Positions 1 to 64,000 of a stretch of 64,000 nucleotides of DNA are shown here, in pieces. The notes under the pieces are model-generated. The model saw nothing but the letters and a program-made list of their open reading frames with translations. It did not search any database and was not told the DNA's origin. The position numbers were made by a program, and so were the translations under genes. This DNA is from Fibrobacterota bacterium (lineage in GTDB: Bacteria; Fibrobacterota; Fibrobacteria; UBA11236). The stretch lies in NCBI GenBank assembly GCA_028287465.1, contig JAQBPO010000062.1, forward strand, positions 1-64,000. Direction: 5' to 3'. Numbering within the stretch: the first letter of the stretch is position 1; the number at the start of each line of letters is the position of its first letter.

Positions 1-193
1 CCCGGGATTACGGGGCGGGATCCATGATACGGCCCAGGAAAAGCACGGCCCCGGAGGTTCTTCCCCCTTATGCCTGCATATATATAGGGAGGAAGGCGGA
101 ATGGATAATTCCCTAAAACCGGGGGTAAGAAGCTTGGACCGGAGAGCTTGGAAATGGGACGGATTTTTTCCATTTTAACCCGACTCCGTTATC

Positions 194-269
194 GGGGCTT
201 TAGCTCAGTTGGTAGAGCGCTTCGTTCGCAATGAAGAGGTCAGGAGTTCGACTCTCCTAAGCTCCACCA
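194..269 (+). tRNA. tRNA-Ala (CGC anticodon)
   Basis: A 76-nt cloverleaf can be folded by eye. The acceptor arms GGGGCTT and AAGCTCC pair with one G-U. The D-arm is GCTC/GAGC, the anticodon stem is CTTCG/TGAAG and the T-arm is AGGAG/CTCCT with TTCGACT. The seven-base anticodon loop TTCGCAA gives anticodon CGC, which reads the alanine codon GCG. The 3' CCA is encoded. A palindromic terminator follows 11 nt downstream. Confidence 0.95.
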
Positions 270-280
270 TTTTCCAAGGT

Positions 281-312
281 CGCCCGCTCCGGATCCGGAG
301 CGGGCGATTTTG
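281..312 (+). terminator. Intrinsic terminator after tRNA-Ala
   Basis: A perfect 26-bp palindrome at 281-306 (arm CGCCCGCTCCGGA) is followed directly by ATTTTG. It lies 11 nt after the tRNA end, so it most likely terminates the tRNA transcript. The T-tract is short, but the GC-rich stem is very stable. Confidence 0.75.
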
Positions 313-601
313 CATCCCCTCTACCCTTTCCCCACTCCTGACCGCTACCCTATCATAGCGTCCGTTCCAGTCGATCATCTCCGTAACTTACCCGATACAT
401 ACCGGAACCGGAGCGCATTGATATTCCCATTGCGCGCCTGCCCACCGTCCGGTTTTAACTAAATTCGATTTCCCGTTTTGTTGCAGGAATCCAAAGAATG
501 AATATGCGGCCTCCCGATCCACTCGCAGGCCCGGCCATTTCCGAATGCGTCTTCATGCCTATGGCAATAATCGATGAGTCGAATCTAAAGGAGTGTTTCG
601 C
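313..601. other. Intergenic region between tRNA terminator and OmpA gene
   Basis: About 290 nt without a supportable gene. It ends in the OmpA-gene ribosome binding site AAAGGAG (588-594). No convincing -35/-10 pair or repeat was seen. Confidence 0.5.
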
Positions 602-2464
602 ATGAATGAAGTTTCTATCGCCGCCCGGATTTCCGCGGGCCTGATGGTCGGCCTGGTTGCCGTCGCGGGCGCCACGCCCAACCAAGAGGGTCTGGTCGGG
701 GCCAACAAGACCCACTCGGCGGCCACCTTGGGCAAAGGCCGTTTGCAGGCTTCGGTCTATACCCATATCATCAATGATGAACAACTGTTCGATGGCCAGG
801 TCGTAACGCGTTCGGGCAGAACCGAGCAACCCTCCTACTTTCTGTTGGCCAACAGCTATCTCAATCTCGCGTATGGCCTGTCGGACGATTGGGATTTGGG
901 CGTAAACCTTCCCGTCTACTACGAGGAAGTGCAGACCTCCCTCAATTCCGAAGCCGGAAACGCTTTGGGCGACGTCAAGCTGCTCGCCAAATACCGCATG
1001 CCGTGGATGGATTCCAAGTCCGCCTGGGGCGTGTCCCTCATTGGCGGAGTTACCGTCCCGACTTCGAAAAAAGGCCTCGGCATGGTGCCGCGGGAAATGG
1101 AATACATTCCCCGTAACGGAGCCGGCCGCAGCGAAGGCTCCGCCGCCTTCGGACCGGATGTCCCTGAATTCCTCTTGTCCGCCGCCCTTACCGGCGACTT
1201 CACCAAGCTGGCGGCCCCGGTCCCCCTGCTCTGGCATGTGAACGCCGGCGTGCGTAAGGTCGGATACGAGTTCGGTGACGATCGCGAGTTCGACGACGTC
1301 CTTTCCGCTTCCACGGCTCTGGAATACCGCATCCATGAATACTTCGGGGTTTTCGGCGAACTCTACCATGAAGCCCGGTTCGACCAGATCTGGGAATCGG
1401 CGCAATGGGATAAGGATCCAACCACCTTCACCTTTTCCGCGGTGGTCAATACGCCCGTCGGCCTTACCTTCCAGGCCGGCATGGTCTTCGGGATGCTGCG
1501 CGACGGATCTTCGCCCGTTGTCCATACGAATGAGGACGGCGACGCGCTCGAAAGCTTCGGCTTGAAGGGTTCCGTCCCCGTTTCCATGGTCTTCGGCGTA
1601 AGCTGGAACGGCCAGGTCGGCGTGATCGACATCGACAAGGACGGCATCGCGGACAATCTCGACAAGTGCGTCACCGAAGCCGAGGACAAGGACGGGTTCG
1701 AAGATCAGGACGGCTGCCCGGAATCGGACAATGACAAGGACGGCATCGCGGACGCCATGGACAAATGCCCGCTCCAGGCCGAGGACCTCGACGGATTCCA
1801 GGATGCGGACGGTTGCGCGGATCCGGACAATGACAACGACGGCATCGCCGATCTGAAGGACAAGTGCCCCATGGAGGCCGGCACCGGCGACGCGGAAGGT
1901 TGCCCCAACCGCGATATCGACAATGACGGCATAGCCAACGAACTCGACAAGTGCCCCAAGGAGCCGGAAGACAAGGATGGCTTCGAAGACACCGACGGCT
2001 GCATCGATGCGGATAACGACAAGGACGGCATCGCCGACGCCTTGGACAAGTGCCCGCTGGAAGCCGAAGTCGTGAACCAGTTCAAGGACGAAGACGGTTG
2101 CCCGGACGAAGTGATCAAGAAGGGCGAGAAGCTCGTTCTCAAAGGCGTGTTCTTCAAGACCGCATCCGCCGAACTGACCCCGGAGTCCCTGCCCACCTTG
2201 GATAAGCTGGCCGAGCAATTGATCGCCTTCCCGGAAGTGAAGCTGGAAGTCCAGGGCCACACCGACAACGTGGGGCCGGCTTCGAAGAACAAGAAGCTTT
2301 CGGCCAAGCGCGCCGAGGCCGTGGTCGCCTACCTGGTCACCAAGGGCATCGCCAAGGACCGCCTGAAGGCCTTTGGCTACGGCCCCGAAAAGCCGATGGG
2401 GGACAACAAGACCGAGGACGGCCGGGCCATGAACCGCCGCGTGGAACTGCTCCGCAACGACTGA
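602..2464 (+). CDS. OmpA-family outer-membrane protein with TSP3 calcium-binding repeats
   Basis: 620-residue protein of the outer envelope. The N-terminus is a signal peptide (hydrophobic ISAGLMVGLVAVAGA). Residues ~30-340 have the alternating pattern of an outer-membrane beta-barrel. Residues ~345-510 contain about six thrombospondin type-3 repeats with the pattern DxDxDGIxDxxDKCPxxxED, expected to bind Ca2+ and form a rigid periplasmic stalk. Residues ~515-620 are an OmpA peptidoglycan-binding domain with the GHTDN motif and NRRVEL ending. Start: ATG at 602 is preceded by AAAGGAG at 588-594; a GTG at 593 would overlap that site and is rejected. The gene stands alone and has its own terminator at 2501-2534. 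It probably tethers the outer membrane to peptidoglycan; no link to the chitin genes is visible. Confidence 0.9.
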   Translation: MNEVSIAARISAGLMVGLVAVAGATPNQEGLVGANKTHSAATLGKGRLQASVYTHIINDEQLFDGQVVTRSGRTEQPSYFLLANSYLNLAYGLSDDWDLGVNLPVYYEEVQTSLNSEAGNALGDVKLLAKYRMPWMDSKSAWGVSLIGGVTVPTSKKGLGMVPREMEYIPRNGAGRSEGSAAFGPDVPEFLLSAALTGDFTKLAAPVPLLWHVNAGVRKVGYEFGDDREFDDVLSASTALEYRIHEYFGVFGELYHEARFDQIWESAQWDKDPTTFTFSAVVNTPVGLTFQAGMVFGMLRDGSSPVVHTNEDGDALESFGLKGSVPVSMVFGVSWNGQVGVIDIDKDGIADNLDKCVTEAEDKDGFEDQDGCPESDNDKDGIADAMDKCPLQAEDLDGFQDADGCADPDNDNDGIADLKDKCPMEAGTGDAEGCPNRDIDNDGIANELDKCPKEPEDKDGFEDTDGCIDADNDKDGIADALDKCPLEAEVVNQFKDEDGCPDEVIKKGEKLVLKGVFFKTASAELTPESLPTLDKLAEQLIAFPEVKLEVQGHTDNVGPASKNKKLSAKRAEAVVAYLVTKGIAKDRLKAFGYGPEKPMGDNKTEDGRAMNRRVELLRND

Positions 2465-2500
2465 ACCGATTACGCCCTCCGCGTAGATTCCGCAAATACA

Positions 2501-2534
2501 AAGGCCCGGAGGAAGTTTTCCTCCGGGCCTTTTC
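2501..2534 (+). terminator. Intrinsic terminator after OmpA-family gene
   Basis: Inverted repeat AAGGCCCGGAGGA / TCCTCCGGGCCTT with a short AGTT-type loop and a trailing TTTT. It lies 37 nt past the stop codon, between this gene and the convergent minus-strand gene at 2566, and could serve both. Confidence 0.85.
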
Positions 2535-2565
2535 ATTCCCCCGCCGGCACGCCGGTGGGACATTC

Positions 2566-4047
2566 CTAGTGGTTCGTCTCGCCGGGAATCTCGGGATAGC
2601 CGGGCTCGTCCAGGAATTGCATGGAGACCGCGTCCCCGAGGTTCTTCAAGTCCTTCAGGATCCAGACCACCTTCTTGTCGGGCGTGACCTCGATGGCCTG
2701 GGGCAGGTTCGCCTGGCAGAACCGGGTGGTGATCACGGTATTGCCGTTGGACAAGCGCTCGCAGGTCTGCGGCGAGGTGATGGCGGCGTTTCCCGGGGCC
2801 AGGGTATTGAGTTGGTCCTGGAGCTCGGCGATGCCCACCGACCAGACCGTTTCCCCCTTCCGGTCCAATTCCACGCTTTGCATCTGGCCTTCCCGCTGCA
2901 ATAGGAAATTGCCGTTCTTCAGCGGTACGGCGCCCCACAAGGATCCGGCATTCAGCTTCTTGATCAGTTTGAAATCCTTATCGTATTCGGAGATGGCCCC
3001 TTGCGACAGGATCCCGAAGACATAGGTGCCTTGGGGCGTCATGCGCAACCGGCGGCATTGGCCGTGCGGGCCGCCCGAGATTTCCGTCATCCGGTGTTCG
3101 ATCTCGAAAGCCTTGGTTTTGAGATTGTACAGCTTCACGACCGCCCCTGCGTCTTCGTTGGAAAGGAAGAGCACCTTGTCGACGCCGATGGGTTGGCAGG
3201 TATGGAACTCCGCGTTTCCCGTCCGGTTATAACGCCAGATCACGTCCTTCTTGGGCGAGATCATCTCGATATAGGTCATATGGGCATGCAGTACGTTCCC
3301 ATTCGACAGGACCCATATTTCATCATCCTCCCAGGAATCCTCGGTATCATAATGCCAGGCCACCTTCCCGTTGAGGACGAGGTTGATGCGGCGATAGCCT
3401 TCGCCGACCATGATGAAATCATGGCGCTTCAATTGTCCCCCGATGAGGTTCGGATCCGGTTCCGCATTCCCGCCGCAGTCCGGCGTGGTCTTGGATTCGC
3501 CCGGACCCTGATCGGGAATGGCCGGATCCAGGAAGAGCTTGAAGACGTTCCTGAGCGGATAGGGGGACTTCATCTTCGCATCGATGGCTGTCTCGCCTCC
3601 GGGAGGGACCGAGAGCGCCAAGGCATGGAAATTTTCCTTCGTGAAGGTCAATACCTGGGCCTGGGAAGCCGAATTTTTCCGTAAGGCGGGACGCCGTTCA
3701 TGGCCGGCCGTTCCGACCACGTACCGACCGGCCGCCAAATGCTCCTGGACCACCGCAGCACCCGCCACGGTGCGAACGGCGAGGGGCTCCTCCCCCGCAT
3801 GCCCTTGCAGGGACAGGACACCCTGCAAGGATTCCTTGACTCCGGTACCCGTCGTCACCAAGGTGAATGCGCCCTTGGCGTCGGTCACGGTCGATGCGCC
3901 TCCCGCGGAAACGGTCACCCCTTCGATCGACATCCCGTTCACCGAATCGGATACGACGCCCCGGAATGTCACCCCTTGCGCGCTCAGGGCCGCGGGAAGG
4001 AATCCGGAAGCCAATATCAACGCGTTTCGAAACTTTTTCAGAACCAT
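2566..4047 (-). CDS. Secreted protein: carboxypeptidase-regulatory-like domain plus arylsulfotransferase-like beta-propeller
   Basis: 493-residue exported protein. A signal peptide (FRNALILASGFLPAALSAQ) is followed by a carboxypeptidase-regulatory-like Ig domain at ~25-90 (VTFRGVVSDSVNG...VTDAKGAFTL). Residues ~165-490 carry repeats of the form NGNxLh...E(h)xPxKxVVW, for example at LSNGNVLHAH, LKNGNFLLQ and LSNGNTVITTR. This pattern is typical of arylsulfotransferase/PQQ-like beta-propellers. No catalytic His/Arg set could be assigned, so enzymatic activity is unproven; it may bind polysaccharide or protein instead. Start: ATG at 4047 is preceded by AAGGGG at good spacing; an upstream in-frame ATG at 4074 lacks such a site. 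Alone on its strand, convergent with the OmpA gene. Confidence 0.7.
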   Translation of the reverse strand: MVLKKFRNALILASGFLPAALSAQGVTFRGVVSDSVNGMSIEGVTVSAGGASTVTDAKGAFTLVTTGTGVKESLQGVLSLQGHAGEEPLAVRTVAGAAVVQEHLAAGRYVVGTAGHERRPALRKNSASQAQVLTFTKENFHALALSVPPGGETAIDAKMKSPYPLRNVFKLFLDPAIPDQGPGESKTTPDCGGNAEPDPNLIGGQLKRHDFIMVGEGYRRINLVLNGKVAWHYDTEDSWEDDEIWVLSNGNVLHAHMTYIEMISPKKDVIWRYNRTGNAEFHTCQPIGVDKVLFLSNEDAGAVVKLYNLKTKAFEIEHRMTEISGGPHGQCRRLRMTPQGTYVFGILSQGAISEYDKDFKLIKKLNAGSLWGAVPLKNGNFLLQREGQMQSVELDRKGETVWSVGIAELQDQLNTLAPGNAAITSPQTCERLSNGNTVITTRFCQANLPQAIEVTPDKKVVWILKDLKNLGDAVSMQFLDEPGYPEIPGETNH

Positions 4048-4190
4048 ATTACCCCTTACGCTCCTGACCCCCATCCTGTTTTCCGGGAGATCCTGAGGTA
4101 AGGTATCCCCTATCCGGGGAATGCATTTGGATAATCCACGACAGAAGTTGAAAAATCAACGCCTCCCGCTCCTTCAGGTGAGCGGCGACC

Positions 4191-5225
4191 TCAGGTGAGC
4201 GGCAACCGCATCCCGCGGAAGTACGCCAGGAATCCGAGCGCCAAGGTCAATCCCGCGGCAGCATAGGCGGACCTGCCCAGCAGGGATTTCCGTTTCCCCG
4301 AAATCCCCTCTTCATGCAGGTTGAACCCGCCGGGATTGTTCCAGCCCCCGGAAATGGAGGTTCCATCCGGCATGGGCGAGAAAATACTCCCATCCGTGGG
4401 CAGGGCGGTCTTATCCCCGTAGAAATGGGTCTTGTCGACCACCTTGGCCAGCGCCGGCTCCGCCAGGGTGGTGGACAACCGTTTTTGCAAATTGAAGATG
4501 AGGGCCGATCCGCCTACGAAGAACTCCCGCCGCGGATTCCCGGCGCACTCGACCATGGCTTCGGCGACCTTCTGGGCGGGATACACCGGCGGGGGCACCT
4601 TGATGGCGCGACCGGTGTAATTCGCCGAGTGCTGGAAAAAAGGCGTATCGATGGCCGCGGGCATCAGGGTGCAGACATGCACGTCGGAGAACCCTTCCAG
4701 GAAGAGTTCCTGCCTGAGGCTTCCGCTGAAGCCGAGGATGGCATGCTTCGAGGCGACGTAGGCGGTGAAGTACGGCTCAGGGAACCGCGCGACCATGGAC
4801 GCGTTGTTGATGAGCACCCCCCGGCGCTGCCTGCGGAAGACCGGGAGCGCGGCGCGCGCCCCGTATACGTAACCGAAGAAATTGGTCTCGATGACCTTGC
4901 GGAAAGCTTCCGCCGGCATTTCCGTAAAACGTCCCGCCGCGCCAATCCCGGCATTGTTGATCCACACATCGATCCGCCCGAACCGATCCAGGGCGCGACG
5001 GGCCACCTCGCGGACATCGTCCTCATTGGATACGTCGGCGGGCACGGCCAAGGCCTCCGCCCCGCGGATCCGGCATTCGCTCGCCGTCGCCTCCAAGGCT
5101 TCATCGCGCCTCGAGGTCACCACCATTTTCGCTCCCTGGCCGGCGAACTCCAGGGCCGCCGCCTTCCCGATACCGCTTGACGCCCCCGTGATGACCACGA
5201 CCGCGTCGGTTGCTTTGACAGGCAT
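4191..5225 (-). CDS. SDR-family oxidoreductase with C-terminal membrane segment
   Basis: 344-residue short-chain dehydrogenase/reductase. It has the Rossmann cofactor motif TGASSGIG (13-20), NNAG (90-93), and the catalytic set Ser143, Tyr156, Lys160 in YVASK. The sequence around residues 35-45 (TSRRDE) fits NADP preference. It is ~90 residues longer than a minimal SDR; the extra C-terminus includes a hydrophobic segment at ~320-337, so the enzyme is probably anchored to the membrane facing the cytoplasm. The family includes broad-specificity 'SDR family oxidoreductase' entries of unknown substrate, and none can be assigned here. Monocistronic, divergent from the small gene at 5339 across ~110 nt containing an AT-rich segment (TATTCTAAGATAAATTC). 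Confidence 0.85.
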   Translation of the reverse strand: MPVKATDAVVVITGASSGIGKAAALEFAGQGAKMVVTSRRDEALEATASECRIRGAEALAVPADVSNEDDVREVARRALDRFGRIDVWINNAGIGAAGRFTEMPAEAFRKVIETNFFGYVYGARAALPVFRRQRRGVLINNASMVARFPEPYFTAYVASKHAILGFSGSLRQELFLEGFSDVHVCTLMPAAIDTPFFQHSANYTGRAIKVPPPVYPAQKVAEAMVECAGNPRREFFVGGSALIFNLQKRLSTTLAEPALAKVVDKTHFYGDKTALPTDGSIFSPMPDGTSISGGWNNPGGFNLHEEGISGKRKSLLGRSAYAAAGLTLALGFLAYFRGMRLPLT

Positions 5226-5338
5226 GTGAATCCCTCCGGATTGGGCGTCCCGCGAGGATGCGGTAACGGGGACGTCCGATTTATTCTAAGATAAATTCGG
5301 GGCCGACCGATATCGCGTCCTCAAAACCAGGAGCCGGA

Positions 5339-5605
5339 ATGGGCGGAACCGAAATGGACGAAACCGGCGACAGCCTTGAGAACGTGATGGACGGTTTCAG
5401 GAAGAAGATATTGGAGAGGGCCGAGCACCTTTCCGACGCTCAAAAAGCCGACATCGACATCCGGTTCGGGGACATGAAGAGCGAACTGCAGGGGCAGGTC
5501 CAGCGCTTGTCCGAAGAACTGAAGGATTTGCCGGGCCTCGATCTCGAGGCTCCCGGAGGAACGTCCCAGGCGCCGCCCGGGGATGAGGCTCCCCTGGCGA
5601 CCTGA
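5339..5605 (+). CDS. Small acidic hypothetical protein
   Basis: 88 residues, not recognised. The central part (~10-65) is predicted helical and heptad-like with many Glu, Asp, Lys and Gln. The last 20 residues are Pro/Gly/Ala-rich and likely disordered. There is no signal peptide or membrane segment, so it is probably cytoplasmic. Support for coding: an AGGAG ribosome binding site six bases before the ATG, and a position filling the gap exactly up to the convergent gene that ends at 5612. Function unknown. Confidence 0.6.
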   Translation: MGGTEMDETGDSLENVMDGFRKKILERAEHLSDAQKADIDIRFGDMKSELQGQVQRLSEELKDLPGLDLEAPGGTSQAPPGDEAPLAT

Positions 5606-5611
5606 ACCGGT

Positions 5612-6511
5612 TCAGGCCTCCCTGAGAACGTCCACTTCCACCTTGAGCTTCTGGGTCCCGCCTCCGTAAAGGACGCCGCGCAAGGGGCTGACGTCGGAGA
5701 AATCCCGGCCCCAGGCCAGGGTGATATGGCGCGGACCCGGCATCATCAGGTTGGTGGGATCGAAATCCAGCCAGCCCGCCCCGGGCGCGAAGACCGAGAC
5801 CCAGGCATGGGTCGCATCCGCGCCCACCATGCGGACCTTTCCCGGTCCGGGAACGGTTTCGATGTATCCGCTGACGTACCGGCCTGCCAGGCCCATGCCC
5901 CGCAGGCAGCCAAGCATGAGGTGGGAGAAATCCTGGCACACCCCGCAGCGGGTCTGGAACACCATTTCCAAGGTCGTCTTGAGGCTGGTCGATCCGGGGA
6001 TGAACCGGAAATCCCGATGGATGCGCCGCATCAGGTGCTGGGCCGCTTCGCCCACGGGCCGGCCCGCGGGAAAGGAGGGCGCCGCGTATTCGCGCAATTC
6101 CGGGAAGACCTTGACCAAGGGGGAATCCAGGGCGAATTGCAAGGCATCCTGCGCATCGGGCGTGGCGGATGCTTTCAAGGCCTCGGCCGCGTCTTCCCAG
6201 GACGCGGTATGCGGAGGACTCTCCCGTTCCGCCCAGGATACGTCCACCCGGCTTTCCGTGCGGATATCGAAGCGCTCGTGCGCGGACCCCACCTTGAAGA
6301 TGGCCGTGGGGTTGCCGTAGAAGTCCGGTTCCTCCCGGAAGTCTTCGACCTTGGGATGGGACTCCATGGAAAAGGCCATCAGCCGTTGGCCGGCGAGTTC
6401 GCGCGGTCGCAGGCGCGCCTGGTTCATGCTCGACTCCACGGCCTCGGAATAGGCGTAGAGGGTGCGATGGCGGATGAGGTAGATGGGCACGGGGTGCGGC
6501 CTCAGGTCCAT
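5612..6511 (-). CDS. Transglutaminase-like cysteine protease/amidase
   Basis: 299 residues. The N-terminal ~85 residues form the beta-sandwich typical of bacterial transglutaminase-like proteins (YLIRHRTLYAYSE...). The transglutaminase core follows with the catalytic triad Cys in CGVCQDFSH, His in THAW and Asp in FDPTN. No signal peptide. It is the third gene of an overlapping minus-strand cluster: its ATG at 6511 lies 10 nt inside the end of the ATP-grasp/alpha-E gene, implying translational coupling. In such clusters (Iyer/Aravind amidoligase systems) the transglutaminase is thought to cleave or remodel a peptide made by the amidoligases; the substrate is unknown. An alternative GTG start a few codons downstream cannot be excluded. 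Confidence 0.9.
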   Translation of the reverse strand: MDLRPHPVPIYLIRHRTLYAYSEAVESSMNQARLRPRELAGQRLMAFSMESHPKVEDFREEPDFYGNPTAIFKVGSAHERFDIRTESRVDVSWAERESPPHTASWEDAAEALKASATPDAQDALQFALDSPLVKVFPELREYAAPSFPAGRPVGEAAQHLMRRIHRDFRFIPGSTSLKTTLEMVFQTRCGVCQDFSHLMLGCLRGMGLAGRYVSGYIETVPGPGKVRMVGADATHAWVSVFAPGAGWLDFDPTNLMMPGPRHITLAWGRDFSDVSPLRGVLYGGGTQKLKVEVDVLREA

Positions 6512-9051
6512 TCCCGCAAGGATTGCGGCAGGGGGATGGGCTGGAAGAATTCCCGCGAAAGCAGGTCCGACGCCTGCCCGAGCCGGCCTTCCAGGCTGCC
6601 CAGGAGGTGCTCGAACGCCTCGTTGCTGCCGGCTCTCAGGATGCCCTGGCCTTCGGCATCGAACACGCGGGCGGAGGTGAGCGCCAGCAGGACGGTCTTG
6701 CGGCAGGCCGTGAGGGGCGCGGAATCCGCGAAAGGGAGCAGGGCGAGTTCTTCGGCGAAACGGGCCAACTGGCAGGCGACGGATCGGGGATTGAGCTCGT
6801 CCGCGATGAGCAGGTCCGCGGCGGGACCCGCCAGGATGCCGCGCTGGTAACGTTGGCGATACGTATGCAAGCCGTCATTGCAGGCGAGCAGGGATTCCAG
6901 GAGGGATTCGGAAGGCGACAGGTTCCCTCCCAGGGCCGCGGCAAGGGATCGGACCGTGCAGAGGGCCCGTTCCAGGGCCCGTCCCATCAGCAGGAACCGG
7001 CGCACCGGCCCCAGGGCCAGGCTCTCGGACTGGAGCCCTTCCAGTCCGGCAAGGTGGAGCACGGACCTCTCCAGGCGCCGTTGCGGGCTCTCCCCGTCGA
7101 AGGGTTGCAGGAGGGAATTGACGGCCAGCCAGCAATCGTCCGGCAGCAGGTCGCGGACGGCCCTCGCCGTGCGGCGCATCGCGGCATGATTGAAGGCGGG
7201 CGAACCGGTCCCGGAATCGTCTTCCAAGGAGCCGGCGATGAGGGTTTCGAGGACGGCGGGATCTCCCGTGAAGTCCGGGAACGCGGGTTCATATGACCAC
7301 AAAAGGCGCATCCATTCCGGCGCCCCATCCGCGAAGGGAAGGCGCCACTCCCCGGCCCGCGCCAGGATTTCCCTCCAGGCGCGGACCTGGCAAGCCAGGC
7401 GCTCCTGGTATCGGCCGAGCCAGAACAGGTTTTCCGCGGCGTAACCGGGCAAGGGGCCAGGTTGCCGGTTGGCCGGGACTCCCCCGGTGCGCGCCTGCTG
7501 GTCGGCCCGCGAAGCCGTTTCCCGGGCGGCCGCGACGATGGCCGGCTCCCGGGAGGCGGCCCAGGACATGGGATCGGAGGCCAGGATCCAGGTATCCTTG
7601 CTGATACCCCCTTCCTGGCCGGAGACCTCGAAGCTGTCCGGCTTGGAAGAGACCCGCGCCAACCCGCCGGGCATCACGGAAAAGGATTCCCCCGAAGCGG
7701 CCAGGAAGCTCCGCAACACCAGGGAACGGGCCTCGAGGCGATCGGAGACGAAGCAGGGGGCGGTGGAGGGCAGCAGGGTCTCCTGGGCCAGGTAGAGCTG
7801 CGGCTTGGCGCGGATGCGGATAATGAGCTTCTCGCGCTGCTCGCGCGTGAGCCGGTTCACGAACCAGATGCTGCGTTTCGGCCCCTGGTACAGGGGTTTG
7901 ATGACCATCTCGCCGAAACGATCGAGGGCGGCTTCGCGCTGGGCCCGATCCCCGCACCACCAGGTGGCGGCGGAGGGCAGGATCAGTTCCTGCCCCAACA
8001 GGCGCCGGCTGATCGCGGGTAGGAACGGCATGATGCCCGATCCGGTCAGGATGCCGCTTCCCAGGGCGTTGCAGACGGCGACCTTGCGGTTGCGCACCGC
8101 CTGGAGCAGGCCGGGCACGCCCAGGAGGGAACTCCCGTTCAGTTCCAGGGGATCGCAGAAGGCATCGTCCACCCTGCGCAGGATGACGTCCACCTTGCGC
8201 GTTCCGTTCAGGGAAAGCAGGTGGATGCCGCCGTCCCGCGCCGTAAGATCCCCGCCGCGGACCAAAGGGATGCCCAGGTAGCTCGCAAGGTACGCCTGCT
8301 CGAAGAAGGTCTCGTTCTCCGGCCCCGCGCTGAGCAGCACCGCGTAAGGTTCGCGCACGTCCGCGGGAGCGGCCTCCGCCAGGCTCTTGCGGAAGGATTG
8401 GAAGAAGCCATCCAGACGGCGGACCCCGGCCTCGCGGAACAGGCTGGGCAGGGCGCGGCCCAGCACGGACCGGTTCTCCAGGGCATAGCCGTATCCGGAA
8501 GGGTTCTGGCCGCGGTCGCTTATGACGCGGAAGGCCCCGTCCGCCCCGCGCGCGAGATCGGCGGAATAGAATCGCAGCATGCGCTGCTGGACGGCGGGGT
8601 TGCCGCTGCAGGCGCGCTGGAACCCCTGGTGCGAAAAGAGGAAGAGGGCGGGAATCAGGCCTTCCCGCATCAGGCGCCGCGGACCATAGATGTCCCGAAG
8701 GATGGCGTCAAGGAGGGTGGCCCGCTGGATCAGGCCGCGTTCGATGCCTTCCCATTCCAGGCTTTCCAGGACCATCGGAACCGGATCCAGGGACCAGGGC
8801 CGATCCGCGCCCTGGCTGTCCCCATAGACATTGTAGGTCACGCCGTTGGAGCGCAGTTGTTCGGCCAAGGCCTGCTTGCGCCGGCGCACGTCCCCGGATC
8901 CGAGCTCTTCCAGGGCGGAAGCCAGGCCCGCCCAGGCGGGGCGGATCCCGCCATCGGGCGCGACCATCTCGTCCCAGCCGCCTTCCGGGGGCCGGTACCC
9001 GCGGAGCAGGCCTGAGGCCGGCTTGGAGGGGAGGGCGGGTTCCGGATTCAA
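6502..9051 (-). CDS. Circularly permuted ATP-grasp (DUF404/407) fused to alpha-E (DUF403) protein
   Basis: About 849 residues. Residues ~20-500 are a circularly permuted type-2 ATP-grasp ligase (motifs RFYSADLARGADG, SDRGQNPSGYGYALENR and SGPENETFFEQAYLASYLGIPLV). From ~540 to the end it is a helical alpha-E/DUF403 domain (AENLFWLGRYQERLACQVR...). In many bacteria these are two separate genes; here they form one chain. Predicted activity: ATP-dependent COOH-NH2 ligation of an amino acid or peptide, substrate unknown. Start choice: the only good initiator after the upstream gene is TTG at 9051-9049, overlapping its stop as TTGA and preceded by GGGAAGG. The alternative ATG at about residue 29 would cut into the domain edge. 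Middle gene of a coupled three-gene operon. Confidence 0.88.
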   Translation of the reverse strand: MNPEPALPSKPASGLLRGYRPPEGGWDEMVAPDGGIRPAWAGLASALEELGSGDVRRRKQALAEQLRSNGVTYNVYGDSQGADRPWSLDPVPMVLESLEWEGIERGLIQRATLLDAILRDIYGPRRLMREGLIPALFLFSHQGFQRACSGNPAVQQRMLRFYSADLARGADGAFRVISDRGQNPSGYGYALENRSVLGRALPSLFREAGVRRLDGFFQSFRKSLAEAAPADVREPYAVLLSAGPENETFFEQAYLASYLGIPLVRGGDLTARDGGIHLLSLNGTRKVDVILRRVDDAFCDPLELNGSSLLGVPGLLQAVRNRKVAVCNALGSGILTGSGIMPFLPAISRRLLGQELILPSAATWWCGDRAQREAALDRFGEMVIKPLYQGPKRSIWFVNRLTREQREKLIIRIRAKPQLYLAQETLLPSTAPCFVSDRLEARSLVLRSFLAASGESFSVMPGGLARVSSKPDSFEVSGQEGGISKDTWILASDPMSWAASREPAIVAAARETASRADQQARTGGVPANRQPGPLPGYAAENLFWLGRYQERLACQVRAWREILARAGEWRLPFADGAPEWMRLLWSYEPAFPDFTGDPAVLETLIAGSLEDDSGTGSPAFNHAAMRRTARAVRDLLPDDCWLAVNSLLQPFDGESPQRRLERSVLHLAGLEGLQSESLALGPVRRFLLMGRALERALCTVRSLAAALGGNLSPSESLLESLLACNDGLHTYRQRYQRGILAGPAADLLIADELNPRSVACQLARFAEELALLPFADSAPLTACRKTVLLALTSARVFDAEGQGILRAGSNEAFEHLLGSLEGRLGQASDLLSREFFQPIPLPQSLREWT

Positions 9052-12000
9052 CCTTCCCTCAAATCCAGGGTCAGCGGGTGATCCCGATGGATGGGCGCGG
9101 ATTCCGATCGGATGGCTCCGGGACGGTGGCCTCGCGTCTCGAACCGCGCGCTGCGCCGGGCTTCCGCTTCCGCGGCGTTGACCGGGAAGGTCCGGTAATT
9201 GCGGCCGGCGGGATGGGACACGTGATAGGTGCATCCGCCCAGGGAAAGCCCGTTCCAAAGGTCGATCACGTCGAAGGAAAGGGGCGCATCGCTGGGGATG
9301 AGGGGATGCAGGCAGGACGGAGGCTGCCACGCCCGGAAACGCACGCCCGCCACCGCTTGTCCCGCGACTCCCGTCGCCGTCATCGGCAGGGTGAGTCCAT
9401 TGCAGGTTACCGCATGCCGGTTGCCCGCGAAACCCTCCACCTTGATCTGGACCCGTTCCAGGGAGGAGTCCACGTACCGGGCGGTACCCGAACCGGAAGC
9501 CTCTTCCCCGAGCACATGCCAGGGCTCCGCGGCCTGGCGCACTTCCAGGCTCAGTTCGCGGAGCCGGATCCCGCCGCAGCGGGGGAAACGGAATTCCAGG
9601 AAAGGCGCGTACCATTCCGGCTTCAGCCCGTATCCGGCGCGGCCCAGGAAGCCGATCACCTCTTCGAAATCGTTCCAGAGGAAATGCGGCAGCATCCATC
9701 GATCGTGCAGGGCATTGCCCCAAGGCTGCAGGGGAGCGGAATAGGGATGATCCCAGAAATGGGCGACCAGGGCCCGCACCAGCAGGCATTGCGCCAGGTT
9801 CAGGCGCGGGTGGGGCGGCATTTCGAACCCGCGCAGTTCGAGGAGCCCGAGTCGGCCGGTCATGCCGTCGGGACTGTAGAGCTTGTCGATGCAGAATTCG
9901 GCGCGATGGGTATTGCCCGTGAGATCGACGAGCAGGTTGCGGAAGATGCGATCCACCATCCAGGGAGCGACCGCTTCGCCGTCGGTGCCCGCGCCGTCCT
10001 CGACCTGCCGGAAGGCGAGTTGCAATTCCGCGAGCGCGTCATCGCGCGCCTCGTCCACGCGCGGGGCCTGGCTGGTTGGCCCGATGAAGAGGCCGGAAAA
10101 CAGGTAGGACATGCTGGGATGGTTCTGCCAGAAGTTCACCAGGCTGCGCAGCAGATGCGGGCGCCGCAGGAACGGGCTGTCGGAGGGGCGCTCGGATCCG
10201 AGCACGATATGGTTGCCCCCGCCGGTGCCGGTATGCCTGCCGTCCAGCTGGAACTTCTCCGCGCCCAGACGGCAGCGCGAGGCCTCGGCATAGACCGTTT
10301 CCGTTTTATGCACCAGCTCCCGCCAGGATCCGGAGGGGTGGATATTGACCTCGATGACGCCGGGATCCGGGGTGATGGCGAAGCTCTTGAGCCGGTAATC
10401 CTGCGGCGGGCGGTAACCCTCGATGCGGACGGCCAGGCCGGTCCGGGACGCAGCGGCCTCCACCGCTCCGACCAATTCCAGATAGGATTCCAGGTCGGTC
10501 AGGGGAGGCAGGAAGGCGTAGAGATAACCGTCGCGGGCCTCGACGCACAAGGCCGTGCGGACCACGCCGTTCAGGTGATGGAACCCCGGGAGGGATTGCC
10601 TCCGCGGCATCCAATCGGTATCCCCCGACGCGGCCGGGGCCGGCGGCCGCCCGCTTTCGGAGGCGGAACCGGATCGCAATGGAGGCGCGTATTCGGGCAG
10701 GGGCGACCGTTCGGCGAGAGGGGAAAGCTGGGCCGGGAATTCCGGTCCGCCCCGGCCCCATGGCAGGCTGTCGAGGGGAAGCCGGTAGCCCATGGGCGAA
10801 TCGCCCGGAAGCAGGAAGAGCCGGCCGCGCCTGAATTCCCATTCGCCCGAGCGCCACGCCGTTCCGGTCCCGTTGAAGTCCGCGGCCAGGGGGAGGGTGA
10901 ACCCCGTGACCTCGTCGAGACCCTTGCCCAGGAGCTTGAGCATGCGAGCGCGCTCGGCGTCGCTTTTCCATTCAGGCCTCCCGGGATCGAAATCCCGGGG
11001 CAGACCGCCTTCCTTCCAGAGGTAATAGAACGCGTCCTCGTAAGCGGGCTTCACGAACTCCCCGTCCAGGCGCAGGAGGCGTGCCAGGGCGGTCATTAGG
11101 GTTTCCGCGTCCTTTATGGTAGCCGAAGGAGCCGTCGCCAAGCGAGCCGTCCCCATGGGCTCGGCCGCGGGCCCGGAGTCCCTTTCCCTCGCCTCGAGGT
11201 TTTCATCGCGCCAAACGGGCTTGCCGTCCGTGCGCCAATAGACCGTAAGGGCCCAACGGGGCAGGGCTTCCCCGGGATACCATTTCCCCTGGCCGTAATG
11301 CAGAAGCGAGCCCGGTGAGAATTTCCCTCGCAGCCGCCAGGTCAGCGCGTTGGCCAAGGCGTACTTCCGATCGCCGAGGGCTTCCGTGTTCCACTCCGAG
11401 CCGTCCATGTCGTCGATGGATACGAAGGTGGGCTCCCCGCCCTGGGTCAGAGCCAACCCCGCCGCCCCCATGTCCTTGTCCACCCGATCGCCCAAGGCCA
11501 GCAAATCGTTCCATTCCCCATCGGCGATGGGGGCGGTTACCCGCGGGGCCTCAACGAGGCGCGACAGCTCCATCTTATGTTCGAAGGTGGACCCGCATTC
11601 CGAGACCCCGCCCGAGATGGGCGCCGATTCCTCTGGCGAGGGCGTGCAACTCAAGGGGATATGCCCCTCCCCCGCCATGAGGCCGGAGGTCGAGTCCAAG
11701 CCTATCCATCCCGCTCCGGGAACATAGGCTTCCGCCCAGGCATGCAGGTCGGTGAAGTCCGACGCCGGGCCTTGGGGGCCTTCCAGGGGCGGCCGGTCCG
11801 GACGCAGTTGGATCAGGTAGCCGGAGGCGAAGCGCGCGGCGATGCCGAGGTGGCGCAGGGCCTGCACCATGAGCCAGGCGGAATCGCGGCAGGAGCCGGA
11901 AGCCAGCTTAAGGGTTTCCTCGCAGGATTGCACTCCGCTCTCGAGGCGGATGCAATAGCGGATGTCCTTGGGAACGCTCCGGTTCAGATCCATCAGGAAG

Positions 12001-12428
12001 GTCACGACCGACCGCGGGGTGCGATCGGCCTTCTTGAGCCATGCGCGCAGGAGCGGGCCGTCCTCGCGGATTTCCAGGTAGGGAGCCAGGGATTCGCGCA
12101 GGGAAGCCTGATAGGTGAACGGGTACTTGTCCGCGTCGGGCTCTACGAAGAAGTCGAACGGATTGATCACGGTGGCGTCCGCGACCAGGCCCACCTCGAC
12201 CTCGAACTCCCGTTGCGGCTCCGGGAATACGACCCGGGCCATGAAGTTCCCGAAGGGATCCTGTTGCCAATTGAGAAAGTGACCGGCTGGCCTGACCTTC
12301 AGGGAATAGGCCTCGATCCGGGTGCGGCAATGGGCCGCGGGACGCAGGCGGATGAGCTGGGGGGACAGGGTGACCGGGCGGTCGTATTTATAGGTGGAGA
12401 TATGCTGGAGGGAAACCCGGATGGACAT
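9048..12428 (-). CDS. Transglutaminase-DUF2126 putative amidoligase
   Basis: 1126 residues. N-terminal transglutaminase N-domain (SIRVSLQHISTYKYDRPV), then the transglutaminase core with Cys in GSCRDSAW, His in LHAWAEAY and Asp in LDSTSG. A large C-terminal DUF2126 region (~330-1120) follows, annotated in Pfam as a putative amidoligase; GGNHIVLG and FRFPRCGGIRLRELSLEVRQ are characteristic stretches. First gene of the minus-strand cluster; it ends in a four-base overlap with the ATP-grasp gene. The combination DUF2126 + ATP-grasp + alpha-E + transglutaminase is a known conserved neighbourhood predicted to make and trim a peptide-like metabolite or protein tag, with no product established. Start: ATG at 12428 fits the usual family N-terminus; a TTG eight codons upstream is less likely. 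No strong ribosome binding site is visible. Confidence 0.9.
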   Translation of the reverse strand: MSIRVSLQHISTYKYDRPVTLSPQLIRLRPAAHCRTRIEAYSLKVRPAGHFLNWQQDPFGNFMARVVFPEPQREFEVEVGLVADATVINPFDFFVEPDADKYPFTYQASLRESLAPYLEIREDGPLLRAWLKKADRTPRSVVTFLMDLNRSVPKDIRYCIRLESGVQSCEETLKLASGSCRDSAWLMVQALRHLGIAARFASGYLIQLRPDRPPLEGPQGPASDFTDLHAWAEAYVPGAGWIGLDSTSGLMAGEGHIPLSCTPSPEESAPISGGVSECGSTFEHKMELSRLVEAPRVTAPIADGEWNDLLALGDRVDKDMGAAGLALTQGGEPTFVSIDDMDGSEWNTEALGDRKYALANALTWRLRGKFSPGSLLHYGQGKWYPGEALPRWALTVYWRTDGKPVWRDENLEARERDSGPAAEPMGTARLATAPSATIKDAETLMTALARLLRLDGEFVKPAYEDAFYYLWKEGGLPRDFDPGRPEWKSDAERARMLKLLGKGLDEVTGFTLPLAADFNGTGTAWRSGEWEFRRGRLFLLPGDSPMGYRLPLDSLPWGRGGPEFPAQLSPLAERSPLPEYAPPLRSGSASESGRPPAPAASGDTDWMPRRQSLPGFHHLNGVVRTALCVEARDGYLYAFLPPLTDLESYLELVGAVEAAASRTGLAVRIEGYRPPQDYRLKSFAITPDPGVIEVNIHPSGSWRELVHKTETVYAEASRCRLGAEKFQLDGRHTGTGGGNHIVLGSERPSDSPFLRRPHLLRSLVNFWQNHPSMSYLFSGLFIGPTSQAPRVDEARDDALAELQLAFRQVEDGAGTDGEAVAPWMVDRIFRNLLVDLTGNTHRAEFCIDKLYSPDGMTGRLGLLELRGFEMPPHPRLNLAQCLLVRALVAHFWDHPYSAPLQPWGNALHDRWMLPHFLWNDFEEVIGFLGRAGYGLKPEWYAPFLEFRFPRCGGIRLRELSLEVRQAAEPWHVLGEEASGSGTARYVDSSLERVQIKVEGFAGNRHAVTCNGLTLPMTATGVAGQAVAGVRFRAWQPPSCLHPLIPSDAPLSFDVIDLWNGLSLGGCTYHVSHPAGRNYRTFPVNAAEAEARRSARFETRGHRPGAIRSESAPIHRDHPLTLDLREG

Positions 12429-12598
12429 ACCCGCGCAAGACGCAAGTACCAAGCCAATCGGCCAATGGCAGGGTTTGTCAGCCTTTTCCGCGAATCTGGC
12501 AGGCGGCCGGGAGGAATTCCCCGAGGGGCGTGCGCATTAGCTGACACTTCGCGGATTTGTAGCCAATGGGAAAGTCGATGGGGAAACCGAAGGGGAAT

Positions 12599-12628
12599 AA
12601 AAAAAAGGCAGGGATTGCTCCCTGCCTT
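12599..12628 (-). terminator. Intrinsic terminator for the gene at 12666-13844
   Basis: Read on the minus strand: stem AAGGCAGGGA / TCCCTGCCTT (12605-12628) with a four-base loop, followed by eight T residues (plus-strand A-run 12599-12606). It lies 38 nt past the stop codon. It is the strongest terminator in the window. Confidence 0.9.
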
Positions 12629-12665
12629 CCAAAGTACGGTTTCCGTCGCCTGAGCGAGAGGAAGA

Positions 12666-13844
12666 TTACTTGGTGACCTTCCAATAGATATCGTCCACCT
12701 GGTAGAACAGGGTGGCGTCGTACGCGGCGGAGTCGCCATCGACGGGATAGACCAGGCCGCAATAGACGTCGATTTTCGAGAAGTCGGTCCCGGTGAAATC
12801 GGTCATGGGAATGCTGGCTTCGTGCCATTTGTTGTCCGGGATGTAACCGTAGGTGCGCAGGTCGACCTTCTTGGAGAAGCCGCCGCCCTGGTCGACGGAA
12901 GCCATGGTCACGCCGATGCTGGTGGCGGTTCCCTTGACGGCGATGTGCATGCTGCCGTTGGCCCATGCGGACATATCCTCAGGGGTGCCGGGCTTGGCCA
13001 CGAATCCCCAACCGCTGTAGATGGACGATTCGCCGAAGGTCTGGTACCAGGACGTGGGGCCTTCGAAAGGCTCGGTCTTGTAGTCGCCCTTCAACTGGGT
13101 GCCGCCATCCCACACCTGGACGTCGACATTGCTGCCCCAATCGACCTGGGGCATGTTGCGCTCGGAGACGATCTTGAGATCGCCGGCGGGCAGCTTCGGG
13201 TTCAACAGGATCGGGTAGATGCCGGTATACTTGGTCAGGGCCTTGGTCGTGACCTTGTAGCCGTCCTTGGTGACCTGCATGCTGTCGATGGGATCCGCGG
13301 CGGTCTTGGCCAAGCCGGTGCGCACGAAGGCAGCGTTCGCGAAGAAGCCGGCATTGCGGGTGTTGATGCCAAGGGTGGTCATCTTGAAGGAAGCGGTCTG
13401 CTTGCCCACGCGGGCGCGCACCACGTACAACCCGCTGGCCAGGCCGGCGGGGGACGCGTTGACGGTGTAGTTGCCCGAGGACGCGTTGCGGCTCACGAGG
13501 TTGCGGACGAGCTCGCTCTTGAGGTTGTAGACGTCCACGGTGACCGGGGTATTGTTGCCGGCCACGGTGAAGGAGAGCATGTTGCCCTTGAAGGACATTT
13601 CCGACTTGCCGTTGCGCAGCGAGGCGAGGGCCACCGCGTCGCCGGAAAGCTTGTAGCTGCCGTCGGATCCGGTCATCGTGGTGATGCTGGGGTTGCCGGT
13701 CAACATGACCTTGGCGCCCGCTACCGGATTGCCGGTCTTGGTGTCATTGACCGTTCCCGTTATGTTCACGACATTCTGCGCGTTCGAAATGCAAATGGCG
13801 GCCGCCATCACCAGGCCGCTCAGGATAAAATTCGTCCTCCCCAT
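12666..13844 (-). CDS. Secreted protein: regulatory-like Ig domain, internal sorting-tail-like module, C-terminal jelly-roll domain
   Basis: 392 residues. Signal peptide (residues 1-22, ending ISNAQ). Residues ~25-72 are a carboxypeptidase-regulatory-like domain (GTVNDTKTGNPVAGAKVML). Residues ~75-165 resemble a type A sorting (Por-secretion tail) domain, with VTVDVYNLKSELVRNL and ASGLYVVRARVG, but located internally rather than at the C-terminus. Residues ~215-392 are a beta-rich jelly-roll resembling CBM11/CIA30-type domains (DNKWHEASIPMTDFTGTDFSKIDV). Likely extracellular or surface carbohydrate binding. Monocistronic with its own terminator. Start ATG 13844 is preceded by AGGTGG. It lacks the 67-bp chitin promoter cassette found elsewhere in the window. 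Confidence 0.75.
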   Translation of the reverse strand: MGRTNFILSGLVMAAAICISNAQNVVNITGTVNDTKTGNPVAGAKVMLTGNPSITTMTGSDGSYKLSGDAVALASLRNGKSEMSFKGNMLSFTVAGNNTPVTVDVYNLKSELVRNLVSRNASSGNYTVNASPAGLASGLYVVRARVGKQTASFKMTTLGINTRNAGFFANAAFVRTGLAKTAADPIDSMQVTKDGYKVTTKALTKYTGIYPILLNPKLPAGDLKIVSERNMPQVDWGSNVDVQVWDGGTQLKGDYKTEPFEGPTSWYQTFGESSIYSGWGFVAKPGTPEDMSAWANGSMHIAVKGTATSIGVTMASVDQGGGFSKKVDLRTYGYIPDNKWHEASIPMTDFTGTDFSKIDVYCGLVYPVDGDSAAYDATLFYQVDDIYWKVTK

Positions 13845-14260
13845 AAATCCACCTATTCCTTTTTGTAATCGTTGATAGGACCACCGGGGACTCTGCCTTC
13901 CTCCGGGGGTTCCTGTGACGGGAGATCTATCTAAGCGGACGTTCGGAATCAGGCGGAATCAGGCCGGGGAGCGGGCCGATTTGACCCCACCCCCAAAACC
14001 GTGCCTTGGGAAGGAGCCGGGAGCCCCGTAGGATCGGGCTTTCCGGGGATATCGTCCTTGTCCCAAAATGCAGGGGCGGGGTCAAAGGACCCGGCATGTA
14101 CCGTACGGTTCGGGAGAGTTGGTCGCGGAATTCCCCGACCATGGGCCCGGCTCCATCGGGGCCATTACTCACGGTGGTGAAATCGGGTAGGAAGTATTTG
14201 GGTTCGGCGCCCCGCAATCCCCTGAAATTGGCGCGAAATGCGCCCTTTTTCCGGCTCCCC
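13845..14260. other. Intergenic region with one half-operator
   Basis: Divergent region between the minus-strand secreted-protein gene and the promoter cassette at 14261. No gene is supportable. It contains a single TGGTGAA half-site at 14175-14181 without a matching TTCATCA arm. Confidence 0.5.
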
Positions 14261-14327
14261 TGGTGAAATGGAATTCATCACTTTCGGTTCCGGGTCGGTG
14301 GACAAACCCGAGCCTCAGCCGTAGTTT
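14261..14327 (+). promoter_or_regulatory. Chitin-regulon promoter cassette, copy A
   Basis: Palindrome TGGTGAA (14261-14267), six-base spacer, TTCATCA (14274-14280), then 18 bp to TGGACA (-35, 14299-14304), then 17 bp to TAGTTT (-10, 14322-14327). Spacing is identical in five copies across the window. Predicted transcription start is near 14334, leaving a leader of ~147 nt before the ATG at 14481. Confidence 0.8.
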
Positions 14328-14333
14328 TGATTT

Positions 14334-14480
14334 TGCGGATTGCACCCACGCTTAACGCGGCAATCCGGTTTCACGGGCTGTGGGGCCCGACGGTCTGAAT
14401 CCCAGATACGTCCGGCTGAGAGAACGGTTCCTGAACCGTAAGTCTCCCCTATTGCCTTGGATGACGGGAACGGAGGAAAA
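14334..14480 (+). promoter_or_regulatory. Structured 5' leader with three hairpins
   Basis: Between the predicted start of transcription and the ribosome binding site GGAGG (14472-14476) there are three clean inverted repeats: CGGATTGC/GCAATCCG (14336-14367), CGGGC/GCCCG (14374-14389) and ACGGTT/AACCGT (14424-14439). No known riboswitch consensus was recognised. It may be an untranslated regulatory leader or simply a long UTR. Confidence 0.3.
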
Positions 14481-17400
14481 ATGGCGGCATTGAACGGCAG
14501 GTCAGGGACCAAGGACGGCGATAAAGCCGTGTTTTCCCGTATTCCGGCCGTGGATGGCGCCCAGGGTTCAGCGTCCTCGGGGATGGCGGCGGGAGAGCGT
14601 AACCGGACTGACGCTTTCGATTTGTGCCGCACCTGCGAGGACGCGCCTTCCTCCCATGTCGCCGATTCCCATGCGGAGTCCCGCGCGGGCGGGGCGATGG
14701 CCATGGCCTTGACCCTGGCCTTGGCGCTGCTGGCCGGGTCCGCTTCCGCCCAGGTGAAGCTGACCTTGGGAGGCGATTTGCCCGCCACCGGTCCCGGCAC
14801 CAAATACCCGACCCTGATGACCTGCAACGAGACCAACCTTCCCCAGCAGGTGGACGGATGGAAGTTCAAGACCAAGGACTTCGCCGGCTTTACGACCTGG
14901 ATGCCCAATCTGACCAAGAGCGGCACGGCTCCGGTGGAATACACCCAGAAGGTCCCCACCGAGGAACGCCAGATGCAGGCGGGCAATTGCCGCATCGCGC
15001 CGACCGATTATACCGGAACCCTGGCCGCGGGCCAGGACGCCACGCCCTTCGACCTGCAAGCCCTGATCAAGACCGGCTCCTGCACCGAAGTCCCTCCCTA
15101 TAAGGACGCGGACGGCCTGACCTGCGCGGAAATCGATGCCGTGAAGCCCGACTACGGCAGCCAGTGCATCATCGACAGCATCGGTTCCAACGGCGGGGAC
15201 AATTACGGCGGCTTCGTCTCCAGCTTCTACGGCCAGACCCAGATCCAGGCCGCGATCCCATCCAACTCCTTCCAGGTCAGCGGCGATGAAGTGCGCTGGA
15301 ACCCTTACGCGATGGGCCCCCAATACATGATGGCCCTGGGCATGGCCCAGGAAATCATGAACGTGGACATGCAGTTCCTGACCGCGATCGCGGGCAAGGA
15401 GACGGGCGCGGGCATCCAGAGCGTGGCCACGGGAGCGGTCCGGTCGGAACTGCCCGATTACCAGGACAACGGCACCTACAGCTATTGGCAGATCGAACAG
15501 GACACCTACGGCACCTATATCAAGGCCTATCCGCAATTCTTCCCCAAATACGGGCCTTGCGTTTCCAAATATCCGGACGTTACCTCGGCGATTTCCGCGG
15601 GCCATTGCGTGGACAGCTGGGGCACGGTCGCCAAGTTCTACATGCAGCCCGCCGGCAAGACCAAGATGACCCCCAATTCGCCCCAGATCACCAACGGCGC
15701 CTTGTCCTCCGCCATCGCCTGGTACGGCCTGTACGACGCCCTCTCCAACTCCACCGACCTTTGCTTCGTGGAGGCCATCAAGAACGGCGTGGACAAGCGC
15801 ATCGCCTTCGCGGCCATGATCGGAGGCTACAACCTCGGACGATACACGGACTTCGGCGGTCCCTTGAAGGACCCGAACCTGAAGAACGATCCCAATGCCT
15901 CGGCCAAGTTCGCCACCGGGAACAACAATTACCGCCCGGACATCTACCGTATCCTCGACAACCTGGTGGGCGCGTCCAAGAACTGCGCGAGCCGCAAGAT
16001 CTACGACACAACCATCACCCTGAACGAAATGCAACGCTTCCTCTTCGGCGGCAGCGTGACGGCCGGAACCGTGGCCGCCCAGGGCGACGGCGGCCTCATG
16101 CTCCACTTCCCCCTGACAACGGAAGAGCGCCAGGCGCTTTGGGACGACGTGACCTGCGCCTACAACAAGCTCAAGGGCAAAGCCCCCTCCACCATCGGCA
16201 AGGACGCGATCAGCTACCGTTATGACTACCTGACCCTGCTGCGCGTGGTCAAGAAGCACCTCCCCTTCCACATCAAGGATCGGAAAATCCCGGTCGAGCA
16301 CGACTTCCAATACGTGGTGGACACCTATAGCAAGAATCCCCAGACCTGCTCGGGCAAGAAAAAGGACGACGTCTATCCTTCCATGTCCATCACCTCCCCG
16401 GCCGCGAACTCCGTGGTCTCGCCCGTCATCGCGCCCGGCGCGAAGTTCGTATTCTCGGGCACGGACAATGTCGCCGTATCCAAGGCCGAATGGACCTTCG
16501 ACAAGAATTGGCTCGCCTGGAACCCGGCCACCAAGACCGCGGGCAACACGTACGAGTTCTCCATCTCCTGCGAGCGCCCGGATTATCCCAAGAAGAATTC
16601 CGCCGCTTCCCTTTGGGTGCGCACCACGGACGATTGCGGCAATTCCACGGTCCAGCAGTTCGACTTCCGGACCCATTCCACCGCCAATTGCGGAGATCCC
16701 CCCGTCCCCCCCCAGGTGGCCACCCCCTTGGCCACCCCTCCGGGCCGGGAATTCTCCGCACTCACCCCGGGAGTCAGGGTAACCCTCGACGATGCCACCT
16801 CCGGGGCATCCATCCTGTATACCCTCGACGGCTCGGATCCGGATTCCGTGGTGGGCGGCAAGACCGTTCAATACTCCGGACCCATCCTGATCACGGCCAC
16901 CACCGTCCTCAAGGCGCGCGGCGTCATGGACGGCATGAGCGCCAGCTCCATCATGACGGAAACCTATACCAAGGTCCAGCCCGGCAAGGTCGCGACCCCT
17001 ACGGCCACTCCGCCGGGCAAAACCTTCACGGGCAGCCTCTCGGTCATCCTGCAGACCGCGACGCCCGGGGCCACCATCTATTACACCCTGGATGGGACCA
17101 TCCCGGATTCCTCCGGAGCCGGGGCCAAGAAGCTGACCGCGCCCATCGTGCTCACGGCCGATGCCACCATCACCGCCATCGCGGTCAAGGACGGCATGTA
17201 CAGGAGCGATGTGATGGTGGAGAAGTATTCCAATATCCCTCCCGTGGCCGTGAAACAGGCCTGGTACCTCGACGAGAACGGCGACGGCCGCATCGAGAAG
17301 GCCATCGTGGAATTCGCGTCCGCCCTGCCCGCGGTCCCCGCCAAACTGGGCTTCAAGATCACGGACGAGAGCAATCAGGATATCGCGCGCAACGCCTCGG

Positions 17401-18389
17401 GGGCGGAAATCACCCTGGCCCCCGGGAATGCGGCCCGCGCCGTGGTCGTCTTCACGGAACCCTTTCCCCAGGGCGTCACCTCCCTCAAGAACGCCGCCGC
17501 TTCCGGCCAGACCTTCCACCAGGATGCCATCCCCCTGAACGACGGCGTCTTCGCCGTAGCAGACTCGGTCGCCCCCGTCATCGTCTCCGCCGAGGTCAAG
17601 GAACCGGGCGACGGCGCGGCGCTCAAGCGCGTGCTCATCACCTACTCCGAAGCGGTCGCGATCTCCGCCGGAGGGCAGCCCTTGACCTTCAAGCGCGAAA
17701 GCGCGGAGACTCCCGGTTCCTCCGTGATCCTGGCGAACGTCGAGAAGCTCTCCGAACGGGACTACGCCTTCCATGTCGACTCCAACTCGACCTTCTACCC
17801 CATCGTCGGCGACTCCGCCGCCATCACCGTCAATGGCCAGACGGCGGACGCGGGGGGAATGACCCCGAAGGCGAAGTTCTTCCGCGTGCTGAAGGGCGTG
17901 CCCCCCAAGGCCAAGCCCGTGAGCCTGAAGGTCACCTTCCCCAACGGCAGCCAATTGGATGCCTCCTCCGGTTCCGCGGCCGCCAATCGACCCGGCCTGG
18001 CCTTCATCCCGGTCGACAAGGATGGCAACGCCCTGGCGAAATGCCCCGGTTGCGTGGCCAAGGACAGCCGCGGTTACGTAGGACCGGTCTTCGTCATCTC
18101 CACGCCCGGCCCGGTCGATTACACCTTCAAGATCTTCAACAACTTCGGCGAATTCGTGATCGAAGGCAAGGGCAAGGTGGAATCGGGGGATCTGTCCCAA
18201 TTGAAACGCTCGGGCGGAATCAATTACGAGGCCCCGGTGGTTTGGACCGGCGCCACCCGTTCGGGCACGAAAGCCTCGACGGGGGCCTATATCCTGATAG
18301 CGACCTTCCTTTCCGAAAAGGACATGACCTCCGGCGCGGGTCCGGGCCAGTTCACGGAAAAGAAGGTCTTCGGCATGCTCCGCAACTGA
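14481..18389 (+). CDS. Large secreted protein: lysozyme-like N-terminal module, two CHB_HEX_C repeats, shared C-terminal module
   Basis: 1302 residues. Start ATG 14481 has a strong GGAGG site; the hydrophobic export segment (MAMALTLALALLAGSASAQ) begins only at ~residue 73, so either the n-region is unusually long or translation starts at 14697. Residues ~95-630 form a Cys-containing module with a pattern reminiscent of the lysozyme/lytic-transglycosylase fold: AIAGKETGAG with Glu307, YWQIEQDTYGTY, and AAMIGGYNLG. Residues ~746-830 and ~837-918 are chitobiase C-terminal (CHB_HEX_C_1) Ig-like repeats (SGASILYTLDGSDPDS; PGATIYYTLDGTIPDS). Residues ~920-1302 are a module shared with the proteins at 18425 and 23729, starting with YLDENGDGRIE and ending in an FlgD-Ig-like GTGAYI. 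Probably acts on or binds chitin or peptidoglycan outside the cell; activity is inferred only. First gene under promoter copy A. Confidence 0.75.
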   Translation: MAALNGRSGTKDGDKAVFSRIPAVDGAQGSASSGMAAGERNRTDAFDLCRTCEDAPSSHVADSHAESRAGGAMAMALTLALALLAGSASAQVKLTLGGDLPATGPGTKYPTLMTCNETNLPQQVDGWKFKTKDFAGFTTWMPNLTKSGTAPVEYTQKVPTEERQMQAGNCRIAPTDYTGTLAAGQDATPFDLQALIKTGSCTEVPPYKDADGLTCAEIDAVKPDYGSQCIIDSIGSNGGDNYGGFVSSFYGQTQIQAAIPSNSFQVSGDEVRWNPYAMGPQYMMALGMAQEIMNVDMQFLTAIAGKETGAGIQSVATGAVRSELPDYQDNGTYSYWQIEQDTYGTYIKAYPQFFPKYGPCVSKYPDVTSAISAGHCVDSWGTVAKFYMQPAGKTKMTPNSPQITNGALSSAIAWYGLYDALSNSTDLCFVEAIKNGVDKRIAFAAMIGGYNLGRYTDFGGPLKDPNLKNDPNASAKFATGNNNYRPDIYRILDNLVGASKNCASRKIYDTTITLNEMQRFLFGGSVTAGTVAAQGDGGLMLHFPLTTEERQALWDDVTCAYNKLKGKAPSTIGKDAISYRYDYLTLLRVVKKHLPFHIKDRKIPVEHDFQYVVDTYSKNPQTCSGKKKDDVYPSMSITSPAANSVVSPVIAPGAKFVFSGTDNVAVSKAEWTFDKNWLAWNPATKTAGNTYEFSISCERPDYPKKNSAASLWVRTTDDCGNSTVQQFDFRTHSTANCGDPPVPPQVATPLATPPGREFSALTPGVRVTLDDATSGASILYTLDGSDPDSVVGGKTVQYSGPILITATTVLKARGVMDGMSASSIMTETYTKVQPGKVATPTATPPGKTFTGSLSVILQTATPGATIYYTLDGTIPDSSGAGAKKLTAPIVLTADATITAIAVKDGMYRSDVMVEKYSNIPPVAVKQAWYLDENGDGRIEKAIVEFASALPAVPAKLGFKITDESNQDIARNASGAEITLAPGNAARAVVVFTEPFPQGVTSLKNAAASGQTFHQDAIPLNDGVFAVADSVAPVIVSAEVKEPGDGAALKRVLITYSEAVAISAGGQPLTFKRESAETPGSSVILANVEKLSERDYAFHVDSNSTFYPIVGDSAAITVNGQTADAGGMTPKAKFFRVLKGVPPKAKPVSLKVTFPNGSQLDASSGSAAANRPGLAFIPVDKDGNALAKCPGCVAKDSRGYVGPVFVISTPGPVDYTFKIFNNFGEFVIEGKGKVESGDLSQLKRSGGINYEAPVVWTGATRSGTKASTGAYILIATFLSEKDMTSGAGPGQFTEKKVFGMLRN

Positions 18390-18424
18390 AGCGGACTTTC
18401 GGCGTCGGTAACAACGGGGTGGGT

Positions 18425-21400
18425 ATGAAAAGTTTCCTGGGATTCAACATCCGGCTGCTGGCGGCCTTGCTCCTGGCCCTGGCGGCCGATGCTTCGGCCC
18501 TCAAGATCCACGTCAAGAACCCCTGGCCCGGCGTCCCCATGTGGAAGACCCTGAACGTGATCGGCGCGGTCATCGCCGGCCCTCCCGGCTCCCCCATGAC
18601 CGACGACGGCGACGGCTGGTACTCCATCACCATCGCGGATGCCCTGCCCCCCAACGGCACCTTTTACATCGTGATGTACTCCCCGGCCAGCTATGACGTC
18701 ACCCAGCCCGATTACGCTTCGCAGCAGGATTTCCGCCCGGGCGGAATCAGCAAAAGCGGACCGGAATTCGTCATCGGGGACATCCGCAATTACGGCGACG
18801 ATGTCTGGATCATCCCCGGCGGTCCGGGCAAGCCGCCTACCATCACCGATATCCCCCAGGCCAAGAAGGTAGCCTTCCTGTTCAACCCCTGGCCGGCCAA
18901 CGCACCCATGGACAAGGCCGGCGCGGCCGCGTCCTTCTCGGTCATGCACCAGGCTCCTGAGGCCAGCCGCTGCGGCTGGTACGGATCCTATTTCAACGCC
19001 GCGCCCTTCACCGTCTCCTTCAAGAGCATGTTCGGGACCGAGACGTACGGCATCGGCGGGATGGGGGACGCCAAGGCCATCGACCTGTCCTCCTATTTCG
19101 CCACCTCGGATACGGTCTGGTTGACGCCGGATCCCATTCCCGGCGGCCCGCCCAAGATCACCACGACCAAGCCCACGGGCGTGGTCGGCACCTGCTCCTT
19201 CAAGTTGGCGGTGGCGGTGCGCGATTTCTCCAAGGACCACCCGGATTTCGACGACGTCCAATTGGACAAGCATGACCTCGCCACCAAGGGCATGGTGCAG
19301 CCCACCTTGGATTCCGACAACAAGCCGGTAGCGAGCGCCAAGCCCTTCATGCAATCGGATTTCCCGAATTGGTTCCGGGACAAGAAGTCCGACCCCAATC
19401 CCAAACTGAACAATGTCACCTATTGCAAAGACCTGAACATGGCCAAGACCACCACCGGCCTTTGGGGTTACAATTCGCTCAAGACCGAAGCGAGCCATAG
19501 CTTCTTCCCTCTCGATGCGGCCAGCGACAACACCTTCGGCGAATGGGGAGCCAGCCAGTACCTGGACGGGACCGGAGTCGCCCACAATGACCCGACCGCG
19601 GGCAAGCACAACTTCAACTTCTGCATGGAAATGCATGCGAGCTTCAAGTACCAGAAGGGCCAGGAGTTCAGCTTCCTGGGCGATGACGATACCTGGGCCT
19701 TCATCAACAGGAAGCTGGCCTTGGATATCGGAGGCCCCCATCCGCCCGTCGCCGGCAAGATCAAGCTGGATACCATTCCCGGCCTGGTCGCGGGCACCGA
19801 TTACCCCTTCGATTTCTTCTTCTGCGAGCGCCAGCCGACCGGCTCCGATCTCGGGATCGAAACCTCGATCTTCTTCGAACAGCAGCAGACCGTGTTCGCC
19901 AAGCCCATACTCCTGCCCAACGGGGCCATCCGTTACGAGATCTACGAGATCACCTCCGGCGACGCGAGCTGCGGATCCGCCAAAGGCGGGGATACGGCAT
20001 TGGCCGAATCCGATTTCAGGTTGTCGGGCCCCTCGGTCAACCCCGCTGAACTGTTGGTGGCCGGAACCACCAAATACGGCGGCGTTACGGTGAATACCAA
20101 GGGAGACCAGGTGACGGTGGATACTTCCAAGGTCACGGGCCTGCGCCCGGGCGTGTATACCATCACCTACGAGACGACCACGTCGAAGCGCGGTTCCACC
20201 CTCCAGTTCACGGTCTCCGGGAACTACGCCATCGAGTACGCGGCCAAGCCTCCGGTCAATGAAATCCTGAACACCCTGGTCCCCGTCACCGTGCAGGCCA
20301 CCCTCGCCGGCGTGGCGGACAAGCGCGCGGAGACCTTCCACTTCACGCCCCAGGCCGGCCTGAAGATCTATTCGGACTCGACCCTGACCAAGCCCATCGC
20401 CGCGGGCGCCGACCTGGCGACGGATGCCGCTACGGGAACCCTCAAGGTCTACGTCACCTCGCCCACCGCCGGCACCTATAAGCTGGACCTCATCGGCGGG
20501 ATCGCCAAAAACGTCCTGATGGATACCTATAACAACCTGACCTTTTTCGAGCAGCCCAAGGTGGCCAAGCCCGTCGCCTTCCCGCCGTCCCAGATCTTCA
20601 TCCTTCCCATCAGCGTCACCCTGTCCACTTCCACCGTGGGCGCGACCATCCTGTACACCGCGGACGGCACCGACCCCGACACCGTGGCCGGCGGCGCCAC
20701 CAAGGCCTATACCGGCGCCCTGCCCCTGACCGCCACAACCAAAATCAAGGCCATCGCGGTCAAGGCCGGCTGGATCAAGAGCGACATCCTCTCCGAGGAA
20801 TACGTCTATATGGCTCCGCTCGGGATCAAGAAGGCCTACTACCAGGACCTCAACGGCGACGGCAAGATCGAAACCGTAATCCTCGAGTTCGAAAAGGACA
20901 TCCCCAATACCCCGGACAAGCTCTCCTTCAAGATCACCGACGCGGCCGGCAAGAGCAATGACAAGACCGCGGCCAAGGCGGAAATCGCCTATGCCGCCGG
21001 CTCAAAATCCCGCGTGGTCGTGACCCTGGCCTCGCCTTTCGACTACGGCGTCACTTCGGTGGGCAACCGCGATCTTTCCGGCCAGATCTTCAAGCAGGAC
21101 AATATCCCCAGCCTGGAAGCCTTCTTCCCGGTGGACGATTCCGTGGCCCCGGTCATCGCCAAGGGCACGGTCATGGAACCGGACAGCCTCCAGATCTACA
21201 AGCGCATCCTGATTTCCCTGAGCGAAGGCGTTACCCTGGCGGGACAGCCCTTCCCGACGGCCAGCCAGACCGCTCTGATATTCAAGCGCGATGGCGCGGA
21301 AATCGCCCCGGCCGATATCAAGATCCACCACATCGAGAAGACGGGCGATCATGACTACGCCGTCTACATCGACACCTCCTCCAACATCTTCCCCATCGTG

Positions 21401-22018
21401 GGGGATTCCGTGGCGGTCAACGTGAACGGCGAGATCAAGGACCTGGCCGGCAATGCGCCCTCCAGGAAGACCTTCCTCCGCCTGGACGGCATCGTGCCCA
21501 AGGCCAAGCCCATGGACCTCTACGTCACCTTCCCCAACTCCCAGAAGGACAAGCCCTCGGGAGGCCTGCTGCCCCACGACAATACCGTGTTCATCCCCGT
21601 CGATCTGAGCGGCCTGCCCTTGCCCGGGGAGGCCAAGGACGGCAAATGTCCCGGGTCCTGTTATTCGGGCGATAATTCGAATTTCGTGGGTCCGGTATTC
21701 CATATAGTCACTCCCGGTCCGGTATCCTACGAGTTCCGCATCTTCACCAACCACGGGGAATTCGTGACCATGGGCAAGGGCGCGGTGACCACGGCGGACC
21801 TGCCCAAGCTGCTCAAGAAGAACGATGCCTCCGGGGTGAAGTACGTGGCGCGCATCGTATGGACGGGCCAGACTGAGAAGGGCTCCAAGGCCGGTACGGG
21901 GGCCTATATCCTGCAGACCATCCTGACGGGGTCGAAGGACCCGAAGTCCGGGGCCGCTCCGGGCAAGGATACCAAGCGGGTGACCTTCGGGTTGCTGCGC
22001 AACTTCAACGGGTCCTGA
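18425..22018 (+). CDS. Fibro-slime domain protein with CHB_HEX_C repeat and shared C-terminal module
   Basis: 1197 residues. Signal peptide MKSFLGFNIRLLAALLLALAADASA. Two N-terminal repeats each open with an NPWP motif (~32 and ~154). Residues ~260-485 are a fibro-slime domain (AVAVRDFSKDHPDF, FSFLGDDDTWAFINRKLALD, GGPH, DFFFCERQPTGSDLGIETS), a PA14-like fold abundant in Fibrobacter surface adhesion proteins. A CHB_HEX_C repeat lies at ~714-795 (VGATILYTADGTDPDT). The C-terminal ~400 residues are the module shared with the proteins at 14481 and 23729 (YYQDLNGDGKIE ... GTGAYILQTIL). Likely surface-exposed polysaccharide binding. Start ATG 18425 lies 35 nt after the upstream stop with no terminator, so both genes are one operon. 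Confidence 0.85.
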   Translation: MKSFLGFNIRLLAALLLALAADASALKIHVKNPWPGVPMWKTLNVIGAVIAGPPGSPMTDDGDGWYSITIADALPPNGTFYIVMYSPASYDVTQPDYASQQDFRPGGISKSGPEFVIGDIRNYGDDVWIIPGGPGKPPTITDIPQAKKVAFLFNPWPANAPMDKAGAAASFSVMHQAPEASRCGWYGSYFNAAPFTVSFKSMFGTETYGIGGMGDAKAIDLSSYFATSDTVWLTPDPIPGGPPKITTTKPTGVVGTCSFKLAVAVRDFSKDHPDFDDVQLDKHDLATKGMVQPTLDSDNKPVASAKPFMQSDFPNWFRDKKSDPNPKLNNVTYCKDLNMAKTTTGLWGYNSLKTEASHSFFPLDAASDNTFGEWGASQYLDGTGVAHNDPTAGKHNFNFCMEMHASFKYQKGQEFSFLGDDDTWAFINRKLALDIGGPHPPVAGKIKLDTIPGLVAGTDYPFDFFFCERQPTGSDLGIETSIFFEQQQTVFAKPILLPNGAIRYEIYEITSGDASCGSAKGGDTALAESDFRLSGPSVNPAELLVAGTTKYGGVTVNTKGDQVTVDTSKVTGLRPGVYTITYETTTSKRGSTLQFTVSGNYAIEYAAKPPVNEILNTLVPVTVQATLAGVADKRAETFHFTPQAGLKIYSDSTLTKPIAAGADLATDAATGTLKVYVTSPTAGTYKLDLIGGIAKNVLMDTYNNLTFFEQPKVAKPVAFPPSQIFILPISVTLSTSTVGATILYTADGTDPDTVAGGATKAYTGALPLTATTKIKAIAVKAGWIKSDILSEEYVYMAPLGIKKAYYQDLNGDGKIETVILEFEKDIPNTPDKLSFKITDAAGKSNDKTAAKAEIAYAAGSKSRVVVTLASPFDYGVTSVGNRDLSGQIFKQDNIPSLEAFFPVDDSVAPVIAKGTVMEPDSLQIYKRILISLSEGVTLAGQPFPTASQTALIFKRDGAEIAPADIKIHHIEKTGDHDYAVYIDTSSNIFPIVGDSVAVNVNGEIKDLAGNAPSRKTFLRLDGIVPKAKPMDLYVTFPNSQKDKPSGGLLPHDNTVFIPVDLSGLPLPGEAKDGKCPGSCYSGDNSNFVGPVFHIVTPGPVSYEFRIFTNHGEFVTMGKGAVTTADLPKLLKKNDASGVKYVARIVWTGQTEKGSKAGTGAYILQTILTGSKDPKSGAAPGKDTKRVTFGLLRNFNGS

Positions 22019-22033
22019 ACCCCGCTCCGCCGA

Positions 22034-23215
22034 TCACAACGAGAGGAACTGGATCGCGAAATCCTTTTCCTCTTCCAAATCCACCACCACCGGATTGATC
22101 TTCCGTTTGAACTTGTCCTGCAGCAGGATGATCTGCGGCTTTTCCTTTTGCACGGGATTTGCCTTGGTCACGACGCCTATGGAACCCACCAGGAAAACGT
22201 TCGCGGCCTTGGTGACGACGATGCGCGTGCCTGCGGGAAAGACCGGGATCAAGGTGATCAAGGCGTTGACCACGTGGGGATTGAGGGCCGCGCCCGCCTC
22301 CGCGATGAGCATGCGCATGGCGTCGAGGGGAGCGACCGGCCGGATGCCCGGACGGGGGGAAATGGCGGAAAGGTAGAGGTCGGCCACGGCGGCGACCTCG
22401 GCGTATCGGTGGATGATGCCGCCCTCGTTGGAGATGCTTTTCCTGGGGACCAGGCCGGACCCCTTCAGGCCCCTGGGATACCCGTTCCCGTCGCTCCGCT
22501 CATGATGCTGGAAGGCGACGTGGGCCGCATTGATCGGGATCCCCCCGTTGGCGCGCAGGATGGTGAACCCCACCGAAGGATGCTCATTGAGGAGATTCCT
22601 TTCCGGGTTGGTCAAGGGTTCCAACTTCTCCAGGAGGTAGGGCGGAACGATGACCATGCCCAAATCCATGAGGAAGCACCCGAGGGCCAGTTCCTGGATG
22701 TCCCCGAGGGTGAACTTCAGGCGGGTGGCGATCATGGTGGCGGTGATGGTCACGTCCAAGGCGTGCTGGTAGAGGTAACCATCCTTGGTCCGGATCGAGG
22801 CCAGGTTCACGGACAGGGGTTCCTGCCCGAGGATGGACTTGATGATCTGATCCACGATGCCCTTCAGCTTTTCCGAAGCCACGATGTCCTTGAAGCGTCC
22901 GGGATCGGATTTGAAACGGCTCAGGTTGTCCAGGGCCGAATCCTGGGTCTCGCCGATCTTCTCCAGGAGCCCCAGGTTTTCCTGCCAGGCATGTTGGGCC
23001 TGGAGCGCCAGCTGATCGTTGACATTGCCGTTGGGGAGCTCGTCGTCCCCGTTCAGGGAGACCCATAGGGAACGGATCCCCTGTTTCCTGCACCTGGAGA
23101 TGACCTGTTCGTCCAGTACGAATCCCGCGACCAGGGTGGCTCCATGGCCCACGCCCAGGATGGAGCGGGCCACCTTCATGCCCGGCTGGATCTCTTCGAT
23201 GGAAAGCTGGATCAC
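22034..23215 (-). CDS. Degenerate HD-GYP domain protein
   Basis: 393 residues, cytoplasmic. The N-terminal ~60 residues resemble the DUF3391-like segment preceding HD-GYP domains (IQPGMKVARSILG). Residues ~140-310 match the HD-GYP fold: YQHALDVT keeps the first His, HPSVGFTIL and HHERSDGNGYPRGL keep the GYP end. However, the usual LHDIGK reads FLMDLGM, so the metal-binding His and the Lys are replaced by Met. HD-GYP enzymes hydrolyse cyclic-di-GMP; with this change it may be a binding or inactive form. Start GTG 23215 is preceded by GGGAG. Monocistronic, convergent with the fibro-slime gene (15-nt gap). Confidence 0.8.
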   Translation of the reverse strand: MIQLSIEEIQPGMKVARSILGVGHGATLVAGFVLDEQVISRCRKQGIRSLWVSLNGDDELPNGNVNDQLALQAQHAWQENLGLLEKIGETQDSALDNLSRFKSDPGRFKDIVASEKLKGIVDQIIKSILGQEPLSVNLASIRTKDGYLYQHALDVTITATMIATRLKFTLGDIQELALGCFLMDLGMVIVPPYLLEKLEPLTNPERNLLNEHPSVGFTILRANGGIPINAAHVAFQHHERSDGNGYPRGLKGSGLVPRKSISNEGGIIHRYAEVAAVADLYLSAISPRPGIRPVAPLDAMRMLIAEAGAALNPHVVNALITLIPVFPAGTRIVVTKAANVFLVGSIGVVTKANPVQKEKPQIILLQDKFKRKINPVVVDLEEEKDFAIQFLSL

Positions 23216-23624
23216 GATGCTCCCGAGCGCGCCCGGGAATCGCCCCGGGTAGCGCAGGAAAATATTCTAAGGGGCGGCGGTCCCCTTCCTGATCCCCGGT
23301 CGGGTAAATCCCGATTCAAGTTTGGAGCAATTATGGCCGGAGGCCGGAATCCGTCCGGAACATCGACGTCCGGATGGAAAATCACCGCGTTGGAGGTGGG
23401 CATCGGGAAGGCATTTGGGAAGGCTTTAGGGAGGCCGGTTCCGGGCGGATTTCAAAAACCGCAAGCGCATGGATCGCGTTACCGGAAAGGGTCCAGGTCG
23501 GATCGCACGGCGGAGCCAGGCGACCGGTTCCCCCCGCAAGGGCCCGGACATCGGCCCGCTCCCGTTCCCGGACTCGCCGGAAAGCCGTTTTTCCCCTGAT
23601 TTTCCGCGATTTTCCGGGCGTATG
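23216..23624. other. Intergenic region upstream of promoter copy B
   Basis: About 400 nt without a supportable gene. The part near 23255-23275 (AAAATATTCTAAGG) may hold the minus-strand promoter of the HD-GYP gene. Nothing else was recognised. Confidence 0.4.
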
Positions 23625-23691
23625 TGGTGAAAAACGTTTCATCACTTCTTTCCCCGGGTCCATAGCCAAAGCCCCCCCTTGGCCATAGTTT
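23625..23691 (+). promoter_or_regulatory. Chitin-regulon promoter cassette, copy B
   Basis: TGGTGAA (23625-23631), six-base spacer, TTCATCA (23638-23644), 18 bp, TAGCCA at the -35 position (23663-23668; the most divergent -35 of the five), 17 bp, TAGTTT (-10, 23686-23691). Predicted start near 23698 gives a ~31-nt leader before ATG 23729, which has GGAG at 23721. Confidence 0.75.
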
Positions 23692-23728
23692 TGAGTCGTA
23701 GCATTCTCGATCCCAAGGTTGGAGCCCC

Positions 23729-26700
23729 ATGAACGACAAAGCCTGGCTTGTACTGATTCCCGCGATCCTCTCGGCCGCCTGGGGTGACGTGGAGATGAAG
23801 GCCAACATGTGCACGGATACCAAGGCCGACGTCGCCCTGACCTATACCAACAAGAATGATCAGCCCTGGGACATGCAAGGCTTCGTCTTCAGCCTGGGCG
23901 CGACGAGCACCGAAGGCAAGTTCGGCAAGGACGGCAAGGTCCAGAACCTGATCCTTCCCGGCATGAGCCCGCGCGACGATGGGTACCACGGATGCGGCAC
24001 CTTCCGCGGCCCCGTATCCCATCTCCAGTTGGAAGCAAAGACCGGGTATTGCAACGAAATCGATCCTCCCGAAGTCTCCAAGCCGATGCAGTGCGCGGAA
24101 ATCAATACCGCGGCGCCCTTCTACGATGCCGCGGTCTGCGTCAAGGACAGCCTCGGCATCCTGCGCGGGGACGGGTATGGCGGCGCCTTGGACAGCTACA
24201 AGGGCCAGACCCAGATCCAGGTCCGGCTCCCGGCCGCCACCTGGACCCTGAACGGCAAGACCGTGAAATTCGATCCCCAGGCCTCCATGGGCGGACCGTT
24301 CTACATGATGTCCATGGCCGCCTTGCAGGAATACATGTACGTCGACATGCAATTCATGCTCGCCCTGGGCGCGTCCAAATCCGGCGCCGGCCTGGTGGAT
24401 GCGGCGACCGGGACCTCCCTGTACAAGCCACCTCTGAATGCGGGCACCGGCGACGATTCCCAATACGGTTCCTTCGGCCTCAACCTGCTCACCTACCGGA
24501 AAATCGCCTACGACTATCCCAAGTACATCCCCCCGGAAGGGACCTTGGCCAATACCGTCTCCAACGGCTCCGGCCCCACCCCCGCCAATTCGCCGCAACA
24601 AATCAATTCCGGCATGCTCGGGGCCATGAACCTATGGTGGTACCTGGACGCGGCGCAGACGGGCCAGGACCTCTGCTTCAAGCAGTTCATGCGGGACGCC
24701 CAGGACAAGACCGCCGGCCTGAAAGTGCTGATTTCCGGCTACGAGAACGGCTACGGCCCCGGTGGCACCGGGTCCACCAATGATTTCGCCACCCAGGTCC
24801 TCCCTGCCAAGACCAATCCCGCCGCCTTGGCAGCCAAGGATATTACGCCTTACATGAAGCCTTACCTCTGGGACGTGGGCGGCCCCACCCACGGCAAGCA
24901 GGACTATATCACCAACGTCTTCACCGGCCTCGATGTCCTGGTCCAGAGCGGATCGAATTGCTCCGGCGAGAAGGTCTACGATGCGCCCATCACCAAGCAG
25001 AACCTGATGGACCTCTATTTCGGCACGGGCGGCTCGGTCGCCAAGCAAGGCACCGGGGGCCTCCTATGGCATTTCAACATCGGGCCCGCGCAGCGCCAGA
25101 GCCTGTTCGATGCTTTGGAGTGCGCCTATAAGGGCCTGGAAGGCAAAGCCCCGTCCACCCAGGGCCAGGCGGCCATCAGCTTCCGTTATGATTTCCTGAC
25201 CGTACTGCGGGTGGCCAAGACCCACTTCACCCAGTACCTGACCAAGTTCAGCGACAAGCCCACCCCCGCTGATCCCTTCAGCTCGGACTTCAGCATCTGG
25301 GTCGTCAACCATTCCAAGGTCCCCTGCGAGAACGCCAAGCCGGACAATAGCTGGCCCGTCCTGAAGCTGGCCGGAGAGAGCCTGAATAAGGGCGAAAAGG
25401 TCGAAGGCCCCGGAACGATCGACGACCGCGGCATCAAGTCGCGCGAATTCACCACGGACGACAAGTGGCTCCTGTGGAGCGCGGCCGCTCCGGATTTCTC
25501 GGTCCCCCCCACCCTGGCGACGAGCCAACGCCTATGGTACCGGGTCACGGACTCCTGCGGCAACGCCACCATCGAGGAAGTGAAATGGAGCGACGGCCCG
25601 CCCCTGGACAAGGTCGTGGCCACCCCACCCGGCGGTCCCTTCTTCGGTTCGGTCAAGGTCACCTTGGACGTGCCTTCCGTGACCGGCGAGATCATCTACT
25701 ACACGATCGACGGCAGCACGCCCACCTCGGGCTCCCTGAAGTACGACCCGGCCGCCGGCATAACCATTTCGACCGATATCATCCTCAAGGCCATCGCCAC
25801 CAAGGCCGGATCCTCCCCGAGCCCGGTCGAGTCCTGGACCTTCACCAAACAGCTCGTGCCCGTGACCAAGCCTCCCACGGCGGATCCCCCCGGCAAGTCG
25901 TTCACCACCCTCGATCCGGATTTCACGGTCACCTTGAATCCCGGTGAAGCCGGCTCGGCCATCTTCTTTACGACGGACAATTCCGTTCCCGACACCCTGG
26001 AACGCGGGACGACCAAGAAGTACGTCGGACCCATCACGGTAAGCACGACCGTGACCATCAAGGCCGTCGCCACCAAGGCGGGACAATTGGGCAGCGCCGT
26101 CATGGTCGAAACCTACACCGAGACCCAGGCCCCCAAGGTCGCCACCCCCGTGGCCACGCCCCCCGGCGCCGCCGGGACCTCGCCCTTCACCTTCATCTCC
26201 GGTCCGCTCTCCGTTTCCCTGAGCGATGCCACCGCCGGCGCGGCCATCCAGTACCGCCTGGACGACGGCGCCCCGGTCGCGTTTTCGGGCGCCCTCTCCA
26301 TCGCCAAGACCACCACGCTGAAGGCCTTCGCCACCAAGGCCGGTTCCGTGACCAGCGATACCCTGGTCGTCCAATTCGTATTCACGCCTCCGGTCTCCGT
26401 ATCCAAGTCCTATTACCAGGACCTGAACGGCGACGGCAGGATCGAAACCGTCATCCTCGAATTCGAGAAGGACCTGCCGACCGCGCCTGAGAAGCTGGGC
26501 TTCAAGATTTCCGACGAGAGCGGCCAGACCAATGATCGCGCGGCAGGCAAGGCCGAGATCGCTTTCGCTTCCGGATCCAAGTCCCGCGTGGTCGTGACCC
26601 TGGCCGACCCGTTCCCCTACGGCATCACTTCGGTGACCAACCGGGACGCCTCCGGCCAGATCTTCAAGCAGGACGATATCCCCCTGCTCGACAATGCCTT

Positions 26701-27577
26701 CCGGGTGGACGATTCCGTGCCTCCGGTGGTCTCCAAGGCCACGGTGCAGGAGCCCGACAGCCTTAATCCCGAGAAGCGCATCATGCTCACCGTCTCGGAA
26801 GCCACCAATATGCCGCTCACGAGCCAGACCGTACTGGTCTTCAAGCATGAAGGCGTGGAGGCGGCGACCTCGGATATCCGCATCAGCCGCATGGAGAAGA
26901 CGGGAGATCGGGATTTCGTGGTCTATATCGACGGCGCTTCGCCCATCTTCCCCATCGTGGGCGACTCGATAGCCTTGGTCCCGGGCGGGGAGGTGAAGGA
27001 CATCGCCCTGAACGCCCCTTCCAGGAAGACCTTCAAACGCATGGACGGCATCGTGCCCAAGCCCAAGCCCACGGACATCTACGTGACCTTCCCCAACTCC
27101 ACCAAGGACAAGGCCTCGGACGGCCCTTCTCCCCAGGGCGACGTGGTGTTCATCCCCGTGGACAAGGGGGGCAATGCCTTGAGCGGCAGCGCCGCCGACG
27201 GAAAATGCCCGGGCACGTGCTTCACGGGCGACCGAGGCGTGTTCGTGGGCCCGGTTTTCCACATCGAAACCGCGGGGCCCGTGGCCTACGAGTTCCAGAT
27301 CTTCAACAACGTGGGCGAGTTCCTCGCGCGAGGCAAGGGCCGCTTCGACGAGAACGACCTGAAACTGATGGAACGGTCCAACGGCGCCTCCGGCGTCAAA
27401 TACGTGGCCCGCGTGATTTGGACCGGCCAGACGACCAAGGGCGGGAAGGCCGGCACCGGCGCCTATATCCTCCAGAGCGTGCTGAACACGGACAAGGACA
27501 CGAGGACCGGGGCGCCGCCGGCCTCCACCAAGAAACGCGTCGTCTTCGGGATGCTCCGCAGCTTCAAAGGATCCTGA
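23729..27577 (+). CDS. Large secreted paralogue of the 14481 protein with three CHB_HEX_C repeats
   Basis: 1282 residues. Signal peptide ending near AAWGDV (~20). Residues ~20-560 are homologous to the N-terminal module of the 14481 protein (shared GQTQIQ, VDMQF, KAPSTxGxxAIS, RYDxLTxLRVxKxH, and Cys positions). The Glu of its AIAGKETGAG motif is Lys here (LGASKSGAG), so if that Glu is catalytic this copy is inactive. Three CHB_HEX_C-like repeats follow at ~630-710, ~712-795 and ~800-888. The shared C-terminal module (YYQDLNGDGRIE ... GTGAYILQSVL) fills ~890-1282. Likely extracellular chitin binding. First gene under promoter copy B; its stop overlaps the next start as TGATG. Confidence 0.75.
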   Translation: MNDKAWLVLIPAILSAAWGDVEMKANMCTDTKADVALTYTNKNDQPWDMQGFVFSLGATSTEGKFGKDGKVQNLILPGMSPRDDGYHGCGTFRGPVSHLQLEAKTGYCNEIDPPEVSKPMQCAEINTAAPFYDAAVCVKDSLGILRGDGYGGALDSYKGQTQIQVRLPAATWTLNGKTVKFDPQASMGGPFYMMSMAALQEYMYVDMQFMLALGASKSGAGLVDAATGTSLYKPPLNAGTGDDSQYGSFGLNLLTYRKIAYDYPKYIPPEGTLANTVSNGSGPTPANSPQQINSGMLGAMNLWWYLDAAQTGQDLCFKQFMRDAQDKTAGLKVLISGYENGYGPGGTGSTNDFATQVLPAKTNPAALAAKDITPYMKPYLWDVGGPTHGKQDYITNVFTGLDVLVQSGSNCSGEKVYDAPITKQNLMDLYFGTGGSVAKQGTGGLLWHFNIGPAQRQSLFDALECAYKGLEGKAPSTQGQAAISFRYDFLTVLRVAKTHFTQYLTKFSDKPTPADPFSSDFSIWVVNHSKVPCENAKPDNSWPVLKLAGESLNKGEKVEGPGTIDDRGIKSREFTTDDKWLLWSAAAPDFSVPPTLATSQRLWYRVTDSCGNATIEEVKWSDGPPLDKVVATPPGGPFFGSVKVTLDVPSVTGEIIYYTIDGSTPTSGSLKYDPAAGITISTDIILKAIATKAGSSPSPVESWTFTKQLVPVTKPPTADPPGKSFTTLDPDFTVTLNPGEAGSAIFFTTDNSVPDTLERGTTKKYVGPITVSTTVTIKAVATKAGQLGSAVMVETYTETQAPKVATPVATPPGAAGTSPFTFISGPLSVSLSDATAGAAIQYRLDDGAPVAFSGALSIAKTTTLKAFATKAGSVTSDTLVVQFVFTPPVSVSKSYYQDLNGDGRIETVILEFEKDLPTAPEKLGFKISDESGQTNDRAAGKAEIAFASGSKSRVVVTLADPFPYGITSVTNRDASGQIFKQDDIPLLDNAFRVDDSVPPVVSKATVQEPDSLNPEKRIMLTVSEATNMPLTSQTVLVFKHEGVEAATSDIRISRMEKTGDRDFVVYIDGASPIFPIVGDSIALVPGGEVKDIALNAPSRKTFKRMDGIVPKPKPTDIYVTFPNSTKDKASDGPSPQGDVVFIPVDKGGNALSGSAADGKCPGTCFTGDRGVFVGPVFHIETAGPVAYEFQIFNNVGEFLARGKGRFDENDLKLMERSNGASGVKYVARVIWTGQTTKGGKAGTGAYILQSVLNTDKDTRTGAPPASTKKRVVFGMLRSFKGS

Positions 27578-30138
27578 TGCACGATACCGCGCCCGAAACC
27601 CGATCGAAGGTCGAACGCTGGTTTCTCGCCAAGGCGCCCCTTCCCTTCCTGGGAAGGCATGAGGAACGCATACCCGTGGTCATGGTGGACGATTACGTCC
27701 AGCTCGGCCAGCTGACCGCCCTGCGCTTCCTGGAATGGCTCCAGGACAACCCCGAGGGCCTGGCCGCCCTGCCCACCGGAAAGACGCCGGAATATTTCAT
27801 CAAGTGGGCGCGTTACTACCTCGCCAATTGGGAGGAGGAGGCCAGGAGCGGACTGCTCAAGCAGATCGGCCTGGACGACAAGGCCAAGCCTTCCTGCGCC
27901 AAGGCGCACTTCGTGCAGCTGGACGAGTTCTTCCCCATCGATCCTTCCCATGAGCGCTCCTTCCGCCATTACGTGAAGAAGTACTACCTGGAAGGATTCG
28001 GTTTCGACGAGAGCCGGGCCCTCCTGCTGGATTGCTACAACCTGGATGCGCCGGGACCCGGAGCGCGCCGCAACCCTGCCTTGTCCCGCATCACCAACCT
28101 GGAAGCCTTGTTCCAGGGGGACCGCTTCACCTACCTCGATTTACGGGAGCGCCAGCCCGCCACCCCGCTGGAGGCACTCCAGAAGGAGGCCATCGGCCAT
28201 TTCGATCGCGTTTGCGAGGAGTACGAGCGCCGCATCCGCTCCCTGGGCGGTATCGGGTTCTTCCTTGGCGGCGTGGGACCGGACGGCCATATCGCCTTCA
28301 ACGTCCGGGGCAGCAGCCATCATTCCTCCACGCGCCTGACCCTCATGAATTACGAGACCATGGCCGCGGCGGCGGGCGACCTGGGCGGGATCGAATCCGT
28401 GCGCAAGAAGGCCGTCATCACCATCGGGCTGGAAACCATCACCTGGAATCCCGAAGCCGTGGCCATCATCATGGCGGCCGGCGAGGCCAAGGCGAAGGTG
28501 GTGGCCCAGGCCATCGAGGAGCCCGCGGACATCGCGACCCCGGCCAGCTGCCTGCAGTCCCTGCCCAACGCGCGCTTCTTCGTCACCAAGGGCGCGGCCT
28601 CCCGCCTTAAGGCCCGGCGTTTCCGGCTCCTGGGCGAAGCGGTCTCCCAATCTCCGGCGGGATCCTCCGGACCGGCGGGCGGCGTGATCAGGGCGCGACC
28701 GGCGGAATCGGAAATCCAACGCCTGGTCATCGACGGCGCCATGGCCCTAGGCCTGGATCTCAAGGCCCTGGCCAAGGACGGCCTGGCCGCCATCCCCGGC
28801 TCCATCCTGTCGCAGGAGTCCAACGCATCCAAGGCCCTGAACACCGATACAATCGCCAAGACCCTTGCCACGGGCCGCGCCGCGCTCGCCCTCGCCTCCG
28901 CCCTGTCCAGCCAGGACGTTCCGGGCCTCGCCAAGGCCGCCTCGGACGGGTTGATGGATAAGATCCAGGCGGGCCTGCGCCTTTCAGGCCTGGGGCCCTC
29001 CGCGGGGGAACAGCGCTTCCTCCACACCGGGCCGCATCACGACGATATCGAGCTCGCCTATTTCCCCTTGCTGCACCACCTGGTGCGCTCGGAGCGTAAT
29101 TACAACCACTTCTGCTACCTGACCAGTGGCTTCACCTCGGTCACCAACCATTACGTGCTGGAACGCCTGGGGTCCCTCCGCCGTTACCTGCAGGACGGCA
29201 GCCTGCTGCTGGCCATGTCCGCGGAAGAGCTGAGCCGTGACGATGCGCGTTACAAGGAGATCTACGGCTACCTGAACGCCATCGCGGAAAGGGACCAGGA
29301 CGGGCAGGCCCTCTACACGGCGTGCCGGCTCTACCGCTTCCTGCGCAAGGAACTCGGCACCTCGTCCCAGGAACGGATCCATTCCTCGGTCGAAGAACAG
29401 ATACGCCTGCTGGAGTCCCTGTCCCCGGGAAAGCGCGAGCCGGAAACCATGCAGAAGCTGAAGGGCTGGCTGCGGGAATGGGAGGCCGAACTGGTCTGGG
29501 CCCATTTCGGTTTCGGCCCGGACCATGTGACCCATATGCGCCTGGAGTTCTACACCGGCGCGGTCTTCCCCCAGGATCCGGAATACGAACGGGACGTACT
29601 GCCCATCGTGGCCTTGCTGGAAAAGGTGCGCCCCACCGTGGTGACCCTGGCCCTGGATCCGGAGGGCAGCGGCCCGGATACCCATTTCAAGGTGCTGATG
29701 GCGATCTCGGCGGCTCTTGAAACCTATACCGCCCGCCATGGGGTGGGCGATCTCCGGGTCTGGGGCTATCGCAACGTCTGGGCCCGGTTCCATCCTTCCG
29801 AGGTCAATACCATCATCCCCGTTTCCCTCAATTCCTTCGCCGTCCTGAACAATATGTTCGAGAGCTGCTTCATCAGCCAGCGCTCCGCCTCCTTCCCCAG
29901 CCCCGAGCTGGACGGAACCTTCAGCGAGCTATGCCAGGCCACCTGGGTGGAGCAATTCCGGGATTTGACCACCCTCCTGGGCAAGGAGACCTTTTACGGC
30001 CATGCCCATCCCATGATGCGGCGCGCCTACGGGGCCATCTACCTCAAGGACATGACCTACGCGGAATTCGTGGAGGAGACCCGGCCCCTCAAGGCCCTGT
30101 CCAAAAACAAGGAGCAGGTCCGCTTCCCCCTGGAATGA
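27577..30138 (+). CDS. Glucosamine-6-phosphate deaminase (NagB)-PIG-L deacetylase fusion
   Basis: 853 residues, cytoplasmic. Residues ~1-345 are a NagB/SugarP isomerase domain: PTGKTPEYF, HFVQLDEFFPI and GGVGPDGHIAFN. Residues ~480-850 are a PIG-L/LmbE-type domain with the metal motif HTGPHHDDIEL and a downstream PDTHFKV. NagB converts glucosamine-6-phosphate to fructose-6-phosphate and ammonia; the PIG-L half plausibly removes the acetyl group from GlcNAc-6-phosphate, replacing a separate NagA (inference; such fusions occur in Bacteroidota-type genomes). Where E. coli NagB has Glu after HIAFN (Glu148), Val is present; the effect is unknown. Translationally coupled (TGATG) to the secreted protein upstream, placing amino-sugar catabolism inside the chitin regulon. 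Confidence 0.88.
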   Translation: MHDTAPETRSKVERWFLAKAPLPFLGRHEERIPVVMVDDYVQLGQLTALRFLEWLQDNPEGLAALPTGKTPEYFIKWARYYLANWEEEARSGLLKQIGLDDKAKPSCAKAHFVQLDEFFPIDPSHERSFRHYVKKYYLEGFGFDESRALLLDCYNLDAPGPGARRNPALSRITNLEALFQGDRFTYLDLRERQPATPLEALQKEAIGHFDRVCEEYERRIRSLGGIGFFLGGVGPDGHIAFNVRGSSHHSSTRLTLMNYETMAAAAGDLGGIESVRKKAVITIGLETITWNPEAVAIIMAAGEAKAKVVAQAIEEPADIATPASCLQSLPNARFFVTKGAASRLKARRFRLLGEAVSQSPAGSSGPAGGVIRARPAESEIQRLVIDGAMALGLDLKALAKDGLAAIPGSILSQESNASKALNTDTIAKTLATGRAALALASALSSQDVPGLAKAASDGLMDKIQAGLRLSGLGPSAGEQRFLHTGPHHDDIELAYFPLLHHLVRSERNYNHFCYLTSGFTSVTNHYVLERLGSLRRYLQDGSLLLAMSAEELSRDDARYKEIYGYLNAIAERDQDGQALYTACRLYRFLRKELGTSSQERIHSSVEEQIRLLESLSPGKREPETMQKLKGWLREWEAELVWAHFGFGPDHVTHMRLEFYTGAVFPQDPEYERDVLPIVALLEKVRPTVVTLALDPEGSGPDTHFKVLMAISAALETYTARHGVGDLRVWGYRNVWARFHPSEVNTIIPVSLNSFAVLNNMFESCFISQRSASFPSPELDGTFSELCQATWVEQFRDLTTLLGKETFYGHAHPMMRRAYGAIYLKDMTYAEFVEETRPLKALSKNKEQVRFPLE

Positions 30139-30231
30139 CGGTACCTGGTGAAGAATGCCGCATCCTATCGGAACTCCAGTAACCCAATTTTTGGGGAATT
30201 CGAGCCATTTTGGCGGAAATTCGGGCCCATC

Positions 30232-30298
30232 TGGTGAAATAGAGTTCATCACTTTCAGCGGACCCCGGGTGGACAAATGCCTCCCCTGGGCATAAGTT
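30232..30298 (+). promoter_or_regulatory. Chitin-regulon promoter cassette, copy C
   Basis: TGGTGAA (30232-30238), six-base spacer, TTCATCA (30245-30251), 18 bp, TGGACA (-35, 30270-30275), 17 bp, TAAGTT (-10, 30293-30298). The predicted transcription start (~30305) coincides with the GTG start codon of the regulator at 30306, so the mRNA is probably leaderless. Confidence 0.8.
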
Positions 30299-30305
30299 AT
30301 AGTCG

Positions 30306-31133
30306 GTGATAAGCGTATTCGACTATCTAGATTATCGGCAGTTCCTCAGGGACTTCTATAACCAGCAGAAAAAGACCAACACGTTCTTTTCCTACCGGTA
30401 TATTGGTAACAAAGTAGGGATGGATTCCAGCTTCCTGATCAAGGTGCTGCAAGGCCATCTCCACGTAGCCGAAGACCGCATTGAGAAATTCCACAAGATA
30501 TGCAACTTCAACGATAAAGAAGCCCAGTACTTCGAGGCCTTGGTCCATTTCAACAAGGCCAAATCCGAAAAGGAGAGCAAGCTCTATTTCGAGAAGATGC
30601 TCTCCATCAACAAGGCCAAGTCCGACAAGATCGTCGAGAGCCAATACGAGTTCTTCCAGAAATGGTATTACTCCGCCGTATGGGCCCTGTTGGACGGAGC
30701 GCCTTTCAAGGGCGACATCAAGGACCTGGGCAATATGCTGACCCCGGCCATCGGACTGAAGGAAGCCAAGGCGGCCATCAAGCTCCTCGAGGATCTGAAA
30801 CTGATCGTCCAGGATGCGGACGGCGCCTACCGTGCGGTGGGCCTCAACCTGACCACGGGCAAGGAATGGCGCTCGGTCGCCATCATGCAGTACCAGCGCG
30901 AGATGATCAAGCTGGCCGAGGAGAGCCTGGAGCGTTTCCGCAAAGAGGAACGCGATATCTCCACCCTGACCGTGAACATCCCCGAATCGGCCATCCCGGA
31001 AATCCGGGACCTGACCGGCGAGTTCCGCGAGTCCCTGAAGAAGCTCGTCAACAGCTATACCGAGACCGATCGCGTCTACCAGATGAACATCCAGATGTTC
31101 CCGCTCACGCAGAAGCGCAAGGCCCACAAATGA
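30306..31133 (+). CDS. TIGR02147/DUF4423 family regulator, candidate activator of the chitin regulon
   Basis: 275 residues, cytoplasmic. The N-terminus SVFDYLDYRQFLRDFY is characteristic of TIGR02147, a family expanded in Fibrobacter. Residues ~28-65 (SYRYIGNKVGMDSSFLIKVLQGH) look like a helix-turn-helix of XRE type. Residues ~115-270 are the DUF4423 region. No signal peptide. The GTG start at 30306 is required to include the conserved N-terminus; no ribosome binding site is visible, and the predicted transcription start sits directly on it, pointing to leaderless translation. It lies under its own copy of the regulon promoter, suggesting autoregulation, and heads a possible seven-gene unit with the lipoprotein and ABC importer. 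Role as activator is inferred from position; the family function is experimentally poorly known. Confidence 0.8.
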   Translation: MISVFDYLDYRQFLRDFYNQQKKTNTFFSYRYIGNKVGMDSSFLIKVLQGHLHVAEDRIEKFHKICNFNDKEAQYFEALVHFNKAKSEKESKLYFEKMLSINKAKSDKIVESQYEFFQKWYYSAVWALLDGAPFKGDIKDLGNMLTPAIGLKEAKAAIKLLEDLKLIVQDADGAYRAVGLNLTTGKEWRSVAIMQYQREMIKLAEESLERFRKEERDISTLTVNIPESAIPEIRDLTGEFRESLKKLVNSYTETDRVYQMNIQMFPLTQKRKAHK

Positions 31134-32446
31134 AGGCCCGGCTCCTCCTCGCATCCCTGTCCGCGGCCTTCCTGGCGGCTTTCAACGGTTGCGGGCCGGA
31201 ACCGTTGGCCGGCGGCACCATCGAGACCACCAACGGCATCGCCGCCCGCGTGGTTCTGCCGAGCGGCCGTCCCGCGACCAATATCAAGGTGTTCCTCCTG
31301 GACGAGCAGGATTGGCTGAAGAAGACCAAGGCCGGTGAGAGCATCGTGATGGACAGCGCCGAAACGGATACCGACGGGAAATTCAGGTTCAAGGACGTGG
31401 ACACGAACCGGACCGTGAGCCTTTACGCGGACGTGGAGACCTACGGCATGCTCATCCATTCCTGCACCCAGAAGCTGGTCGACGTGGCCTACAAGGGCAC
31501 CATCGGGATGAGCAAGAAGGTGAGCTACCAGGGTACCATCAAGGATACCACCTACAAGACCGAGAAGATCCTCCTGGCGGGTTCGCCCTTCGCTTCCGAA
31601 GTCGACAGCACCGGCAGGTTCATCATCAAGGATGTGCCTCAGGAATACTATTCCGTGGTCATTTTGCGCAAACTCCCCAATGAGACCCATGAATACGTGG
31701 TGGGCGAAAATATCAGGCTGGACGAGTGGACGGAAGGCAAGCCCACCATCATCACGCCGGATACGACCAAGGCCATCCTCATCGAGGACTTCGAAGATCT
31801 GGACAACCGGAACCTGCTGGGACCCGTTTTCGGCGGCGGATGGTGGGACGCGATAAACGATTATCCGGCCGATAACGCCACCTTGCTGCAACCCGTGAAC
31901 GCCGCGCCGCAGAACTTCGCGCGGGCCATCACGAACGGCGGTTCCGAAGAGAGGGCCCGCAGCCTGCACGTCCTCTACCAGGCCGCGAGGTCCGCGCCGA
32001 CGGCGGAACCGTTCGTACTGTTGACGTCGAACCTGGGCGCCTATAACGTGCACTACAACCTGGGCGGCATGGATTCGCTGACCTTCTTCTCGGGAGGCTC
32101 CGGCCGGTTGACCGTCGAATTGGTCCAGACGAATCCCGCCGGCAGCGAGGTCGCCCTGGAAGTCATCGCGTCCAAGTCCTTCGACCTCGATTCGAACGGC
32201 TGGACGAAATACTCCATCAAGCCAGGGGATCTGGGTGTCACGGTCGGCTGGTTCCCGAACGACCCGGCCAGCTTCAAGGCCGCCTTCGAAAAGGCCAGGC
32301 TCCCCGCTTATACCAAGAAGCCCGGGACCTGGGAGGAAATGGGGGGCATGGTCACCCAAATCCGGTTCAAAGGCGCGGGCGGCGCGGAATTCTGGCTCGA
32401 TCATATCCGCATCCACGGCATCACCGCGGGCGACCTGGTCAAGTAG
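31130..32446 (+). CDS. Lipoprotein with Ig-like repeats and C-terminal carbohydrate-binding-like domain
   Basis: 438 residues. A lipoprotein signal (LLLASLSAAFLAAFNGC, Cys22) is followed by carboxypeptidase-regulatory-like segments at ~35-100 and ~120-200 (GIAARVVLPSGRPATNIKVFLL; DTDGKFRFKDVD). Residues ~228-430 (ILIEDFEDLDNRN ... FWLDHIRIHGI) resemble a CBM11/CIA30-type jelly-roll. Expected to be anchored in the outer or inner membrane facing outwards or into the periplasm. ATG 31130 overlaps the regulator stop as ATGA, so both are coupled. Its position directly after the regulator suggests a ligand-binding or sensing role for chitin fragments, but this is inference. Confidence 0.78.
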   Translation: MKARLLLASLSAAFLAAFNGCGPEPLAGGTIETTNGIAARVVLPSGRPATNIKVFLLDEQDWLKKTKAGESIVMDSAETDTDGKFRFKDVDTNRTVSLYADVETYGMLIHSCTQKLVDVAYKGTIGMSKKVSYQGTIKDTTYKTEKILLAGSPFASEVDSTGRFIIKDVPQEYYSVVILRKLPNETHEYVVGENIRLDEWTEGKPTIITPDTTKAILIEDFEDLDNRNLLGPVFGGGWWDAINDYPADNATLLQPVNAAPQNFARAITNGGSEERARSLHVLYQAARSAPTAEPFVLLTSNLGAYNVHYNLGGMDSLTFFSGGSGRLTVELVQTNPAGSEVALEVIASKSFDLDSNGWTKYSIKPGDLGVTVGWFPNDPASFKAAFEKARLPAYTKKPGTWEEMGGMVTQIRFKGAGGAEFWLDHIRIHGITAGDLVK

Positions 32447-32533
32447 CCGGACCAAGGGAAATCACCGCAATCAGCGGAATCGCCGCGCGTGGCCCCAGGC
32501 GCGCAAGGCGGCCCGCATGCAACGGAGACAATC

Positions 32534-34618
32534 GTGCGCTTGACGAAATGGGTCGTGGGTCCGCTGGCCCTTTTGTCCCTCGGAATCTACGGCCTTTACA
32601 ATTGCGTCCTCTGCGGGGATCCCGCGGCGAAGGCCGCCGCGGCCGCGGTCGCCAACGGCGGCAGGCCGGAAATCGTCGTCCGCATCCCTTCCTTCCCCAC
32701 CCAGAGCCTGGAGCCCTACGTATGGGCGCCGCAGGCGGTGATCACCCAGGGGACCCTGTTGGAAGGCCTGTTCGGCTACGACCGGGACCTGAACGTGGTA
32801 CCGAAGGTCGCGGAGAGTTGGGTCCTGGCCCCGGACAAGCTGACCTGGACCATCAAGCTCCGCAAGGACAAGAAGTGGTCGGACGGGACCGGCGTCACGG
32901 CCCATGATTTCATCTACGGATGGACGCGCTTCTGCAGCCCGGGCTTCCCCTCGCCGGACTGGGCTTCCGTTTTCGTATCCGTAGAGCATGCCATGGACTA
33001 CAAGTCCGGCAGCATCCCCCTGGACTCCGTCGGCTTCAAGGCCCTGGACGATTATACCCTGGTGGTCAAGCTCATCAAGCCGCGCTCGCTTCCCTCCTTC
33101 CTCGCCCTGTCCTCCACCCTGCCCATGCACAAGGCCAGCTTCGAGGCGGCCAAGGCGCGCGGCGAGGCGGATTTCTGGTGGATGCCCGGCAGCTTCGTCG
33201 GCAACGGCCCCTACATCCCCGTGCGTTTCGTGCGGGACGGGGAGATTGAACTGGTGCGGAACCCCCATTACGTCGGCGAACGCGGCAACGTGGACCGCTT
33301 CGTGCTCAAGTCCATGAGCATGTCCTCCCAGAGCGTGCAGATCCAGCAATACGAGGCGGGCGAACTGGACGTCGCCCATGTCATGACCCTGGGGGACTAC
33401 GCCTACGCCTCCAAGGCCAAGCATATCAAGGACCAGGTGGTGATGACCCCGGAGATGGGCTATACCGGGATCCAGATGGCCCGCACGGTGAACAAGCTGA
33501 TGAATGACGACAACCTGCGCCGGGCCATCGCCCTGGCCATAGACAAGGCGGACCTGGCCAAGAACGTCATGGGCGGCCGGGTGAACCCCACCAATGTATT
33601 CGGTCCGGAACAGGACAGCCTTTTCGCCGGCCTCACCGGCGTCTCCTTCGATCGGGAAGAAGCCAAGCGGTGCCTGGCCAAGTCATCCTACCGCGGGGAA
33701 CCCATCTACCTCTTCAGCCCGCCGTCGACGGACGTCAAGGGCCTGGCCTCGGTATCGGAAGCCATCCAGTCGCACCTCAAGGCCATCGGCCTGAACGTGG
33801 TCATCGAGAACCTGGAGGAGGGCGTGCTCAACTCCTACGTCTGGGGCGGAGGCTACATCGACGATCCGCGCTACAACCGTCCCGGCCTCACCCTGTTCCC
33901 CGGCAAGGTCCTGTGGAAGGAGCCGGTGATGATGCTGCGCGCCGCCGACCATAGCTGGGACTGGATGAATTACGACTACGAGGTCAAGGAGCTCCGCAAG
34001 CGCATCACCCTGGAGCGCGTGGCCCTCAAGAAAGAGGAGAAGGGGGACAAGCCCCGGGACTGGGCCGAACTCAAGGTGCTGCGCGATTCCTGCGCGGCCT
34101 GGTTCGCGCGCATCAAATCCATGGAGACCGACTCGCTGTTCCGCAACAAGATCCTGGAGAAGAACGCCGCCCCGCAATACGATCGCCTGCTCTCCTCCAT
34201 CGGCCCCAAGACCGCCCGGGACGAGAAGATCGCCAAGTGGCAAAGCGCCAAGGACGTGCTGTTGGACGCCGAGTTCGAGTTCCTGACCTATTTCGGCAAC
34301 CAGCGCAACCATGACGGCAAGGTGACCTTCGCCCATCTGGAGACGGCCACCATGGAGGATTCCGCGACCACGCCCCTGCTGCGCCACATGATCCAGCTCT
34401 CCCTGGATCAGAATTGGATCATCCCGTTCTTCTCCGAAAAGCTCGTCTACGTGAAACGCCCCTGGCTCACGGGGGAATCCATGAACAAGTTCGGGATGTG
34501 GAACGTGCTTTTCGATCTGCAATACATCAACGTGGACGAGAAGGCTTACATGGCCGCCGTCCATCCGGAAAGCAAATCCTGGCTGACGCGCCTCGCCTCC
34601 CACCAGGAAGGGAACTGA
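32534..34618 (+). CDS. ABC transporter substrate-binding protein, peptide/chitooligosaccharide type (SBP_bac_5)
   Basis: 694 residues. The N-terminal hydrophobic segment (WVVGPLALLSLGIYGLYNC) exports or anchors it. The family 5 fold is recognised from SLEPYVWAPQAVITQGTLLEGLFGYD (shown in part), ESWVLAPDKLTWTIKLRKDKKWSDG, AHDFIYGWTR and DNLRRAIALAIDKADL. It is ~150 residues longer than typical DppA/OppA because of a charged helical insert at ~490-590. Family 5 proteins bind peptides, but the Vibrio chitobiose-binding protein belongs to the same family; with the surrounding chitin genes, chitooligosaccharide is the likely ligand (inference). Start GTG 32534 has GGAGA at 32524. No terminator separates it from the lipoprotein gene (87-nt gap). 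Confidence 0.85.
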   Translation: MRLTKWVVGPLALLSLGIYGLYNCVLCGDPAAKAAAAAVANGGRPEIVVRIPSFPTQSLEPYVWAPQAVITQGTLLEGLFGYDRDLNVVPKVAESWVLAPDKLTWTIKLRKDKKWSDGTGVTAHDFIYGWTRFCSPGFPSPDWASVFVSVEHAMDYKSGSIPLDSVGFKALDDYTLVVKLIKPRSLPSFLALSSTLPMHKASFEAAKARGEADFWWMPGSFVGNGPYIPVRFVRDGEIELVRNPHYVGERGNVDRFVLKSMSMSSQSVQIQQYEAGELDVAHVMTLGDYAYASKAKHIKDQVVMTPEMGYTGIQMARTVNKLMNDDNLRRAIALAIDKADLAKNVMGGRVNPTNVFGPEQDSLFAGLTGVSFDREEAKRCLAKSSYRGEPIYLFSPPSTDVKGLASVSEAIQSHLKAIGLNVVIENLEEGVLNSYVWGGGYIDDPRYNRPGLTLFPGKVLWKEPVMMLRAADHSWDWMNYDYEVKELRKRITLERVALKKEEKGDKPRDWAELKVLRDSCAAWFARIKSMETDSLFRNKILEKNAAPQYDRLLSSIGPKTARDEKIAKWQSAKDVLLDAEFEFLTYFGNQRNHDGKVTFAHLETATMEDSATTPLLRHMIQLSLDQNWIIPFFSEKLVYVKRPWLTGESMNKFGMWNVLFDLQYINVDEKAYMAAVHPESKSWLTRLASHQEGN

Positions 34619-34619
34619 C

Positions 34620-35582
34620 ATGCACGCCCTGGTCTTCTTCTCCAAGCGCCTGAGCGCAATCGTCGTCTCCCTGGCGGCGGTCGTGACCATCACCTTCTAC
34701 CTGATGCATTCCGCGCCGGGAAACTTCCTCGAGATGCAACAGGTGCGCGAGGCCATGGCCAGCCTGGACAGCAAGGGTCGCGAAGCGCAGAAGCAATACG
34801 AGATCGAGTTCCAGAAACGCTACGCCCTGGACAAGCCCATCTACGTGCAGATCGGCATCTACCTCAAGAACGCCGCCACCTTCAAATTCGGCCCGTCCTT
34901 CACCAATCCCAACGTGCCCATCGAGGCCCTGGTCCGCGAGAAGTTCGGGACCACCCTGCAGATCGTCCTCATCGGCCTGATCCTGGCGATCGTGGCCGGG
35001 GTGCCCTTGGGCGTCATCGCCGCCCTGCGCAAGAATACGGTTTGGGATTACGGCCTGATGGGCTTTTCCATGATAGGCCAAGTGATCCCGTCCTTCGTCA
35101 TCGCCGTGGGCCTCATCGTCATCTTCTCCGTGATGCTGGGCTGGCTGCCCACCTCCGGTTGGGGGCAATGCCGGCATTACATCCTGCCCGCCCTGGCCAT
35201 CGGCGCGGCGCCCATCGCCACCGTGGCCCGCTATATCCGCTCCAGCATCTTGGAGACCATGGAGCAGGATTACATCCGCACCGCCTTCTCGAAGGGCATC
35301 CCCGAGGCCCGCGTCATCCTGGCCCATGCCCTGCGCAACTCCCTCATCCCCCTCATCACCGTGATGGGCCCCCAGTTCAGCTTCATGCTCCTGGGCAGCG
35401 TGCTGGTGGAACAGGTGTTCCGCATCCCGGGAATGGGATCCATGTTCGTTTCCGCCGCCCAACAACGCGATTATCCGATGCTGGTCACCTCGACCCTGAT
35501 TTTCGCCGCGGCCATCATGCTGGTAAACCTGGTCGTGGACGTGCTATACGCCTTCCTCGACCCCCGGATAAAGCTGGAGTGA
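34620..35582 (+). CDS. ABC transporter permease, DppB/OppB type
   Basis: 320 residues, inner membrane, six predicted helices. The first helix (IVVSLAAVVTITFYLMHSAPGNF) and the long periplasmic loop are typical of DppB-type permeases. The EAA-type cytoplasmic loop reads EQDYIRTAFSKGIPEARVILAHALRN. ATG 34620 is one base after the upstream stop codon. Second gene of the importer, order SBP-B-C-D-F. Specificity follows the binding protein; see the note on chitooligosaccharides there. Confidence 0.92.
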   Translation: MHALVFFSKRLSAIVVSLAAVVTITFYLMHSAPGNFLEMQQVREAMASLDSKGREAQKQYEIEFQKRYALDKPIYVQIGIYLKNAATFKFGPSFTNPNVPIEALVREKFGTTLQIVLIGLILAIVAGVPLGVIAALRKNTVWDYGLMGFSMIGQVIPSFVIAVGLIVIFSVMLGWLPTSGWGQCRHYILPALAIGAAPIATVARYIRSSILETMEQDYIRTAFSKGIPEARVILAHALRNSLIPLITVMGPQFSFMLLGSVLVEQVFRIPGMGSMFVSAAQQRDYPMLVTSTLIFAAAIMLVNLVVDVLYAFLDPRIKLE

Positions 35583-35584
35583 CC

Positions 35585-36538
35585 ATGTCCCCATCCACGA
35601 CCACGCCCGGCCAGGGCCCCGGCGCCCCTGGAGCCGACCTCGCTTCCGGCTTCCCGGCCGCGGGTTCCGATCCTTCGGACGAAATGTCCGTGCCCCAATA
35701 CGGCGGCATGGCCGGCCTGCGCCGCGATTGGCGCCGCTTCCGCCGCAACAAGCTGGCGGTGGCCGGCCTGGCCTATATCCTGTTCCTGTTCTTCATCGCC
35801 TTCACGGCGGACTGGGTGGCCCCGTACCATTACGAGACCACCAATCCTCCCGCGGCCCTGGAGTCCTCGAGCGTCCAGCACTGGTTCGGGACGGACGAAT
35901 TGGGACGGGACATGCTTTCCCGCGTCATGTACAGCGCCCGCAACGCCATCGTCGTCTCCTTCGGATCGGTGCTGATCGGCTTGGCCGTGGGCGCGTTCAT
36001 CGGCGCGGTATCCGGATTCTACGGAGGCATCCTGGACATCGCGGTGATGCGGGTGGTGGACATCATGTTCGCCTTCCCGCAATTCCTCCTGCTCATCATC
36101 CTGGTGACGGCCATGGGCCGCGGCCTGGGGACCATGTTCGTGGCCATCGGCATCACCAGCTGGGCCGGCTACGCGCGCCTGGTGCGCGGCCAGATCCTGA
36201 GCGCCAAGAACAACGATTACGTGGAAGCGGCCCGCTGCCTGGGTTCCGGCAACGGGCACATCATCCGCAAGTACATCCTGCCCAATATCGTGGGACCCAT
36301 CATCGTGGCCGTGAGCTTCGGCGTGCCCGCGGGCATGTTGGCCGAATCCGCCATGAGCCTCATCGGCATGGGCCTGCGCCCGCCCATGCCCAGCTGGGGC
36401 AACCTCATCAGCGCCGGCATGATGCAGATGTACGGCTTCCCGCATCTGGTCCTCTGGCCCTCCCTCACCTTCGGGCTCACCTTGCTGGCCTTCACCTTCG
36501 TCGGCGACGGCCTCCGGGAGATTTATGGCAAGGAATAG
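35585..36538 (+). CDS. ABC transporter permease, DppC/OppC type
   Basis: 317 residues, inner membrane. A ~45-residue Pro/Gly/Ser-rich N-terminal extension precedes the usual start of the fold (RRFRRNKLAVAGLAYILFLF). The EAA loop is YVEAARCLGSGNGHIIRKYILPN. The typical DppC stretch HWFGTDELGRDMLSRVMYSA is present. ATG 35585 lies two bases after the DppB stop. Partner of the DppB-type permease. Confidence 0.92.
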   Translation: MSPSTTTPGQGPGAPGADLASGFPAAGSDPSDEMSVPQYGGMAGLRRDWRRFRRNKLAVAGLAYILFLFFIAFTADWVAPYHYETTNPPAALESSSVQHWFGTDELGRDMLSRVMYSARNAIVVSFGSVLIGLAVGAFIGAVSGFYGGILDIAVMRVVDIMFAFPQFLLLIILVTAMGRGLGTMFVAIGITSWAGYARLVRGQILSAKNNDYVEAARCLGSGNGHIIRKYILPNIVGPIIVAVSFGVPAGMLAESAMSLIGMGLRPPMPSWGNLISAGMMQMYGFPHLVLWPSLTFGLTLLAFTFVGDGLREIYGKE

Positions 36539-37529
36539 CGACGCCTCCGCCCCCGTATTGGACGTCCAGGGCCTTCACGTGGCCTTCCGCGGGGAGGCCG
36601 GCCTTTTGAAAGCCGTGGACGGATTGGATCTGCGCGTGGAACCGGGCGAGGTGCTCGGCATCGTGGGCGAATCCGGATCCGGCAAGTCCGTGAGCATGCT
36701 CAGCATCACCGACCTGATCAAGAAGGAGAACCGGGACACCTCCGGCACGGCATCCTTCCTGGGCCGCGACCTCGTCGCGCGGGATCTTCTGAAGATGGGC
36801 AAGGAAGAGCTCGGCAGGATCCGCGGCAAGGATATCGGCTTCGTCTTCCAGAACCCCATGAGCTCCCTGAACCCGACCATGCGCATCGGCGCGCAGATCG
36901 CGGAAGGCATGCTGCACCACGGGGAAGCCACCCGCGCGGACGTCAAGGAAAAGGTCGTGGCCTTGCTGGACAAGGTCGGCATCCGGGAACCGGAGAAGCG
37001 TTACATCGCCTATCCCCACGAGCTTTCCGGCGGCATGCGCCAGCGCGTCATGATCGCCATGGCTTTGTCCTGCAATCCCAAGCTGTTGATCGCGGACGAG
37101 CCCACCACGGCCCTGGACGTGACCGTGGAGAAGCAGATCCTCGAGTTGATGATGAAGATGAAGGACGAGCTGGGGCTCAGCATCATCATGATCACCCATA
37201 ACCTTCCCGTCGCCCTCAACTATTGCGACGGCATCCTGGTCATGTACGCGGGCAAGGTGATGGAGACCGGCACCGCCCTGGACCTGGTGTCCCATCCCGG
37301 CCATCCCTATACCAAGGCTTTGTTCTCCTCCAATCTCGAGCTCGGCAGGCGAGGCACCCGCGTGGAGCCCATCAAGGGCAATATCCCGGCCCTGACCCAT
37401 CTTCCCTCGGGCTGCAGGTTCCATCCGCGCTGCCCGATGGCGACGGACAAATGCCGGAACGAAGTACCGCCCGCCATGCAGTCGGCCGGCCTCTCCGATC
37501 ATCTCACCTTTTGCCACTACCCGCTTTGA
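36525..37529 (+). CDS. ABC transporter ATP-binding protein, DppD/OppD type
   Basis: 334 residues, cytoplasmic face. Walker A GESGSGKS, Q-loop FVFQNPMSSLNP, signature LSGGMRQR, Walker B LLIADEPTT and H-loop ITHN are all present. The C-terminus has the oligopeptide-transporter Cys motif GCRFHPRCPMATDKC. ATG 36525 overlaps the end of the permease gene by 14 nt. Pairs with the next ATPase to power import. Confidence 0.93.
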   Translation: MARNSDASAPVLDVQGLHVAFRGEAGLLKAVDGLDLRVEPGEVLGIVGESGSGKSVSMLSITDLIKKENRDTSGTASFLGRDLVARDLLKMGKEELGRIRGKDIGFVFQNPMSSLNPTMRIGAQIAEGMLHHGEATRADVKEKVVALLDKVGIREPEKRYIAYPHELSGGMRQRVMIAMALSCNPKLLIADEPTTALDVTVEKQILELMMKMKDELGLSIIMITHNLPVALNYCDGILVMYAGKVMETGTALDLVSHPGHPYTKALFSSNLELGRRGTRVEPIKGNIPALTHLPSGCRFHPRCPMATDKCRNEVPPAMQSAGLSDHLTFCHYPL

Positions 37530-37540
37530 TAGGTGACACC

Positions 37541-38395
37541 ATGAGCGATTTCATCCTTGAAGCGACCGACATCCGCAAGACCTTCGGGAAGGGCGACCGG
37601 GCCGTGAAGGCCGTGGACGGCATCTCCGTGAGGATCCGCCGCGGCAAGACCCTGGGCATCCTGGGGGAATCCGGTTCCGGCAAATCCACCCTGGGACGCT
37701 GCATCCTGCGCCTCATCGAGCCGGACGGCGGAACCATCAAGTTCGACGGCAAGACCGTGTCGGGCATCCCCCAATCGCAATTCCGGCCCAACCGCCGCAA
37801 TATGCAGATGATCTTCCAGAATCCCTTCTCCTCCCTGAACCCGAAGATGAGCATCGGGGAGGCGATCGAGGATCCCATGCGCATCTGGAAGATCGGCGAC
37901 AAGGAATCGCGCCGCAAGCGCGTGACGGAACTGCTCGACATGGTGGGCATCAATCCCCGCCGCTCCGCGGCCTATCCCTACGAGTTCTCGGGCGGCCAGC
38001 AACAGCGCATCAATATCGCCCGGGCCCTGTCCCTGGATCCCAAGTTCATCGTCTGCGACGAGGCCGTTTCGGCCCTGGACGTTTCCATCCAGACCCAGAT
38101 CGTGAACCTGCTGATGGACCTGCAGAAGCACCTGGGCCTGACCTACCTCTTCATCTCCCACAACCTGGGCGTGGTGGAGTACCTGGCGGATGACGTGCTC
38201 ATCATGCAGCATGGCAAATTGGTCGAGTACGCGCCCACGGAGGAGATCTTCAAGAATCCGCGCAGCGAGTACACCCGCAACCTGATCGCCTCCGTGCCGG
38301 CCATGCCCACGGCGGCCCATTTGCAGGCCAAGGAAGCCGATCGGATCGCGCGCGGCAAGGGCCTCGCCTCAGCCCGCAGCGCCGTCGCCGGATAG
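37541..38395 (+). CDS. ABC transporter ATP-binding protein, DppF/OppF type
   Basis: 284 residues. Walker A GESGSGKST, signature FSGGQQQRI, Walker B FIVCDEAVSALD and H-loop FISHN are present. It is shorter than most DppF proteins because the C-terminal Cys-rich oligo_HPY segment is missing; it ends in an Ala/Arg-rich tail. ATG 37541 has AGGTGA at 37531. Last gene of the importer; a terminator follows at 38432. Confidence 0.92.
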   Translation: MSDFILEATDIRKTFGKGDRAVKAVDGISVRIRRGKTLGILGESGSGKSTLGRCILRLIEPDGGTIKFDGKTVSGIPQSQFRPNRRNMQMIFQNPFSSLNPKMSIGEAIEDPMRIWKIGDKESRRKRVTELLDMVGINPRRSAAYPYEFSGGQQQRINIARALSLDPKFIVCDEAVSALDVSIQTQIVNLLMDLQKHLGLTYLFISHNLGVVEYLADDVLIMQHGKLVEYAPTEEIFKNPRSEYTRNLIASVPAMPTAAHLQAKEADRIARGKGLASARSAVAG

Positions 38396-38431
38396 CGCCG
38401 GATACGGCCGGATAGGGCGCCGTCTCCCGAT

Positions 38432-38462
38432 AAAGCGGCGGGGACCGCCCCTTTGGTTTTTT
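38432..38462 (+). terminator. Intrinsic terminator after the ABC importer operon
   Basis: Stem AAAGCGGCGG / CCGCCCCTTT (nine of ten pairs, loop GGA) followed by GGTTTTTT. It lies 37 nt after the DppF-type stop codon. Confidence 0.75.
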
Positions 38463-38589
38463 CGGGTCTTTACCGCCCGATCGCGCGCCGCATGACGTCT
38501 TTCCCATCCTTCCCTACCCTTTTTACCAAGCTCCGGAATCCTTTCCCCGGTACATTCACGGGACCGGCATCGGTGGGGGGAACGGCGGT

Positions 38590-39846
38590 ATGCGATTGCT
38601 TCCGGTATTATCGGCATTATTGGCGGCATCGGCTTTCGCGGCCCCTGCGGTGCGGGCGCAATCGGCCATGCCCTTCGCCCAGAGCCCGCTCGTACCCGGA
38701 TACCAGGCCGATCCCCATATCGCCCTCTTCGGCAATCGCTTCTACCTCTATACCACCGGATTCAATTGCTTTTCGTCCCCGAACCTGGCCCAATGGACCC
38801 GGCAGGCGAACCCGCTCGATCTCAAGACCCTGACCTGGGGCGCCGATACGGGTTGGCTCTCCAGCATCAAGCCCAGGACCTGGGCTCCCATGGCGCCTTG
38901 GGCTCCCGCCGTGGTGGAACGGGGCGGCAAGTACTGGTTCTATTTCTCCGCGGACCATTATCTGGGCGTCGCCGTTGCCGACAAGCCCGAAGGCCCCTTC
39001 AAGGACGCCCTCGGCAAACCCCTCTTCGACAAATGGGACGGCATCGATCCCATGGCCTTCATCGACGACGATGGGGAGACCTACCTCTTCTTCGGATACG
39101 CCGGTACCTTCGGCGGGGTGATGGCGGGCACGCTCAATCCGGACATGAAAAGCTGGAAGGTCCCGCCCAAGGTGATCGCGAACAATACCAACGGCCTGAA
39201 GAACTACCTGGAAGGCCCGTTCATGTTCAAGCGCAACGGGATCTACTACCTCACCTATTCCAACGACAACTGGCAGACCCCGGAATACAACATCCAGTAC
39301 GCCATGGCGGAGCATCCCCTGGGACCCTATACCTGGAAAGGCCGGATCCTCGAGAAGGATTCCGTCAGCGTAGGGCCGGGCCATCATTCCATCCTGCGCA
39401 TCCCGGGACGGGATCAGTGGTATATCGTGTACCACCGCTACGACCATACCCAGACGACCACGGGCAAATCCAGGACCGCGCATATCGATACCTTGCGCTT
39501 CAATCCCGACGGGACCATCGCGAAGGTGGCGATGACGGATAAGGGCGTCCGGGGAGTGGACCTGACCGGCGTTCCCACGGTTCCCGGGACCGGCCGGAGC
39601 CTGCGCGGCCCGGGTTGGCCTTCCTCGGTGCGTCTCTCGGTGAGCGCCCAGGCGCTTTCCCTCCGATCGGAAGCCTCGGGCGGCCGTCTGGAGCTGGTGG
39701 ATTTCCAGGGCAAGGCCCTATTGGCCCGGGAGTTCGTCCCGGGGGAAGCCTTGACCCTGGCGCTTCCCGGCCCCGGGGTCTATTGGGTCCGGCTGCATTA
39801 CCAAGGCCGCGACCACCGCAAGGCGGTCCTGGCCATGGACCGCTGA
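38590..39846 (+). CDS. Secreted GH43-like glycoside hydrolase
   Basis: 418 residues. Signal peptide (LPVLSALLAASAFAAPAVRAQ). Residues ~35-335 form a five-bladed propeller of glycoside hydrolase family 43 type. The three catalytic acids fit the family pattern: Asp41 in ADPHIALF (base), Asp153 in GIDPMAF (pKa modulator) and Glu208 in LEGPFMF (acid). The ~70 residues after ~340 form a small beta-rich tail resembling a sorting-type domain (LSLRSEASGGRLELVDFQG). GH43 enzymes act on arabinose- or xylose-containing polymers; the exact substrate cannot be read here. No chitin-regulon cassette upstream; the gene lies 126 nt after the ABC operon terminator and stands alone. Confidence 0.82.
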   Translation: MRLLPVLSALLAASAFAAPAVRAQSAMPFAQSPLVPGYQADPHIALFGNRFYLYTTGFNCFSSPNLAQWTRQANPLDLKTLTWGADTGWLSSIKPRTWAPMAPWAPAVVERGGKYWFYFSADHYLGVAVADKPEGPFKDALGKPLFDKWDGIDPMAFIDDDGETYLFFGYAGTFGGVMAGTLNPDMKSWKVPPKVIANNTNGLKNYLEGPFMFKRNGIYYLTYSNDNWQTPEYNIQYAMAEHPLGPYTWKGRILEKDSVSVGPGHHSILRIPGRDQWYIVYHRYDHTQTTTGKSRTAHIDTLRFNPDGTIAKVAMTDKGVRGVDLTGVPTVPGTGRSLRGPGWPSSVRLSVSAQALSLRSEASGGRLELVDFQGKALLAREFVPGEALTLALPGPGVYWVRLHYQGRDHRKAVLAMDR

Positions 39847-39912
39847 CATCAGGCCCGCTTTCGGCCCGATGAATCCACCGCCCCGGCGCGCGGTCGCGGC
39901 TATCTTTATGCC

Positions 39913-41043
39913 ATGGAAATCAAAACGACCCGCGTATCCGACTGCCCGCCCGATCTCGTATCCCCCGGATGGAAGATCGAGCTCCTCGACGGCGGCAAAT
40001 CGGTTTCCCGCCTCTGGATCGTCGACCGCACCATCCGCATGGGAGGATCCCGGATCCGCCTGGGCGGGATCGCCGCGGTCGCCACCGAGGAATCCCATCG
40101 CGGGCGCGGCCTGGCGGGCCAGGTCATGGACGCGGCCCTAGCCTTGATGGAGCGGGAAGGCTATGAGGCCTCCATCCTGCACGGCATCCCGGACTTCTAC
40201 CACCGCTTCGCATTCGCGCCCTGCATGCCCGAATACGGGATCCGCATTTCCACCCTCAACGCGGAACGGGCGCCCGGCCATTTGCAGCTCCGCTCCTTCC
40301 AGGAAAGCGATCTGCCCGCCATCGCGCGCATCTACAACGGCGAGAACGCCTGGCGCACGGGCACGGCGGTGCGGGACGCGGAGACCTGGAAGGGCTTCCC
40401 CCGCAGCGTCGGCTGGTTCACCAAGCCCGGGATCCGCGTGACCGTGGACGGCCGCGATCGGGTGACCGGTTACGTGGTTTTCGACGACACCCCGGAGAAA
40501 TGCCGGGCCGCCGAAGCCGGCGGCATGGGCGGCGAAGTGCTGGGATCCATCCTGCGCTTCCTGGCCCAGCGCGCGGTGGAGCTCCGCAAAGAGGAGGTGC
40601 ACCTGGCAATCCCCCCGGACCATCCCCTGGCGATCTATGCCCGCAAGTTCGGTTGCGAGGCGGATATCCGGTATCCCCGCAATGGCGAGTTCATGGGCCG
40701 CATCGTCCGCTTCCTTCCCTTCATGGAACGGATGGCGGAAGGCCTGGGCCGGGAGTCCGAGCATCCCCTGCCGGAAGGCGAGGTCGCCCTGTCCACGGAA
40801 TCGGGCGCATGCATCCTGAGGTACCGGGACGGCCAGGGTTCCCTTGGCGAACCCTTGTCCCAGGGGGTGGAGGGTTCGGCGCGCTTCGGCCAGGGAACCT
40901 TCTTCCAGATGGCGATGGGATACCGCGCCGCGCGCGATCTGCTCGCCTCGGGGGAATTGCAGGCCACGTCATCGCAATTGGATTTGTTGGGCGCGTGGTT
41001 CCCGCTGCGGAACGCGACCCTGTATTGGCCGGACAGGTTTTAG
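39913..41043 (+). CDS. GNAT-family N-acetyltransferase (Eis-like)
   Basis: 376 residues, cytoplasmic. The N-terminal GNAT domain has the acetyl-CoA loop ATEESHRGRGLAGQVMDAAL. A second, probably degenerate GNAT repeat (~130-270) and a C-terminal SCP2-like part (~285-375) give the three-part organisation of Eis-type acetyltransferases. Such enzymes acetylate amines including aminoglycosides; the physiological substrate here is unknown. Monocistronic and convergent with isocitrate lyase (5-nt gap). No ribosome binding site stronger than weak purines was seen at ATG 39913. Confidence 0.8.
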   Translation: MEIKTTRVSDCPPDLVSPGWKIELLDGGKSVSRLWIVDRTIRMGGSRIRLGGIAAVATEESHRGRGLAGQVMDAALALMEREGYEASILHGIPDFYHRFAFAPCMPEYGIRISTLNAERAPGHLQLRSFQESDLPAIARIYNGENAWRTGTAVRDAETWKGFPRSVGWFTKPGIRVTVDGRDRVTGYVVFDDTPEKCRAAEAGGMGGEVLGSILRFLAQRAVELRKEEVHLAIPPDHPLAIYARKFGCEADIRYPRNGEFMGRIVRFLPFMERMAEGLGRESEHPLPEGEVALSTESGACILRYRDGQGSLGEPLSQGVEGSARFGQGTFFQMAMGYRAARDLLASGELQATSSQLDLLGAWFPLRNATLYWPDRF

Positions 41044-41048
41044 ATTCT

Positions 41049-42326
41049 TCAATGCTTGAACTGATCCTCTTCCGTCGATCCCTTCAATGCCTGGGTCGAA
41101 GCCTCCCCGCCCGAAACCGTATTCTGAACCTCATCGAAATACCCTCCGCCCACGAAGGTCTGGTGCTTGGCGCCCATATAGCCCTGGGACTCCATCCCGA
41201 ATTCCTTCTGCTGCAGGCGTGAATAGGCGGTCATGCCCTCCGTCTTGTAGGCCCGGGCCAATTCGAACATGCCCGCGTTCAGGGAGTGGAATCCGGCCAG
41301 GGTCACGAACTGGAACTTGTAGCCCATCTTGCCCAGTTCGGTCTGGAAGCGCGCGATGTCCGCCTCGTTCAGGTTCTTCTTCCAATTGAAGGAAGGGGAA
41401 CAGTTGTACATCAGGTCCTTGCCCGGATGGGCCTTGAGCACGCCCTCCGCGAAGCGCTTGGCCTGTTCCATGTCCGGTTTGGAGGTTTCGCACCAGACCA
41501 GATCCGCATGCGGGGCGTAAGCCACGGCCCGCGCGATGGCATAGTCGAGACCGCCCTTGATGCGGAAGAATCCCTCGCTGGTGCGCTCGCCGGTCAGGAA
41601 GGGCTTGTCGCGATCATCGATATCGCTGGTCAGGAGCTGGGCCCCGTCCGAGTCCGTGCGCGCCACCAGGACCGTGGGCACGTCCAGAACGTCGGCCGCC
41701 AGCCGGGCCGCGATAAGCTTGCGGATGAATTCCTGGGTGGGCACCAGCACCTTGCCGCCCATATGGCCGCATTTCTTCTCCGAGGCGAGTTGATCCTCGA
41801 AATGCGCCGCCGCCGCGCCGGCCTCGATCAGTGCCTTCATCAATTCGAACGCGTTCAGGACCCCGCCGAAGCCGGCCTCCGCGTCCGCGACGATGGGGGC
41901 GTACCAGTCGATCTCGGTCTTGCCTTGCATGCGCGAGACCTGGTCGGCGCGCATGAGCGCGTTGTTGATGCGCTTGACCACCGCGGGCACGCTGTCCGCC
42001 GGGTACAGGCTCTGGTCGGGATACATCTGGCCCGCCAGGTTGGCGTCCGCCGCCACCTGCCAACCGCTCAGGTAGATGGCCTTGAGGCCCGCCTGGACCT
42101 GCTCCACCGCCTGGTTGCCCGTGAGCGCGCCCAGGGCCGCCACGTAGGGTTCCGTATGCAGCATCTTCCACAGGCGTTCCGCGCCGCGCGTCGCCAGGGT
42201 GTATTCGATGCGCACGGAAGTCCTGAGGCGCAGGACTTCGGCGGCGCTATAGGGCCGTTGCACGCCCTTCCACCTGGGGTTCTCCTTCCAGGACTTTTCC
42301 ATCCGTTCGGCATTCGCGTCCGTCAT
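41049..42326 (-). CDS. aceA: Isocitrate lyase
   Basis: 425 residues, full length. Cleaves isocitrate to succinate and glyoxylate, the first step of the glyoxylate shunt. The catalytic motif KKCGHMGGK (Cys186) and the flanking HFEDQLASE are intact; [12 protein letters not shown] is the substrate-binding loop. ATG 42326 overlaps the malate synthase stop as ATGA, so aceB-aceA are translationally coupled on the minus strand. Confidence 0.97.
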
Positions 42327-43996
42327 GGCGTCTCCAGGTTATCGTAGGCCTTCAAGGTGAGGAACTCGGAAAAGGTCTCCTGCATCACCAGATCGTCGAA
42401 CAAGCGGCGGGCGGTATCGAACTTGCCCTCGGCGAACCTCTTGTCTCCAACCATGGCCTTGATCTTTTCCAGCTCCTCCGGAACCAGGGAAGCGTAAAGG
42501 TCCTTGGTGAACTTGCGGCCGTCGGCGAGGGTGACGCCGTGCCGGAGCCATTGCCAGATCTGGGCCCGCGAGATCTCCGCGGTCGCCGCGTCCTCCATCA
42601 GGTTGAAGATGGGCACGCAACCCACCCCCCGCAGCCAGGACTCCAGGTATTGGATGGCGATATTGATGTTGGCGCGGACGCCCTTCTCGGTGGGATCTCC
42701 CTTGGGCATCTCGATCAGGTCCGCGGCCGTCACCTTGACGTCCTCGCGCTTGACATGGATCTGGTTGGGCGTGGGCATCTTGCGGTCGAAGATCTCCTTG
42801 GCCACCGCGACCAGGTCCGGATGGGCCACCCAGGTGCCGTCATGGCCGTCCCCGGCCTCGCGCTCCTTGTCCGCGCGCACCTTGGCGAAGGCCTGCTCGT
42901 TGGCGGCCGGATCGTTCTTGATCGGGATCTGCGCGGCCATGCCCCCCATCGCGTGCGCGCCGCGCTTATGGCAGGTCTTGATGAGCAGCAGGGAATACGC
43001 GCGCAGGAACGGGCTGGTCATGGTCACTTCCTGCCGGTCGGGAAGGCAGAACTCCGGGAAGCGCCCGAACTTCTTGATGGCGCTGAAGATGTAGTCCCAG
43101 CGCCCGCAATTGAGGCCGGCGGAGTGATCCCGGAGCTCGTAGAGGATTTCCTCTATCTCGAAGGAGGCCAGGATGGTCTCCAGCAGGGCCGTGGCGCGGA
43201 TGGTGCCGCGCGGAATCCGGATATGGTCCTGGGCCATGTTGAATACGTCGTTCCAAAGGCGGGCTTCCAGATGGCTTTCCATCTTGGGCAGATAGAAATA
43301 GGGTCCGCTCCCGCGCGCGATGAGTTCCTTGGCATTATTGAAAAAGAAAACCGCGAAGTCGAACAGGGATCCGGAAACCGGCTTGCCGTCCACCTTCACG
43401 TGGCGCTCTTCCAGGTGCCATCCCCTGGGCCTCACCATCAAGGTGGCGATTTTCTCCTTGAGCGCGTATCGCTTGCCCGGGGATCCATCCGCGCCCAAGG
43501 GTCCCGTGAACGAGATTGTCCGGCGGACCGCGTCGCGCAGGTTGATCTGCCCGCGGACGAGATTGTCCCAGGTCGGGGAATTGGAATCCTCGAAATCCGC
43601 CATGAATACGTTGGCGCCGGAATTGAGGGCATTGATGACCATCTTGCGATCGGTGGGGCCGGTGATTTCCACGCGGCGATCCTCCAGGTCCTTGGGAATG
43701 GGAGCCGTGGTCCAGCCCGCCTCGCGGATGCTCTTGGTGGAAGCGAGGAAATCCGGGCGTCGTCCGGAATCGATTTCCCTCTGCCGTTCGATGCGCGCCT
43801 GGAGCAATTGGCGGCGCCGGGGTCCGAATTCCCGTTCCAGTTTCATCAAGAGGATCAGGGCTCCGTCGCCCAGGATTTCACGGAATTCCGGCGGCATCCC
43901 GCCCGTGATTTCCATTCCGGCCGGCAGGGCCGTCGAAGAGGACGGTTCGGCCGTCGAAGAGGACGGTTCGGCCGCCGAAGAGGGTAGTTGCGCCAT
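42323..43996 (-). CDS. aceB: Malate synthase A
   Basis: 557 residues. Condenses glyoxylate with acetyl-CoA to malate. Family A features: [30 protein letters not shown] (part of the active-site barrel), [21 protein letters not shown] and [13 protein letters not shown]. The N-terminal ~25 residues are low complexity ([12 protein letters not shown]), coded by a 21-bp tandem repeat (43929-43991), and are not part of the fold. Start ATG 43996 has an excellent AAAGGAGG site, ruling out longer forms. First gene of the aceBA operon, divergent from the cytoplasmic GH18 gene. Confidence 0.96.
43929..43991. repeat. 21-bp tandem repeat in the 5' end of aceB
   Basis: Two perfect 21-bp units (43929-43949 and 43950-43970, beginning GCCGTCGAAGAGG) and a third degenerate unit (43971-43991). 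It keeps frame and encodes Ser/Thr/Glu/Pro/Ala-rich heptapeptides at the malate synthase N-terminus. Confidence 0.9.
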
Positions 43997-44020
43997 GAGA
44001 CGCCTCCTTTCGCCCTTCCC

Positions 44021-44050
44021 ATTATATATCCCTAATAAAGGATTTCTCCA
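44021..44050 (-). promoter_or_regulatory. Probable sigma70-type promoter of aceBA
   Basis: On the minus strand, a perfect TATAAT at 44026-44021 with TGGAGA at 44050-44045, spacer 18 bp. Predicted start near 44014, about 18 nt before the aceB ATG. The -35 resembles the TGGACA used in the chitin cassette, but no palindrome is present. Confidence 0.5.
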
Positions 44051-44101
44051 GGCACGAATGCAAAGGAGTCTATCTTTTTCGCACCAATATCGGGAGTACC
44101 C

Positions 44102-44995
44102 ATGACCGCCCAGAACCGCCCCGCTGATTTCCAGGTAATCGGATACCTCTATACCCAGTCCCTGGAAGAGGTCGACCGGATCCAATACGCCAAACTGACC
44201 CAGGTGAACTACTCCTTCGTGCAGCCCACCGTGGCCGGGGGCCTGACCGAGGTGGACGGGGCCGTGGTTTCCCGGCTGGTCAAAAGGGCGCATGAAAACG
44301 GGGTAAAGGTGGGCATGGCGGTGGGCGGCTGGAACGATGGCGATACCAGCGGGTTCGAGGCCATGGCCGCCTCGCCAGAGTATCGCGCGAAATTCATCGG
44401 TAATCTGATGGCCTTGGTCGAGCGATACGATCTGGACGGAATCGACATGGACTGGGAATACCCGAATGAAGCGTCTTCGGCGGACTTCCTGGCCCTGATG
44501 CGCGGGCTTTCCGAGAAGCTCCGCCCGGTAGGCAAACTCCTGACCCTCGCCGTCATCGCCGAGGGCGACGAACACGGCCGCTTCATCCCGAAGGAGGTCT
44601 TCGGGATCATCGATGCCCTGAACATCATGTCCTACGATTGGAAATACCAATCCGGCGCGCACCACTCTCCCTATGAGGTCGCTGAAAGCTCCCTGGACTA
44701 TTGGGTTTCCCGCGGCTGCCCCAAGGAAAAGGCCGTGCTCGGCGTGCCCTTCTACGGGCGCTCGCCCACGGCGGCCCTCACCTACCGGCAAATCCTGGCG
44801 AAGGACGCGGAAGCGCCGGGCAAGGACGAATCGGACGGGGTGCTCTATAACGGGCTCGCCGCCATGCGCCGGAAAACGGAACTGGCGCGCCGCAAGGGCG
44901 GGGGCATCATGTTCTGGGAGCTGACCCAGGATACCTCGGACGCGGCGTCCCTGCTGGGAGCCATCGACGAAACCGTACGCGGCTTCCGGGCCTGA
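44102..44995 (+). CDS. Cytoplasmic GH18 chitinase-like hydrolase
   Basis: 297 residues. The complete GH18 barrel is present with SIGG-like motif VGMAVGGW, catalytic [10 protein letters not shown] (Glu119), MSYDW and the terminal FWELTQD. No signal peptide or membrane segment, so it should work in the cytoplasm, probably on imported chitooligosaccharides. Start ATG 44102 is preceded by GGGAG. The gene is divergent from aceB and has no copy of the chitin promoter cassette, so it may be regulated differently from the secreted chitinases. Confidence 0.88.
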
Positions 44996-45010
44996 AGGCG
45001 GAAGGCCGCC

Positions 45011-45409
45011 TCAGACCCGCGCCAACAGTTGCTTCTGATAGATGTACTCCTGCAAGGCTTGTTGCAAGGGCATCAGCAGATTGCCCCTTTCGCTGGTCAA
45101 GGCGCTGTATGGGGGCCTGCGGGCGAGGTAGCCATCGGATCCCTGGCGGATGGGCCGGATGAGTCCGGGATCCAGCCCGGCCAGCTTCGCGGTCGTGACC
45201 GCCAATTCGTACCGGCTGATCGCCTCTTCCCCCTGGTTGGTCAGATGCCAGATGCCCGCTTCCCCGTCGATGAGCAGATCCAGCGAGGCATTCACCAGGT
45301 TCGGCACATGGGTCGGCGACATAAAGGAACTGGTCCGGATGACAAGGGATGACGGCAGGATATCCAGGATGCGTTTTTCCGCATCGGCCTTTTGGACCCA
45401 ACCCTTTTC
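45011..45409 (-). pseudogene. Remnant of RmlD-type NAD-dependent sugar reductase
   Basis: A frame of ~132 codons encodes the C-terminal part of an RmlD/dTDP-4-dehydrorhamnose-reductase-like protein: KADAEKRILDILP, VIRTSSF, SPTHVPNLVNASLDLLIDG and GIWHLTNQGE. Two lesions are visible. The 5' ~60% is absent: a TGA at 45412-45410 closes the frame. Between RTSSF and SPTHVP about 30 residues normally present in the family are missing without a frameshift. A fine AAAGGAGG-ATG at ~45416 leads into a different frame. The longest ATG-initiated piece is 45011-45322 (103 residues). Probably decayed after deletions. Confidence 0.65.
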
Positions 45410-45412
45410 TCA

Positions 45413-45599
45413 TGCATAGGAACCTCCTTTTCAGGCCCGCCGGCTGGGCGTATGCACCAGCCCATTGAGGGAGGACATGGTTTTTTCCCGAGACATTCCG
45501 GGCCGTTCGGTCGGACCGGCTATTTGTCAAACGTATGGTGAAACGACGGAAACCCCTATATTTCAAGATAAATTCCGCCCGAGGCCACCAAGGAGTAAT
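45413..45599. other. Intergenic region before the sensor gene
   Basis: No gene supported. Contains a lone TGGTGAA half-site (45536-45542) within CGTATGGTGAAAC, an AT-rich stretch near 45558-45575, and the AGGAG at 45591-45595 serving the small frame at 45600. Confidence 0.35.
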
Positions 45600-45677
45600 A
45601 TGCGTCACGGGTTTTCCGGAAGGCCGGAAAACATAGGGATTGCCCTGTTATTTTTATACTCAACCCGTGAAAAATGA
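45600..45677 (+). other. Possible 25-codon leader peptide with internal hairpin
   Basis: A short frame (MRHGFSGRPENIG..., 25 codons) begins at ATG 45600, four bases after AGGAG, and its stop overlaps an ATG of the sensor gene as ATGA (45674-45677). Inside it lies a perfect hairpin GTTTTCCGG-AAGG-CCGGAAAAC (45611-45632). The layout resembles a leader-peptide or attenuator arrangement; it may also be chance. Confidence 0.3.
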
Positions 45678-45697
45678 TAATTTTAGGGGGAATGGAA

Positions 45698-47365
45698 ATG
45701 CCCCAGCCCGATGCATCCCGCCTCAGACTCATACTGGACTCCGCTTTGGATGCGATCGTGACCATAGACTCGAAAGGGTCGGTCATCGATTGGAACAAAC
45801 GCGCGGAATCCCTTTTCGGATGGACCAGCGGAGAAGCGATGGGCCGTTCCATGACCGAATTGTTCATTCCGCACCGTCACCGGGACGCCCATTCCAAGGG
45901 CATGGCCCGCTTCCTCGCCTCGGGAGAGGGACCCATCCTCGGAAAGCGGATCGAGCTTCCCGCGCTTCACCGGGACGGTCGGGAATTCCCGGTCGAATTG
46001 ACCGTCACTCCCGCCAAGTCGGGCGATGAGTGGATATTCTGCGCCTTCCTCAGGGATCTGACCTTGATAAAGGCCGCGGAGAACCGGCTCAGCCTGCAGT
46101 ACGCCGTTACGCAAATCCTGTCGGAAGCGAAGGGATTGGCCCAAGCCGCCCCGGAACTGCTGAAGGCGATTTTCCGTTTGACGCCTTGGGAAGCGGGAGC
46201 GCTTTATTGCGTGTCGGAAAAAGGGGCCGACCTGGAATGCCTGTGCGCGGACCTCAGCGCATCCAACTCCGCCCTCGCCGATTTCGTCGGCAAAAGCTGG
46301 GTGCGGCGATTCAAACCGGGAATAGGGCTTCCCGGAAAGGTATGGCAAAGCGGGGAATACGTTTGGCTTCCCAGGGTAAGCGAAGCCGAATGGCTCACCC
46401 GCTATGCGGAAGCGGTCTCCGCAGGCATAGTAACGGCCTTGGCCTATCCGATCTTCGCGGGAGATAGGCTCCATGGGGTACTGGAACTTTTCTCGAAACG
46501 GGAATTGCCGAAGGACGGGGAAATGCTCAAGGTCCTCCTGAATACCGGCAGTCAAATCGGGCAATTCGCGGAAAAGCGCAAGGCGGAGAATGCCTTGGCC
46601 CAAAGGGAACAGGACCTCTCGGATTTCGTGGAGAACGCCTCGATGGGCATGCATTGGGTGGGGCCGGACGGCATCATCCTATGGGCCAACAAGTGCGAGT
46701 TGGACATGCTCGGGTACACCAAGGAGGAATACGTCGGGCGGCACATCGCGGACTTCCACGCGGACGCACCGGTCATCGACGACATATTGAAACGCCTTTC
46801 CTCCCAGGAGGTGCTGCGGGATCACGAAGCGCGCCTCCGGCGCAAGGATGGCTCCATCCGGCATGTCCTGATAAACTCGAACGTGAAATGGGACGATAAG
46901 AACTTCATCCATACGCGATGCTTCTCGCGGGATATCTCCCCTTGGAAGGCCGCGGAAGTCGCCTTGGCGGAAAGCGAATCCCGATTCAAGACCGTGGCCG
47001 ATTCCGCGCCCATCCTGATCTGGATGTCAGGCCCGGACGCCTCCTGCGAGTACTTCAACCGACCCTGGCTGGAATTCCGCGGTCGATCCTTGGAACAGGA
47101 ATCCCGCAACGAATGGATCGATGGAATCCACCCGGACGACTCCATGCGCAGCCTGGAGGCTTATAAGGCCGCTTTCAGGGAAAGGAGACCCTTCCGGATC
47201 GAATTCCGCCTCAAGAGGGCCGATGGCGAGTACCGCTGGATGGTGAATTCCGGAACGCCGAGGTCGACCCCTGCCGGCGCCTTCTTGGGTTATATCGGAA
47301 GCTGCCTGGACATCAACGACCGCAAGGGCCAAGTGGAAGGGACCGCCAAGTCTTCGAAAACCTGA
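45698..47365 (+). CDS. PAS-GAF-PAS-PAS sensor protein without output domain
   Basis: 555 residues from ATG 45698 (AGGGGG eight bases upstream; an in-frame ATG at 45674 that overlaps the small upstream frame is an alternative). Domain order: PAS (~5-125, LDSALDAIVTIDSKGSVIDWNKRAESLFGW in part), GAF (~130-300, GIGLPGKVWQSGEYVWLP), PAS (~310-425, VENASMGMHWVGPDG) and PAS/PAC (~430-550, IGSCLDINDRK). No transmembrane segment, histidine kinase, GGDEF, EAL or phosphatase domain is present; the chain stops directly after the last PAS. A 20-bp-stem terminator follows. It may be a truncated kinase or a partner protein that senses a small ligand or redox state. Confidence 0.85.
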   Translation: MPQPDASRLRLILDSALDAIVTIDSKGSVIDWNKRAESLFGWTSGEAMGRSMTELFIPHRHRDAHSKGMARFLASGEGPILGKRIELPALHRDGREFPVELTVTPAKSGDEWIFCAFLRDLTLIKAAENRLSLQYAVTQILSEAKGLAQAAPELLKAIFRLTPWEAGALYCVSEKGADLECLCADLSASNSALADFVGKSWVRRFKPGIGLPGKVWQSGEYVWLPRVSEAEWLTRYAEAVSAGIVTALAYPIFAGDRLHGVLELFSKRELPKDGEMLKVLLNTGSQIGQFAEKRKAENALAQREQDLSDFVENASMGMHWVGPDGIILWANKCELDMLGYTKEEYVGRHIADFHADAPVIDDILKRLSSQEVLRDHEARLRRKDGSIRHVLINSNVKWDDKNFIHTRCFSRDISPWKAAEVALAESESRFKTVADSAPILIWMSGPDASCEYFNRPWLEFRGRSLEQESRNEWIDGIHPDDSMRSLEAYKAAFRERRPFRIEFRLKRADGEYRWMVNSGTPRSTPAGAFLGYIGSCLDINDRKGQVEGTAKSSKT

Positions 47366-47385
47366 GCCATTCCACGAAGCGACGG

Positions 47386-47428
47386 AAAACGGAAAAGCCC
47401 GGGAACGATTCCCGGGCTTTTCCGTTTT
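47386..47428. terminator. Bidirectional intrinsic terminator
   Basis: A perfect 20-bp stem (AAAACGGAAAAGCCCGGGAA and its complement) with a CGA loop. It lies between the convergent sensor gene and GH18 gene; T-runs appear on both strands. Confidence 0.9.
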
Positions 47429-47450
47429 CCTGTTTCGGCTTCCGCCCGGA

Positions 47451-48575
47451 TCAGGGACCGGCGGGAGGGACCTGCAGGGCGCCGCGGTTGGTTCCCCGCA
47501 AGCCCCGGTATAGCGCGACCAGCAGGGACTTCTTCGTGTCCGGCACGTCCCCGTTCAGGTCCCACAGCATCACGCCCGCATAGTCGCTGTTGCGGACGTA
47601 TTCCCCGCGCACCCGCTGGCTGGGGATGCCGTTGAAAACGATGATCTCCTCGTTGCCAACGGCGTATTCGGTCTGGGTCTTCTCGTCCCAGCGGATCTTG
47701 TAGGGGACGGATTTCAGCTGCACCAGCAATTCCTTCCACACCCAGATACCGTCGTTGCCGCTGCCCTTGCCTTCGAAACCCGATCCCATGGCCGTACCGG
47801 CGTCGAAGGACTTTCCGTAGAAGGCCGCGCCCATCACCAGCTTGCTGCGCGGGATGCCGCGCTTTTCGTAATAGGACATGGATTCCTTGGAAAGGTCCAT
47901 CCCCGAATTGGGGATGACGGCCTTTTCCCAGGTCCCCATGTAGTCGTAGCTCATGACGTTCAGGTAGTCCAGCAGGTGGAAGGTCTCGTCCAGGGACCAT
48001 TTGCCGAACCAGTCGGTGGCGGCCACGGCCGCGGTGAACAGGATCTTGCGGGGTTGCTTGTCCAGGGCAGCGCGCAGCTCGCGATGGAGCTTGAGCTGAT
48101 TGTCGCCGTCGCCCTCGCCGGGGAATTCCCAATCCAGATCGATGCCGTCGATGCCGAAGTCCTGGGTCAGCTTGATGGCGTTCTTGATGAAGTTGGCGCG
48201 CGCGGAAGGGCTGGCCACTACGGCCTTGAAGCCTTCCGACTGGGAAGCCCCGCCGATCGAGAGCAGGATCTTGACTCCCTTCTCGTGGCCCAGGCGGATG
48301 ACCTCCTTGAAGTTGGGGCCGTCCAGGGGATCGGAATTCGTCAGGTTGCCGGAGTTGTCCGTGATATAGAAGGCGTACAGCAGGTGCGTCAGGTAGTCGA
48401 ATGGGATCTTGTCCGCGGTGAACCCGGAATAGTGGCTCCAGTTGGGGTAATAGCCCATCAGGAGCTTCTTCTCCTTGGCGGCGGGGGCCTTGGGGGCCTT
48501 GGGCTCCGTAGCATGCACGTTAACCCAGAGGGCTGCGGCCAGGATGGGCGCGATCTTCATGAGTGCTTTTATCAT
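47451..48575 (-). CDS. Secreted GH18 chitinase
   Basis: 374 residues. Signal peptide MIKALMKIAPILAAALWVNVHA. A Lys/Pro/Ala linker (~23-36) is followed by a full GH18 domain: MGYYPNW, LLSIGGAS, catalytic GIDGIDLDWEFP (Glu150), MSYDYMG and AGVMLWDLNGD. Hydrolyses internal beta-1,4 bonds of chitin with retention. Start ATG 48575 is preceded by AGAGGA; longer in-frame starts would precede the signal peptide and are rejected. Divergent from the operon beginning at 48920; the palindrome of promoter copy D lies ~200 bp upstream and could act on both. Confidence 0.92.
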   Translation of the reverse strand: MIKALMKIAPILAAALWVNVHATEPKAPKAPAAKEKKLLMGYYPNWSHYSGFTADKIPFDYLTHLLYAFYITDNSGNLTNSDPLDGPNFKEVIRLGHEKGVKILLSIGGASQSEGFKAVVASPSARANFIKNAIKLTQDFGIDGIDLDWEFPGEGDGDNQLKLHRELRAALDKQPRKILFTAAVAATDWFGKWSLDETFHLLDYLNVMSYDYMGTWEKAVIPNSGMDLSKESMSYYEKRGIPRSKLVMGAAFYGKSFDAGTAMGSGFEGKGSGNDGIWVWKELLVQLKSVPYKIRWDEKTQTEYAVGNEEIIVFNGIPSQRVRGEYVRNSDYAGVMLWDLNGDVPDTKKSLLVALYRGLRGTNRGALQVPPAGP

Positions 48576-48771
48576 CTTTTCCTCTTGAGGCTCGAAAGGC
48601 TCGTCTGCGGCGGTTGCCTGCCCGTTCACAAGCCGGTCCCGCCGCCTTTCGTAAGATAAATCCAACTCCCTCGCCGCACGTATGGTGGTGAAATGGGAAG
48701 GCCGGATTAATGCCATCGCCCTTCCGGAAACCTCCAAATCCCGCGAATTCAGGCGAAAAAACAGCCTCGGG
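48576..48771. other. Divergent region between GH18 gene and promoter copy D
   Basis: Holds the minus-strand promoter of the GH18 gene; a TATCTTAC element (minus, near 48653-48660) is the best -10 candidate. A lone TGGTGAA half-site lies at 48686-48692. Confidence 0.35.
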
Positions 48772-48838
48772 TGGTGAAGTGAAATTCATCACTTTCGCAT
48801 TCCGGTCCATGGACAAACAGGTTCTTTGGGCATAGGTT
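48772..48838 (+). promoter_or_regulatory. Chitin-regulon promoter cassette, copy D
   Basis: TGGTGAA (48772-48778), six-base spacer, TTCATCA (48785-48791), 18 bp, TGGACA (-35, 48810-48815), 17 bp, TAGGTT (-10, 48833-48838). Predicted start near 48845, leader ~75 nt. Drives the six-gene operon 48920-59689. Confidence 0.82.
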
Positions 48839-48919
48839 TAAAACCAGTGAACGCAGCCTCCTGGCAGAGTAGGACGGCGGACGCGGACAGGGTCTAATCC
48901 ATTTAGCGGGAGAACTAAG

Positions 48920-49963
48920 ATGAATCGCATTGTGAAGAAGAACATTATTGCGGCCATGGTGTTGGCCGCCGCCACCATCGCCCGAGCGGACATAGTCGTA
49001 GACGATTTTTCCGGTGAAGTGGGCTCCAATCTGCTTCCCAAGGGCGGCGCATGGCTGGCCGACGCGGACACCTGGCCGGCGATCGGCGGGTCTTCCAAGG
49101 TCACCGATCCCATCGAGGGCTCGGATCTGGTCAAAGGCGACATCTACTCCGGCGACAATATCTCCAAGGCCTATACCGATAACGGAATCACGTCCAAGAT
49201 CTACGTCACCGCCGATGTCTCCACGACCAAGAAGTGGGCCTATGCCGGTTGGGTCATGGATTTCATGAAGCCCGCCCCCCTGGATACCACCAAGCCCGTC
49301 TATGAGCTCAACTCCTGGGAAAAGCGCAACGAGGTGGACCTCACTTCCTGCGACGCCCTGGAATTGACCCTTTCCTTCGACGTGGATCGCATGCTCTGGA
49401 TCGACCTTTTCAGCCCCCAGATCGAGCGCATGAACGCCCTCGCACCCCAGTGGGGCTGGCGCTATACCGGCACCGGCTTGATGGAAACCAAGAAGTTCAA
49501 CCTCCGCGGCGTGACCGGCCCCCAGCAGAAGTGGAAGGACGACGCGAACAAGGTCCCCTTGGATCTCAAGACCGTCACCCGCATCCGTTGGCTCTATGAA
49601 GGCATGAAGAAGGGTACCGCCACGGCCGCCTACGATACCGTCGGCCATAACCTGACCATCAAGAAGGTCGCCATGACCGGCACCACCTGCGCGATCACCG
49701 CCATGCCGGGCAGCTCCCTGCCCATCGTAGCGCGTTCCGCCGCCAAGTCGGCCCTGGCCTTCTCCGCCGCCAACGGCAGCCTCCGCTTCGACAACGTGAC
49801 CTCCGGCCTCAAGGTGACCGTCCGCAACATCGCGGGCAATATCGTGGCCGAAGGCGCCGTCAACGGCTCCCATCCCTCCTTGAACGTGTCCGCCCTCAAG
49901 AACGGCGTGTACATGGTCCAGGCCGGGAACGGCAAGGCCGGTTCCTTCACCGTCCTCAAGTAA
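48920..49963 (+). CDS. Secreted CBM-like protein with C-terminal sorting-type tail
   Basis: 347 residues. Signal peptide ending ATIARA (~23). Residues ~25-255 start with IVVDDFSGEVGSN and form a beta-rich region resembling CIA30/CBM11-type carbohydrate-binding jelly-rolls. Residues ~275-347 match a type A sorting (Por-secretion) tail: GSLRFDNVTSGLKVTVRNIAG in part, NVSALKNGVYMVQ, ending in KAGSFTVLK. It is likely secreted and attached to the cell surface, binding chitin or its oligomers. First gene under promoter copy D; an intrinsic hairpin with T-tract follows (50005), which would make this transcript more abundant than the downstream genes. Confidence 0.78.
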   Translation: MNRIVKKNIIAAMVLAAATIARADIVVDDFSGEVGSNLLPKGGAWLADADTWPAIGGSSKVTDPIEGSDLVKGDIYSGDNISKAYTDNGITSKIYVTADVSTTKKWAYAGWVMDFMKPAPLDTTKPVYELNSWEKRNEVDLTSCDALELTLSFDVDRMLWIDLFSPQIERMNALAPQWGWRYTGTGLMETKKFNLRGVTGPQQKWKDDANKVPLDLKTVTRIRWLYEGMKKGTATAAYDTVGHNLTIKKVAMTGTTCAITAMPGSSLPIVARSAAKSALAFSAANGSLRFDNVTSGLKVTVRNIAGNIVAEGAVNGSHPSLNVSALKNGVYMVQAGNGKAGSFTVLK

Positions 49964-50004
49964 TCCTCTCGGATTGACCTGTCCGGCGCGGCGGCGCGCC
50001 GTTG

Positions 50005-50035
50005 GGGGAGAAGGGGTTTCTCTTCTCCCTTTTTC
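50005..50035 (+). terminator. Intra-operon terminator or attenuating hairpin
   Basis: Stem GGGAGAAG / CTTCTCCC with an eight-base loop followed by TTTTT, 42 nt after the 48920 gene and 42 nt before the next start. Partial read-through would set the ratio of the first gene to the barrel genes. Confidence 0.7.
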
Positions 50036-50076
50036 ATTCGAACGTTCTTTTCCGAAAAGCCGAGACACGAGGAACA

Positions 50077-50970
50077 ATGGACTTGATCGCCGAAATCAAA
50101 GACAAGGGGCGCGCGGCCATCCTGGCGCTCGCCCTCTCCCTTCCCGTCTGGTCCGATACGGACGATGCGCTCCGCCTGCCGGACCGCGCCGTCACCGGCC
50201 AAAGCGGCGGAACCCACTCTTCCTATTCGGAAATGCGCGAGCGCAGCCGCAAGGTCCTGAATTTCAGGCCCAAGATCAAGACGCGCCGGCCCAATATCGC
50301 CGCGGAATTCGTCGGGGAATCGGTGATCCCCGGAGCGCAGATCTGGGCCTATCCGGACGGGGGCGGCTATCCCGCGCCCGCCATCACGGATTTCCAGGCC
50401 CAGGACGGGAAGTATTCCCTGGAAGTCAGCCTCAAGGCCGACGCCTATGCGGGGGGCGCCATATGCTCCCCCTCTCCCCTGGATTTCTCCGCCTACCTCG
50501 AGACCGGAGCGCTGGAATTCTGGATCAAGGGCGATCAAGGCAAGGAAGTCTTCAGCATCGGCCTGCTCGACAACGGGAACAACCCGATGGGCCGTCCCTT
50601 GCAGGTTTCCGTCAGCTCCCGCAGCTATTCCAAGGTGCTCAATAATGAATGGCGCCGGATCCGCGTGCCCCTCAAGGCGTTCGGCGGACGCGGCAGCTAT
50701 TGGAGCGAAGAAGTCAACGCCCGCATCTTCTCGACGCTCAACTGGTCCGCCATCTCCTGCTTCAGCTTCGACATCGATAAGGAAAGATTCAAAACGTTCA
50801 AGGTCTGGATGGACAACGTGGTCGTGTACAAGAAGGCGCCCAAGGACAATACGCCCGCAGGCGAGGAGTACTCGATTTCCAACGAGGACTTCGAGGATTT
50901 CCCCGGCGGAGCCTCTCAGGCGCGTAACGGCCAACAGGGCGGCGCCGCGAACAAGGAGGCGGTCAAGTGA
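50077..50970 (+). CDS. Exported CBM-like protein
   Basis: 297 residues. The N-terminal hydrophobic stretch (AAILALALSLPVWSD) suggests export. Residues ~85-255 are a CBM11-like beta-sandwich (GALEFWIKGDQGKEVFSIGL; NNEWRRIRVPLKAFGGRG; KTFKVWMDNVVVY). The tail after ~260 is acidic and Gln/Ala-rich, likely disordered. Start ATG 50077 has GAGG nearby; a GTG/ATG further upstream lies inside the hairpin and is rejected. Its stop overlaps the next GTG start as GTGA, so it is coupled to the barrel gene and may be a periplasmic or surface partner of it. Confidence 0.75.
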   Translation: MDLIAEIKDKGRAAILALALSLPVWSDTDDALRLPDRAVTGQSGGTHSSYSEMRERSRKVLNFRPKIKTRRPNIAAEFVGESVIPGAQIWAYPDGGGYPAPAITDFQAQDGKYSLEVSLKADAYAGGAICSPSPLDFSAYLETGALEFWIKGDQGKEVFSIGLLDNGNNPMGRPLQVSVSSRSYSKVLNNEWRRIRVPLKAFGGRGSYWSEEVNARIFSTLNWSAISCFSFDIDKERFKTFKVWMDNVVVYKKAPKDNTPAGEEYSISNEDFEDFPGGASQARNGQQGGAANKEAVK

Positions 50971-53372
50971 GAATGCGCGGAATGAAAGCGATGCTCCCCG
51001 GAGCCCCGGCGCTCGGAGCGATGGCGCTCTTGGCCGCGGCGGCCTGGACCGGCGCCATGGCCGGCGAAACCGGAGCCCTTGCGGACGCAATGGCGTCGGA
51101 AAGCGATCTGGACTCGGCGGCCATCAAGGAGAGGATCTCGGACATGAACCTGTCCAAGTCCCTGGACAAGGTGGCCTTCTCCGGCCTCATCTACAACCGG
51201 GCCTTCAACCATCAATACCTGGAGTTCCCGGCCAACCTCGGATCGGACGCGTCCGGCACCTCCTATGACGCCAATTTCACCTTGAAGGTGAGCATCAATG
51301 CCAGCCCGCTCATCAAGGTCTGGTCCATGCTCAGCTTCGGCTACGATTTCGGCGGGAATTTCCTGAACCAGAAGGCCTTCACCCATCCGCGCACTTCGGA
51401 TCTCCCCGGGTTCGGCCCCGTCCAGGATACGGTCTACAGCGATATGGGCCGCGTGCGCCCGGAACAGGACAAGAACCGCGAAGCCGCCCGGGTCTTCGAG
51501 GATCTGATGGCGGGCGTGGACATCCGCACCGAGGCCGTGGACGCCAACGTGCGCGCCGGCGGGACCCTGTGGATGCAGGGCAGCCCCCTGACCATCTGGA
51601 AGCGCGATCCGCGCCAGCATCCCGCCTGGTATTTCGAATCCTACGAACCGGAGCAATCCTCCGCGCAGTACTACACCCAGAAATTCTACTACCGCCGCAA
51701 CGATCTGGGCCGCGCCAGCTGGCCCAAGAAGGCCTTCGGCGGCATGGAAGTGGATGCCTTCAAGCTTCCCGCCGATATGGGCTTCCAGTTCGATTTCGCC
51801 CAGCCTTCCAACATGCTGCCTTCCAAGACCGACGGCAACACCAACTCCCATGCGGGCGACGCCGAGGCCCTGAATTCCATCAACAGCCTGGGGCAACTCT
51901 ACTTCGGCCGCCTCACGCGGCGGGCCCTCTTCAAGGACGTGACCGGCGGCCTCAACCTGCTCTGGGTCGAGATCCCGAAGGACATCGTCAATCAGAAGGT
52001 GCTCTCCCCGAATCCGGTCCAAGGGTTCAAGTACCAGTTCCGGGACGGCGGGCAGCCCTTCTATACCAACCCCAGGGTATTCTCGCTCGACTCGCGCGGC
52101 AACCTCGCTCCCGGCATGTTCTGGCAGTCGGATATCGCCCTCAGCCTGGAAGACACCGTCAAATACCTGCCCTTCATCAACGGCGCGGACACGGTGTACG
52201 ACGGGCGCAGCAGCGTCACGCGCACCCAGAGCAAGCCCGCCCCGGCTGCCTACGCCAAGCTCAACACCAGCGGCAGCCTGCCCATGGAGACCGAGGTCTT
52301 CTTCGCGGCCAAGGATTTCTGGTCCCCTTACGCCGTCACGGAATACGCCGTGCCCGTGCACCGGGACGAGATGAAGCTGGGCACGGGCTCCTTCAGCTAC
52401 CAATCCAACCTGGTGGGCCTCAATTGGAAGGTTTCCCCCAAGGTGACCACGGGATTCCTGTCCCTGACCCTGGGACAGCACGTGCAGGCGGAAAAGGGCA
52501 AGGACCTGCTCCGCTTCCAGCATACCGTCAACGGCCGCGAAGCCTGGTATTCAACCACCTCCTGGTCCCGCACCGAGCCGGGCCGCATGCTGGACGAAGG
52601 CAGCCCCTACGGGAATCCCCGCTACGAGGGCCGCGTCGGCGAGATCCATCCGGGCAACGACATCCTCCATCTGCACAACCAGCCGGGCGGCCTGCACGGG
52701 GACGATCTCGAAGTGTGGGAGGAGTTCGCGGCCTATGACAATGCGGCCCAGGCCAATGCCGGCCAGGTCCCGCAAAACCAGAAATACTCCTTCTCCTCCG
52801 CCCTGGATTGGGGATACAACGTAGGCTCCCTCATCGGGTACGAACGCCCGTTCATGGTGGCCCTCTACAGTTCGGTGAATACGATTTCCAAGACCCTGAC
52901 CGGTCCCCTCAACAACGGCAACACCCTCCTATGGTCGGGCATGGCCCGCTTCGAGCCCGCCATCTCCCTGAGCCCCACCTTCCAGATGCTCGGGCTGATC
53001 GGCCTTGAGACCTGGAAGTCGGACAAGGCATACCGAAACAAGCTCGCGAACAAGCAGGGCGTGAACGACGGGTTGACCGGATACCAGCTCGTGGTAGGGT
53101 CCGACGGCAAGCCCGTCATCTACGACAACATCCATTATTACGAGCCCATCTCCAGCTACGCCGGCGCGTCCCTGCCGTCGCCCCTGGTCGACGCGGAACT
53201 CTCGCCCATCGATTACATGCAAATGGCCTATGGCCTGGGTTTCGACTGGGACTTCAGCGAACGCGCCGGACTCCATGTCCGCTGCAAGTACGCCACCCAT
53301 GAGGATAAGAATCTGCCGTCCAACAATTGGAAGGGCGCCTTCGTGTTCGGGGAAACTAAAATATGGTTCTGA
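50967..53372 (+). CDS. Large outer-membrane beta-barrel protein 1 of chitin operon
   Basis: 801 residues. Signal peptide (ALGAMALLAAAAWTGAMA). The body has many amphipathic beta-strands with aromatic girdles and ends in a C-terminal Phe (ETKIWF), typical of outer-membrane barrels recognised by BamA. No TonB box, plug domain or SusD homologue could be seen. GTG 50967 has AAGGAGG with seven-base spacing and overlaps the previous stop; ATG 50973 is the alternative. Not assignable to a named family. Operon position between CBM-like proteins and further barrels suggests binding or uptake of chitooligosaccharides (inference). Confidence 0.7.
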   Translation: MRMRGMKAMLPGAPALGAMALLAAAAWTGAMAGETGALADAMASESDLDSAAIKERISDMNLSKSLDKVAFSGLIYNRAFNHQYLEFPANLGSDASGTSYDANFTLKVSINASPLIKVWSMLSFGYDFGGNFLNQKAFTHPRTSDLPGFGPVQDTVYSDMGRVRPEQDKNREAARVFEDLMAGVDIRTEAVDANVRAGGTLWMQGSPLTIWKRDPRQHPAWYFESYEPEQSSAQYYTQKFYYRRNDLGRASWPKKAFGGMEVDAFKLPADMGFQFDFAQPSNMLPSKTDGNTNSHAGDAEALNSINSLGQLYFGRLTRRALFKDVTGGLNLLWVEIPKDIVNQKVLSPNPVQGFKYQFRDGGQPFYTNPRVFSLDSRGNLAPGMFWQSDIALSLEDTVKYLPFINGADTVYDGRSSVTRTQSKPAPAAYAKLNTSGSLPMETEVFFAAKDFWSPYAVTEYAVPVHRDEMKLGTGSFSYQSNLVGLNWKVSPKVTTGFLSLTLGQHVQAEKGKDLLRFQHTVNGREAWYSTTSWSRTEPGRMLDEGSPYGNPRYEGRVGEIHPGNDILHLHNQPGGLHGDDLEVWEEFAAYDNAAQANAGQVPQNQKYSFSSALDWGYNVGSLIGYERPFMVALYSSVNTISKTLTGPLNNGNTLLWSGMARFEPAISLSPTFQMLGLIGLETWKSDKAYRNKLANKQGVNDGLTGYQLVVGSDGKPVIYDNIHYYEPISSYAGASLPSPLVDAELSPIDYMQMAYGLGFDWDFSERAGLHVRCKYATHEDKNLPSNNWKGAFVFGETKIWF

Positions 53373-55447
53373 AGCACGCTTCCATCGCCCTCGCCGCGCT
53401 CATCGCCGGCGGTTCGAATCCCACCTCCGCCCAGACGCTCCGGGAGCGCATGGACGATACCTACGAACGCGTGCTCTCCAAGCACGGCGTGGACGTGGGC
53501 GGCCGGGTCAATTCCGAGTACTTCCATTCCGATCTCTCAGGATCGGCCAAGGCGGACACCAATTACGCCTTCGAGACCACCCAATTCACGTCGTTCGACC
53601 TGGACATGCAATACCGGGCCTTCGACAACATCACCGCCCAGGCCTCCCTGCGTTTCTACCAGGATTGGCAGACGTTCTTCGCCACCCGCAGCCGCATCCT
53701 CGCGGCGCGCTGGCTCAGCGTGGACGGCAACATCGCCAGGACCCTGGGCTTCAACGCCGGGGATTTCCGCCAGAAGTATTCCGAGCTGACCTTGTGGTCG
53801 CCGGAGCTGGACCTCGTCTACGAGCCCATGATCTTCTCGCGCATGCGCCGGGACCTCATGGAAGAACAGCACATCGCCGATAACGATCGCATCCTCCAGG
53901 GCGGCAACCTCAATTTCGCGCGCCGGTTCGACGGCGCCTTGAGCGAATTGCGCCTGGACGCGTTCGGTTCGCGCATCCGCCGCGGCGAGTTCCTGGACCC
54001 GGACGGTTACCAGGGATTCCACCTGGCCAAATCGGACATGGACCGGTTCGCCTTCGGCGCCAATGGAGAGGCGTTCCTGGCCAAGAACGTATTCCTGGGC
54101 GGTTCCTACCTGGCCATCCTGGACGACCGCGACAGCTACCGGCAGACCGCGCACAATGCCGCCTACATTCAAGGCCTTGTGGACGTGGGCGCCCCGCCTC
54201 CCGCTGGATGGTCCCTGAACGATCGCGACTCCGTGGTCGCCCGCGATATCCGCGTGGTTTCGGGCCGCGCGGGCGCGGACGTGGCGGGATTCCTGGGCAA
54301 CCCGGATCTCACCCTGAACCTGACCGCCGAATACGCCCTCTCCCAGGAGGCCAACCGGTTCGCATGGCATTTCAAGAAGGACGCGGCCGGCAAGGACGTA
54401 TCCTTCGAGTCGAATGCCCCGGGCAAGGACGGCAAGGCCCTTTTCGCGGAACTCGAGGCCGGTTACGCCGGACGGGACAGCGGTTTCGGCGTCAACATCG
54501 CCCTGGGCTACCTGAACAATGAAGCGGCTTTCCTCAACCCTCTCGCCCAGAGCCCCACCTTCATCGCCGCACGCATCATGAACACGGAAAACGATTACGC
54601 GGACGGGCGGCTCTATTCCACTTTCGACGCCTTGAACAACGGGGTGTACAAGTTCAGCGCCTCCCAGAAGGTGGTCGGGGCCAACGAATCCTACCATCAG
54701 GCCCCGCTTTCCAAGACCTCGTACAACAACGGGATCCTCTCCCCCGAGGACCTTTCCGCCTACCATGGGGACCCCGTTCTGCAACTGGTCCTTCCCAACG
54801 GCAACGCCACCCCCAACCGCACGGGCCCCAAGGCCCGCCTTACGGGCCATTGGGCCGGCTCCCTGCACGCCACCGTCGACATCGCGATGCTCAAGGAACT
54901 CGAAGGCGGGATCGTCGACGGTACGGTCGCACCCCTGGCCACTTTCACCCAGATGGGCGGAGGCCTGCTCGTTGAGGCCGGCAAGATGATGGGCAGGCCC
55001 CAGGCATTGGATTTCCAGGCCAGCTTCGTCCGCAGCGCTTCCAAGCGGGATCGCGTTTCCAAGGACCTTACGGAACCGGAAATCACCGCGGACCTCCTGA
55101 TGGCGGGTTTCCGGTGGCAGTTCTTCACCAAGTGGGGCCTGCTCGGCGGGTACCAGCAGGCCAAGGTGGCCTCCCCCATGCGCCTCAGCGAGATAGGCGG
55201 AGCCGACGCCAAGGCCCATTCCTACCAATACACGCTCGATGAAACCCAGAAGCATTTCCGCGCGGGCGTCGAATACGCCGTGACCCGGGACGCCTACCTG
55301 CTCCTTTCGGGCGGTTTGGTTTCCGTGGATCGCACTCGGATCAACCAGGGGACCGCGGAAAACGCGGAAGGCCCCATCGCGGCGCGCAACGTCTCTTCGG
55401 ATTTCACCCAGACGCTTTCCCAAGTCGTCATCAAGGTCAGGTTTTAG
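53363..55447 (+). CDS. Outer-membrane beta-barrel protein 2 of chitin operon
   Basis: 694 residues. Signal peptide MVLKHASIALAALIAGGSNPTSAQ. Strand-rich barrel ending in VVIKVRF. It is homologous to the next gene: shared stretches include ARW(L/F)S, GDFRxKxSxLTLxSPxLDLxYEPxIF, xGxATPNRxG, LKELEGx and GGGxxVEAGKxxG. ATG 53363 overlaps the previous gene by 10 nt. Family not recognised; presumed transport or binding role in the chitin operon. Confidence 0.7.
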   Translation: MVLKHASIALAALIAGGSNPTSAQTLRERMDDTYERVLSKHGVDVGGRVNSEYFHSDLSGSAKADTNYAFETTQFTSFDLDMQYRAFDNITAQASLRFYQDWQTFFATRSRILAARWLSVDGNIARTLGFNAGDFRQKYSELTLWSPELDLVYEPMIFSRMRRDLMEEQHIADNDRILQGGNLNFARRFDGALSELRLDAFGSRIRRGEFLDPDGYQGFHLAKSDMDRFAFGANGEAFLAKNVFLGGSYLAILDDRDSYRQTAHNAAYIQGLVDVGAPPPAGWSLNDRDSVVARDIRVVSGRAGADVAGFLGNPDLTLNLTAEYALSQEANRFAWHFKKDAAGKDVSFESNAPGKDGKALFAELEAGYAGRDSGFGVNIALGYLNNEAAFLNPLAQSPTFIAARIMNTENDYADGRLYSTFDALNNGVYKFSASQKVVGANESYHQAPLSKTSYNNGILSPEDLSAYHGDPVLQLVLPNGNATPNRTGPKARLTGHWAGSLHATVDIAMLKELEGGIVDGTVAPLATFTQMGGGLLVEAGKMMGRPQALDFQASFVRSASKRDRVSKDLTEPEITADLLMAGFRWQFFTKWGLLGGYQQAKVASPMRLSEIGGADAKAHSYQYTLDETQKHFRAGVEYAVTRDAYLLLSGGLVSVDRTRINQGTAENAEGPIAARNVSSDFTQTLSQVVIKVRF

Positions 55448-55448
55448 G

Positions 55449-57734
55449 ATGGAACCGGTGTCGAACCAGCTTAGGACCGGAATCGCGGCATGGATCGCGA
55501 CGGTCATGATCACGGCCTCTTTCACTGCACTCACGGCAACGGCCCAGACCGCCGGTGCCAATGTCCCCGCCAAGGACGCGGCGGATTCTTCCGCGGCTCC
55601 TGCGGCAGCCTCCGCCCCTGCGGCCGGCCATGCGCCGGACACGTCCGCGGCGGAATCGGAATCAGTGGAAACCGCCTCCGAAGCCCTTCCGGCCCCCGCG
55701 CCGGCAACGGTCGCGGCCTCGTCCGTCCCCTCGGCGTCGCCGGAACCCTCCTTGAAGCAGAAGGTCGCGGGATGGGAAAGGAAGGAACTCGGGATCAGCG
55801 TTTCCGGCCAGGCCTCCTCGCGGTTCCTCCAGTCGGCGATTTCCGGGGACAGCGCCCGGATCACCCAGCCAGGCCACGAGAACCACGCGTTCTCCCGGGC
55901 GGACGTCGAGTTCCTGGCCCGTCCCAGCGCCACGACCTCGGGCAAGGTCCTGTTCCGCATCCACCAGGACTGGTCCAACTATTATGATGAAGGCCCCAAT
56001 CCCCTCCTGGCCCGCTGGTTCAGCTATGACGGCACCATCGTCGACGGCAAGGTCGCCTTCGACATCGGGGATTTCCGCGCCAAGTTCTCGCCGCTCACCT
56101 TGTATTCGCCCGGGCTCGATCTGCTCTATGAACCGGAAATCTTCACGGGTCGCCGCAGGATGGCCATGGATGAATGGCACCTGACCGACGAGAATCTCCT
56201 GCCCCTCCAAGGCTTGCACGCCGTGTACACCCAGGGCCTCACCCAAAACGCCGGCATCGAGGCCGGCGTGGCCGGAGCCCGTCTGCGCACCGGCGGAGCC
56301 TCCCAGTTCTCCTGGGTCTACTGGACCGACGACGTCGAGAAGCTGATGGCCTCCGGATACGCCAAGGTGAACCTTTTCCAGGCCCTGGAAGTCGGCGCCA
56401 CCCGGATCCAAATCGTGGACCCCGTGCCCACCAGCCGTTCCATCAACAATGAATACAACGCCCTCACCCCTTCCGCCATCTTCGAGAACGTCACCGTGAA
56501 CGCGGTCAACCTCGGGCTGGACGGCAAGCGTTTCCTCGGGAACGGCCCGGTGTCCCTGCGCCTGGACGGCGAACTGGCCATGTCCGGCTACCGCAACGCC
56601 CACGACGTCGCCGACTCCGTCGGGACCCGCTCGGTGATCAAGGTGCTGCAGAACGGGAGCCTGGACACGGTCGAGCAGACCCGCTACGCCTTGAAGCTCG
56701 TCAAGGACAAGGAGATCAAGGGACAGGCCTTGCGCGCCTCCTTGCACGCCGGTTACCGCGAAACGGAGGCGGGGCCCTTCTCCCTGGCCCTGAACGCCTC
56801 CTTCCTGAAGAACGACAAGGATTACGTCAACGACGTGGCCCAGTCCCCGTCCTTCATCGGCACCCGCATCTTCAATTCCGCCAACGGCGTGGGCGGATTC
56901 CAGAGGGGTTACAACAGCTTCGACGCCATGTACGACCATGTATACACCGTCGACCCGGTCACGAACATCAATACTTCGGAATTCTGGTTCCAGGACACCA
57001 AGATCTACAACGGCACCAACAATTGGTACCGCGCCGCGCAATTCAAGAACTCCTACCGCAACAGCGTGACCACCAAATCCGAACGGGATTTCCTGGCCGG
57101 AGCGATGGATCCCCACCTGCAATTGCTTTATCCGTTCGGCCCCGCCACCCCCAACCGCCAGGGTGTGGACGCCAGCCTCAAGGCCTCGGCCCTGGAAGGG
57201 ATGGTGGAGGCCACCGTCCTGTTCGCGGCGCTCAAGGAACTGGAAGGATTCAAGACCGATCCCGCGACCGCCACGGAAGCCGCGACCCTCGGCCGCATGG
57301 GCGGAGGCGCCAAGGTCGAAGCCGGCAAACTGCTCGGGCTGAAGAACCGCATCACCGCGAGCGCCGGTTACGTCGCGGACTCCCGCAAGAACCCGGCCTA
57401 CAACGTAAAGGATACGTCCTTCGCCGAGTGGACCTTCAAGTCCGCCATGCTCAGCGCCGGGGTGTACGCCGGCATCTGGAAAGGCCTGGCGGTGCTGGCC
57501 GGCTATCAGCAAATCAAGTCCAATCCCTTTTCCGGAGTCTCGGGATCCGCGACCGCGAAAAGCGTCAACGAAGCGGATTTGAAGCAGAGCATCTGGTCCC
57601 TGGGCCTGGAGTACCGTATCGCCCCCGGCGCCTACGTCACCGGTGAATACGGCATGATCGGTTTCGACGAGGCCAAGTCCGCCACCGAATACAGCCAGGC
57701 CGTTTCCAGCCTCAACCTGATCGTAGGCTTCTGA
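55449..57734 (+). CDS. Outer-membrane beta-barrel protein 3 of chitin operon, paralogue of barrel 2
   Basis: 761 residues. Signal peptide ending near TATAQ (~33). An Ala/Pro/Ser-rich linker (~34-100) precedes the barrel, which ends in SSLNLIVGF. The barrel shares blocks with the protein at 53363 (RWFSYDG, GDFRAKFSPLTLYSPGLDLLYEP in part, PATPNRQG, KELEGF, GGGAKVEAGKLLG), so the two arose by tandem duplication. The added linker may cross the periplasm or contact peptidoglycan. The stop overlaps the GH20 start as TGATG. Confidence 0.7.
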   Translation: MEPVSNQLRTGIAAWIATVMITASFTALTATAQTAGANVPAKDAADSSAAPAAASAPAAGHAPDTSAAESESVETASEALPAPAPATVAASSVPSASPEPSLKQKVAGWERKELGISVSGQASSRFLQSAISGDSARITQPGHENHAFSRADVEFLARPSATTSGKVLFRIHQDWSNYYDEGPNPLLARWFSYDGTIVDGKVAFDIGDFRAKFSPLTLYSPGLDLLYEPEIFTGRRRMAMDEWHLTDENLLPLQGLHAVYTQGLTQNAGIEAGVAGARLRTGGASQFSWVYWTDDVEKLMASGYAKVNLFQALEVGATRIQIVDPVPTSRSINNEYNALTPSAIFENVTVNAVNLGLDGKRFLGNGPVSLRLDGELAMSGYRNAHDVADSVGTRSVIKVLQNGSLDTVEQTRYALKLVKDKEIKGQALRASLHAGYRETEAGPFSLALNASFLKNDKDYVNDVAQSPSFIGTRIFNSANGVGGFQRGYNSFDAMYDHVYTVDPVTNINTSEFWFQDTKIYNGTNNWYRAAQFKNSYRNSVTTKSERDFLAGAMDPHLQLLYPFGPATPNRQGVDASLKASALEGMVEATVLFAALKELEGFKTDPATATEAATLGRMGGGAKVEAGKLLGLKNRITASAGYVADSRKNPAYNVKDTSFAEWTFKSAMLSAGVYAGIWKGLAVLAGYQQIKSNPFSGVSGSATAKSVNEADLKQSIWSLGLEYRIAPGAYVTGEYGMIGFDEAKSATEYSQAVSSLNLIVGF

Positions 57735-59689
57735 TGGCCGGCAAATCCGCACCCAAGGGCCGCAAGGCCCCGCGCGCCGCCGCGCCCGCCGCGTCCGCTT
57801 CTTACTCTTCCGACGCCTCTTACCTCGACTTCAAACCGTTCAAGCTGCCCGCAGCCCCCTGGTCCAAGGACCTGGCGCGCCTGCTGCCCGATGCCTTTTC
57901 CCTGACCCGGGGCCAACCGGTCCGCCTCAACCCCGGCCTGGAAGAGGGCTATGCCATAGGCATGGAGGATGACGGCCTCCATATCGCCTACCGGTCCACG
58001 GACGATCTCATTCTGGCCTTGGGCGATATCGTTTCCGGAACGGTGCCCGCCGACGGATCCAAATCCCTCCCGTACGATTTCCGCGGCATCATGCTGGACG
58101 TCAGCCGGAACGCCGTCGCGCGCACGGGGTTCCTCAAGGATCGCATCGCCCAATTGTCGCTCCTCGGCCTCAACCGCTTCTGCCTCTATAGCGAGGACGT
58201 ATTTCCCGTCCCGGGCGAGCCGCTTTTCGGCTATGCGCGGGGATGCTACGCGGCCGCGGACATCAAGGATCTGGTCGGGCACGCGAAGCGGTTCGGCGTG
58301 GAACTGTTCCCGTGCATCCAGACCCTGGGGCACATGGAGCATATCCTCAAGTACCCGCATTACTTCCCGCTCAAGGACAACGACTACGTCTACAACGTCT
58401 ACGCGAAGGATCTCTACGCCTTCATCGAGAAGACCATCGACGCGGCCGTCGCTCCCTACGACACCAAGGTGATCCACATCGGCATGGACGAGACCTTCGG
58501 CCTGGGGCGCGGGCTCGCCTTCAAGGAGAACGAAGGAATCAACCCGCGGGCCTTGTACGTAGAGCATGTACGCAAGGTCGTGGAAATCTGCCGCAAGAAG
58601 GGCCTGCAACCCGTCATGTGGGGGGACATCGTCCTGGGCCACGGCGGCGAACAGGCGATGGGCGGGGACGAGGCCGGACGCCTGCCCAAGGACGTGGTGA
58701 TGAATTATTGGCAGTACGCCTGGTGCGACGCCGACAAGTACGACCACGACCTGGCCGATTTCAAGAAGCTGGGATACGCGCCTTACGTTTCGCCCGGCGC
58801 CTGGAGCTGGTCCCGTTTCTTCCCCGCCTATTACAAGGCGGAAGCCAACATCGACTCCCTTCTCGAGGCGGGCAAGCGCGCCGGCGTACCCGGCGCCCTC
58901 AACACCCATTGGGGCGACGACGGCCACGAATGCTTCTTCGACTACAACCTTCCCGCCCATGCGTTCTTCCTGGCGCATTGCACCGAGAGGGAGAACGTCC
59001 TGGAAACCGCCAAGCTGCGCTTCCGCGCCGTCTTCGGCGAGGATTTCGACGCGGTGCGTTCCACGGAAAAGATCGACCTGGCCGGCACAACGCCGGACGC
59101 CCTCATCCCCGCCAATATCGGGAAATGCTTTTTCTACGACGACCCGGCGCAGGGCCTTTTCAGCGGCCTGCCCTTCGTGAAGCCGGCCGGGAACTTCTAC
59201 GCCAAGACGGCCAAGGAGATGGGCGCCCATGCCAAGCGCGAGGGCATGTTCCAACCCCTGTTCCGGTTCGCCGAAGCCTTCTGCGATTTCCTCGCGGTGA
59301 AGGCGGACCTGCGCCGCAAGGCCGTGGCCGCCTACCGGAAAAAGGACAAGCGGGCCCTCAAGGCGCTCTTAGGCGACATCGCCAAGGCGGAAACCCGCCT
59401 GGCCAAGGTCCGCGTCCTGTACCGCGCCTACTGGCTCCAGGAACGGAGTCCGTTCGGCCTGGAAATCGTGGACGGGCGCATGGGAATCCTGGCCTCGCGC
59501 CTCGACCATCTCCGGCATATCCTGACCGAACACCTGGCGGGACGCTACCCGAAGGTGGAGGAATTCGAGTTCAAGCACTTCTCCATGTTCCATCAATCCC
59601 GCAGCCCGGATTATCAGCCCTCGATCTGGCCGGAATTCATGCTCCACTATTCCGCCTTGGGAAGCCGCAATACCATCAAATGGTGGTGA
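57734..59689 (+). CDS. Cytoplasmic GH20 beta-N-acetylhexosaminidase
   Basis: 651 residues. A ~25-residue Lys/Ala/Pro-rich N-terminus without a hydrophobic core argues against export. The GH20 barrel spans ~115-480: FRGIMLDVSRN, FPCIQTLGHMEHIL, the catalytic pair Asp252-Glu253 in HIGMDETFGLG, and WGDIVLGHGG. The enzyme uses substrate-assisted catalysis to release GlcNAc from the non-reducing end of chitooligosaccharides. The C-terminal ~150 residues are helical and charged. Last gene of the copy-D operon, coupled to the barrel gene; it fits processing of imported chitobiose. Confidence 0.92.
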   Translation: MAGKSAPKGRKAPRAAAPAASASYSSDASYLDFKPFKLPAAPWSKDLARLLPDAFSLTRGQPVRLNPGLEEGYAIGMEDDGLHIAYRSTDDLILALGDIVSGTVPADGSKSLPYDFRGIMLDVSRNAVARTGFLKDRIAQLSLLGLNRFCLYSEDVFPVPGEPLFGYARGCYAAADIKDLVGHAKRFGVELFPCIQTLGHMEHILKYPHYFPLKDNDYVYNVYAKDLYAFIEKTIDAAVAPYDTKVIHIGMDETFGLGRGLAFKENEGINPRALYVEHVRKVVEICRKKGLQPVMWGDIVLGHGGEQAMGGDEAGRLPKDVVMNYWQYAWCDADKYDHDLADFKKLGYAPYVSPGAWSWSRFFPAYYKAEANIDSLLEAGKRAGVPGALNTHWGDDGHECFFDYNLPAHAFFLAHCTERENVLETAKLRFRAVFGEDFDAVRSTEKIDLAGTTPDALIPANIGKCFFYDDPAQGLFSGLPFVKPAGNFYAKTAKEMGAHAKREGMFQPLFRFAEAFCDFLAVKADLRRKAVAAYRKKDKRALKALLGDIAKAETRLAKVRVLYRAYWLQERSPFGLEIVDGRMGILASRLDHLRHILTEHLAGRYPKVEEFEFKHFSMFHQSRSPDYQPSIWPEFMLHYSALGSRNTIKWW

Positions 59690-59772
59690 AGAGCGCCTCC
59701 TTCCGGGAGGATTCTTCCCGGATCCAAAAACCGCAATTGGCCCTTCCCGACCCCATGGAATCAGGGCGCGAG

Positions 59773-59839
59773 TGGTGAACTGAACTTCATCACTTCTTTG
59801 GGCGCATCGCTGGACAAACCCCCGGATCGCGCATAGGTT
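59773..59839 (+). promoter_or_regulatory. Chitin-regulon promoter cassette, copy E
   Basis: TGGTGAA (59773-59779), six-base spacer, TTCATCA (59786-59792), 18 bp, TGGACA (-35, 59811-59816), 17 bp, TAGGTT (-10, 59834-59839). Predicted start near 59846. Drives the two GH18 genes that follow. Confidence 0.82.
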
Positions 59840-59918
59840 GTAGAACGGAATGAAGGCCATCGCGTCCATGGGACGGGCGGCCGATGGGGGTCATCCATTC
59901 CATCGGGAGAATCGGGAA

Positions 59919-61139
59919 ATGCACCATTTGAAAACCTCCATATCGAAACTCGCGGGCCATGCAGGCCGCATGGCCGGCCTATCCGCCAAGGCGATCATCC
60001 TTCCGTTGCTCGCGTGCGGATACGCGGCGGCCAAGCCCAAACTGCCGGTGCTCGCGTTCTATACGGAATGGAACGCTCCCGGTTCCGTCGACTACAGCAA
60101 GATCACCCATCTTCTCCTCGCCTTCTCCCTGCCCCAGGGCGGCGGCAACGTCACGGGATTCGTGCCCGGGGGCGTGGTCTCGGCCGCGCATGCCGCCGGC
60201 GTCAAGGTGCTCGCCTCGGTCGGCGGCGCCAACCATGGGACGGTCTTCCCCCCCATCGCCGCGAACGCCGGTTCCCGTACAACCTTCGCCAACAGCCTCA
60301 AGGCCATCTGCGACAATAACGGTCTGGACGGGGTCGACATCGATTGGGAATATCCCCAGACGGTCCAGGACAGCGCCAACTTCACCTTGCTGCTCAAGGC
60401 GGTCCGGGCGGCCGTGGGATCGAAACTCCTCACCATCGATGTCGCGGCGGACGGTGAAAAGGGCGCCTTCATCCACAAGACCGCCCTCCTGATTCCGGAT
60501 TTCGTCAACGTGATGTCCTACGACTTCACCGGTTCCTTCCCGGGTTCGCTTGTCGGCCAGCATTCCCCCTACGCCAAGGCCACCTCCAACCTGAATTACT
60601 GGCGCGCCAAGGGCGTGCCCAAGGAAAAGCTCATCCTCGGCGTTCCGTTCTACGGCAAGGATTTCAATGCCGGCGGCGCGCCGGTGGGCTACAACACCGT
60701 CATGGCCAACAATCCCGGCCTCTCCCCCGACGCGGACTCGGTCGGCCGTACCTGGTTCAACGGCGTGACCACCATCAAGAAGAAGGCCACCTACGTGGCC
60801 CAGATGGCCTACGGCGGCGCGATGATCTGGGAAATAGCCCAGGACGCCGGTGGTTCGAAGTCCCTTCTGGAGGCCCTCAATGTCGGCCTTCAAGCCACCC
60901 CCCTGTCCCTGGCCGCGGACGGCGGACGCCTGCAGCAGGTGCGCGCGGGCGAATCCTTCGGCATTGACGGTAAGGTATGGCTTTCGCTGTCGGGAACCCG
61001 CTCCTCCGATGCTTCCAAGCTGAGCGTATCGGGAACGGGCGCCGCCGCCCGCGACGTCCTCGGCCATTACCGCGGCGATGCGAACGCATCCACCCCGGCC
61101 TCCGGCGCGTATTTCCTGATTCCGGGATCGGGCCGCTGA
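59919..61139 (+). CDS. Secreted GH18 chitinase
   Basis: 406 residues. A long signal peptide (hydrophobic AKAIILPLLACGYAAA, ~24-38). GH18 barrel: PVLAFYTEWN, LASVGGAN, catalytic GLDGVDIDWEYP (Glu144), MSYDFTG, LGVPFYGKDF and AMIWEIAQD. The ~65 residues after ~325 form a small beta-rich tail. Start ATG 59919 is chosen for GGGAG upstream; an in-frame ATG at 59850 lies only four bases after the predicted transcription start and would give a 23-residue longer n-region. First gene of the copy-E unit. Confidence 0.9.
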   Translation: MHHLKTSISKLAGHAGRMAGLSAKAIILPLLACGYAAAKPKLPVLAFYTEWNAPGSVDYSKITHLLLAFSLPQGGGNVTGFVPGGVVSAAHAAGVKVLASVGGANHGTVFPPIAANAGSRTTFANSLKAICDNNGLDGVDIDWEYPQTVQDSANFTLLLKAVRAAVGSKLLTIDVAADGEKGAFIHKTALLIPDFVNVMSYDFTGSFPGSLVGQHSPYAKATSNLNYWRAKGVPKEKLILGVPFYGKDFNAGGAPVGYNTVMANNPGLSPDADSVGRTWFNGVTTIKKKATYVAQMAYGGAMIWEIAQDAGGSKSLLEALNVGLQATPLSLAADGGRLQQVRAGESFGIDGKVWLSLSGTRSSDASKLSVSGTGAAARDVLGHYRGDANASTPASGAYFLIPGSGR

Positions 61140-61194
61140 TCATGCCCGGCATGCCGCGCCCGTCCGCATCTTCCCTTCCGAAAGGCCTTATCGC

Positions 61195-62469
61195 ATGGTG
61201 ACCACCGCCGCTTCGCGCACTCGCAAACGTCTCGCTTCCTTCCTGGGCCTGGCCCTGGCGTTCCTTCCCGCTTCCGTTTCGGCCCAGAAGAAGGTAAAGG
61301 TGACCGGCTTCTATCCCGACTATTCCTCGGGCGGCATTTCCAATACCCAGGCTTCGCAACTTTCCTACGCCATCTACTTCTCCATCAAGCCTCCGGCCGA
61401 CGGCAATGTCAGCGACGAATATATCGTCTCCAATATCGATGCCCAGCGCATGATCGACATGGTGGACCAGGGCAAGCCCCGCGGCATGGGAGTGCTGCTC
61501 TGCGTGGGCGGCGCCGCCGAGTCCGGCAACTTCCCTTCCCTGGCCGCCAACGCCGCCTCCCGCAAGAAGTTCGCGACCACCCTGGCCGCCTTCTGCTCGG
61601 CAAACGGCCTTGCAGGCGTCGATATCGATTGGGAGTTCCCAAGCGGAGCCGGCGTGAACAACTTCACCCTCCTCGCCAAGGATCTGCGTGAGGCCTTCAC
61701 GGCGAAGAACCTGGTCCTCAGCACCAACGTCAACGGCCCGGACATGTCCCCTTACACCACGGAAGCCCTCCAGCAATTCGATTGGGTGCAGGTCATGTCC
61801 TATGACAACGATTGGCCCGTGGGCTCGAGCCCCCATTCCACCATGGCCGCGGCGCAAAACCAGATGACGGCCTGGGCGAACAAGATGGGCGCGGCCTTCA
61901 AGTCCAAACTCGTCCTGGGCGTGCCCTTCTACGGAAAGCGCTCGGCGGCCCCGCAGACCATGACCTACGCGGACATCCTCAAGGCCAATCCAGGCCTCAG
62001 CCCCGCCGCGGACGAAGGCGGAGGCTATAACTTCAACGGCACCTCCACCTTGGGGCAGAAAACCAACTACGTCATCGACAACGGTTTCGGCGGCATCATG
62101 ATCTGGAACCTGGTGCAGGACGCTCCGGATGGCCGCCTTCTGGGTTCCATCAATTCGGCGGTCAAGGCCAAGGGTTACCTGGTCGAACAGGGGCCGATAA
62201 CCGTCGGCCTGGGCCGAGCAGCCGGCGCATACGCCATCCGGCCCGCCAACGGCGACGGCCGCATCCGCATGCGCGCCGCCCCCGGCGCCTACCGTCTCTC
62301 CCTGTTCTCGCCGGACGGACGGACCCTTCGCGCCGCCTCGCAGGAAACCCTTAACGGCGATTTGGCCTGGGATCTGCCCGCCCGCTCCTCGGGCCAATAC
62401 CTCTATCGATTGGAAAGCAAGGCCGGCAAGGCGGCCCGGGAAACCGGGACGGCGCCTTCGGCCCGATAG
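61195..62469 (+). CDS. Secreted GH18 chitinase with C-terminal sorting-type tail
   Basis: 424 residues. Signal peptide (FLGLALAFLPASVSAQ). GH18 barrel: VTGFYPDYSSG, LLCVGGAAES, catalytic GVDIDWEFP (Glu147), MSYDNDW, LGVPFYGKR and IMIWNLVQD. After ~345 a tail resembling type A sorting domains follows (GAYRLSLFSPDGRTL; SSGQYLYRLESK). The gene begins 55 nt after the previous GH18 with no terminator, so both are likely co-transcribed. Start ATG 61195 has AAAGG nine bases upstream. Confidence 0.9.
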   Translation: MVTTAASRTRKRLASFLGLALAFLPASVSAQKKVKVTGFYPDYSSGGISNTQASQLSYAIYFSIKPPADGNVSDEYIVSNIDAQRMIDMVDQGKPRGMGVLLCVGGAAESGNFPSLAANAASRKKFATTLAAFCSANGLAGVDIDWEFPSGAGVNNFTLLAKDLREAFTAKNLVLSTNVNGPDMSPYTTEALQQFDWVQVMSYDNDWPVGSSPHSTMAAAQNQMTAWANKMGAAFKSKLVLGVPFYGKRSAAPQTMTYADILKANPGLSPAADEGGGYNFNGTSTLGQKTNYVIDNGFGGIMIWNLVQDAPDGRLLGSINSAVKAKGYLVEQGPITVGLGRAAGAYAIRPANGDGRIRMRAAPGAYRLSLFSPDGRTLRAASQETLNGDLAWDLPARSSGQYLYRLESKAGKAARETGTAPSAR

Positions 62470-62668
62470 GCCCTTTCCAAATCGTCCGCTTCCTGGGGGA
62501 AGGGGATACGGTGGTTGAGCATGTCCCCTCCAGGCTCCACCCCGTCCCTTCCCCCTTTATTTTTGGCTGAAAACCGCCTCAAAAACCCATCTCTGCCATT
62601 GTATCGCCCTTTCCCGGGATTTTATTTATCCCTGGGGCCGCGGTCGCGGCTTTCCCCTGAAAGGCCGC

Positions 62669-64000
62669 ATGATCCGACTTCCCCTTTCCACCTACCGGGT
62701 GCAGTTCACCAAGGATTTCGGCTTCGCCGCGGCGCGGGACATCGTCCCTTACCTTAAGGACCTGGGGATCTCGGACCTTTACGCGTCCCCAATCTTCAAG
62801 GCCAGGGAGGGAAGCACCCATGGCTACGACGTGGTGGACCACAATGCGCCCAATCCGCAATTGGGAACCACGGAGGAAATGGAAAGCCTCTCGCGGGAAC
62901 TTCGGGAGCGGTCCATGGGCTGGCTGCAGGACATCGTGCCCAACCACATGGCCTACCATTCCGACAACCGGCAGTTGATGGACGTTCTGGAGAACGGGCC
63001 CCAGTCCCAATACATCAACTTCTTCGACATCGAATGGAACCACCATGACGAGAGCCTCAAGGGGAAATTGCTGGCCCCCATCCTGGGGGGCTTCTTCGGG
63101 GAATGCCTGGAGAACGGCGACATCACCCTGGAATTCAATGAGCGCGGCCTTTTCATCCGGTACTTCGAGACCCAGTTCCCCTTGCGGATCGATTCCTACG
63201 CGGAGGTCCTCGGCGGCAACCTGGGGGTCCTGCGCAAGCGCATGGACCGCAAGCATCCCGACTACGTGAAGCTCATGGGCGTGTTCTACATCCTCAAGAA
63301 TCTGCCCGAGCGCGACGGGACCGGCGAGCGCGACGATCAGATCCGCTTCATCAAGTCCATGTTGTGGGAACTCTACGAATCCAATCCCGTGGTGCGGATG
63401 TTCATGGACGAGAACGTACGCACGCTGAACGGCTCGAAGGGGAACCCCGGCAGCTTCAAGAAGCTCTCCACCCTGTTGTCCCAGCAGTATTACCGTCTGG
63501 CCTTCTGGCGGGTGGGCGTCGAGGAGGTCAATTACCGCCGCTTCTTCGCCGTCAACGATCTCATCTCCCTGCGGGTGGAGGATCGCGAGGTCTTCGATCG
63601 CGTCCACCACCTGCCGTTCCGGCTCCTGAGTTCCGGGATCATCACCGGCCTGCGCGTGGATCATATCGACGGCCTGTACAATCCCCAGCAATACCTGCAG
63701 CGCCTGCGGGAAGGGGCCCCGGAGGCCTTCGTGGTGGTGGAGAAGATCCTGGCCGCGGGCGAACCGCTCAAGCCCAATTGGCCCATCCAGGGCACCACGG
63801 GGTACGAATACCTGAACGCCGCCAACGCCCTGTTCTGCATGTCCGCCAATGCCGATCGCATGGACGCGGCCTACCGAAATTTCACCGGCATCCAGACCTC
63901 CTGCGGCACCATGGCCAACGACGACAAGCGGCTGCTGATCGAAAAGGATCTCTACGGCGGCCTGGAGAACCTGGTGTACCAGCTCAAGGCCATCGCCAGC
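62669..64000 (+). CDS. treY: Malto-oligosyltrehalose synthase, partial (3' end outside window)
   Basis: The first 444 codons are present; the gene runs off the window. Converts the reducing end of maltodextrins to an alpha,alpha-1,1 linkage for trehalose formation in the cytoplasm. GH13 family features are diagnostic: STYRVQFTKDFGF, DLYASPIFKAREGSTHGYDV, DIVPNHMAYHS, RVDHIDGLYNP (nucleophile Asp) and FVVVEKILAAGE (acid Glu). Start ATG 62669 has AAAGG five bases upstream. The ~200 nt before it show no clear promoter. Confidence 0.94.
   Translation, partial: MIRLPLSTYRVQFTKDFGFAAARDIVPYLKDLGISDLYASPIFKAREGSTHGYDVVDHNAPNPQLGTTEEMESLSRELRERSMGWLQDIVPNHMAYHSDNRQLMDVLENGPQSQYINFFDIEWNHHDESLKGKLLAPILGGFFGECLENGDITLEFNERGLFIRYFETQFPLRIDSYAEVLGGNLGVLRKRMDRKHPDYVKLMGVFYILKNLPERDGTGERDDQIRFIKSMLWELYESNPVVRMFMDENVRTLNGSKGNPGSFKKLSTLLSQQYYRLAFWRVGVEEVNYRRFFAVNDLISLRVEDREVFDRVHHLPFRLLSSGIITGLRVDHIDGLYNPQQYLQRLREGAPEAFVVVEKILAAGEPLKPNWPIQGTTGYEYLNAANALFCMSANADRMDAAYRNFTGIQTSCGTMANDDKRLLIEKDLYGGLENLVYQLKAIAS

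Follow-up and report, generated by a model that had tools for sequence, protein, structure and literature searches.

What switches on the chitin locus of a Fibrobacterota bacterium, and through which sites? In the text available to us, the genome paper of Fibrobacter succinogenes S85 leaves the regulation of cellulase genes unanswered and places few regulators nearby (PMC3079729), and a 2016 survey of the phylum limits the use of chitin hydrolysis products to the Chitinivibrionia (PMC4704652). The source genome (5.82 Mb in 100 contigs) belongs to the same class as Fibrobacter; since it also encodes a GH20, an importer and a NagB-like protein, it may depart from the latter view. The window analysed here is the first 64 kb of a 189-kb contig (C100). 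A preliminary description of it reported five promoter cassettes of fixed spacing and read them as a chitin regulon, naming no protein as their binder. The answer we consider probable is that these are class I activator-dependent promoters, and that the DUF4423 protein encoded at 30306-31133 is the autoregulated one-component activator of the locus.

Promoter cassettes of the chitin locus

The palindrome TGGTGAA-N6-TTCATCA is exact in all five copies (14261, 23625, 30232, 48772 and 59773), as is the 6/18/17 spacing of the cassette. The -35 element, described as TGGACA-like, is so in four; the copy at 23625 reads TAGCCA, which is TGGACA in the orthologues from two other species. The palindrome is slightly asymmetric (TGGTGAA versus TGATGAA), and its orientation towards the promoter is always the same. 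The distance from the operator centre to the TAnnTT -10 box is 51 bp in all five, and these boxes (TAGKTT or TAAGTT) are poor. The spacers had been called unconserved, which is in part incorrect: the palindrome is followed by CTT in 15/15 cassettes from three species, and TGGACA by AA in at least 80%. The features of the locus are as follows.

14261..14280, + strand: operator of unit 1, TGGTGAAATGGAATTCATCA then CTT; orthologues in L061 and L068
14299..14327, +: promoter of unit 1, TGGACA-N17-TAGTTT
14457..18389, +: unit 1 gene a, CHB_HEX_C/Fn3_assoc protein, probably secreted (signal-like stretch by eye); ORF, true start uncertain
18425..22018, +: unit 1 gene b, fibro-slime (TIGR02148)/PA14/CHB_HEX_C protein
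23625..23644, +: operator of unit 2
23663..23691, +: promoter of unit 2, TAGCCA (degenerate -35)-N17-TAGTTT
23729..27577, +: unit 2 gene a, CHB_HEX_C protein, probably secreted
27577..30138, +: unit 2 gene b, glucosamine-6-phosphate deaminase-like/PIG-L-like, scores under curated cut-offs
30232..30251, +: operator of unit 3 (the regulator's own promoter)
30270..30298, +: promoter of unit 3, TGGACA-N17-TAAGTT; GTG start 7 nt past the -10 box
30306..31133, +: DUF4423/TIGR02147 regulator, proposed operator binder (PF14394 119 bits, TIGR02147 274 bits)
31130..32446, +: ETTNG lipoprotein, CarboxypepD_reg-like (under cut-off), candidate sensor partner; overlaps the regulator stop codon
32489..34618, +: SBP_bac_5 solute-binding protein of an Opp-type ABC importer
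34620..38395, +: two permeases and two oligo_HPY ATPases of the importer
48772..48791, +: operator of unit 4
48810..48838, +: promoter of unit 4, TGGACA-N17-TAGGTT
48920..59689, +: unit 4 genes (protein with a weak sorting-domain match, CBM30-like protein, three large proteins, GH20)
57734-59689, +: GH20 with Glyco_H_20C_C, unit 4
59773..59792, +: operator of unit 5
59811..59839, +: promoter of unit 5, TGGACA-N17-TAGGTT
59850-61139 and 61195-62469, +: two GH18 proteins of unit 5

Of the gene content first proposed for the units, GH18, GH20, CHB_HEX and fibro-slime proteins, the importer and the regulator are present. The NagB/PIG-L assignment falls under curated cut-offs (179 bits against 384 for the NagB-like match; the PIG-L match is also under), and the three large unit 4 proteins, previously called barrels, have no match in a Pfam scan. 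No cassette was found for two further GH18 genes inside the locus, 44102-44995 (+) and 47451-48737 (-). The label "chitin" is taken from domain content (GH18, GH20, CHB_HEX_C).

Comparison with the rest of the genome confines the cassette to this locus. In the window, the palindrome with up to three mismatches gives 12 matches (the five sites counted on both strands, and two others), against a mean of 2.91 and a largest value of 8 in 100 shuffles. Genome-wide, TGRTGAA-N6-TTCAYCA occurs at the five locus sites only, all on one strand, and the reversed control gives 0. The operator with CTT, allowing up to three mismatches, yields five exact sites (two again on the other strand) and seven with 2-3 mismatches (control 2); when TGGACAAA is added, only the five cassettes remain at the same tolerance. 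Many copies upstream of unrelated genes, which the preliminary description named as evidence against a regulon, were not seen in the whole-genome scan; all five lie within 45 kb. One site thus stands before several chitin-use operons and nowhere else in the genome, as a chitin regulon should have it.

The bare palindrome is present in 38 of 167 Fibrobacterota genomes. The full cassette was seen in the source genome and two congeners, G157 (five copies) and G159 (four exact copies and, upstream of a GH18 gene, another that differs at one position). In both of these locus-bearing congeners each of the five units has its cassette, which brings the total to 15 in three species. The arms of the operator are the same in 14 of the 15 and TGGACA is found in 13; the -10 box is TAGTTT (6), TAGGTT (6) or TAAGTT (3). 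Within units, operator-arm bases agree at 95-100% across species and -10 bases at 100%; the 60 bp upstream agree at 31-64% (ungapped comparison). The cassette is missing from the other three congeners (G155, G156 and G158; 90-98% complete), as are a close orthologue of the regulator (best 40-43%) and any GH20 match, and their homologues of the importer binding protein reach only 30%; G158 has one bare palindrome without boxes. A close regulator orthologue, cassettes and GH20 therefore occur together in three of six congeners and are missing together in the other three. The five genomic copies in one locus, the units keeping their cassette in both congeners and the lack of cassettes in the three congeners without GH20 support the cassette as the mark of one regulon.

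The DUF4423 regulator, its relatives and their operators

The only regulator-family match among the unit proteins scanned is the one encoded at 30306-31133. It scores 274.2 bits against TIGR02147 (cut-off 50; residues 1-269) and 119.4 bits against PF14394, DUF4423 (cut-off 30; residues 102-267). In a Pfam scan up to E = 1, DUF4423 alone is above cut-off, and no GntR or ROK domain reached its own. Its transcript is probably leaderless, judging by the position of the start codon. In the predicted model (pLDDT 84.3, pTM 0.55), the recognition residues lie on helix 41-48, the third helix of an XRE-like HTH, and a winged-helix-like part spans approximately residues 108-185. Model residues 8-90 align with HigA (Z 9.2, rmsd 2.6, 75 aligned), a level which helical models can reach without kinship; the winged-helix part reaches Z of up to 8.8, modest for a helical model. 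Foldseek gave no match for the model at E <= 0.001. Weak profile matches are to a transcriptional regulator (E 0.019), CI repressor (0.13) and C.BclI (0.76). The proposed link between operator and regulator is independent of this fold support.

Of 167 Fibrobacterota genomes, 142 contain a match to the regulator (E <= 1e-40), and the source genome has 52 DUF4423 matches, two of them partial. Upstream regions were taken from 132 DUF4423 genes, 131 of which had at least 150 bp; 49 of the 131 come from the source genome (where 50 of the 52 matches were retrieved) and the others were chosen roughly by falling similarity to the regulator. The pattern TG..GA-N8-TC..CA occurs in 19/131 regions, against a mean of 0.18 and a maximum of 1 in 100 shuffled sets; the same half-sites at nine other gaps (3 to 12) occur in 0-2 regions each. 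Four operator patterns were defined: TG..GA-N8-TC..CA, GTTGA-N8-TCAAC, TGGAC-N6-GTCCA and GTTTAC-N4-GTAAAC. One of the four fits 42 of the 131 regions and none fits the other 89; in the source genome, five of 49 paralogues fit and 44 do not. Some unmatched regions have GTTG half-sites at other gaps, or other palindromes. A generic palindrome search with no fixed grammar gives mild enrichment (17/131 regions unreached by any of 15 shuffles, approximately 8 expected).

Distances were measured from the operator centre to the first base of TATATT. The 48-51 bp window holds 16 boxes (expected 0.2) and the 58-61 bp window 12 (expected 0.1), and only 2 fall elsewhere within 36-81 (expected 1.7); 28 of 30 boxes are thus in the preferred windows, where approximately 0.3 are expected. 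For TA..TT the counts are 25, 12 and 10 elsewhere (expected 2.3, 1.5 and 14.5). A sequence-blind scan, which scores only the symmetry of a 7-N6-7 site (at least 6 of 7 pairs) before 52 TATATT boxes, peaks only at 49 (5.8%), 50 (13.5%), 59 (3.8%) and 60 bp (11.5%), with a mean of 0.8% over 25-95. Pooling the 49-51 and 59-61 windows gives 20/52 boxes, against 7/208 for windows slid by 5 or 15 bp. Among 279 control TATATT boxes elsewhere (L031-L080, L131-L140), the value is 0% at both 50 and 60, the maximum 1.1% (at 51) and the mean 0.2%. If transcription starts approximately 12 bp past the first base of the -10 box, as is usual, the operator centres lie near -62 and -72. These are the class I positions known for CRP. 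On predicted starts, the operators have class I geometry: upstream of the -35, near -62 or -72, and in helical phasing. The two distances, about 50 and 60 bp, are one helical turn apart, a step compatible with polymerase contact.

Half-site classes track both the regulator tree and the predicted recognition helix, as comparison within the family shows. Mapped onto a tree of 132 regulators, the operator classes of 43 labelled rows (one of them, L104, labelled by hand; the 89 unlabelled rows are not counted) need 7 changes, where the minimum is 6 and shuffled labels need 23.7. DSS with Q49 goes with TGRTGAA in 9/9 rows (three are the congeners' orthologues), D-x-G with GTTGA in 16/16, and D-x-S with L, I or M at position 49 with TGGAC in 9/9; these rows share ancestry, and some of the sequences had been seen before the half-site classes were named. 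A looser test finds GTTG half-sites in 19/37 D-x-G rows and 1/94 others, with a p-value (8e-12) that overstates the case because the rows are related. Fibrobacter regulators, which played no part in deriving the code, carry DPG. A GTTGT-type palindrome stands at an allowed distance in 14 of their 35 rows, at 50 or 51 bp before TAnnTT in 12 and at 58 bp in 2; these rows are near relatives.

The same operator is found beyond the genus. Outside the order, the six genomes with the highest scores include four, all outside the class as well, that carry TGRTGAA-N6-TTCAYCA starting 82-87 bp before the start codon of the homologue: G021 (55% identity), G016 (53%), G020 (52%) and G023 (51%). A chance origin for all palindromes outside the genus was considered and is wrong in these four. 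Another of the six, G031 (53%), has a GTTGA-type site instead. The homologue in G034 (54%) has the palindrome with one mismatch. In G154, which belongs to another family, the two closest homologues (59% and 56%) have degenerate operators with 2 and 1 mismatches. This genome also has four exact palindromes, three of them with a box at 50-51; the gene that follows encodes a CHB_HEX_C protein in one case and a LamG protein in another (neither protein has a chitinase domain), and the third palindrome has no convincing downstream gene. A second G154 paralogue is associated with TGAGGAA-N6-KTCACCA, found at three sites, one of them upstream of a gene for a GSDH-domain protein. Since the G154 operator precedes other secreted proteins, chitin specificity of the regulon across the phylum is unsupported. 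The remaining bare palindromes outside the genus, most of which lack a -10 box at a suitable distance, are attributed to chance. Some wrong-way readings, in L036, L039, L063 and L132, satisfy the operator-plus-box rule too. In G092 and G093, of the genus group (g9) that holds Fibrobacter, a TGGTGAA site with TAAGTT at 60 precedes a secreted-looking protein; this may be chance.

Of 130 regulator genes, 26 are followed within approximately 420 nt by a gene for a lipoprotein with an ETTNG-like motif. Such a gene is found beside 10 of 13 homologues at 50% identity or more, and beside an eleventh by eye. Two partner lipoproteins examined in other genomes have LamG and DUF2341 domains. A model of the lipoprotein built with three sequences (mean pLDDT 47) is too poor for a fold search, and a sequence search for a solved relative found none. 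Our guess is that the partner senses polymer at the cell surface.

Proposed activation and its alternatives

In the mechanism we propose, a dimer of the DUF4423/TIGR02147 protein would bind TGGTGAA-N6-TTCATCA(CTT), centred approximately 63 bp before the transcription start, and bring RNA polymerase to a TGGACA/TAnnTT promoter that is poor by itself. The dimer would switch on its own operon, which includes the oligosaccharide importer, together with the four other units, with their chitinases, hexosaminidase and surface binding proteins. The signal would be chitin oligomers or GlcNAc, perhaps received via the co-transcribed lipoprotein. The comparisons establish the cassette, its confinement to the locus and its conservation, and they tie operator type to DUF4423 lineage and recognition helix; from them we infer the binding itself, activation rather than repression, and the nature of the signal.

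The same protein might instead repress from these operators, or act both ways, with chitin oligomers relieving repression. Autoregulation is common among repressors, and the predicted N-terminal domain resembles HigA and lambda-type repressors. We regard repression as unlikely: 18 bp separate the operator from the -35 and the promoter is left uncovered, the family-wide one-turn steps fit a contact with polymerase, and the -10 boxes are of the poor kind. It is less probable still that an unlinked regulator binds the palindrome and that the DUF4423 gene is one of its targets. The link between protein and site is made by comparison, which leaves some room for this; however, the palindrome also precedes DUF4423 homologues in other families, and the half-site class shifts with DUF4423 lineage and helix. 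Confinement of every copy to one 45-kb locus might also suggest a local repeat, spread by duplication of a promoter segment, with no dedicated regulator. This we find barely credible, as the spacers differ among units and the boxes are fixed across three species while the flanks drift.

A wider proposal, which we offer tentatively and hold somewhat short of an even chance, is that the polysaccharide regulators missing so far from Fibrobacterota are the DUF4423/TIGR02147 proteins. A genome would encode up to dozens of such paralogues, class I activators that control their own genes and are often leaderless, each with its own palindrome at about -62 or -72 set by a simple recognition-helix code, and many paired with a polymer-sensing surface ETTNG lipoprotein; the chitin locus would be the first such regulon resolved.

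Comparison with known systems

The regulator belongs by curated score (274 and 119 bits) to TIGR02147 (Fsuc_second), a paralogous family according to NCBIfam, and to PF14394 (DUF4423), a domain of unknown function according to Pfam. A literature search on either name, with most subscription papers outside its coverage, found no operator, target or mode of action; in the text searched, DUF4423 appears only as a row in a Bdellovibrio proteome table. Titles and the opening lines of abstracts on Fibrobacter transcription factors, promoters, operators, sigma factors or start sites held nothing on the subject. None of the listed papers on chitin regulons with palindromic motifs concerns Fibrobacterota by its title. 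The operator logic proposed here would be the first for the DUF4423 family known to us. It gives the family a DNA target, a position and a mode of action that can be tested; if it is true, anonymous DUF4423 genes become a handle for predicting co-regulated secreted enzymes.

CRP-type class I activators share with this system a palindrome near -62 or -72, one-turn steps and a poor promoter downstream. The differences are that the DUF4423 protein is predicted to be an XRE-like HTH with a winged helix, that no cAMP-binding domain was matched, and that the DUF4423 gene is often leaderless. The N-terminal domain of the model is similar, at modest scores, to C.AhdI/C.BclI, HigA and lambda repressor. 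C proteins activate their own gene. In contrast to C.AhdI and C.BclI, the regulator has a second, winged-helix-like domain in the model, and its operators are further upstream. DasR and NagC coordinate chitinases and the uptake of chitin sugars, and NagR and Vibrio ChiS/SlmA are described as doing likewise. The DUF4423 regulator is a protein unrelated to any of these, whether NagR/YvoA and DasR (GntR/HutC), NagC (ROK), ChiS or SlmA.

Operators of related regulators
G154, a genome from another family, encodes a second DUF4423 paralogue (56% identity) with an operator of its own, TGAGGAAGTAAATKTCACCA. A -10 box is found 50-51 bp after the operator in 3/3 copies. These sites apparently form a sister regulon in which the half-site is altered.

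L132:4766, 9237 and 12201 (contig G154:C40), copies of the TGAGGAAGTAAATKTCACCA operator
L048:749 (G092) and L049:1501 (G093), TGGTGAA-N6-TTCACCA, in genus group g9, which includes Fibrobacter

The sites in G092 and G093 are upstream of a secreted-looking protein and have TAAGTT at a distance of 60 bp; they may be real targets or chance matches. GTTTAC-N4-GTAAAC is common to three related DUF4423 paralogues of the own genome (upstream of L023, L089 and L090), with a TAnnTT box 48-49 bp after its centre. At locus L207, TGTGGGCATTTCAGCCCACG has GTGGGCA-type half-sites; L207 and its relatives have D-x-S-H helices. This pairing possibly represents a further operator class.

Leader length
Among DUF4423 genes that have both an operator and a phased -10 box, 20 of 36 have their start codon no more than 12 nt past the box, so the mRNAs of these 20 genes are probably leaderless.

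30298-30306 of the window, short box-to-start distance; also in DUF4423 upstream regions of other loci

Neighbouring genes
Two GH18 genes inside the chitin locus lack the cassette; the second is divergently oriented to unit 4. An ETTNG-like lipoprotein is a recurrent neighbour of DUF4423 regulators (26/130).

44102-44995 (+), GH18 gene
47451-48737 (-), GH18 gene
31130-32446, ETTNG-like lipoprotein of the chitin locus, with homologues at other DUF4423 loci

Follow-up and report, generated by a model that had tools for sequence, protein, structure and literature searches.

The window, which is the whole stretch of 64,000 nucleotides of Fibrobacterota DNA that was analysed, harbours at 30306-31133 on the plus strand an open reading frame with a GTG start and 275 codons, which profile matches assign to the TIGR02147 / DUF4423 regulators. 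The protein scores 274 bits against NCBIfam TIGR02147, for which the curated cut-off is 50. Its residues 1-269 align to positions 1-271 of the 272-position profile, so that it is a full-length member of the family; PF14394 (DUF4423) of Pfam covers its C-terminal half. In the 5.8 Mb genome 53 matches to TIGR02147 were found, of which this regulator is the sole one on its own 189-kb contig, and this raises the question why this paralogue would own the palindrome described below. The first-pass annotation had named it the lone DNA-binding-type regulator of the window, in agreement with our Pfam scan of 33 protein reads, which found no other HTH family.

In the AlphaFold2 model of the regulator (mean pLDDT 88.1), a helical HTH-like domain at the N-terminus is followed by a winged helix of the ArsR/MarR-like type, which spans residues 104-190 approximately (VIA Z up to 9.7). 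Residues 7-89 were matched to 2eby with a VIA Z of 8.4 over 75 residues (rmsd 2.6). Profile matches in the PDB to C.BclI and HigA were weak (E 0.15-0.94), and a Foldseek search with the whole model found no structure with E ≤ 0.001. Based on alignment numbering, the helices of the model and covariation with the operator, the recognition-helix stretch was placed at residues 38-50 of the N-terminal HTH (GMDSSFLIKVLQG; 30417-30455, plus strand).

The 20-base palindrome TGRTGAA-N6-TTCAYCA occurs at five perfect sites in the genome, all of them within 45.5 kb around the regulator and on the plus strand. Copy 1 (14261-14280) lies before the gene of a CHB_HEX_C/Fn3_assoc protein (14457-18389) and has a -10-like element at +51, copy 2 (23625-23644) precedes a second CHB_HEX_C/Fn3_assoc gene (23729-27577), copy 3 (30232-30251) lies before the regulator gene and is kept before orthologues of 51-96% identity, copy 4 (48772-48791) precedes an open reading frame at 48920-49963, and copy 5 (59773-59792) lies before two GH18 genes (59850-61139 and 61195-62469). 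When up to three mismatches were allowed, nine sites were found in the window compared to 4.0 expected, the perfect ones being these five. In the whole genome, a search with at most one mismatch found seven sites, namely the five perfect ones and two with one mismatch on contigs C17 and C82, while the reversed pattern gave no site at the same threshold.

Fifteen copies of the cassette from three genomes of the genus could be aligned without gaps, giving TGGTGAA-N6-TTCATCACTT, then TGGACAAA, then CATAGgTT. The motif thus extends beyond the palindrome and includes a CACTT directly after it. In front of the regulator, the -35-like element is TGGACA (30270-30275, plus strand), whose offset and sequence are the same in most of the 15 cassettes; at the copy starting at 23625 this element is degenerate (TAGCCAAA). 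The -10-like element is TAAGTT (30293-30298, plus strand) and begins 51 bp away from the centre of the operator. The first-pass annotation had given the regulator gene its own copy of the cassette, and the perfect palindrome is indeed present upstream, its first base being position 30232, where the reported span starts. It had also put the palindrome centre at about -63.5 from the predicted start; taking TAAGTT as the -10 element, we found about -63. With the same assignment, transcription would start approximately at the GTG itself, and the regulator message is probably leaderless. TAAGTT ends 7 bp ahead of the GTG, a distance that is 8 bp longer in genome G003. Copy 3 predicts autoregulation of the regulator.

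Behind the second CHB_HEX_C/Fn3_assoc gene follows a NagB/PIG-L-like open reading frame (27205-30138), with a match below the NCBI cut-off. Downstream of the regulator, a lipoprotein gene (31130-32446, plus strand) is followed by the family 5 solute-binding protein of an importer (32489-34618, plus strand; PF00496) and by two permease and two ATPase open reading frames of an oligopeptide-type ABC importer (34620-38395, plus strand; PF00528, PF00005 and PF08352). The regulator had been proposed to head a unit with the importer; this unit holds, with the lipoprotein gene sitting between the two. The open reading frame behind copy 4 has a weak match to a C-terminal sorting domain, and a GH20 gene (57734) and another GH18 gene (44102) lie near cassette-led genes. 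From this gene content, with GH18, GH20, a NagB-like enzyme, CHB_HEX_C proteins and an importer, the predicted regulon looks chitin- or GlcNAc-related. Three similar large CHB_HEX_C/Fn3_assoc proteins are encoded in a row (14457-18389, about 18.4-22.0 kb and 23729-27577), one of them with a fibro-slime/PA14 match. Elsewhere in the window, genes for a transglutaminase-like protein, a circularly permuted ATP-grasp/Alpha-E protein and a DUF2126 amidoligase adjoin on the minus strand (5612-12452).

A search of the ten family genomes found the full, CACTT-containing motif in three, which are the same three that carry an orthologue of at least 90% identity; in the others, the best matches to the regulator have 48% identity or less. 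By itself this co-occurrence could be linkage, because cassette and regulator lie in one cluster. More distant relatives of 51-59% identity, from other families of the phylum (Fibrobacteres, Chitinispirillaceae and Chitinivibrionales MAGs where titled), keep an operator centred 64-77 bp before the start with 0-2 mismatches (two for L222, one for L235), and the upstream DNA around it has otherwise diverged. The first-pass annotation had suggested checking whether the cassette always comes with a close orthologue. Among these ten genomes this is the case for the full motif, but it does not hold across the phylum for the bare palindrome, which is also present in genomes without one. At least one perfect palindrome was found in 34 of 150 genomes of the phylum, with 30 sites in the 134 genomes that lack a relative at E ≤ 1e-78 and 24 in the 16 genomes with one, and we rejected the palindrome alone as too weak a phyletic marker. 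Only the full motif, or the position of the palindrome before the regulator, is informative. For instance, G034, whose best relative is 47% identical, has three perfect bare palindromes (C1:71908, C1:297247 and C9:44234), and so does G053 of the same genus (on C43, C128 and C175), where no relative was found at E 1e-60 or better. These sites may belong to a different TIGR02147 protein or to another regulator, or may be due to chance.

The operator also varies with the recognition helix. All ten proteins of helix class S (MD[S/N]S..I) have the S operator upstream, seven of which were not used in defining it, the operator having been defined on the other three. The same operator was found upstream of none of 31 other D40 proteins and none of 135 others (0/166 non-S among 176 genes counted); these and the following counts are to be read with helix classes and most operator patterns having been chosen after inspection of the data. 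Class A has its own operator in seven of eight genes, one gene lacking it, and in none of 168 elsewhere. Class G is looser, with the operator in 14 of 21 genes and matches in 6 of 135 unrelated genes as well. L225, which shares 53% identity with the regulator and has the helix MDPGYLV, carries another palindrome, CGTTGATATAAACATCAACG. L229 (51% identity, helix MDASYLA) has GTGGACATAAATGTCCAC, the class-A operator, and near-copies of it were found for L236, L237 and L232 (48-50% identity). A tree of 41 D40 proteins places L221, whose helix reads MDSG, inside the S clade, with a support of 0.89 (0.83 when the HTH is omitted). The palindrome of L221, TGTTGTATATAATATCAACA, carries at position 3 the T that is typical of class G. 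The helix, nesting and palindrome of L221 together suggest that residue 42 and half-site position 3 vary together, Ser going with R and Gly with T, in at least one case independently of phylogeny. That the recognition helix decides the operator is thus indicated by covariation, under a class rule that is post hoc. A general rule of helix similarity over all groups was rejected: values rose from about 1% to 4/7 at 11/13 identity, with small top bins (7, 1 and 1) coming mostly from two groups. Beside the S clade, L233 (G107) represents a further variant, with the helix MDPSHIVKI and the perfect palindrome TGTGGAAGGCATTTTCCACA before its gene. In the distant class-S relatives, mostly the copy in the own promoter alone matches perfectly, and the five-promoter regulon may therefore be special to this lineage.

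TIGR02147 matches are present in 140 of 150 Fibrobacterota genomes, with 290 in six genomes of the genus and up to 85 copies per genome there. For 161 distinct genes with upstream DNA, a sample among the matches listed with a few from other families, grouping at 60% identity gave 77 groups, 37 of them with two or more members. A conserved dyad scoring at least 26 was found in 16 of these 37 orthogroups compared to 2 of 37 in a mirror-symmetry control, while the other 21 had no conserved dyad reaching this score. The arms are often kept within a group where spacer and flanks differ, and the half-sites vary by group (CGTTTAC, CGTWTACC, TGTTTCCA, CGTTGA, TTGGACAT, CGTTCAC, GTTGTCC, GGTTCTC, TGTTTACC, GTGATCG and others). 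Perfect dyads with 7-bp arms were counted upstream of 53 of 160 genes, compared to 24 of 160 with mirror repeats, one of the 161 genes having been dropped as its upstream sequence was missing. Because such inverted-repeat counts, although supportive, are mixed with terminators, we used conservation, local copies and the -10 geometry instead. Extra local operator copies with at most one mismatch exceeded the expectation, taken from the loci of other paralogues and for patterns picked by eye, in group 1 (3 versus 0.0), group 11 (3 versus 0.1), group 15 (7 versus 0.0) and the regulator's group 12 (6 versus 0.38). No extra copies near the own paralogue were found for groups 3, 10, 13, 17, 18, 23, 34 and 14. 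The group 15 paralogues L024 and L159 have a clear local regulon: their two orthologous loci each contain three additional copies of GGTTCTC-N6-GAGAACC, and the -10-like elements of these copies lie at +49 or +60. Overall, many sister TIGR02147 proteins appear to have a palindrome of their own each and to follow the same working plan.

For 9 of 17 operator groups, a TAnnTT-type element starting at +47 to +54 from the operator centre is present in half or more of the genes; with shifted positions, the mean was 0.74 groups and the maximum 4 in 2000. In other groups a -10-like element lies near 60-62 or 41.5; for groups 17 and 18, the TAnnTT-type pattern revealed no fixed -10 element. We take the -10 sequence, TAnnTT(T/G), to resemble the Bacteroidota type. 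Orthologous promoters can differ by about one helical turn, as in group 1 (61.5 versus 69.5-71.5) and group 11 (49.5-50.5 versus 60.5). All 25 extra copies, which were found regardless of promoters and include orthologous copies, so that not all are independent, have, to one side, a -10-like element at 47-54, 57-63 or 67-73; the share is 3.6% for random positions and 5.5% for GC-matched ones. The same operator patterns in foreign loci had such an element in 7 of 26 cases, a control that leaves out the regulator's own group, whose cluster spills over several loci. By the E. coli convention the -10 hexamer is placed at -12 to -7, which centres the main class near -62 and the regulator's site near -63. 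The sites are upstream of -35, on one helical face, and near -62 or whole turns further up, with the transcription start deduced from the -10-like element. This geometry is of the class-I activator type and fits activation better than repression. The same preference, already expressed in the first-pass annotation, is strengthened by a -10 spacing that is repeated in approximately helical-turn steps in many paralogue groups.

Taken together, the data suggest, with a probability of about 0.85, that the TIGR02147 protein is a cluster-specific activator that acts through the palindrome before five promoters. A dimer of the regulator would bind TGRTGAA-N6-TTCAYCA via the recognition helix (residues 38-50) of the putative Cro/C1-type HTH at its N-terminus. 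Centred at about -62, the dimer would touch RNA polymerase from the same side of the helix, as class-I activators do, and this contact would raise five otherwise weak promoters, including that of the regulator itself. The regulon would serve the use of chitin and GlcNAc through secreted CHB_HEX_C proteins, GH18, GH20, the NagB-like enzyme, the lipoprotein and the importer, with chitin as the presumed signal. Much of the TIGR02147 family appears to work on the same plan, each paralogue group with a private palindrome and nearby promoters.

Binding of the regulator to the palindrome is the part that we hold to be very likely. A different protein could occupy the palindrome and the TIGR02147 gene could be a mere member of the regulon, since linkage alone would look the same and genomes lacking a close orthologue can still contain bare palindromes. 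We consider this highly improbable, as the operator tracks the recognition helix of TIGR02147 across families, including in proteins of equal overall identity, and as private palindromes also precede the genes of many other paralogues. Even less credible is the view that the palindrome is incidental, the cassette being either a promoter for a special sigma factor that recurs in several copies or a repeat that has spread. The conserved -35-like and -10-like parts of the cassette would suit such an origin, but distant relatives keep the palindrome while the -35 region differs, and the arms are kept where spacer and flanks are scrambled.

That the bound regulator activates is likely as well, though somewhat less so than the binding. 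Cro/C1-type HTH proteins act as repressors, as do many cluster-specific sugar regulators, and autoregulation is usual for repressors. The regulator could thus be an autorepressor of a local regulon that is relieved by a chitin product. However, in 15 of 15 cassettes the site is upstream of -35, about 50, 60 or 70 bp from the -10 element and not across it, and the shifts of approximately whole turns between orthologous promoters fit a contact with polymerase. Repression from the palindrome is therefore rather unlikely, and activation by the TIGR02147 protein is preferred.

The lipoprotein gene that overlaps the regulator gene by ATGA encodes a protein with the lipobox cysteine at position 21, followed by GGTIETTNG, and a CarboxypepD_reg-like match below cut-off. 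Its model (mean pLDDT 61.1) was too poor for a structure search. Such a partner is common: among 154 TIGR02147 genes examined, two of which had no gene within 150 bp, the next gene starts at most 30 bp from the stop in 146 of 152 cases, and 131 overlap, mostly by ATGA. The adjacent product is typically a lipoprotein, and a GGGxTETxNG-like motif usually lies 2 to 11 residues after the cysteine (161 proteins). Under a strict lipobox rule, the motif was found in 37 of 72 adjacent lipoproteins, compared to none of 139 putative ones that are not adjacent. The cysteine is the sole invariant column in the alignment of the partners. Of these 161 partners, 63 were scanned for domains, revealing CarboxypepD_reg in 42, LamG in 34 and DUF2341 in 32, and single ones with Kelch, Reg_prop propeller or LRR matches. 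That the partner lipoprotein is a sensor is a guess. A wider proposal, which we put forward tentatively and think doubtful as a whole, is that TIGR02147 and the overlapping lipoprotein form a sensory module throughout the Fibrobacterota, in up to 85 versions per genome. In such a module, a soluble activator would be translationally coupled to a lipoprotein sensor at the outer membrane or surface. All versions would share the GGxxETxNG-like stretch behind the lipid anchor, for signalling or sorting. Two parts would vary between them: the lectin-, kelch- or propeller-like outer part, which would read the glycan, and the HTH helix together with the operator, which would set the output.

TIGR02147 had been described in the first-pass annotation as having no well-established function, and in line with this our literature search, done at record level, retrieved no paper naming TIGR02147 and nothing on its function. 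For DUF4423, one paper with the name was found, where it is an entry in a proteome table (PMC12546842). A sensing system with a TIGR02147-coupled lipoprotein was not described in the records searched. It is new here that nearly all of the TIGR02147 genes examined adjoin a lipoprotein gene with a GGxxETxNG-like motif, and this coupling hints at a sensing system. The Fibrobacterota are a phylum of polysaccharide degraders in which TIGR02147 is widespread. A role, operators and a partial helix-to-operator relation for this family would make regulons readable from sequence across the phylum and allow tests at the level of single residues.

The regulator is a clear member of NCBIfam TIGR02147 (Fsuc_second) / PF14394 DUF4423. 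TIGR02147 was named as a paralogous family without function, and for it a binding site, a regulon and a helix-operator relation are proposed here. Residues of about 7-90 show a weak profile and fold likeness to Cro/C1-type HTH proteins such as C.BclI and the HigA antitoxins; unlike these, the regulator continues behind the HTH with a winged-helix-like DUF4423 part. In class-I activators, for example E. coli CRP, there is likewise a palindrome near -62 with displacements of approximately whole turns, whereas the fold of the regulator is unrelated to that of CRP and its site has been derived from sequence. As in the HTCS and SusR-like regulators of Bacteroidota, there are many paralogues per genome, each beside a degradation cluster, and one TIGR02147 partner lipoprotein has a Reg_prop propeller domain. 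The TIGR02147 regulator showed neither a kinase nor a membrane-spanning part. In contrast to the HTCS and SusR-like systems, the regulator is soluble according to its model, and the candidate sensor is encoded by a separate, overlapping lipoprotein gene.

Follow-up and report, generated by a model that had tools for sequence, protein, structure and literature searches.

By what route do the sugar chains of cellulose and chitin cross the outer membrane of Fibrobacterota? For Fibrobacter succinogenes the mechanism of cellodextrin transport has been stated to be unknown, and Raut et al. have proposed that cellodextrins enter by way of TonB (PMC6851124). The window analyzed here (the whole stretch of 64,000 nucleotides from a Fibrobacterota contig) raises this question through six genes, g1 to g6, which a preliminary description had read as a chitin operon joined by overlapping starts and stops, encoding two exported CBM-like proteins, three large outer-membrane barrels and a cytoplasmic GH20, and serving the surface capture and uptake of chitooligosaccharides independently of SusCD. 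We consider it probable that g3, g4 and g5 represent a family of plug-less barrels of the Fibrobacterota which, with a surface CBM30 protein, capture beta-1,4-linked oligosaccharides and admit them to the periplasm, here for the use of chitin, and we regard the barrels as the strongest candidate so far for the door, missing until now, by which sugar chains of cellulose and chitin pass the outer membrane in this phylum. The computed evidence consists of gene order, barrel fold class, phylum-wide synteny, a shared operator, and the absence of a plug and of SusD; by guilt by association it suggests that the pore is formed by the barrels themselves, acting together.

The operon and its predicted barrels

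The six ORFs lie on the + strand, span 48920-59689 and all have coding-like third-position GC. Five of them form a tight operon (g2 and g3 overlap by 4 nt and g3 and g4 by 10 nt, a gap of 1 nt separates g4 from g5, and g5 and g6 overlap by 1 nt) consisting of a CBM30 gene, three genes for predicted outer-membrane barrels and a gene for a cytoplasmic-type GH20. The remaining gene, g1 (48920..49963, +), ends 113 nt before g2, and this gap contains a terminator- or attenuator-like hairpin of 12 pairs followed by a T-run (50004..50031, +; the hairpin is present in the minimum free energy structure, with a z score for the whole 113 nt of only -1.8), so that g1 is probably expressed partly apart. 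A sigma-70 promoter scan detected no promoter. The g1 product is an exported protein with a weak T9SS C-terminal sorting domain (Por_Secre_tail, E=2.4e-5 in Pfam and 2e-4 for TIGR04183, each slightly short of the curated cut-off) and no match to a CBM; among the compared loci strong orthologues were found only in L034 and L051, and the gene lies outside the conserved module. Of the overlapping six-gene operon first described, the packing of g2 to g6 therefore stands, and a place for g1 in the tight operon or the conserved module is not borne out. The pair of exported CBM-like proteins is likewise reduced to g2 (50077..50970, +), an exported CBM30 protein (Pfam E=1.6e-12) that is syntenic in nearly all loci.

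The GH20 assignment was upheld: g6 (57734..59689, +) is of the GH20C type (Glyco_H_20C_C E=6.5e-31, Glyco_hydro_20 E=4.6e-12), contains the DE pair (HIGMDETFG) and has no visible signal peptide, from which a cytoplasmic location is predicted. Downstream lie genes for an exported GH18 chitinase with an intact DGVDIDWE motif (59850..61139, +; Pfam E=9.2e-48) and a further exported GH18 (61195..62469, +; Pfam E=8.7e-41), in which the motif reads AGVDIDWE, with Ala for the first Asp of DxxDxDxE and the catalytic Glu kept. A divergent GH18 chitinase with an intact DGIDLDWE motif is encoded upstream (47451..48737, -; Pfam E=4.9e-67), its true start probably lying within the ORF.

The proteins g3 (50967..53372, +, GTG start), g4 (53363..55447, +) and g5 (55449..57734, +) carry aromatic C-terminal beta-signals (KIWF, KVRF and VGF, respectively) and have no credible match in Pfam or NCBIfam, nor did the g3 and g4 profiles match any PDB sequence; judged by sequence they appear unlike any described family, and some g3 and g4 homologues have weak generic matches to OMP_b-brl or Porin_4. 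AlphaFold2 models of g3 and g4, which rest on 50-52 homologues and are of moderate confidence (pLDDT 70-75), are large all-beta barrels that begin in a helical N-terminus and contain no plug domain (g3, ~24 strands, pLDDT 70, pTM 0.73; g4, ~22 strands, pLDDT 75, pTM 0.77). Because g5 is a paralogue of g4 (hhalign E=1e-82), it is predicted to be the third barrel; it occurs in operons of the chitin and Fibrobacter types described below. Common ancestry of g3 with g4 and g5 was unsupported (profile comparison probability 7.6%), and by profile g3 is a separate family. Neither the Plug domain (PF07715) nor a SusC family of Pfam or NCBIfam was matched by g3, g4 or g5, and the homologues aligned with g3 and g4 likewise gave no Plug match. 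The preliminary description had named three large barrels and had allowed that they might be predicted as unrelated efflux or assembly proteins; the analysis gave no such assignment, and the beta-signals, the plug-less models of g3 and g4 and the paralogy of g5 agree with three predicted barrels. Among long segments outside the strands, conservation is highest in residues 387-485 of g4 and 204-254 of g3 (the top 3% and top 1% of same-length windows, respectively), and these loops would sit in or over the pore, where they may constrict the channel or select within it.

The PDB folds closest to g3 and g4 are mixed (FimD usher, AlgE, MtrB, TonB receptors, chitoporin and maltoporin, with TM <=0.34 over the query). 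The best Foldseek matches against the PDB, FimD ushers for g4 and AlgE for g3, would suit a conduit for export or assembly, by which the barrels, in the manner of ushers or export barrels, secrete or display the adjoining CBM30 or GH51 proteins, and an exported partner gene is indeed nearly always adjacent. We give this explanation very little credence: TM values this low reflect a generic likeness of large barrels, Pfam matched neither usher domains nor chaperone or pilin genes in the barrels or the scanned neighbours, and a conduit of this kind would have no need of the linkage to ABC importers and GH94 described below. For surface export, moreover, a match to SprA, the T9SS translocon, is present in 61/61 Fibrobacterota genomes (barrel-less ones included).

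A shared operator and a wider regulon

The preliminary description placed the operon under a repeated promoter element, and the repeat was recovered. The element GTGGTGAAnTGAAnTTCATCACTT, followed by TGGACAAA and GCATAGGTTTA, lies before g1 (copy 3, 48771..48794, +), and the window contains four copies, the other three with 0-3 mismatches to the one before g1, compared with 0 in 100 shuffles. Copy 1 (14260..14283, +) precedes the gene for an exported CHB_HEX_C/Fn3_assoc protein (14457-18389), copy 2 (30231..30254, +) precedes a TIGR02147/DUF4423 regulator and an Opp-type ABC importer, and copy 4 (59772..59795, +) precedes the pair of GH18 genes. A scan of the whole genome with the 19-nt core (<=2 mismatches) returned the same four window sites and a fifth, weaker match at the edge of a contig, and the reversed control returned 0 sites. 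The element is conserved in relatives as well, preceding the orthologous operon in L051 and, as the counterpart of copy 4, the GH18 genes in L032.

The regulon of this region is larger than the six genes, and also takes in the regulator, the Opp-type importer and two GH18s. The TIGR02147 (DUF4423) protein encoded directly after copy 2 (30306..31133, +; TIGR02147 E=1.2e-81) belongs to a family of Fibrobacter paralogues and is a candidate regulator of the chitin regulon and a candidate partner of the GTGAAnTGAAnTTCATCAC element. The importer comprises an SBP_bac_5 solute-binding protein (32489..34618, +; Pfam E=1.3e-65), an OppB-type permease (34620..35582, +; Pfam BPD_transp_1 E=1.2e-42), an ORF with an OppC-type permease in its C-terminal half (35042..36538, +; OppC_N E=7e-15), an OppD-type ATPase (36525..37529, +; ABC_tran E=2.4e-28, with oligo_HPY) and an ORF with an OppF-type ATPase whose true start is probably internal (37223..38395, +; ABC_tran E=5.2e-32). 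We infer that its cargo is chitooligosaccharides because it is co-regulated with the barrel operon.

The four operator-linked gene sets plausibly form an outside-to-inside path for chitin, in which secreted GH18s would cleave chitin outside the cell, the CBM30 protein (in Fibrobacter a pseudo-GH18 too) would retain chains at the surface, the barrels would let chitooligosaccharides through the outer membrane, the co-regulated importer would carry them over the inner membrane into the cytoplasm, where GH20 would free GlcNAc. Cellodextrins would be the cargo of these barrels in other lineages, with GH5, GH9 or GH51 acting outside and GH94 or GH1 inside.

Distribution and locus types in the phylum

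HMM searches found g3 in 145/168 and g4 in 146/168 Fibrobacterota genomes (80/89 and 81/89, respectively, of those of high quality), CBM30 was found in 147/168, and the three are missing from a nearly identical set of genomes. A natural comparison group is offered by four small genomes (G006-G009; 2.2-2.7 Mb) from a single genus, g2, of the same family, in which none of g3, g4 and CBM30 was recovered. A scan of one conserved peptide across ~85,000 species gave 65 loci, every one of them in Fibrobacterota, and among ~290 genomes of other phyla g4 had 1 weak match. A strict phylum-only distribution was nevertheless rejected: one genome of another phylum (G352) contains a distant array of three barrels (L146, 5341-15035; 895, 813 and 994 aa) flanked by two lipoprotein-like genes, and a wider superfamily therefore exists. 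Two of these three barrels match the g4 profile, weakly, and no CAZyme domains were found within the array. By eye, the N-termini of its barrels look SLH-like.

The barrel genes almost always adjoin genes for the handling of cellulose or chitin, and three types of locus were distinguished, parts being missing from some loci, partly through contig ends. The chitin type, in the genus of the window, has the order g1, CBM30, g3, g4, g5, GH20, GH18, GH18. The Fibrobacter type, found in Fibrobacteraceae and Fibrimonadales, has CBM30-g3-g4-g5-(lipoprotein)-GH18 on one strand in ~60 loci (the sets overlap, some loci coming from the same genome); most Fibrobacteraceae loci also have a divergent GH5 gene upstream. 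Synteny of the barrels with GH18 genes, proposed earlier as a check on the operon, thus recurs widely. The cellulose type, which occurs in other classes and is represented by a second copy in the genome of the window, combines g3 and g4 with a CBM30-CBM11-GH51-type protein, mostly with importer genes. In families f6, f7, f8, f11 and f12, g3-g4 is followed by the CBM30-CBM11-GH51-type protein, with an SBP5-OppBCDF importer adjacent in most of them and a GH94 phosphorylase or GH9 cellulase in several; the second copy in the genome of the window and its genus mates adjoins genes for a MalK-type ATPase, a sugar-binding protein, permeases and GH9, with GH1 present as well in one mate. The combination of g3-g4 with an ABC importer and GH94 or GH9 is a layout for cellodextrin uptake. 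A tree of g3 separates the cellulose type from a group made up of the chitin and Fibrobacter types and one long-branched row, the placement of four rows being unsure because their branches are long.

That different loci serve different sugars would also be expected of ordinary diffusion porins, unspecific for substrate and located near carbohydrate genes merely for the high sugar flux, and the barrels resemble such porins in having no plug and in the weak Porin_4 and OMP_b-brl matches of some members. General porins have 16-18 strands, whereas ~22-24 are predicted here together with highly conserved long loops, and the near-strict pairing of g3 with g4 and their regular CBM30 partner are not what unspecific porins would call for; we think this explanation improbable. 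The argument that weighs most in preferring uptake to adhesion (considered below) or export is that the same two barrels are tied to importers and phosphorylases across classes. Counting against the uptake reading are the only moderate confidence of the models, the mixed folds at low TM and the presence of TonB receptors in every genome.

The Fibrobacter succinogenes locus and known uptake systems

The Fibrobacter-type operon is, from locus-tag order and published domains, almost certainly that of F. succinogenes FSU_2007 (CBM30) to FSU_2012 (GH18), which has CBM30 first, four tags, and GH18 last, with the GH5 gene FSU_2005 adjoining. It differs from the window in ending with a lipoprotein and a GH18 that is inactivated in the compared relatives, rather than with GH20 and active GH18s. 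The catalytic glutamate, retained in the GH18s of the window, is lost in 67/67 aligned Fibrobacter-type GH18s (L038-L115, L139), mostly to Gln, Gly or Ile, and an active chitinase in the Fibrobacter operon was rejected on the catalytic motif. FSU_2012 (CBP-9) has been reported as a cellulose-binding protein and linked to chitinase activity (PMC6851124); from the sequences of its relatives, the Fibrobacter-type GH18, this reported 'chitinase' included, is probably a glycan-binding pseudo-enzyme. The chitin-specific role first proposed for the barrels is accordingly too narrow, many relatives adjoining cellulose genes and the Fibrobacter GH18s being predicted inactive. The CBM30 protein (Fisuc_1525/FSU_2007) and the GH18 (Fisuc_1530/FSU_2012) have been detected in fractions of the envelope or of extracellular material (PMC4619616, PMC4668043). 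In F. succinogenes the CBM30 protein is present on all substrates and the GH18 is slightly lower on cellulose, a pattern unlike that expected of an uptake system under tight induction. FSU_2008-2011 do not appear in the list of one proteomics paper, and no paper naming them was found in the literature searched.

A fold kept in the Fibrobacter GH18s after loss of the catalytic Glu, the cellulose binding reported for FSU_2012 and the constancy of CBM30 in the synteny would equally suit an adhesion scaffold, in which cells would attach to cellulose or chitin through CBM30 proteins, pseudo-GH18s and cellulases that the barrels anchor at the surface, and uptake would take place elsewhere, by general porins or TonB receptors. 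Proteins with a TonB plug occur in 61/61 genomes, with 13 plug matches in the genome of the window, and the cell is therefore not TonB-free. A scaffold explains neither why the same two barrels are found, across classes, together with importers of the inner membrane and phosphorylases of the cytoplasm nor why two or three anchors of such size would be needed, and we regard it as unlikely.

The uptake system that we prefer resembles SusCD of the Bacteroidota PULs in combining, under shared regulation, a large barrel with glycan-binding proteins or lipoproteins at the surface, enzymes outside and inside the cell and an inner transporter, and differs from it in that SusD (PF07980) was found in 0/61 Fibrobacterota genomes (a Bacteroides control was positive), the barrels have no plug, and two or three different barrels take the place of one. 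The proposal that capture and uptake here are independent of SusCD, with no plug, SusC or SusD in the system, is therefore supported by the missing SusD, the plug-less barrels, the GH18 synteny and the importers and phosphorylases found elsewhere, with transport by the barrels themselves a prediction. TonB-dependent receptors are 22-stranded, and the g4 and g3 models have, at moderate confidence, ~22 and ~24 strands; the PF07715 plug of these receptors is missing from g3-g5, though found elsewhere in each genome. ChiP and LamB, porins of 16-18 strands, are plug-less oligosaccharide barrels as well and are among the weak fold matches of g3 and g4, with which no sequence relation was found; they have no CBM30 partner.

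We hold more tentatively that these genes form a new class of glycan importer, in which two or three different plug-less giant barrels would work as one machine with CBM30 (and in Fibrobacter with a dead GH18 receptor), replacing SusCD across the Fibrobacterota and explaining cellodextrin uptake by rumen Fibrobacter. The loci suggest a second solution for glycan uptake alongside SusCD, and a gene set that is nearly universal in the phylum and linked to cellulases, importers and phosphorylases makes the question of uptake testable. For Fibrobacter, a main cellulose degrader of the rumen, candidate genes for cellodextrin entry can now be named, namely FSU_2008-2010 of strain S85.

Another recent structure-based family of large Fibrobacter outer-membrane barrels, the PopA superfamily, consists of lipid-trapping, oligomeric porin-like proteins with 16 strands and an oligomer loop 8 (PMC12228718); its members FSU_2404 and FSU_0230 are different genes from those considered here, for which the g3 and g4 models have ~22-24 strands, not 16. 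In one Fibrobacter MAG, g3 and g4 are joined in a single ORF of 1635 aa (L113, 7181 onward, and L141, 6903-11810, on the same contig), which may be a real fusion or an assembly error.
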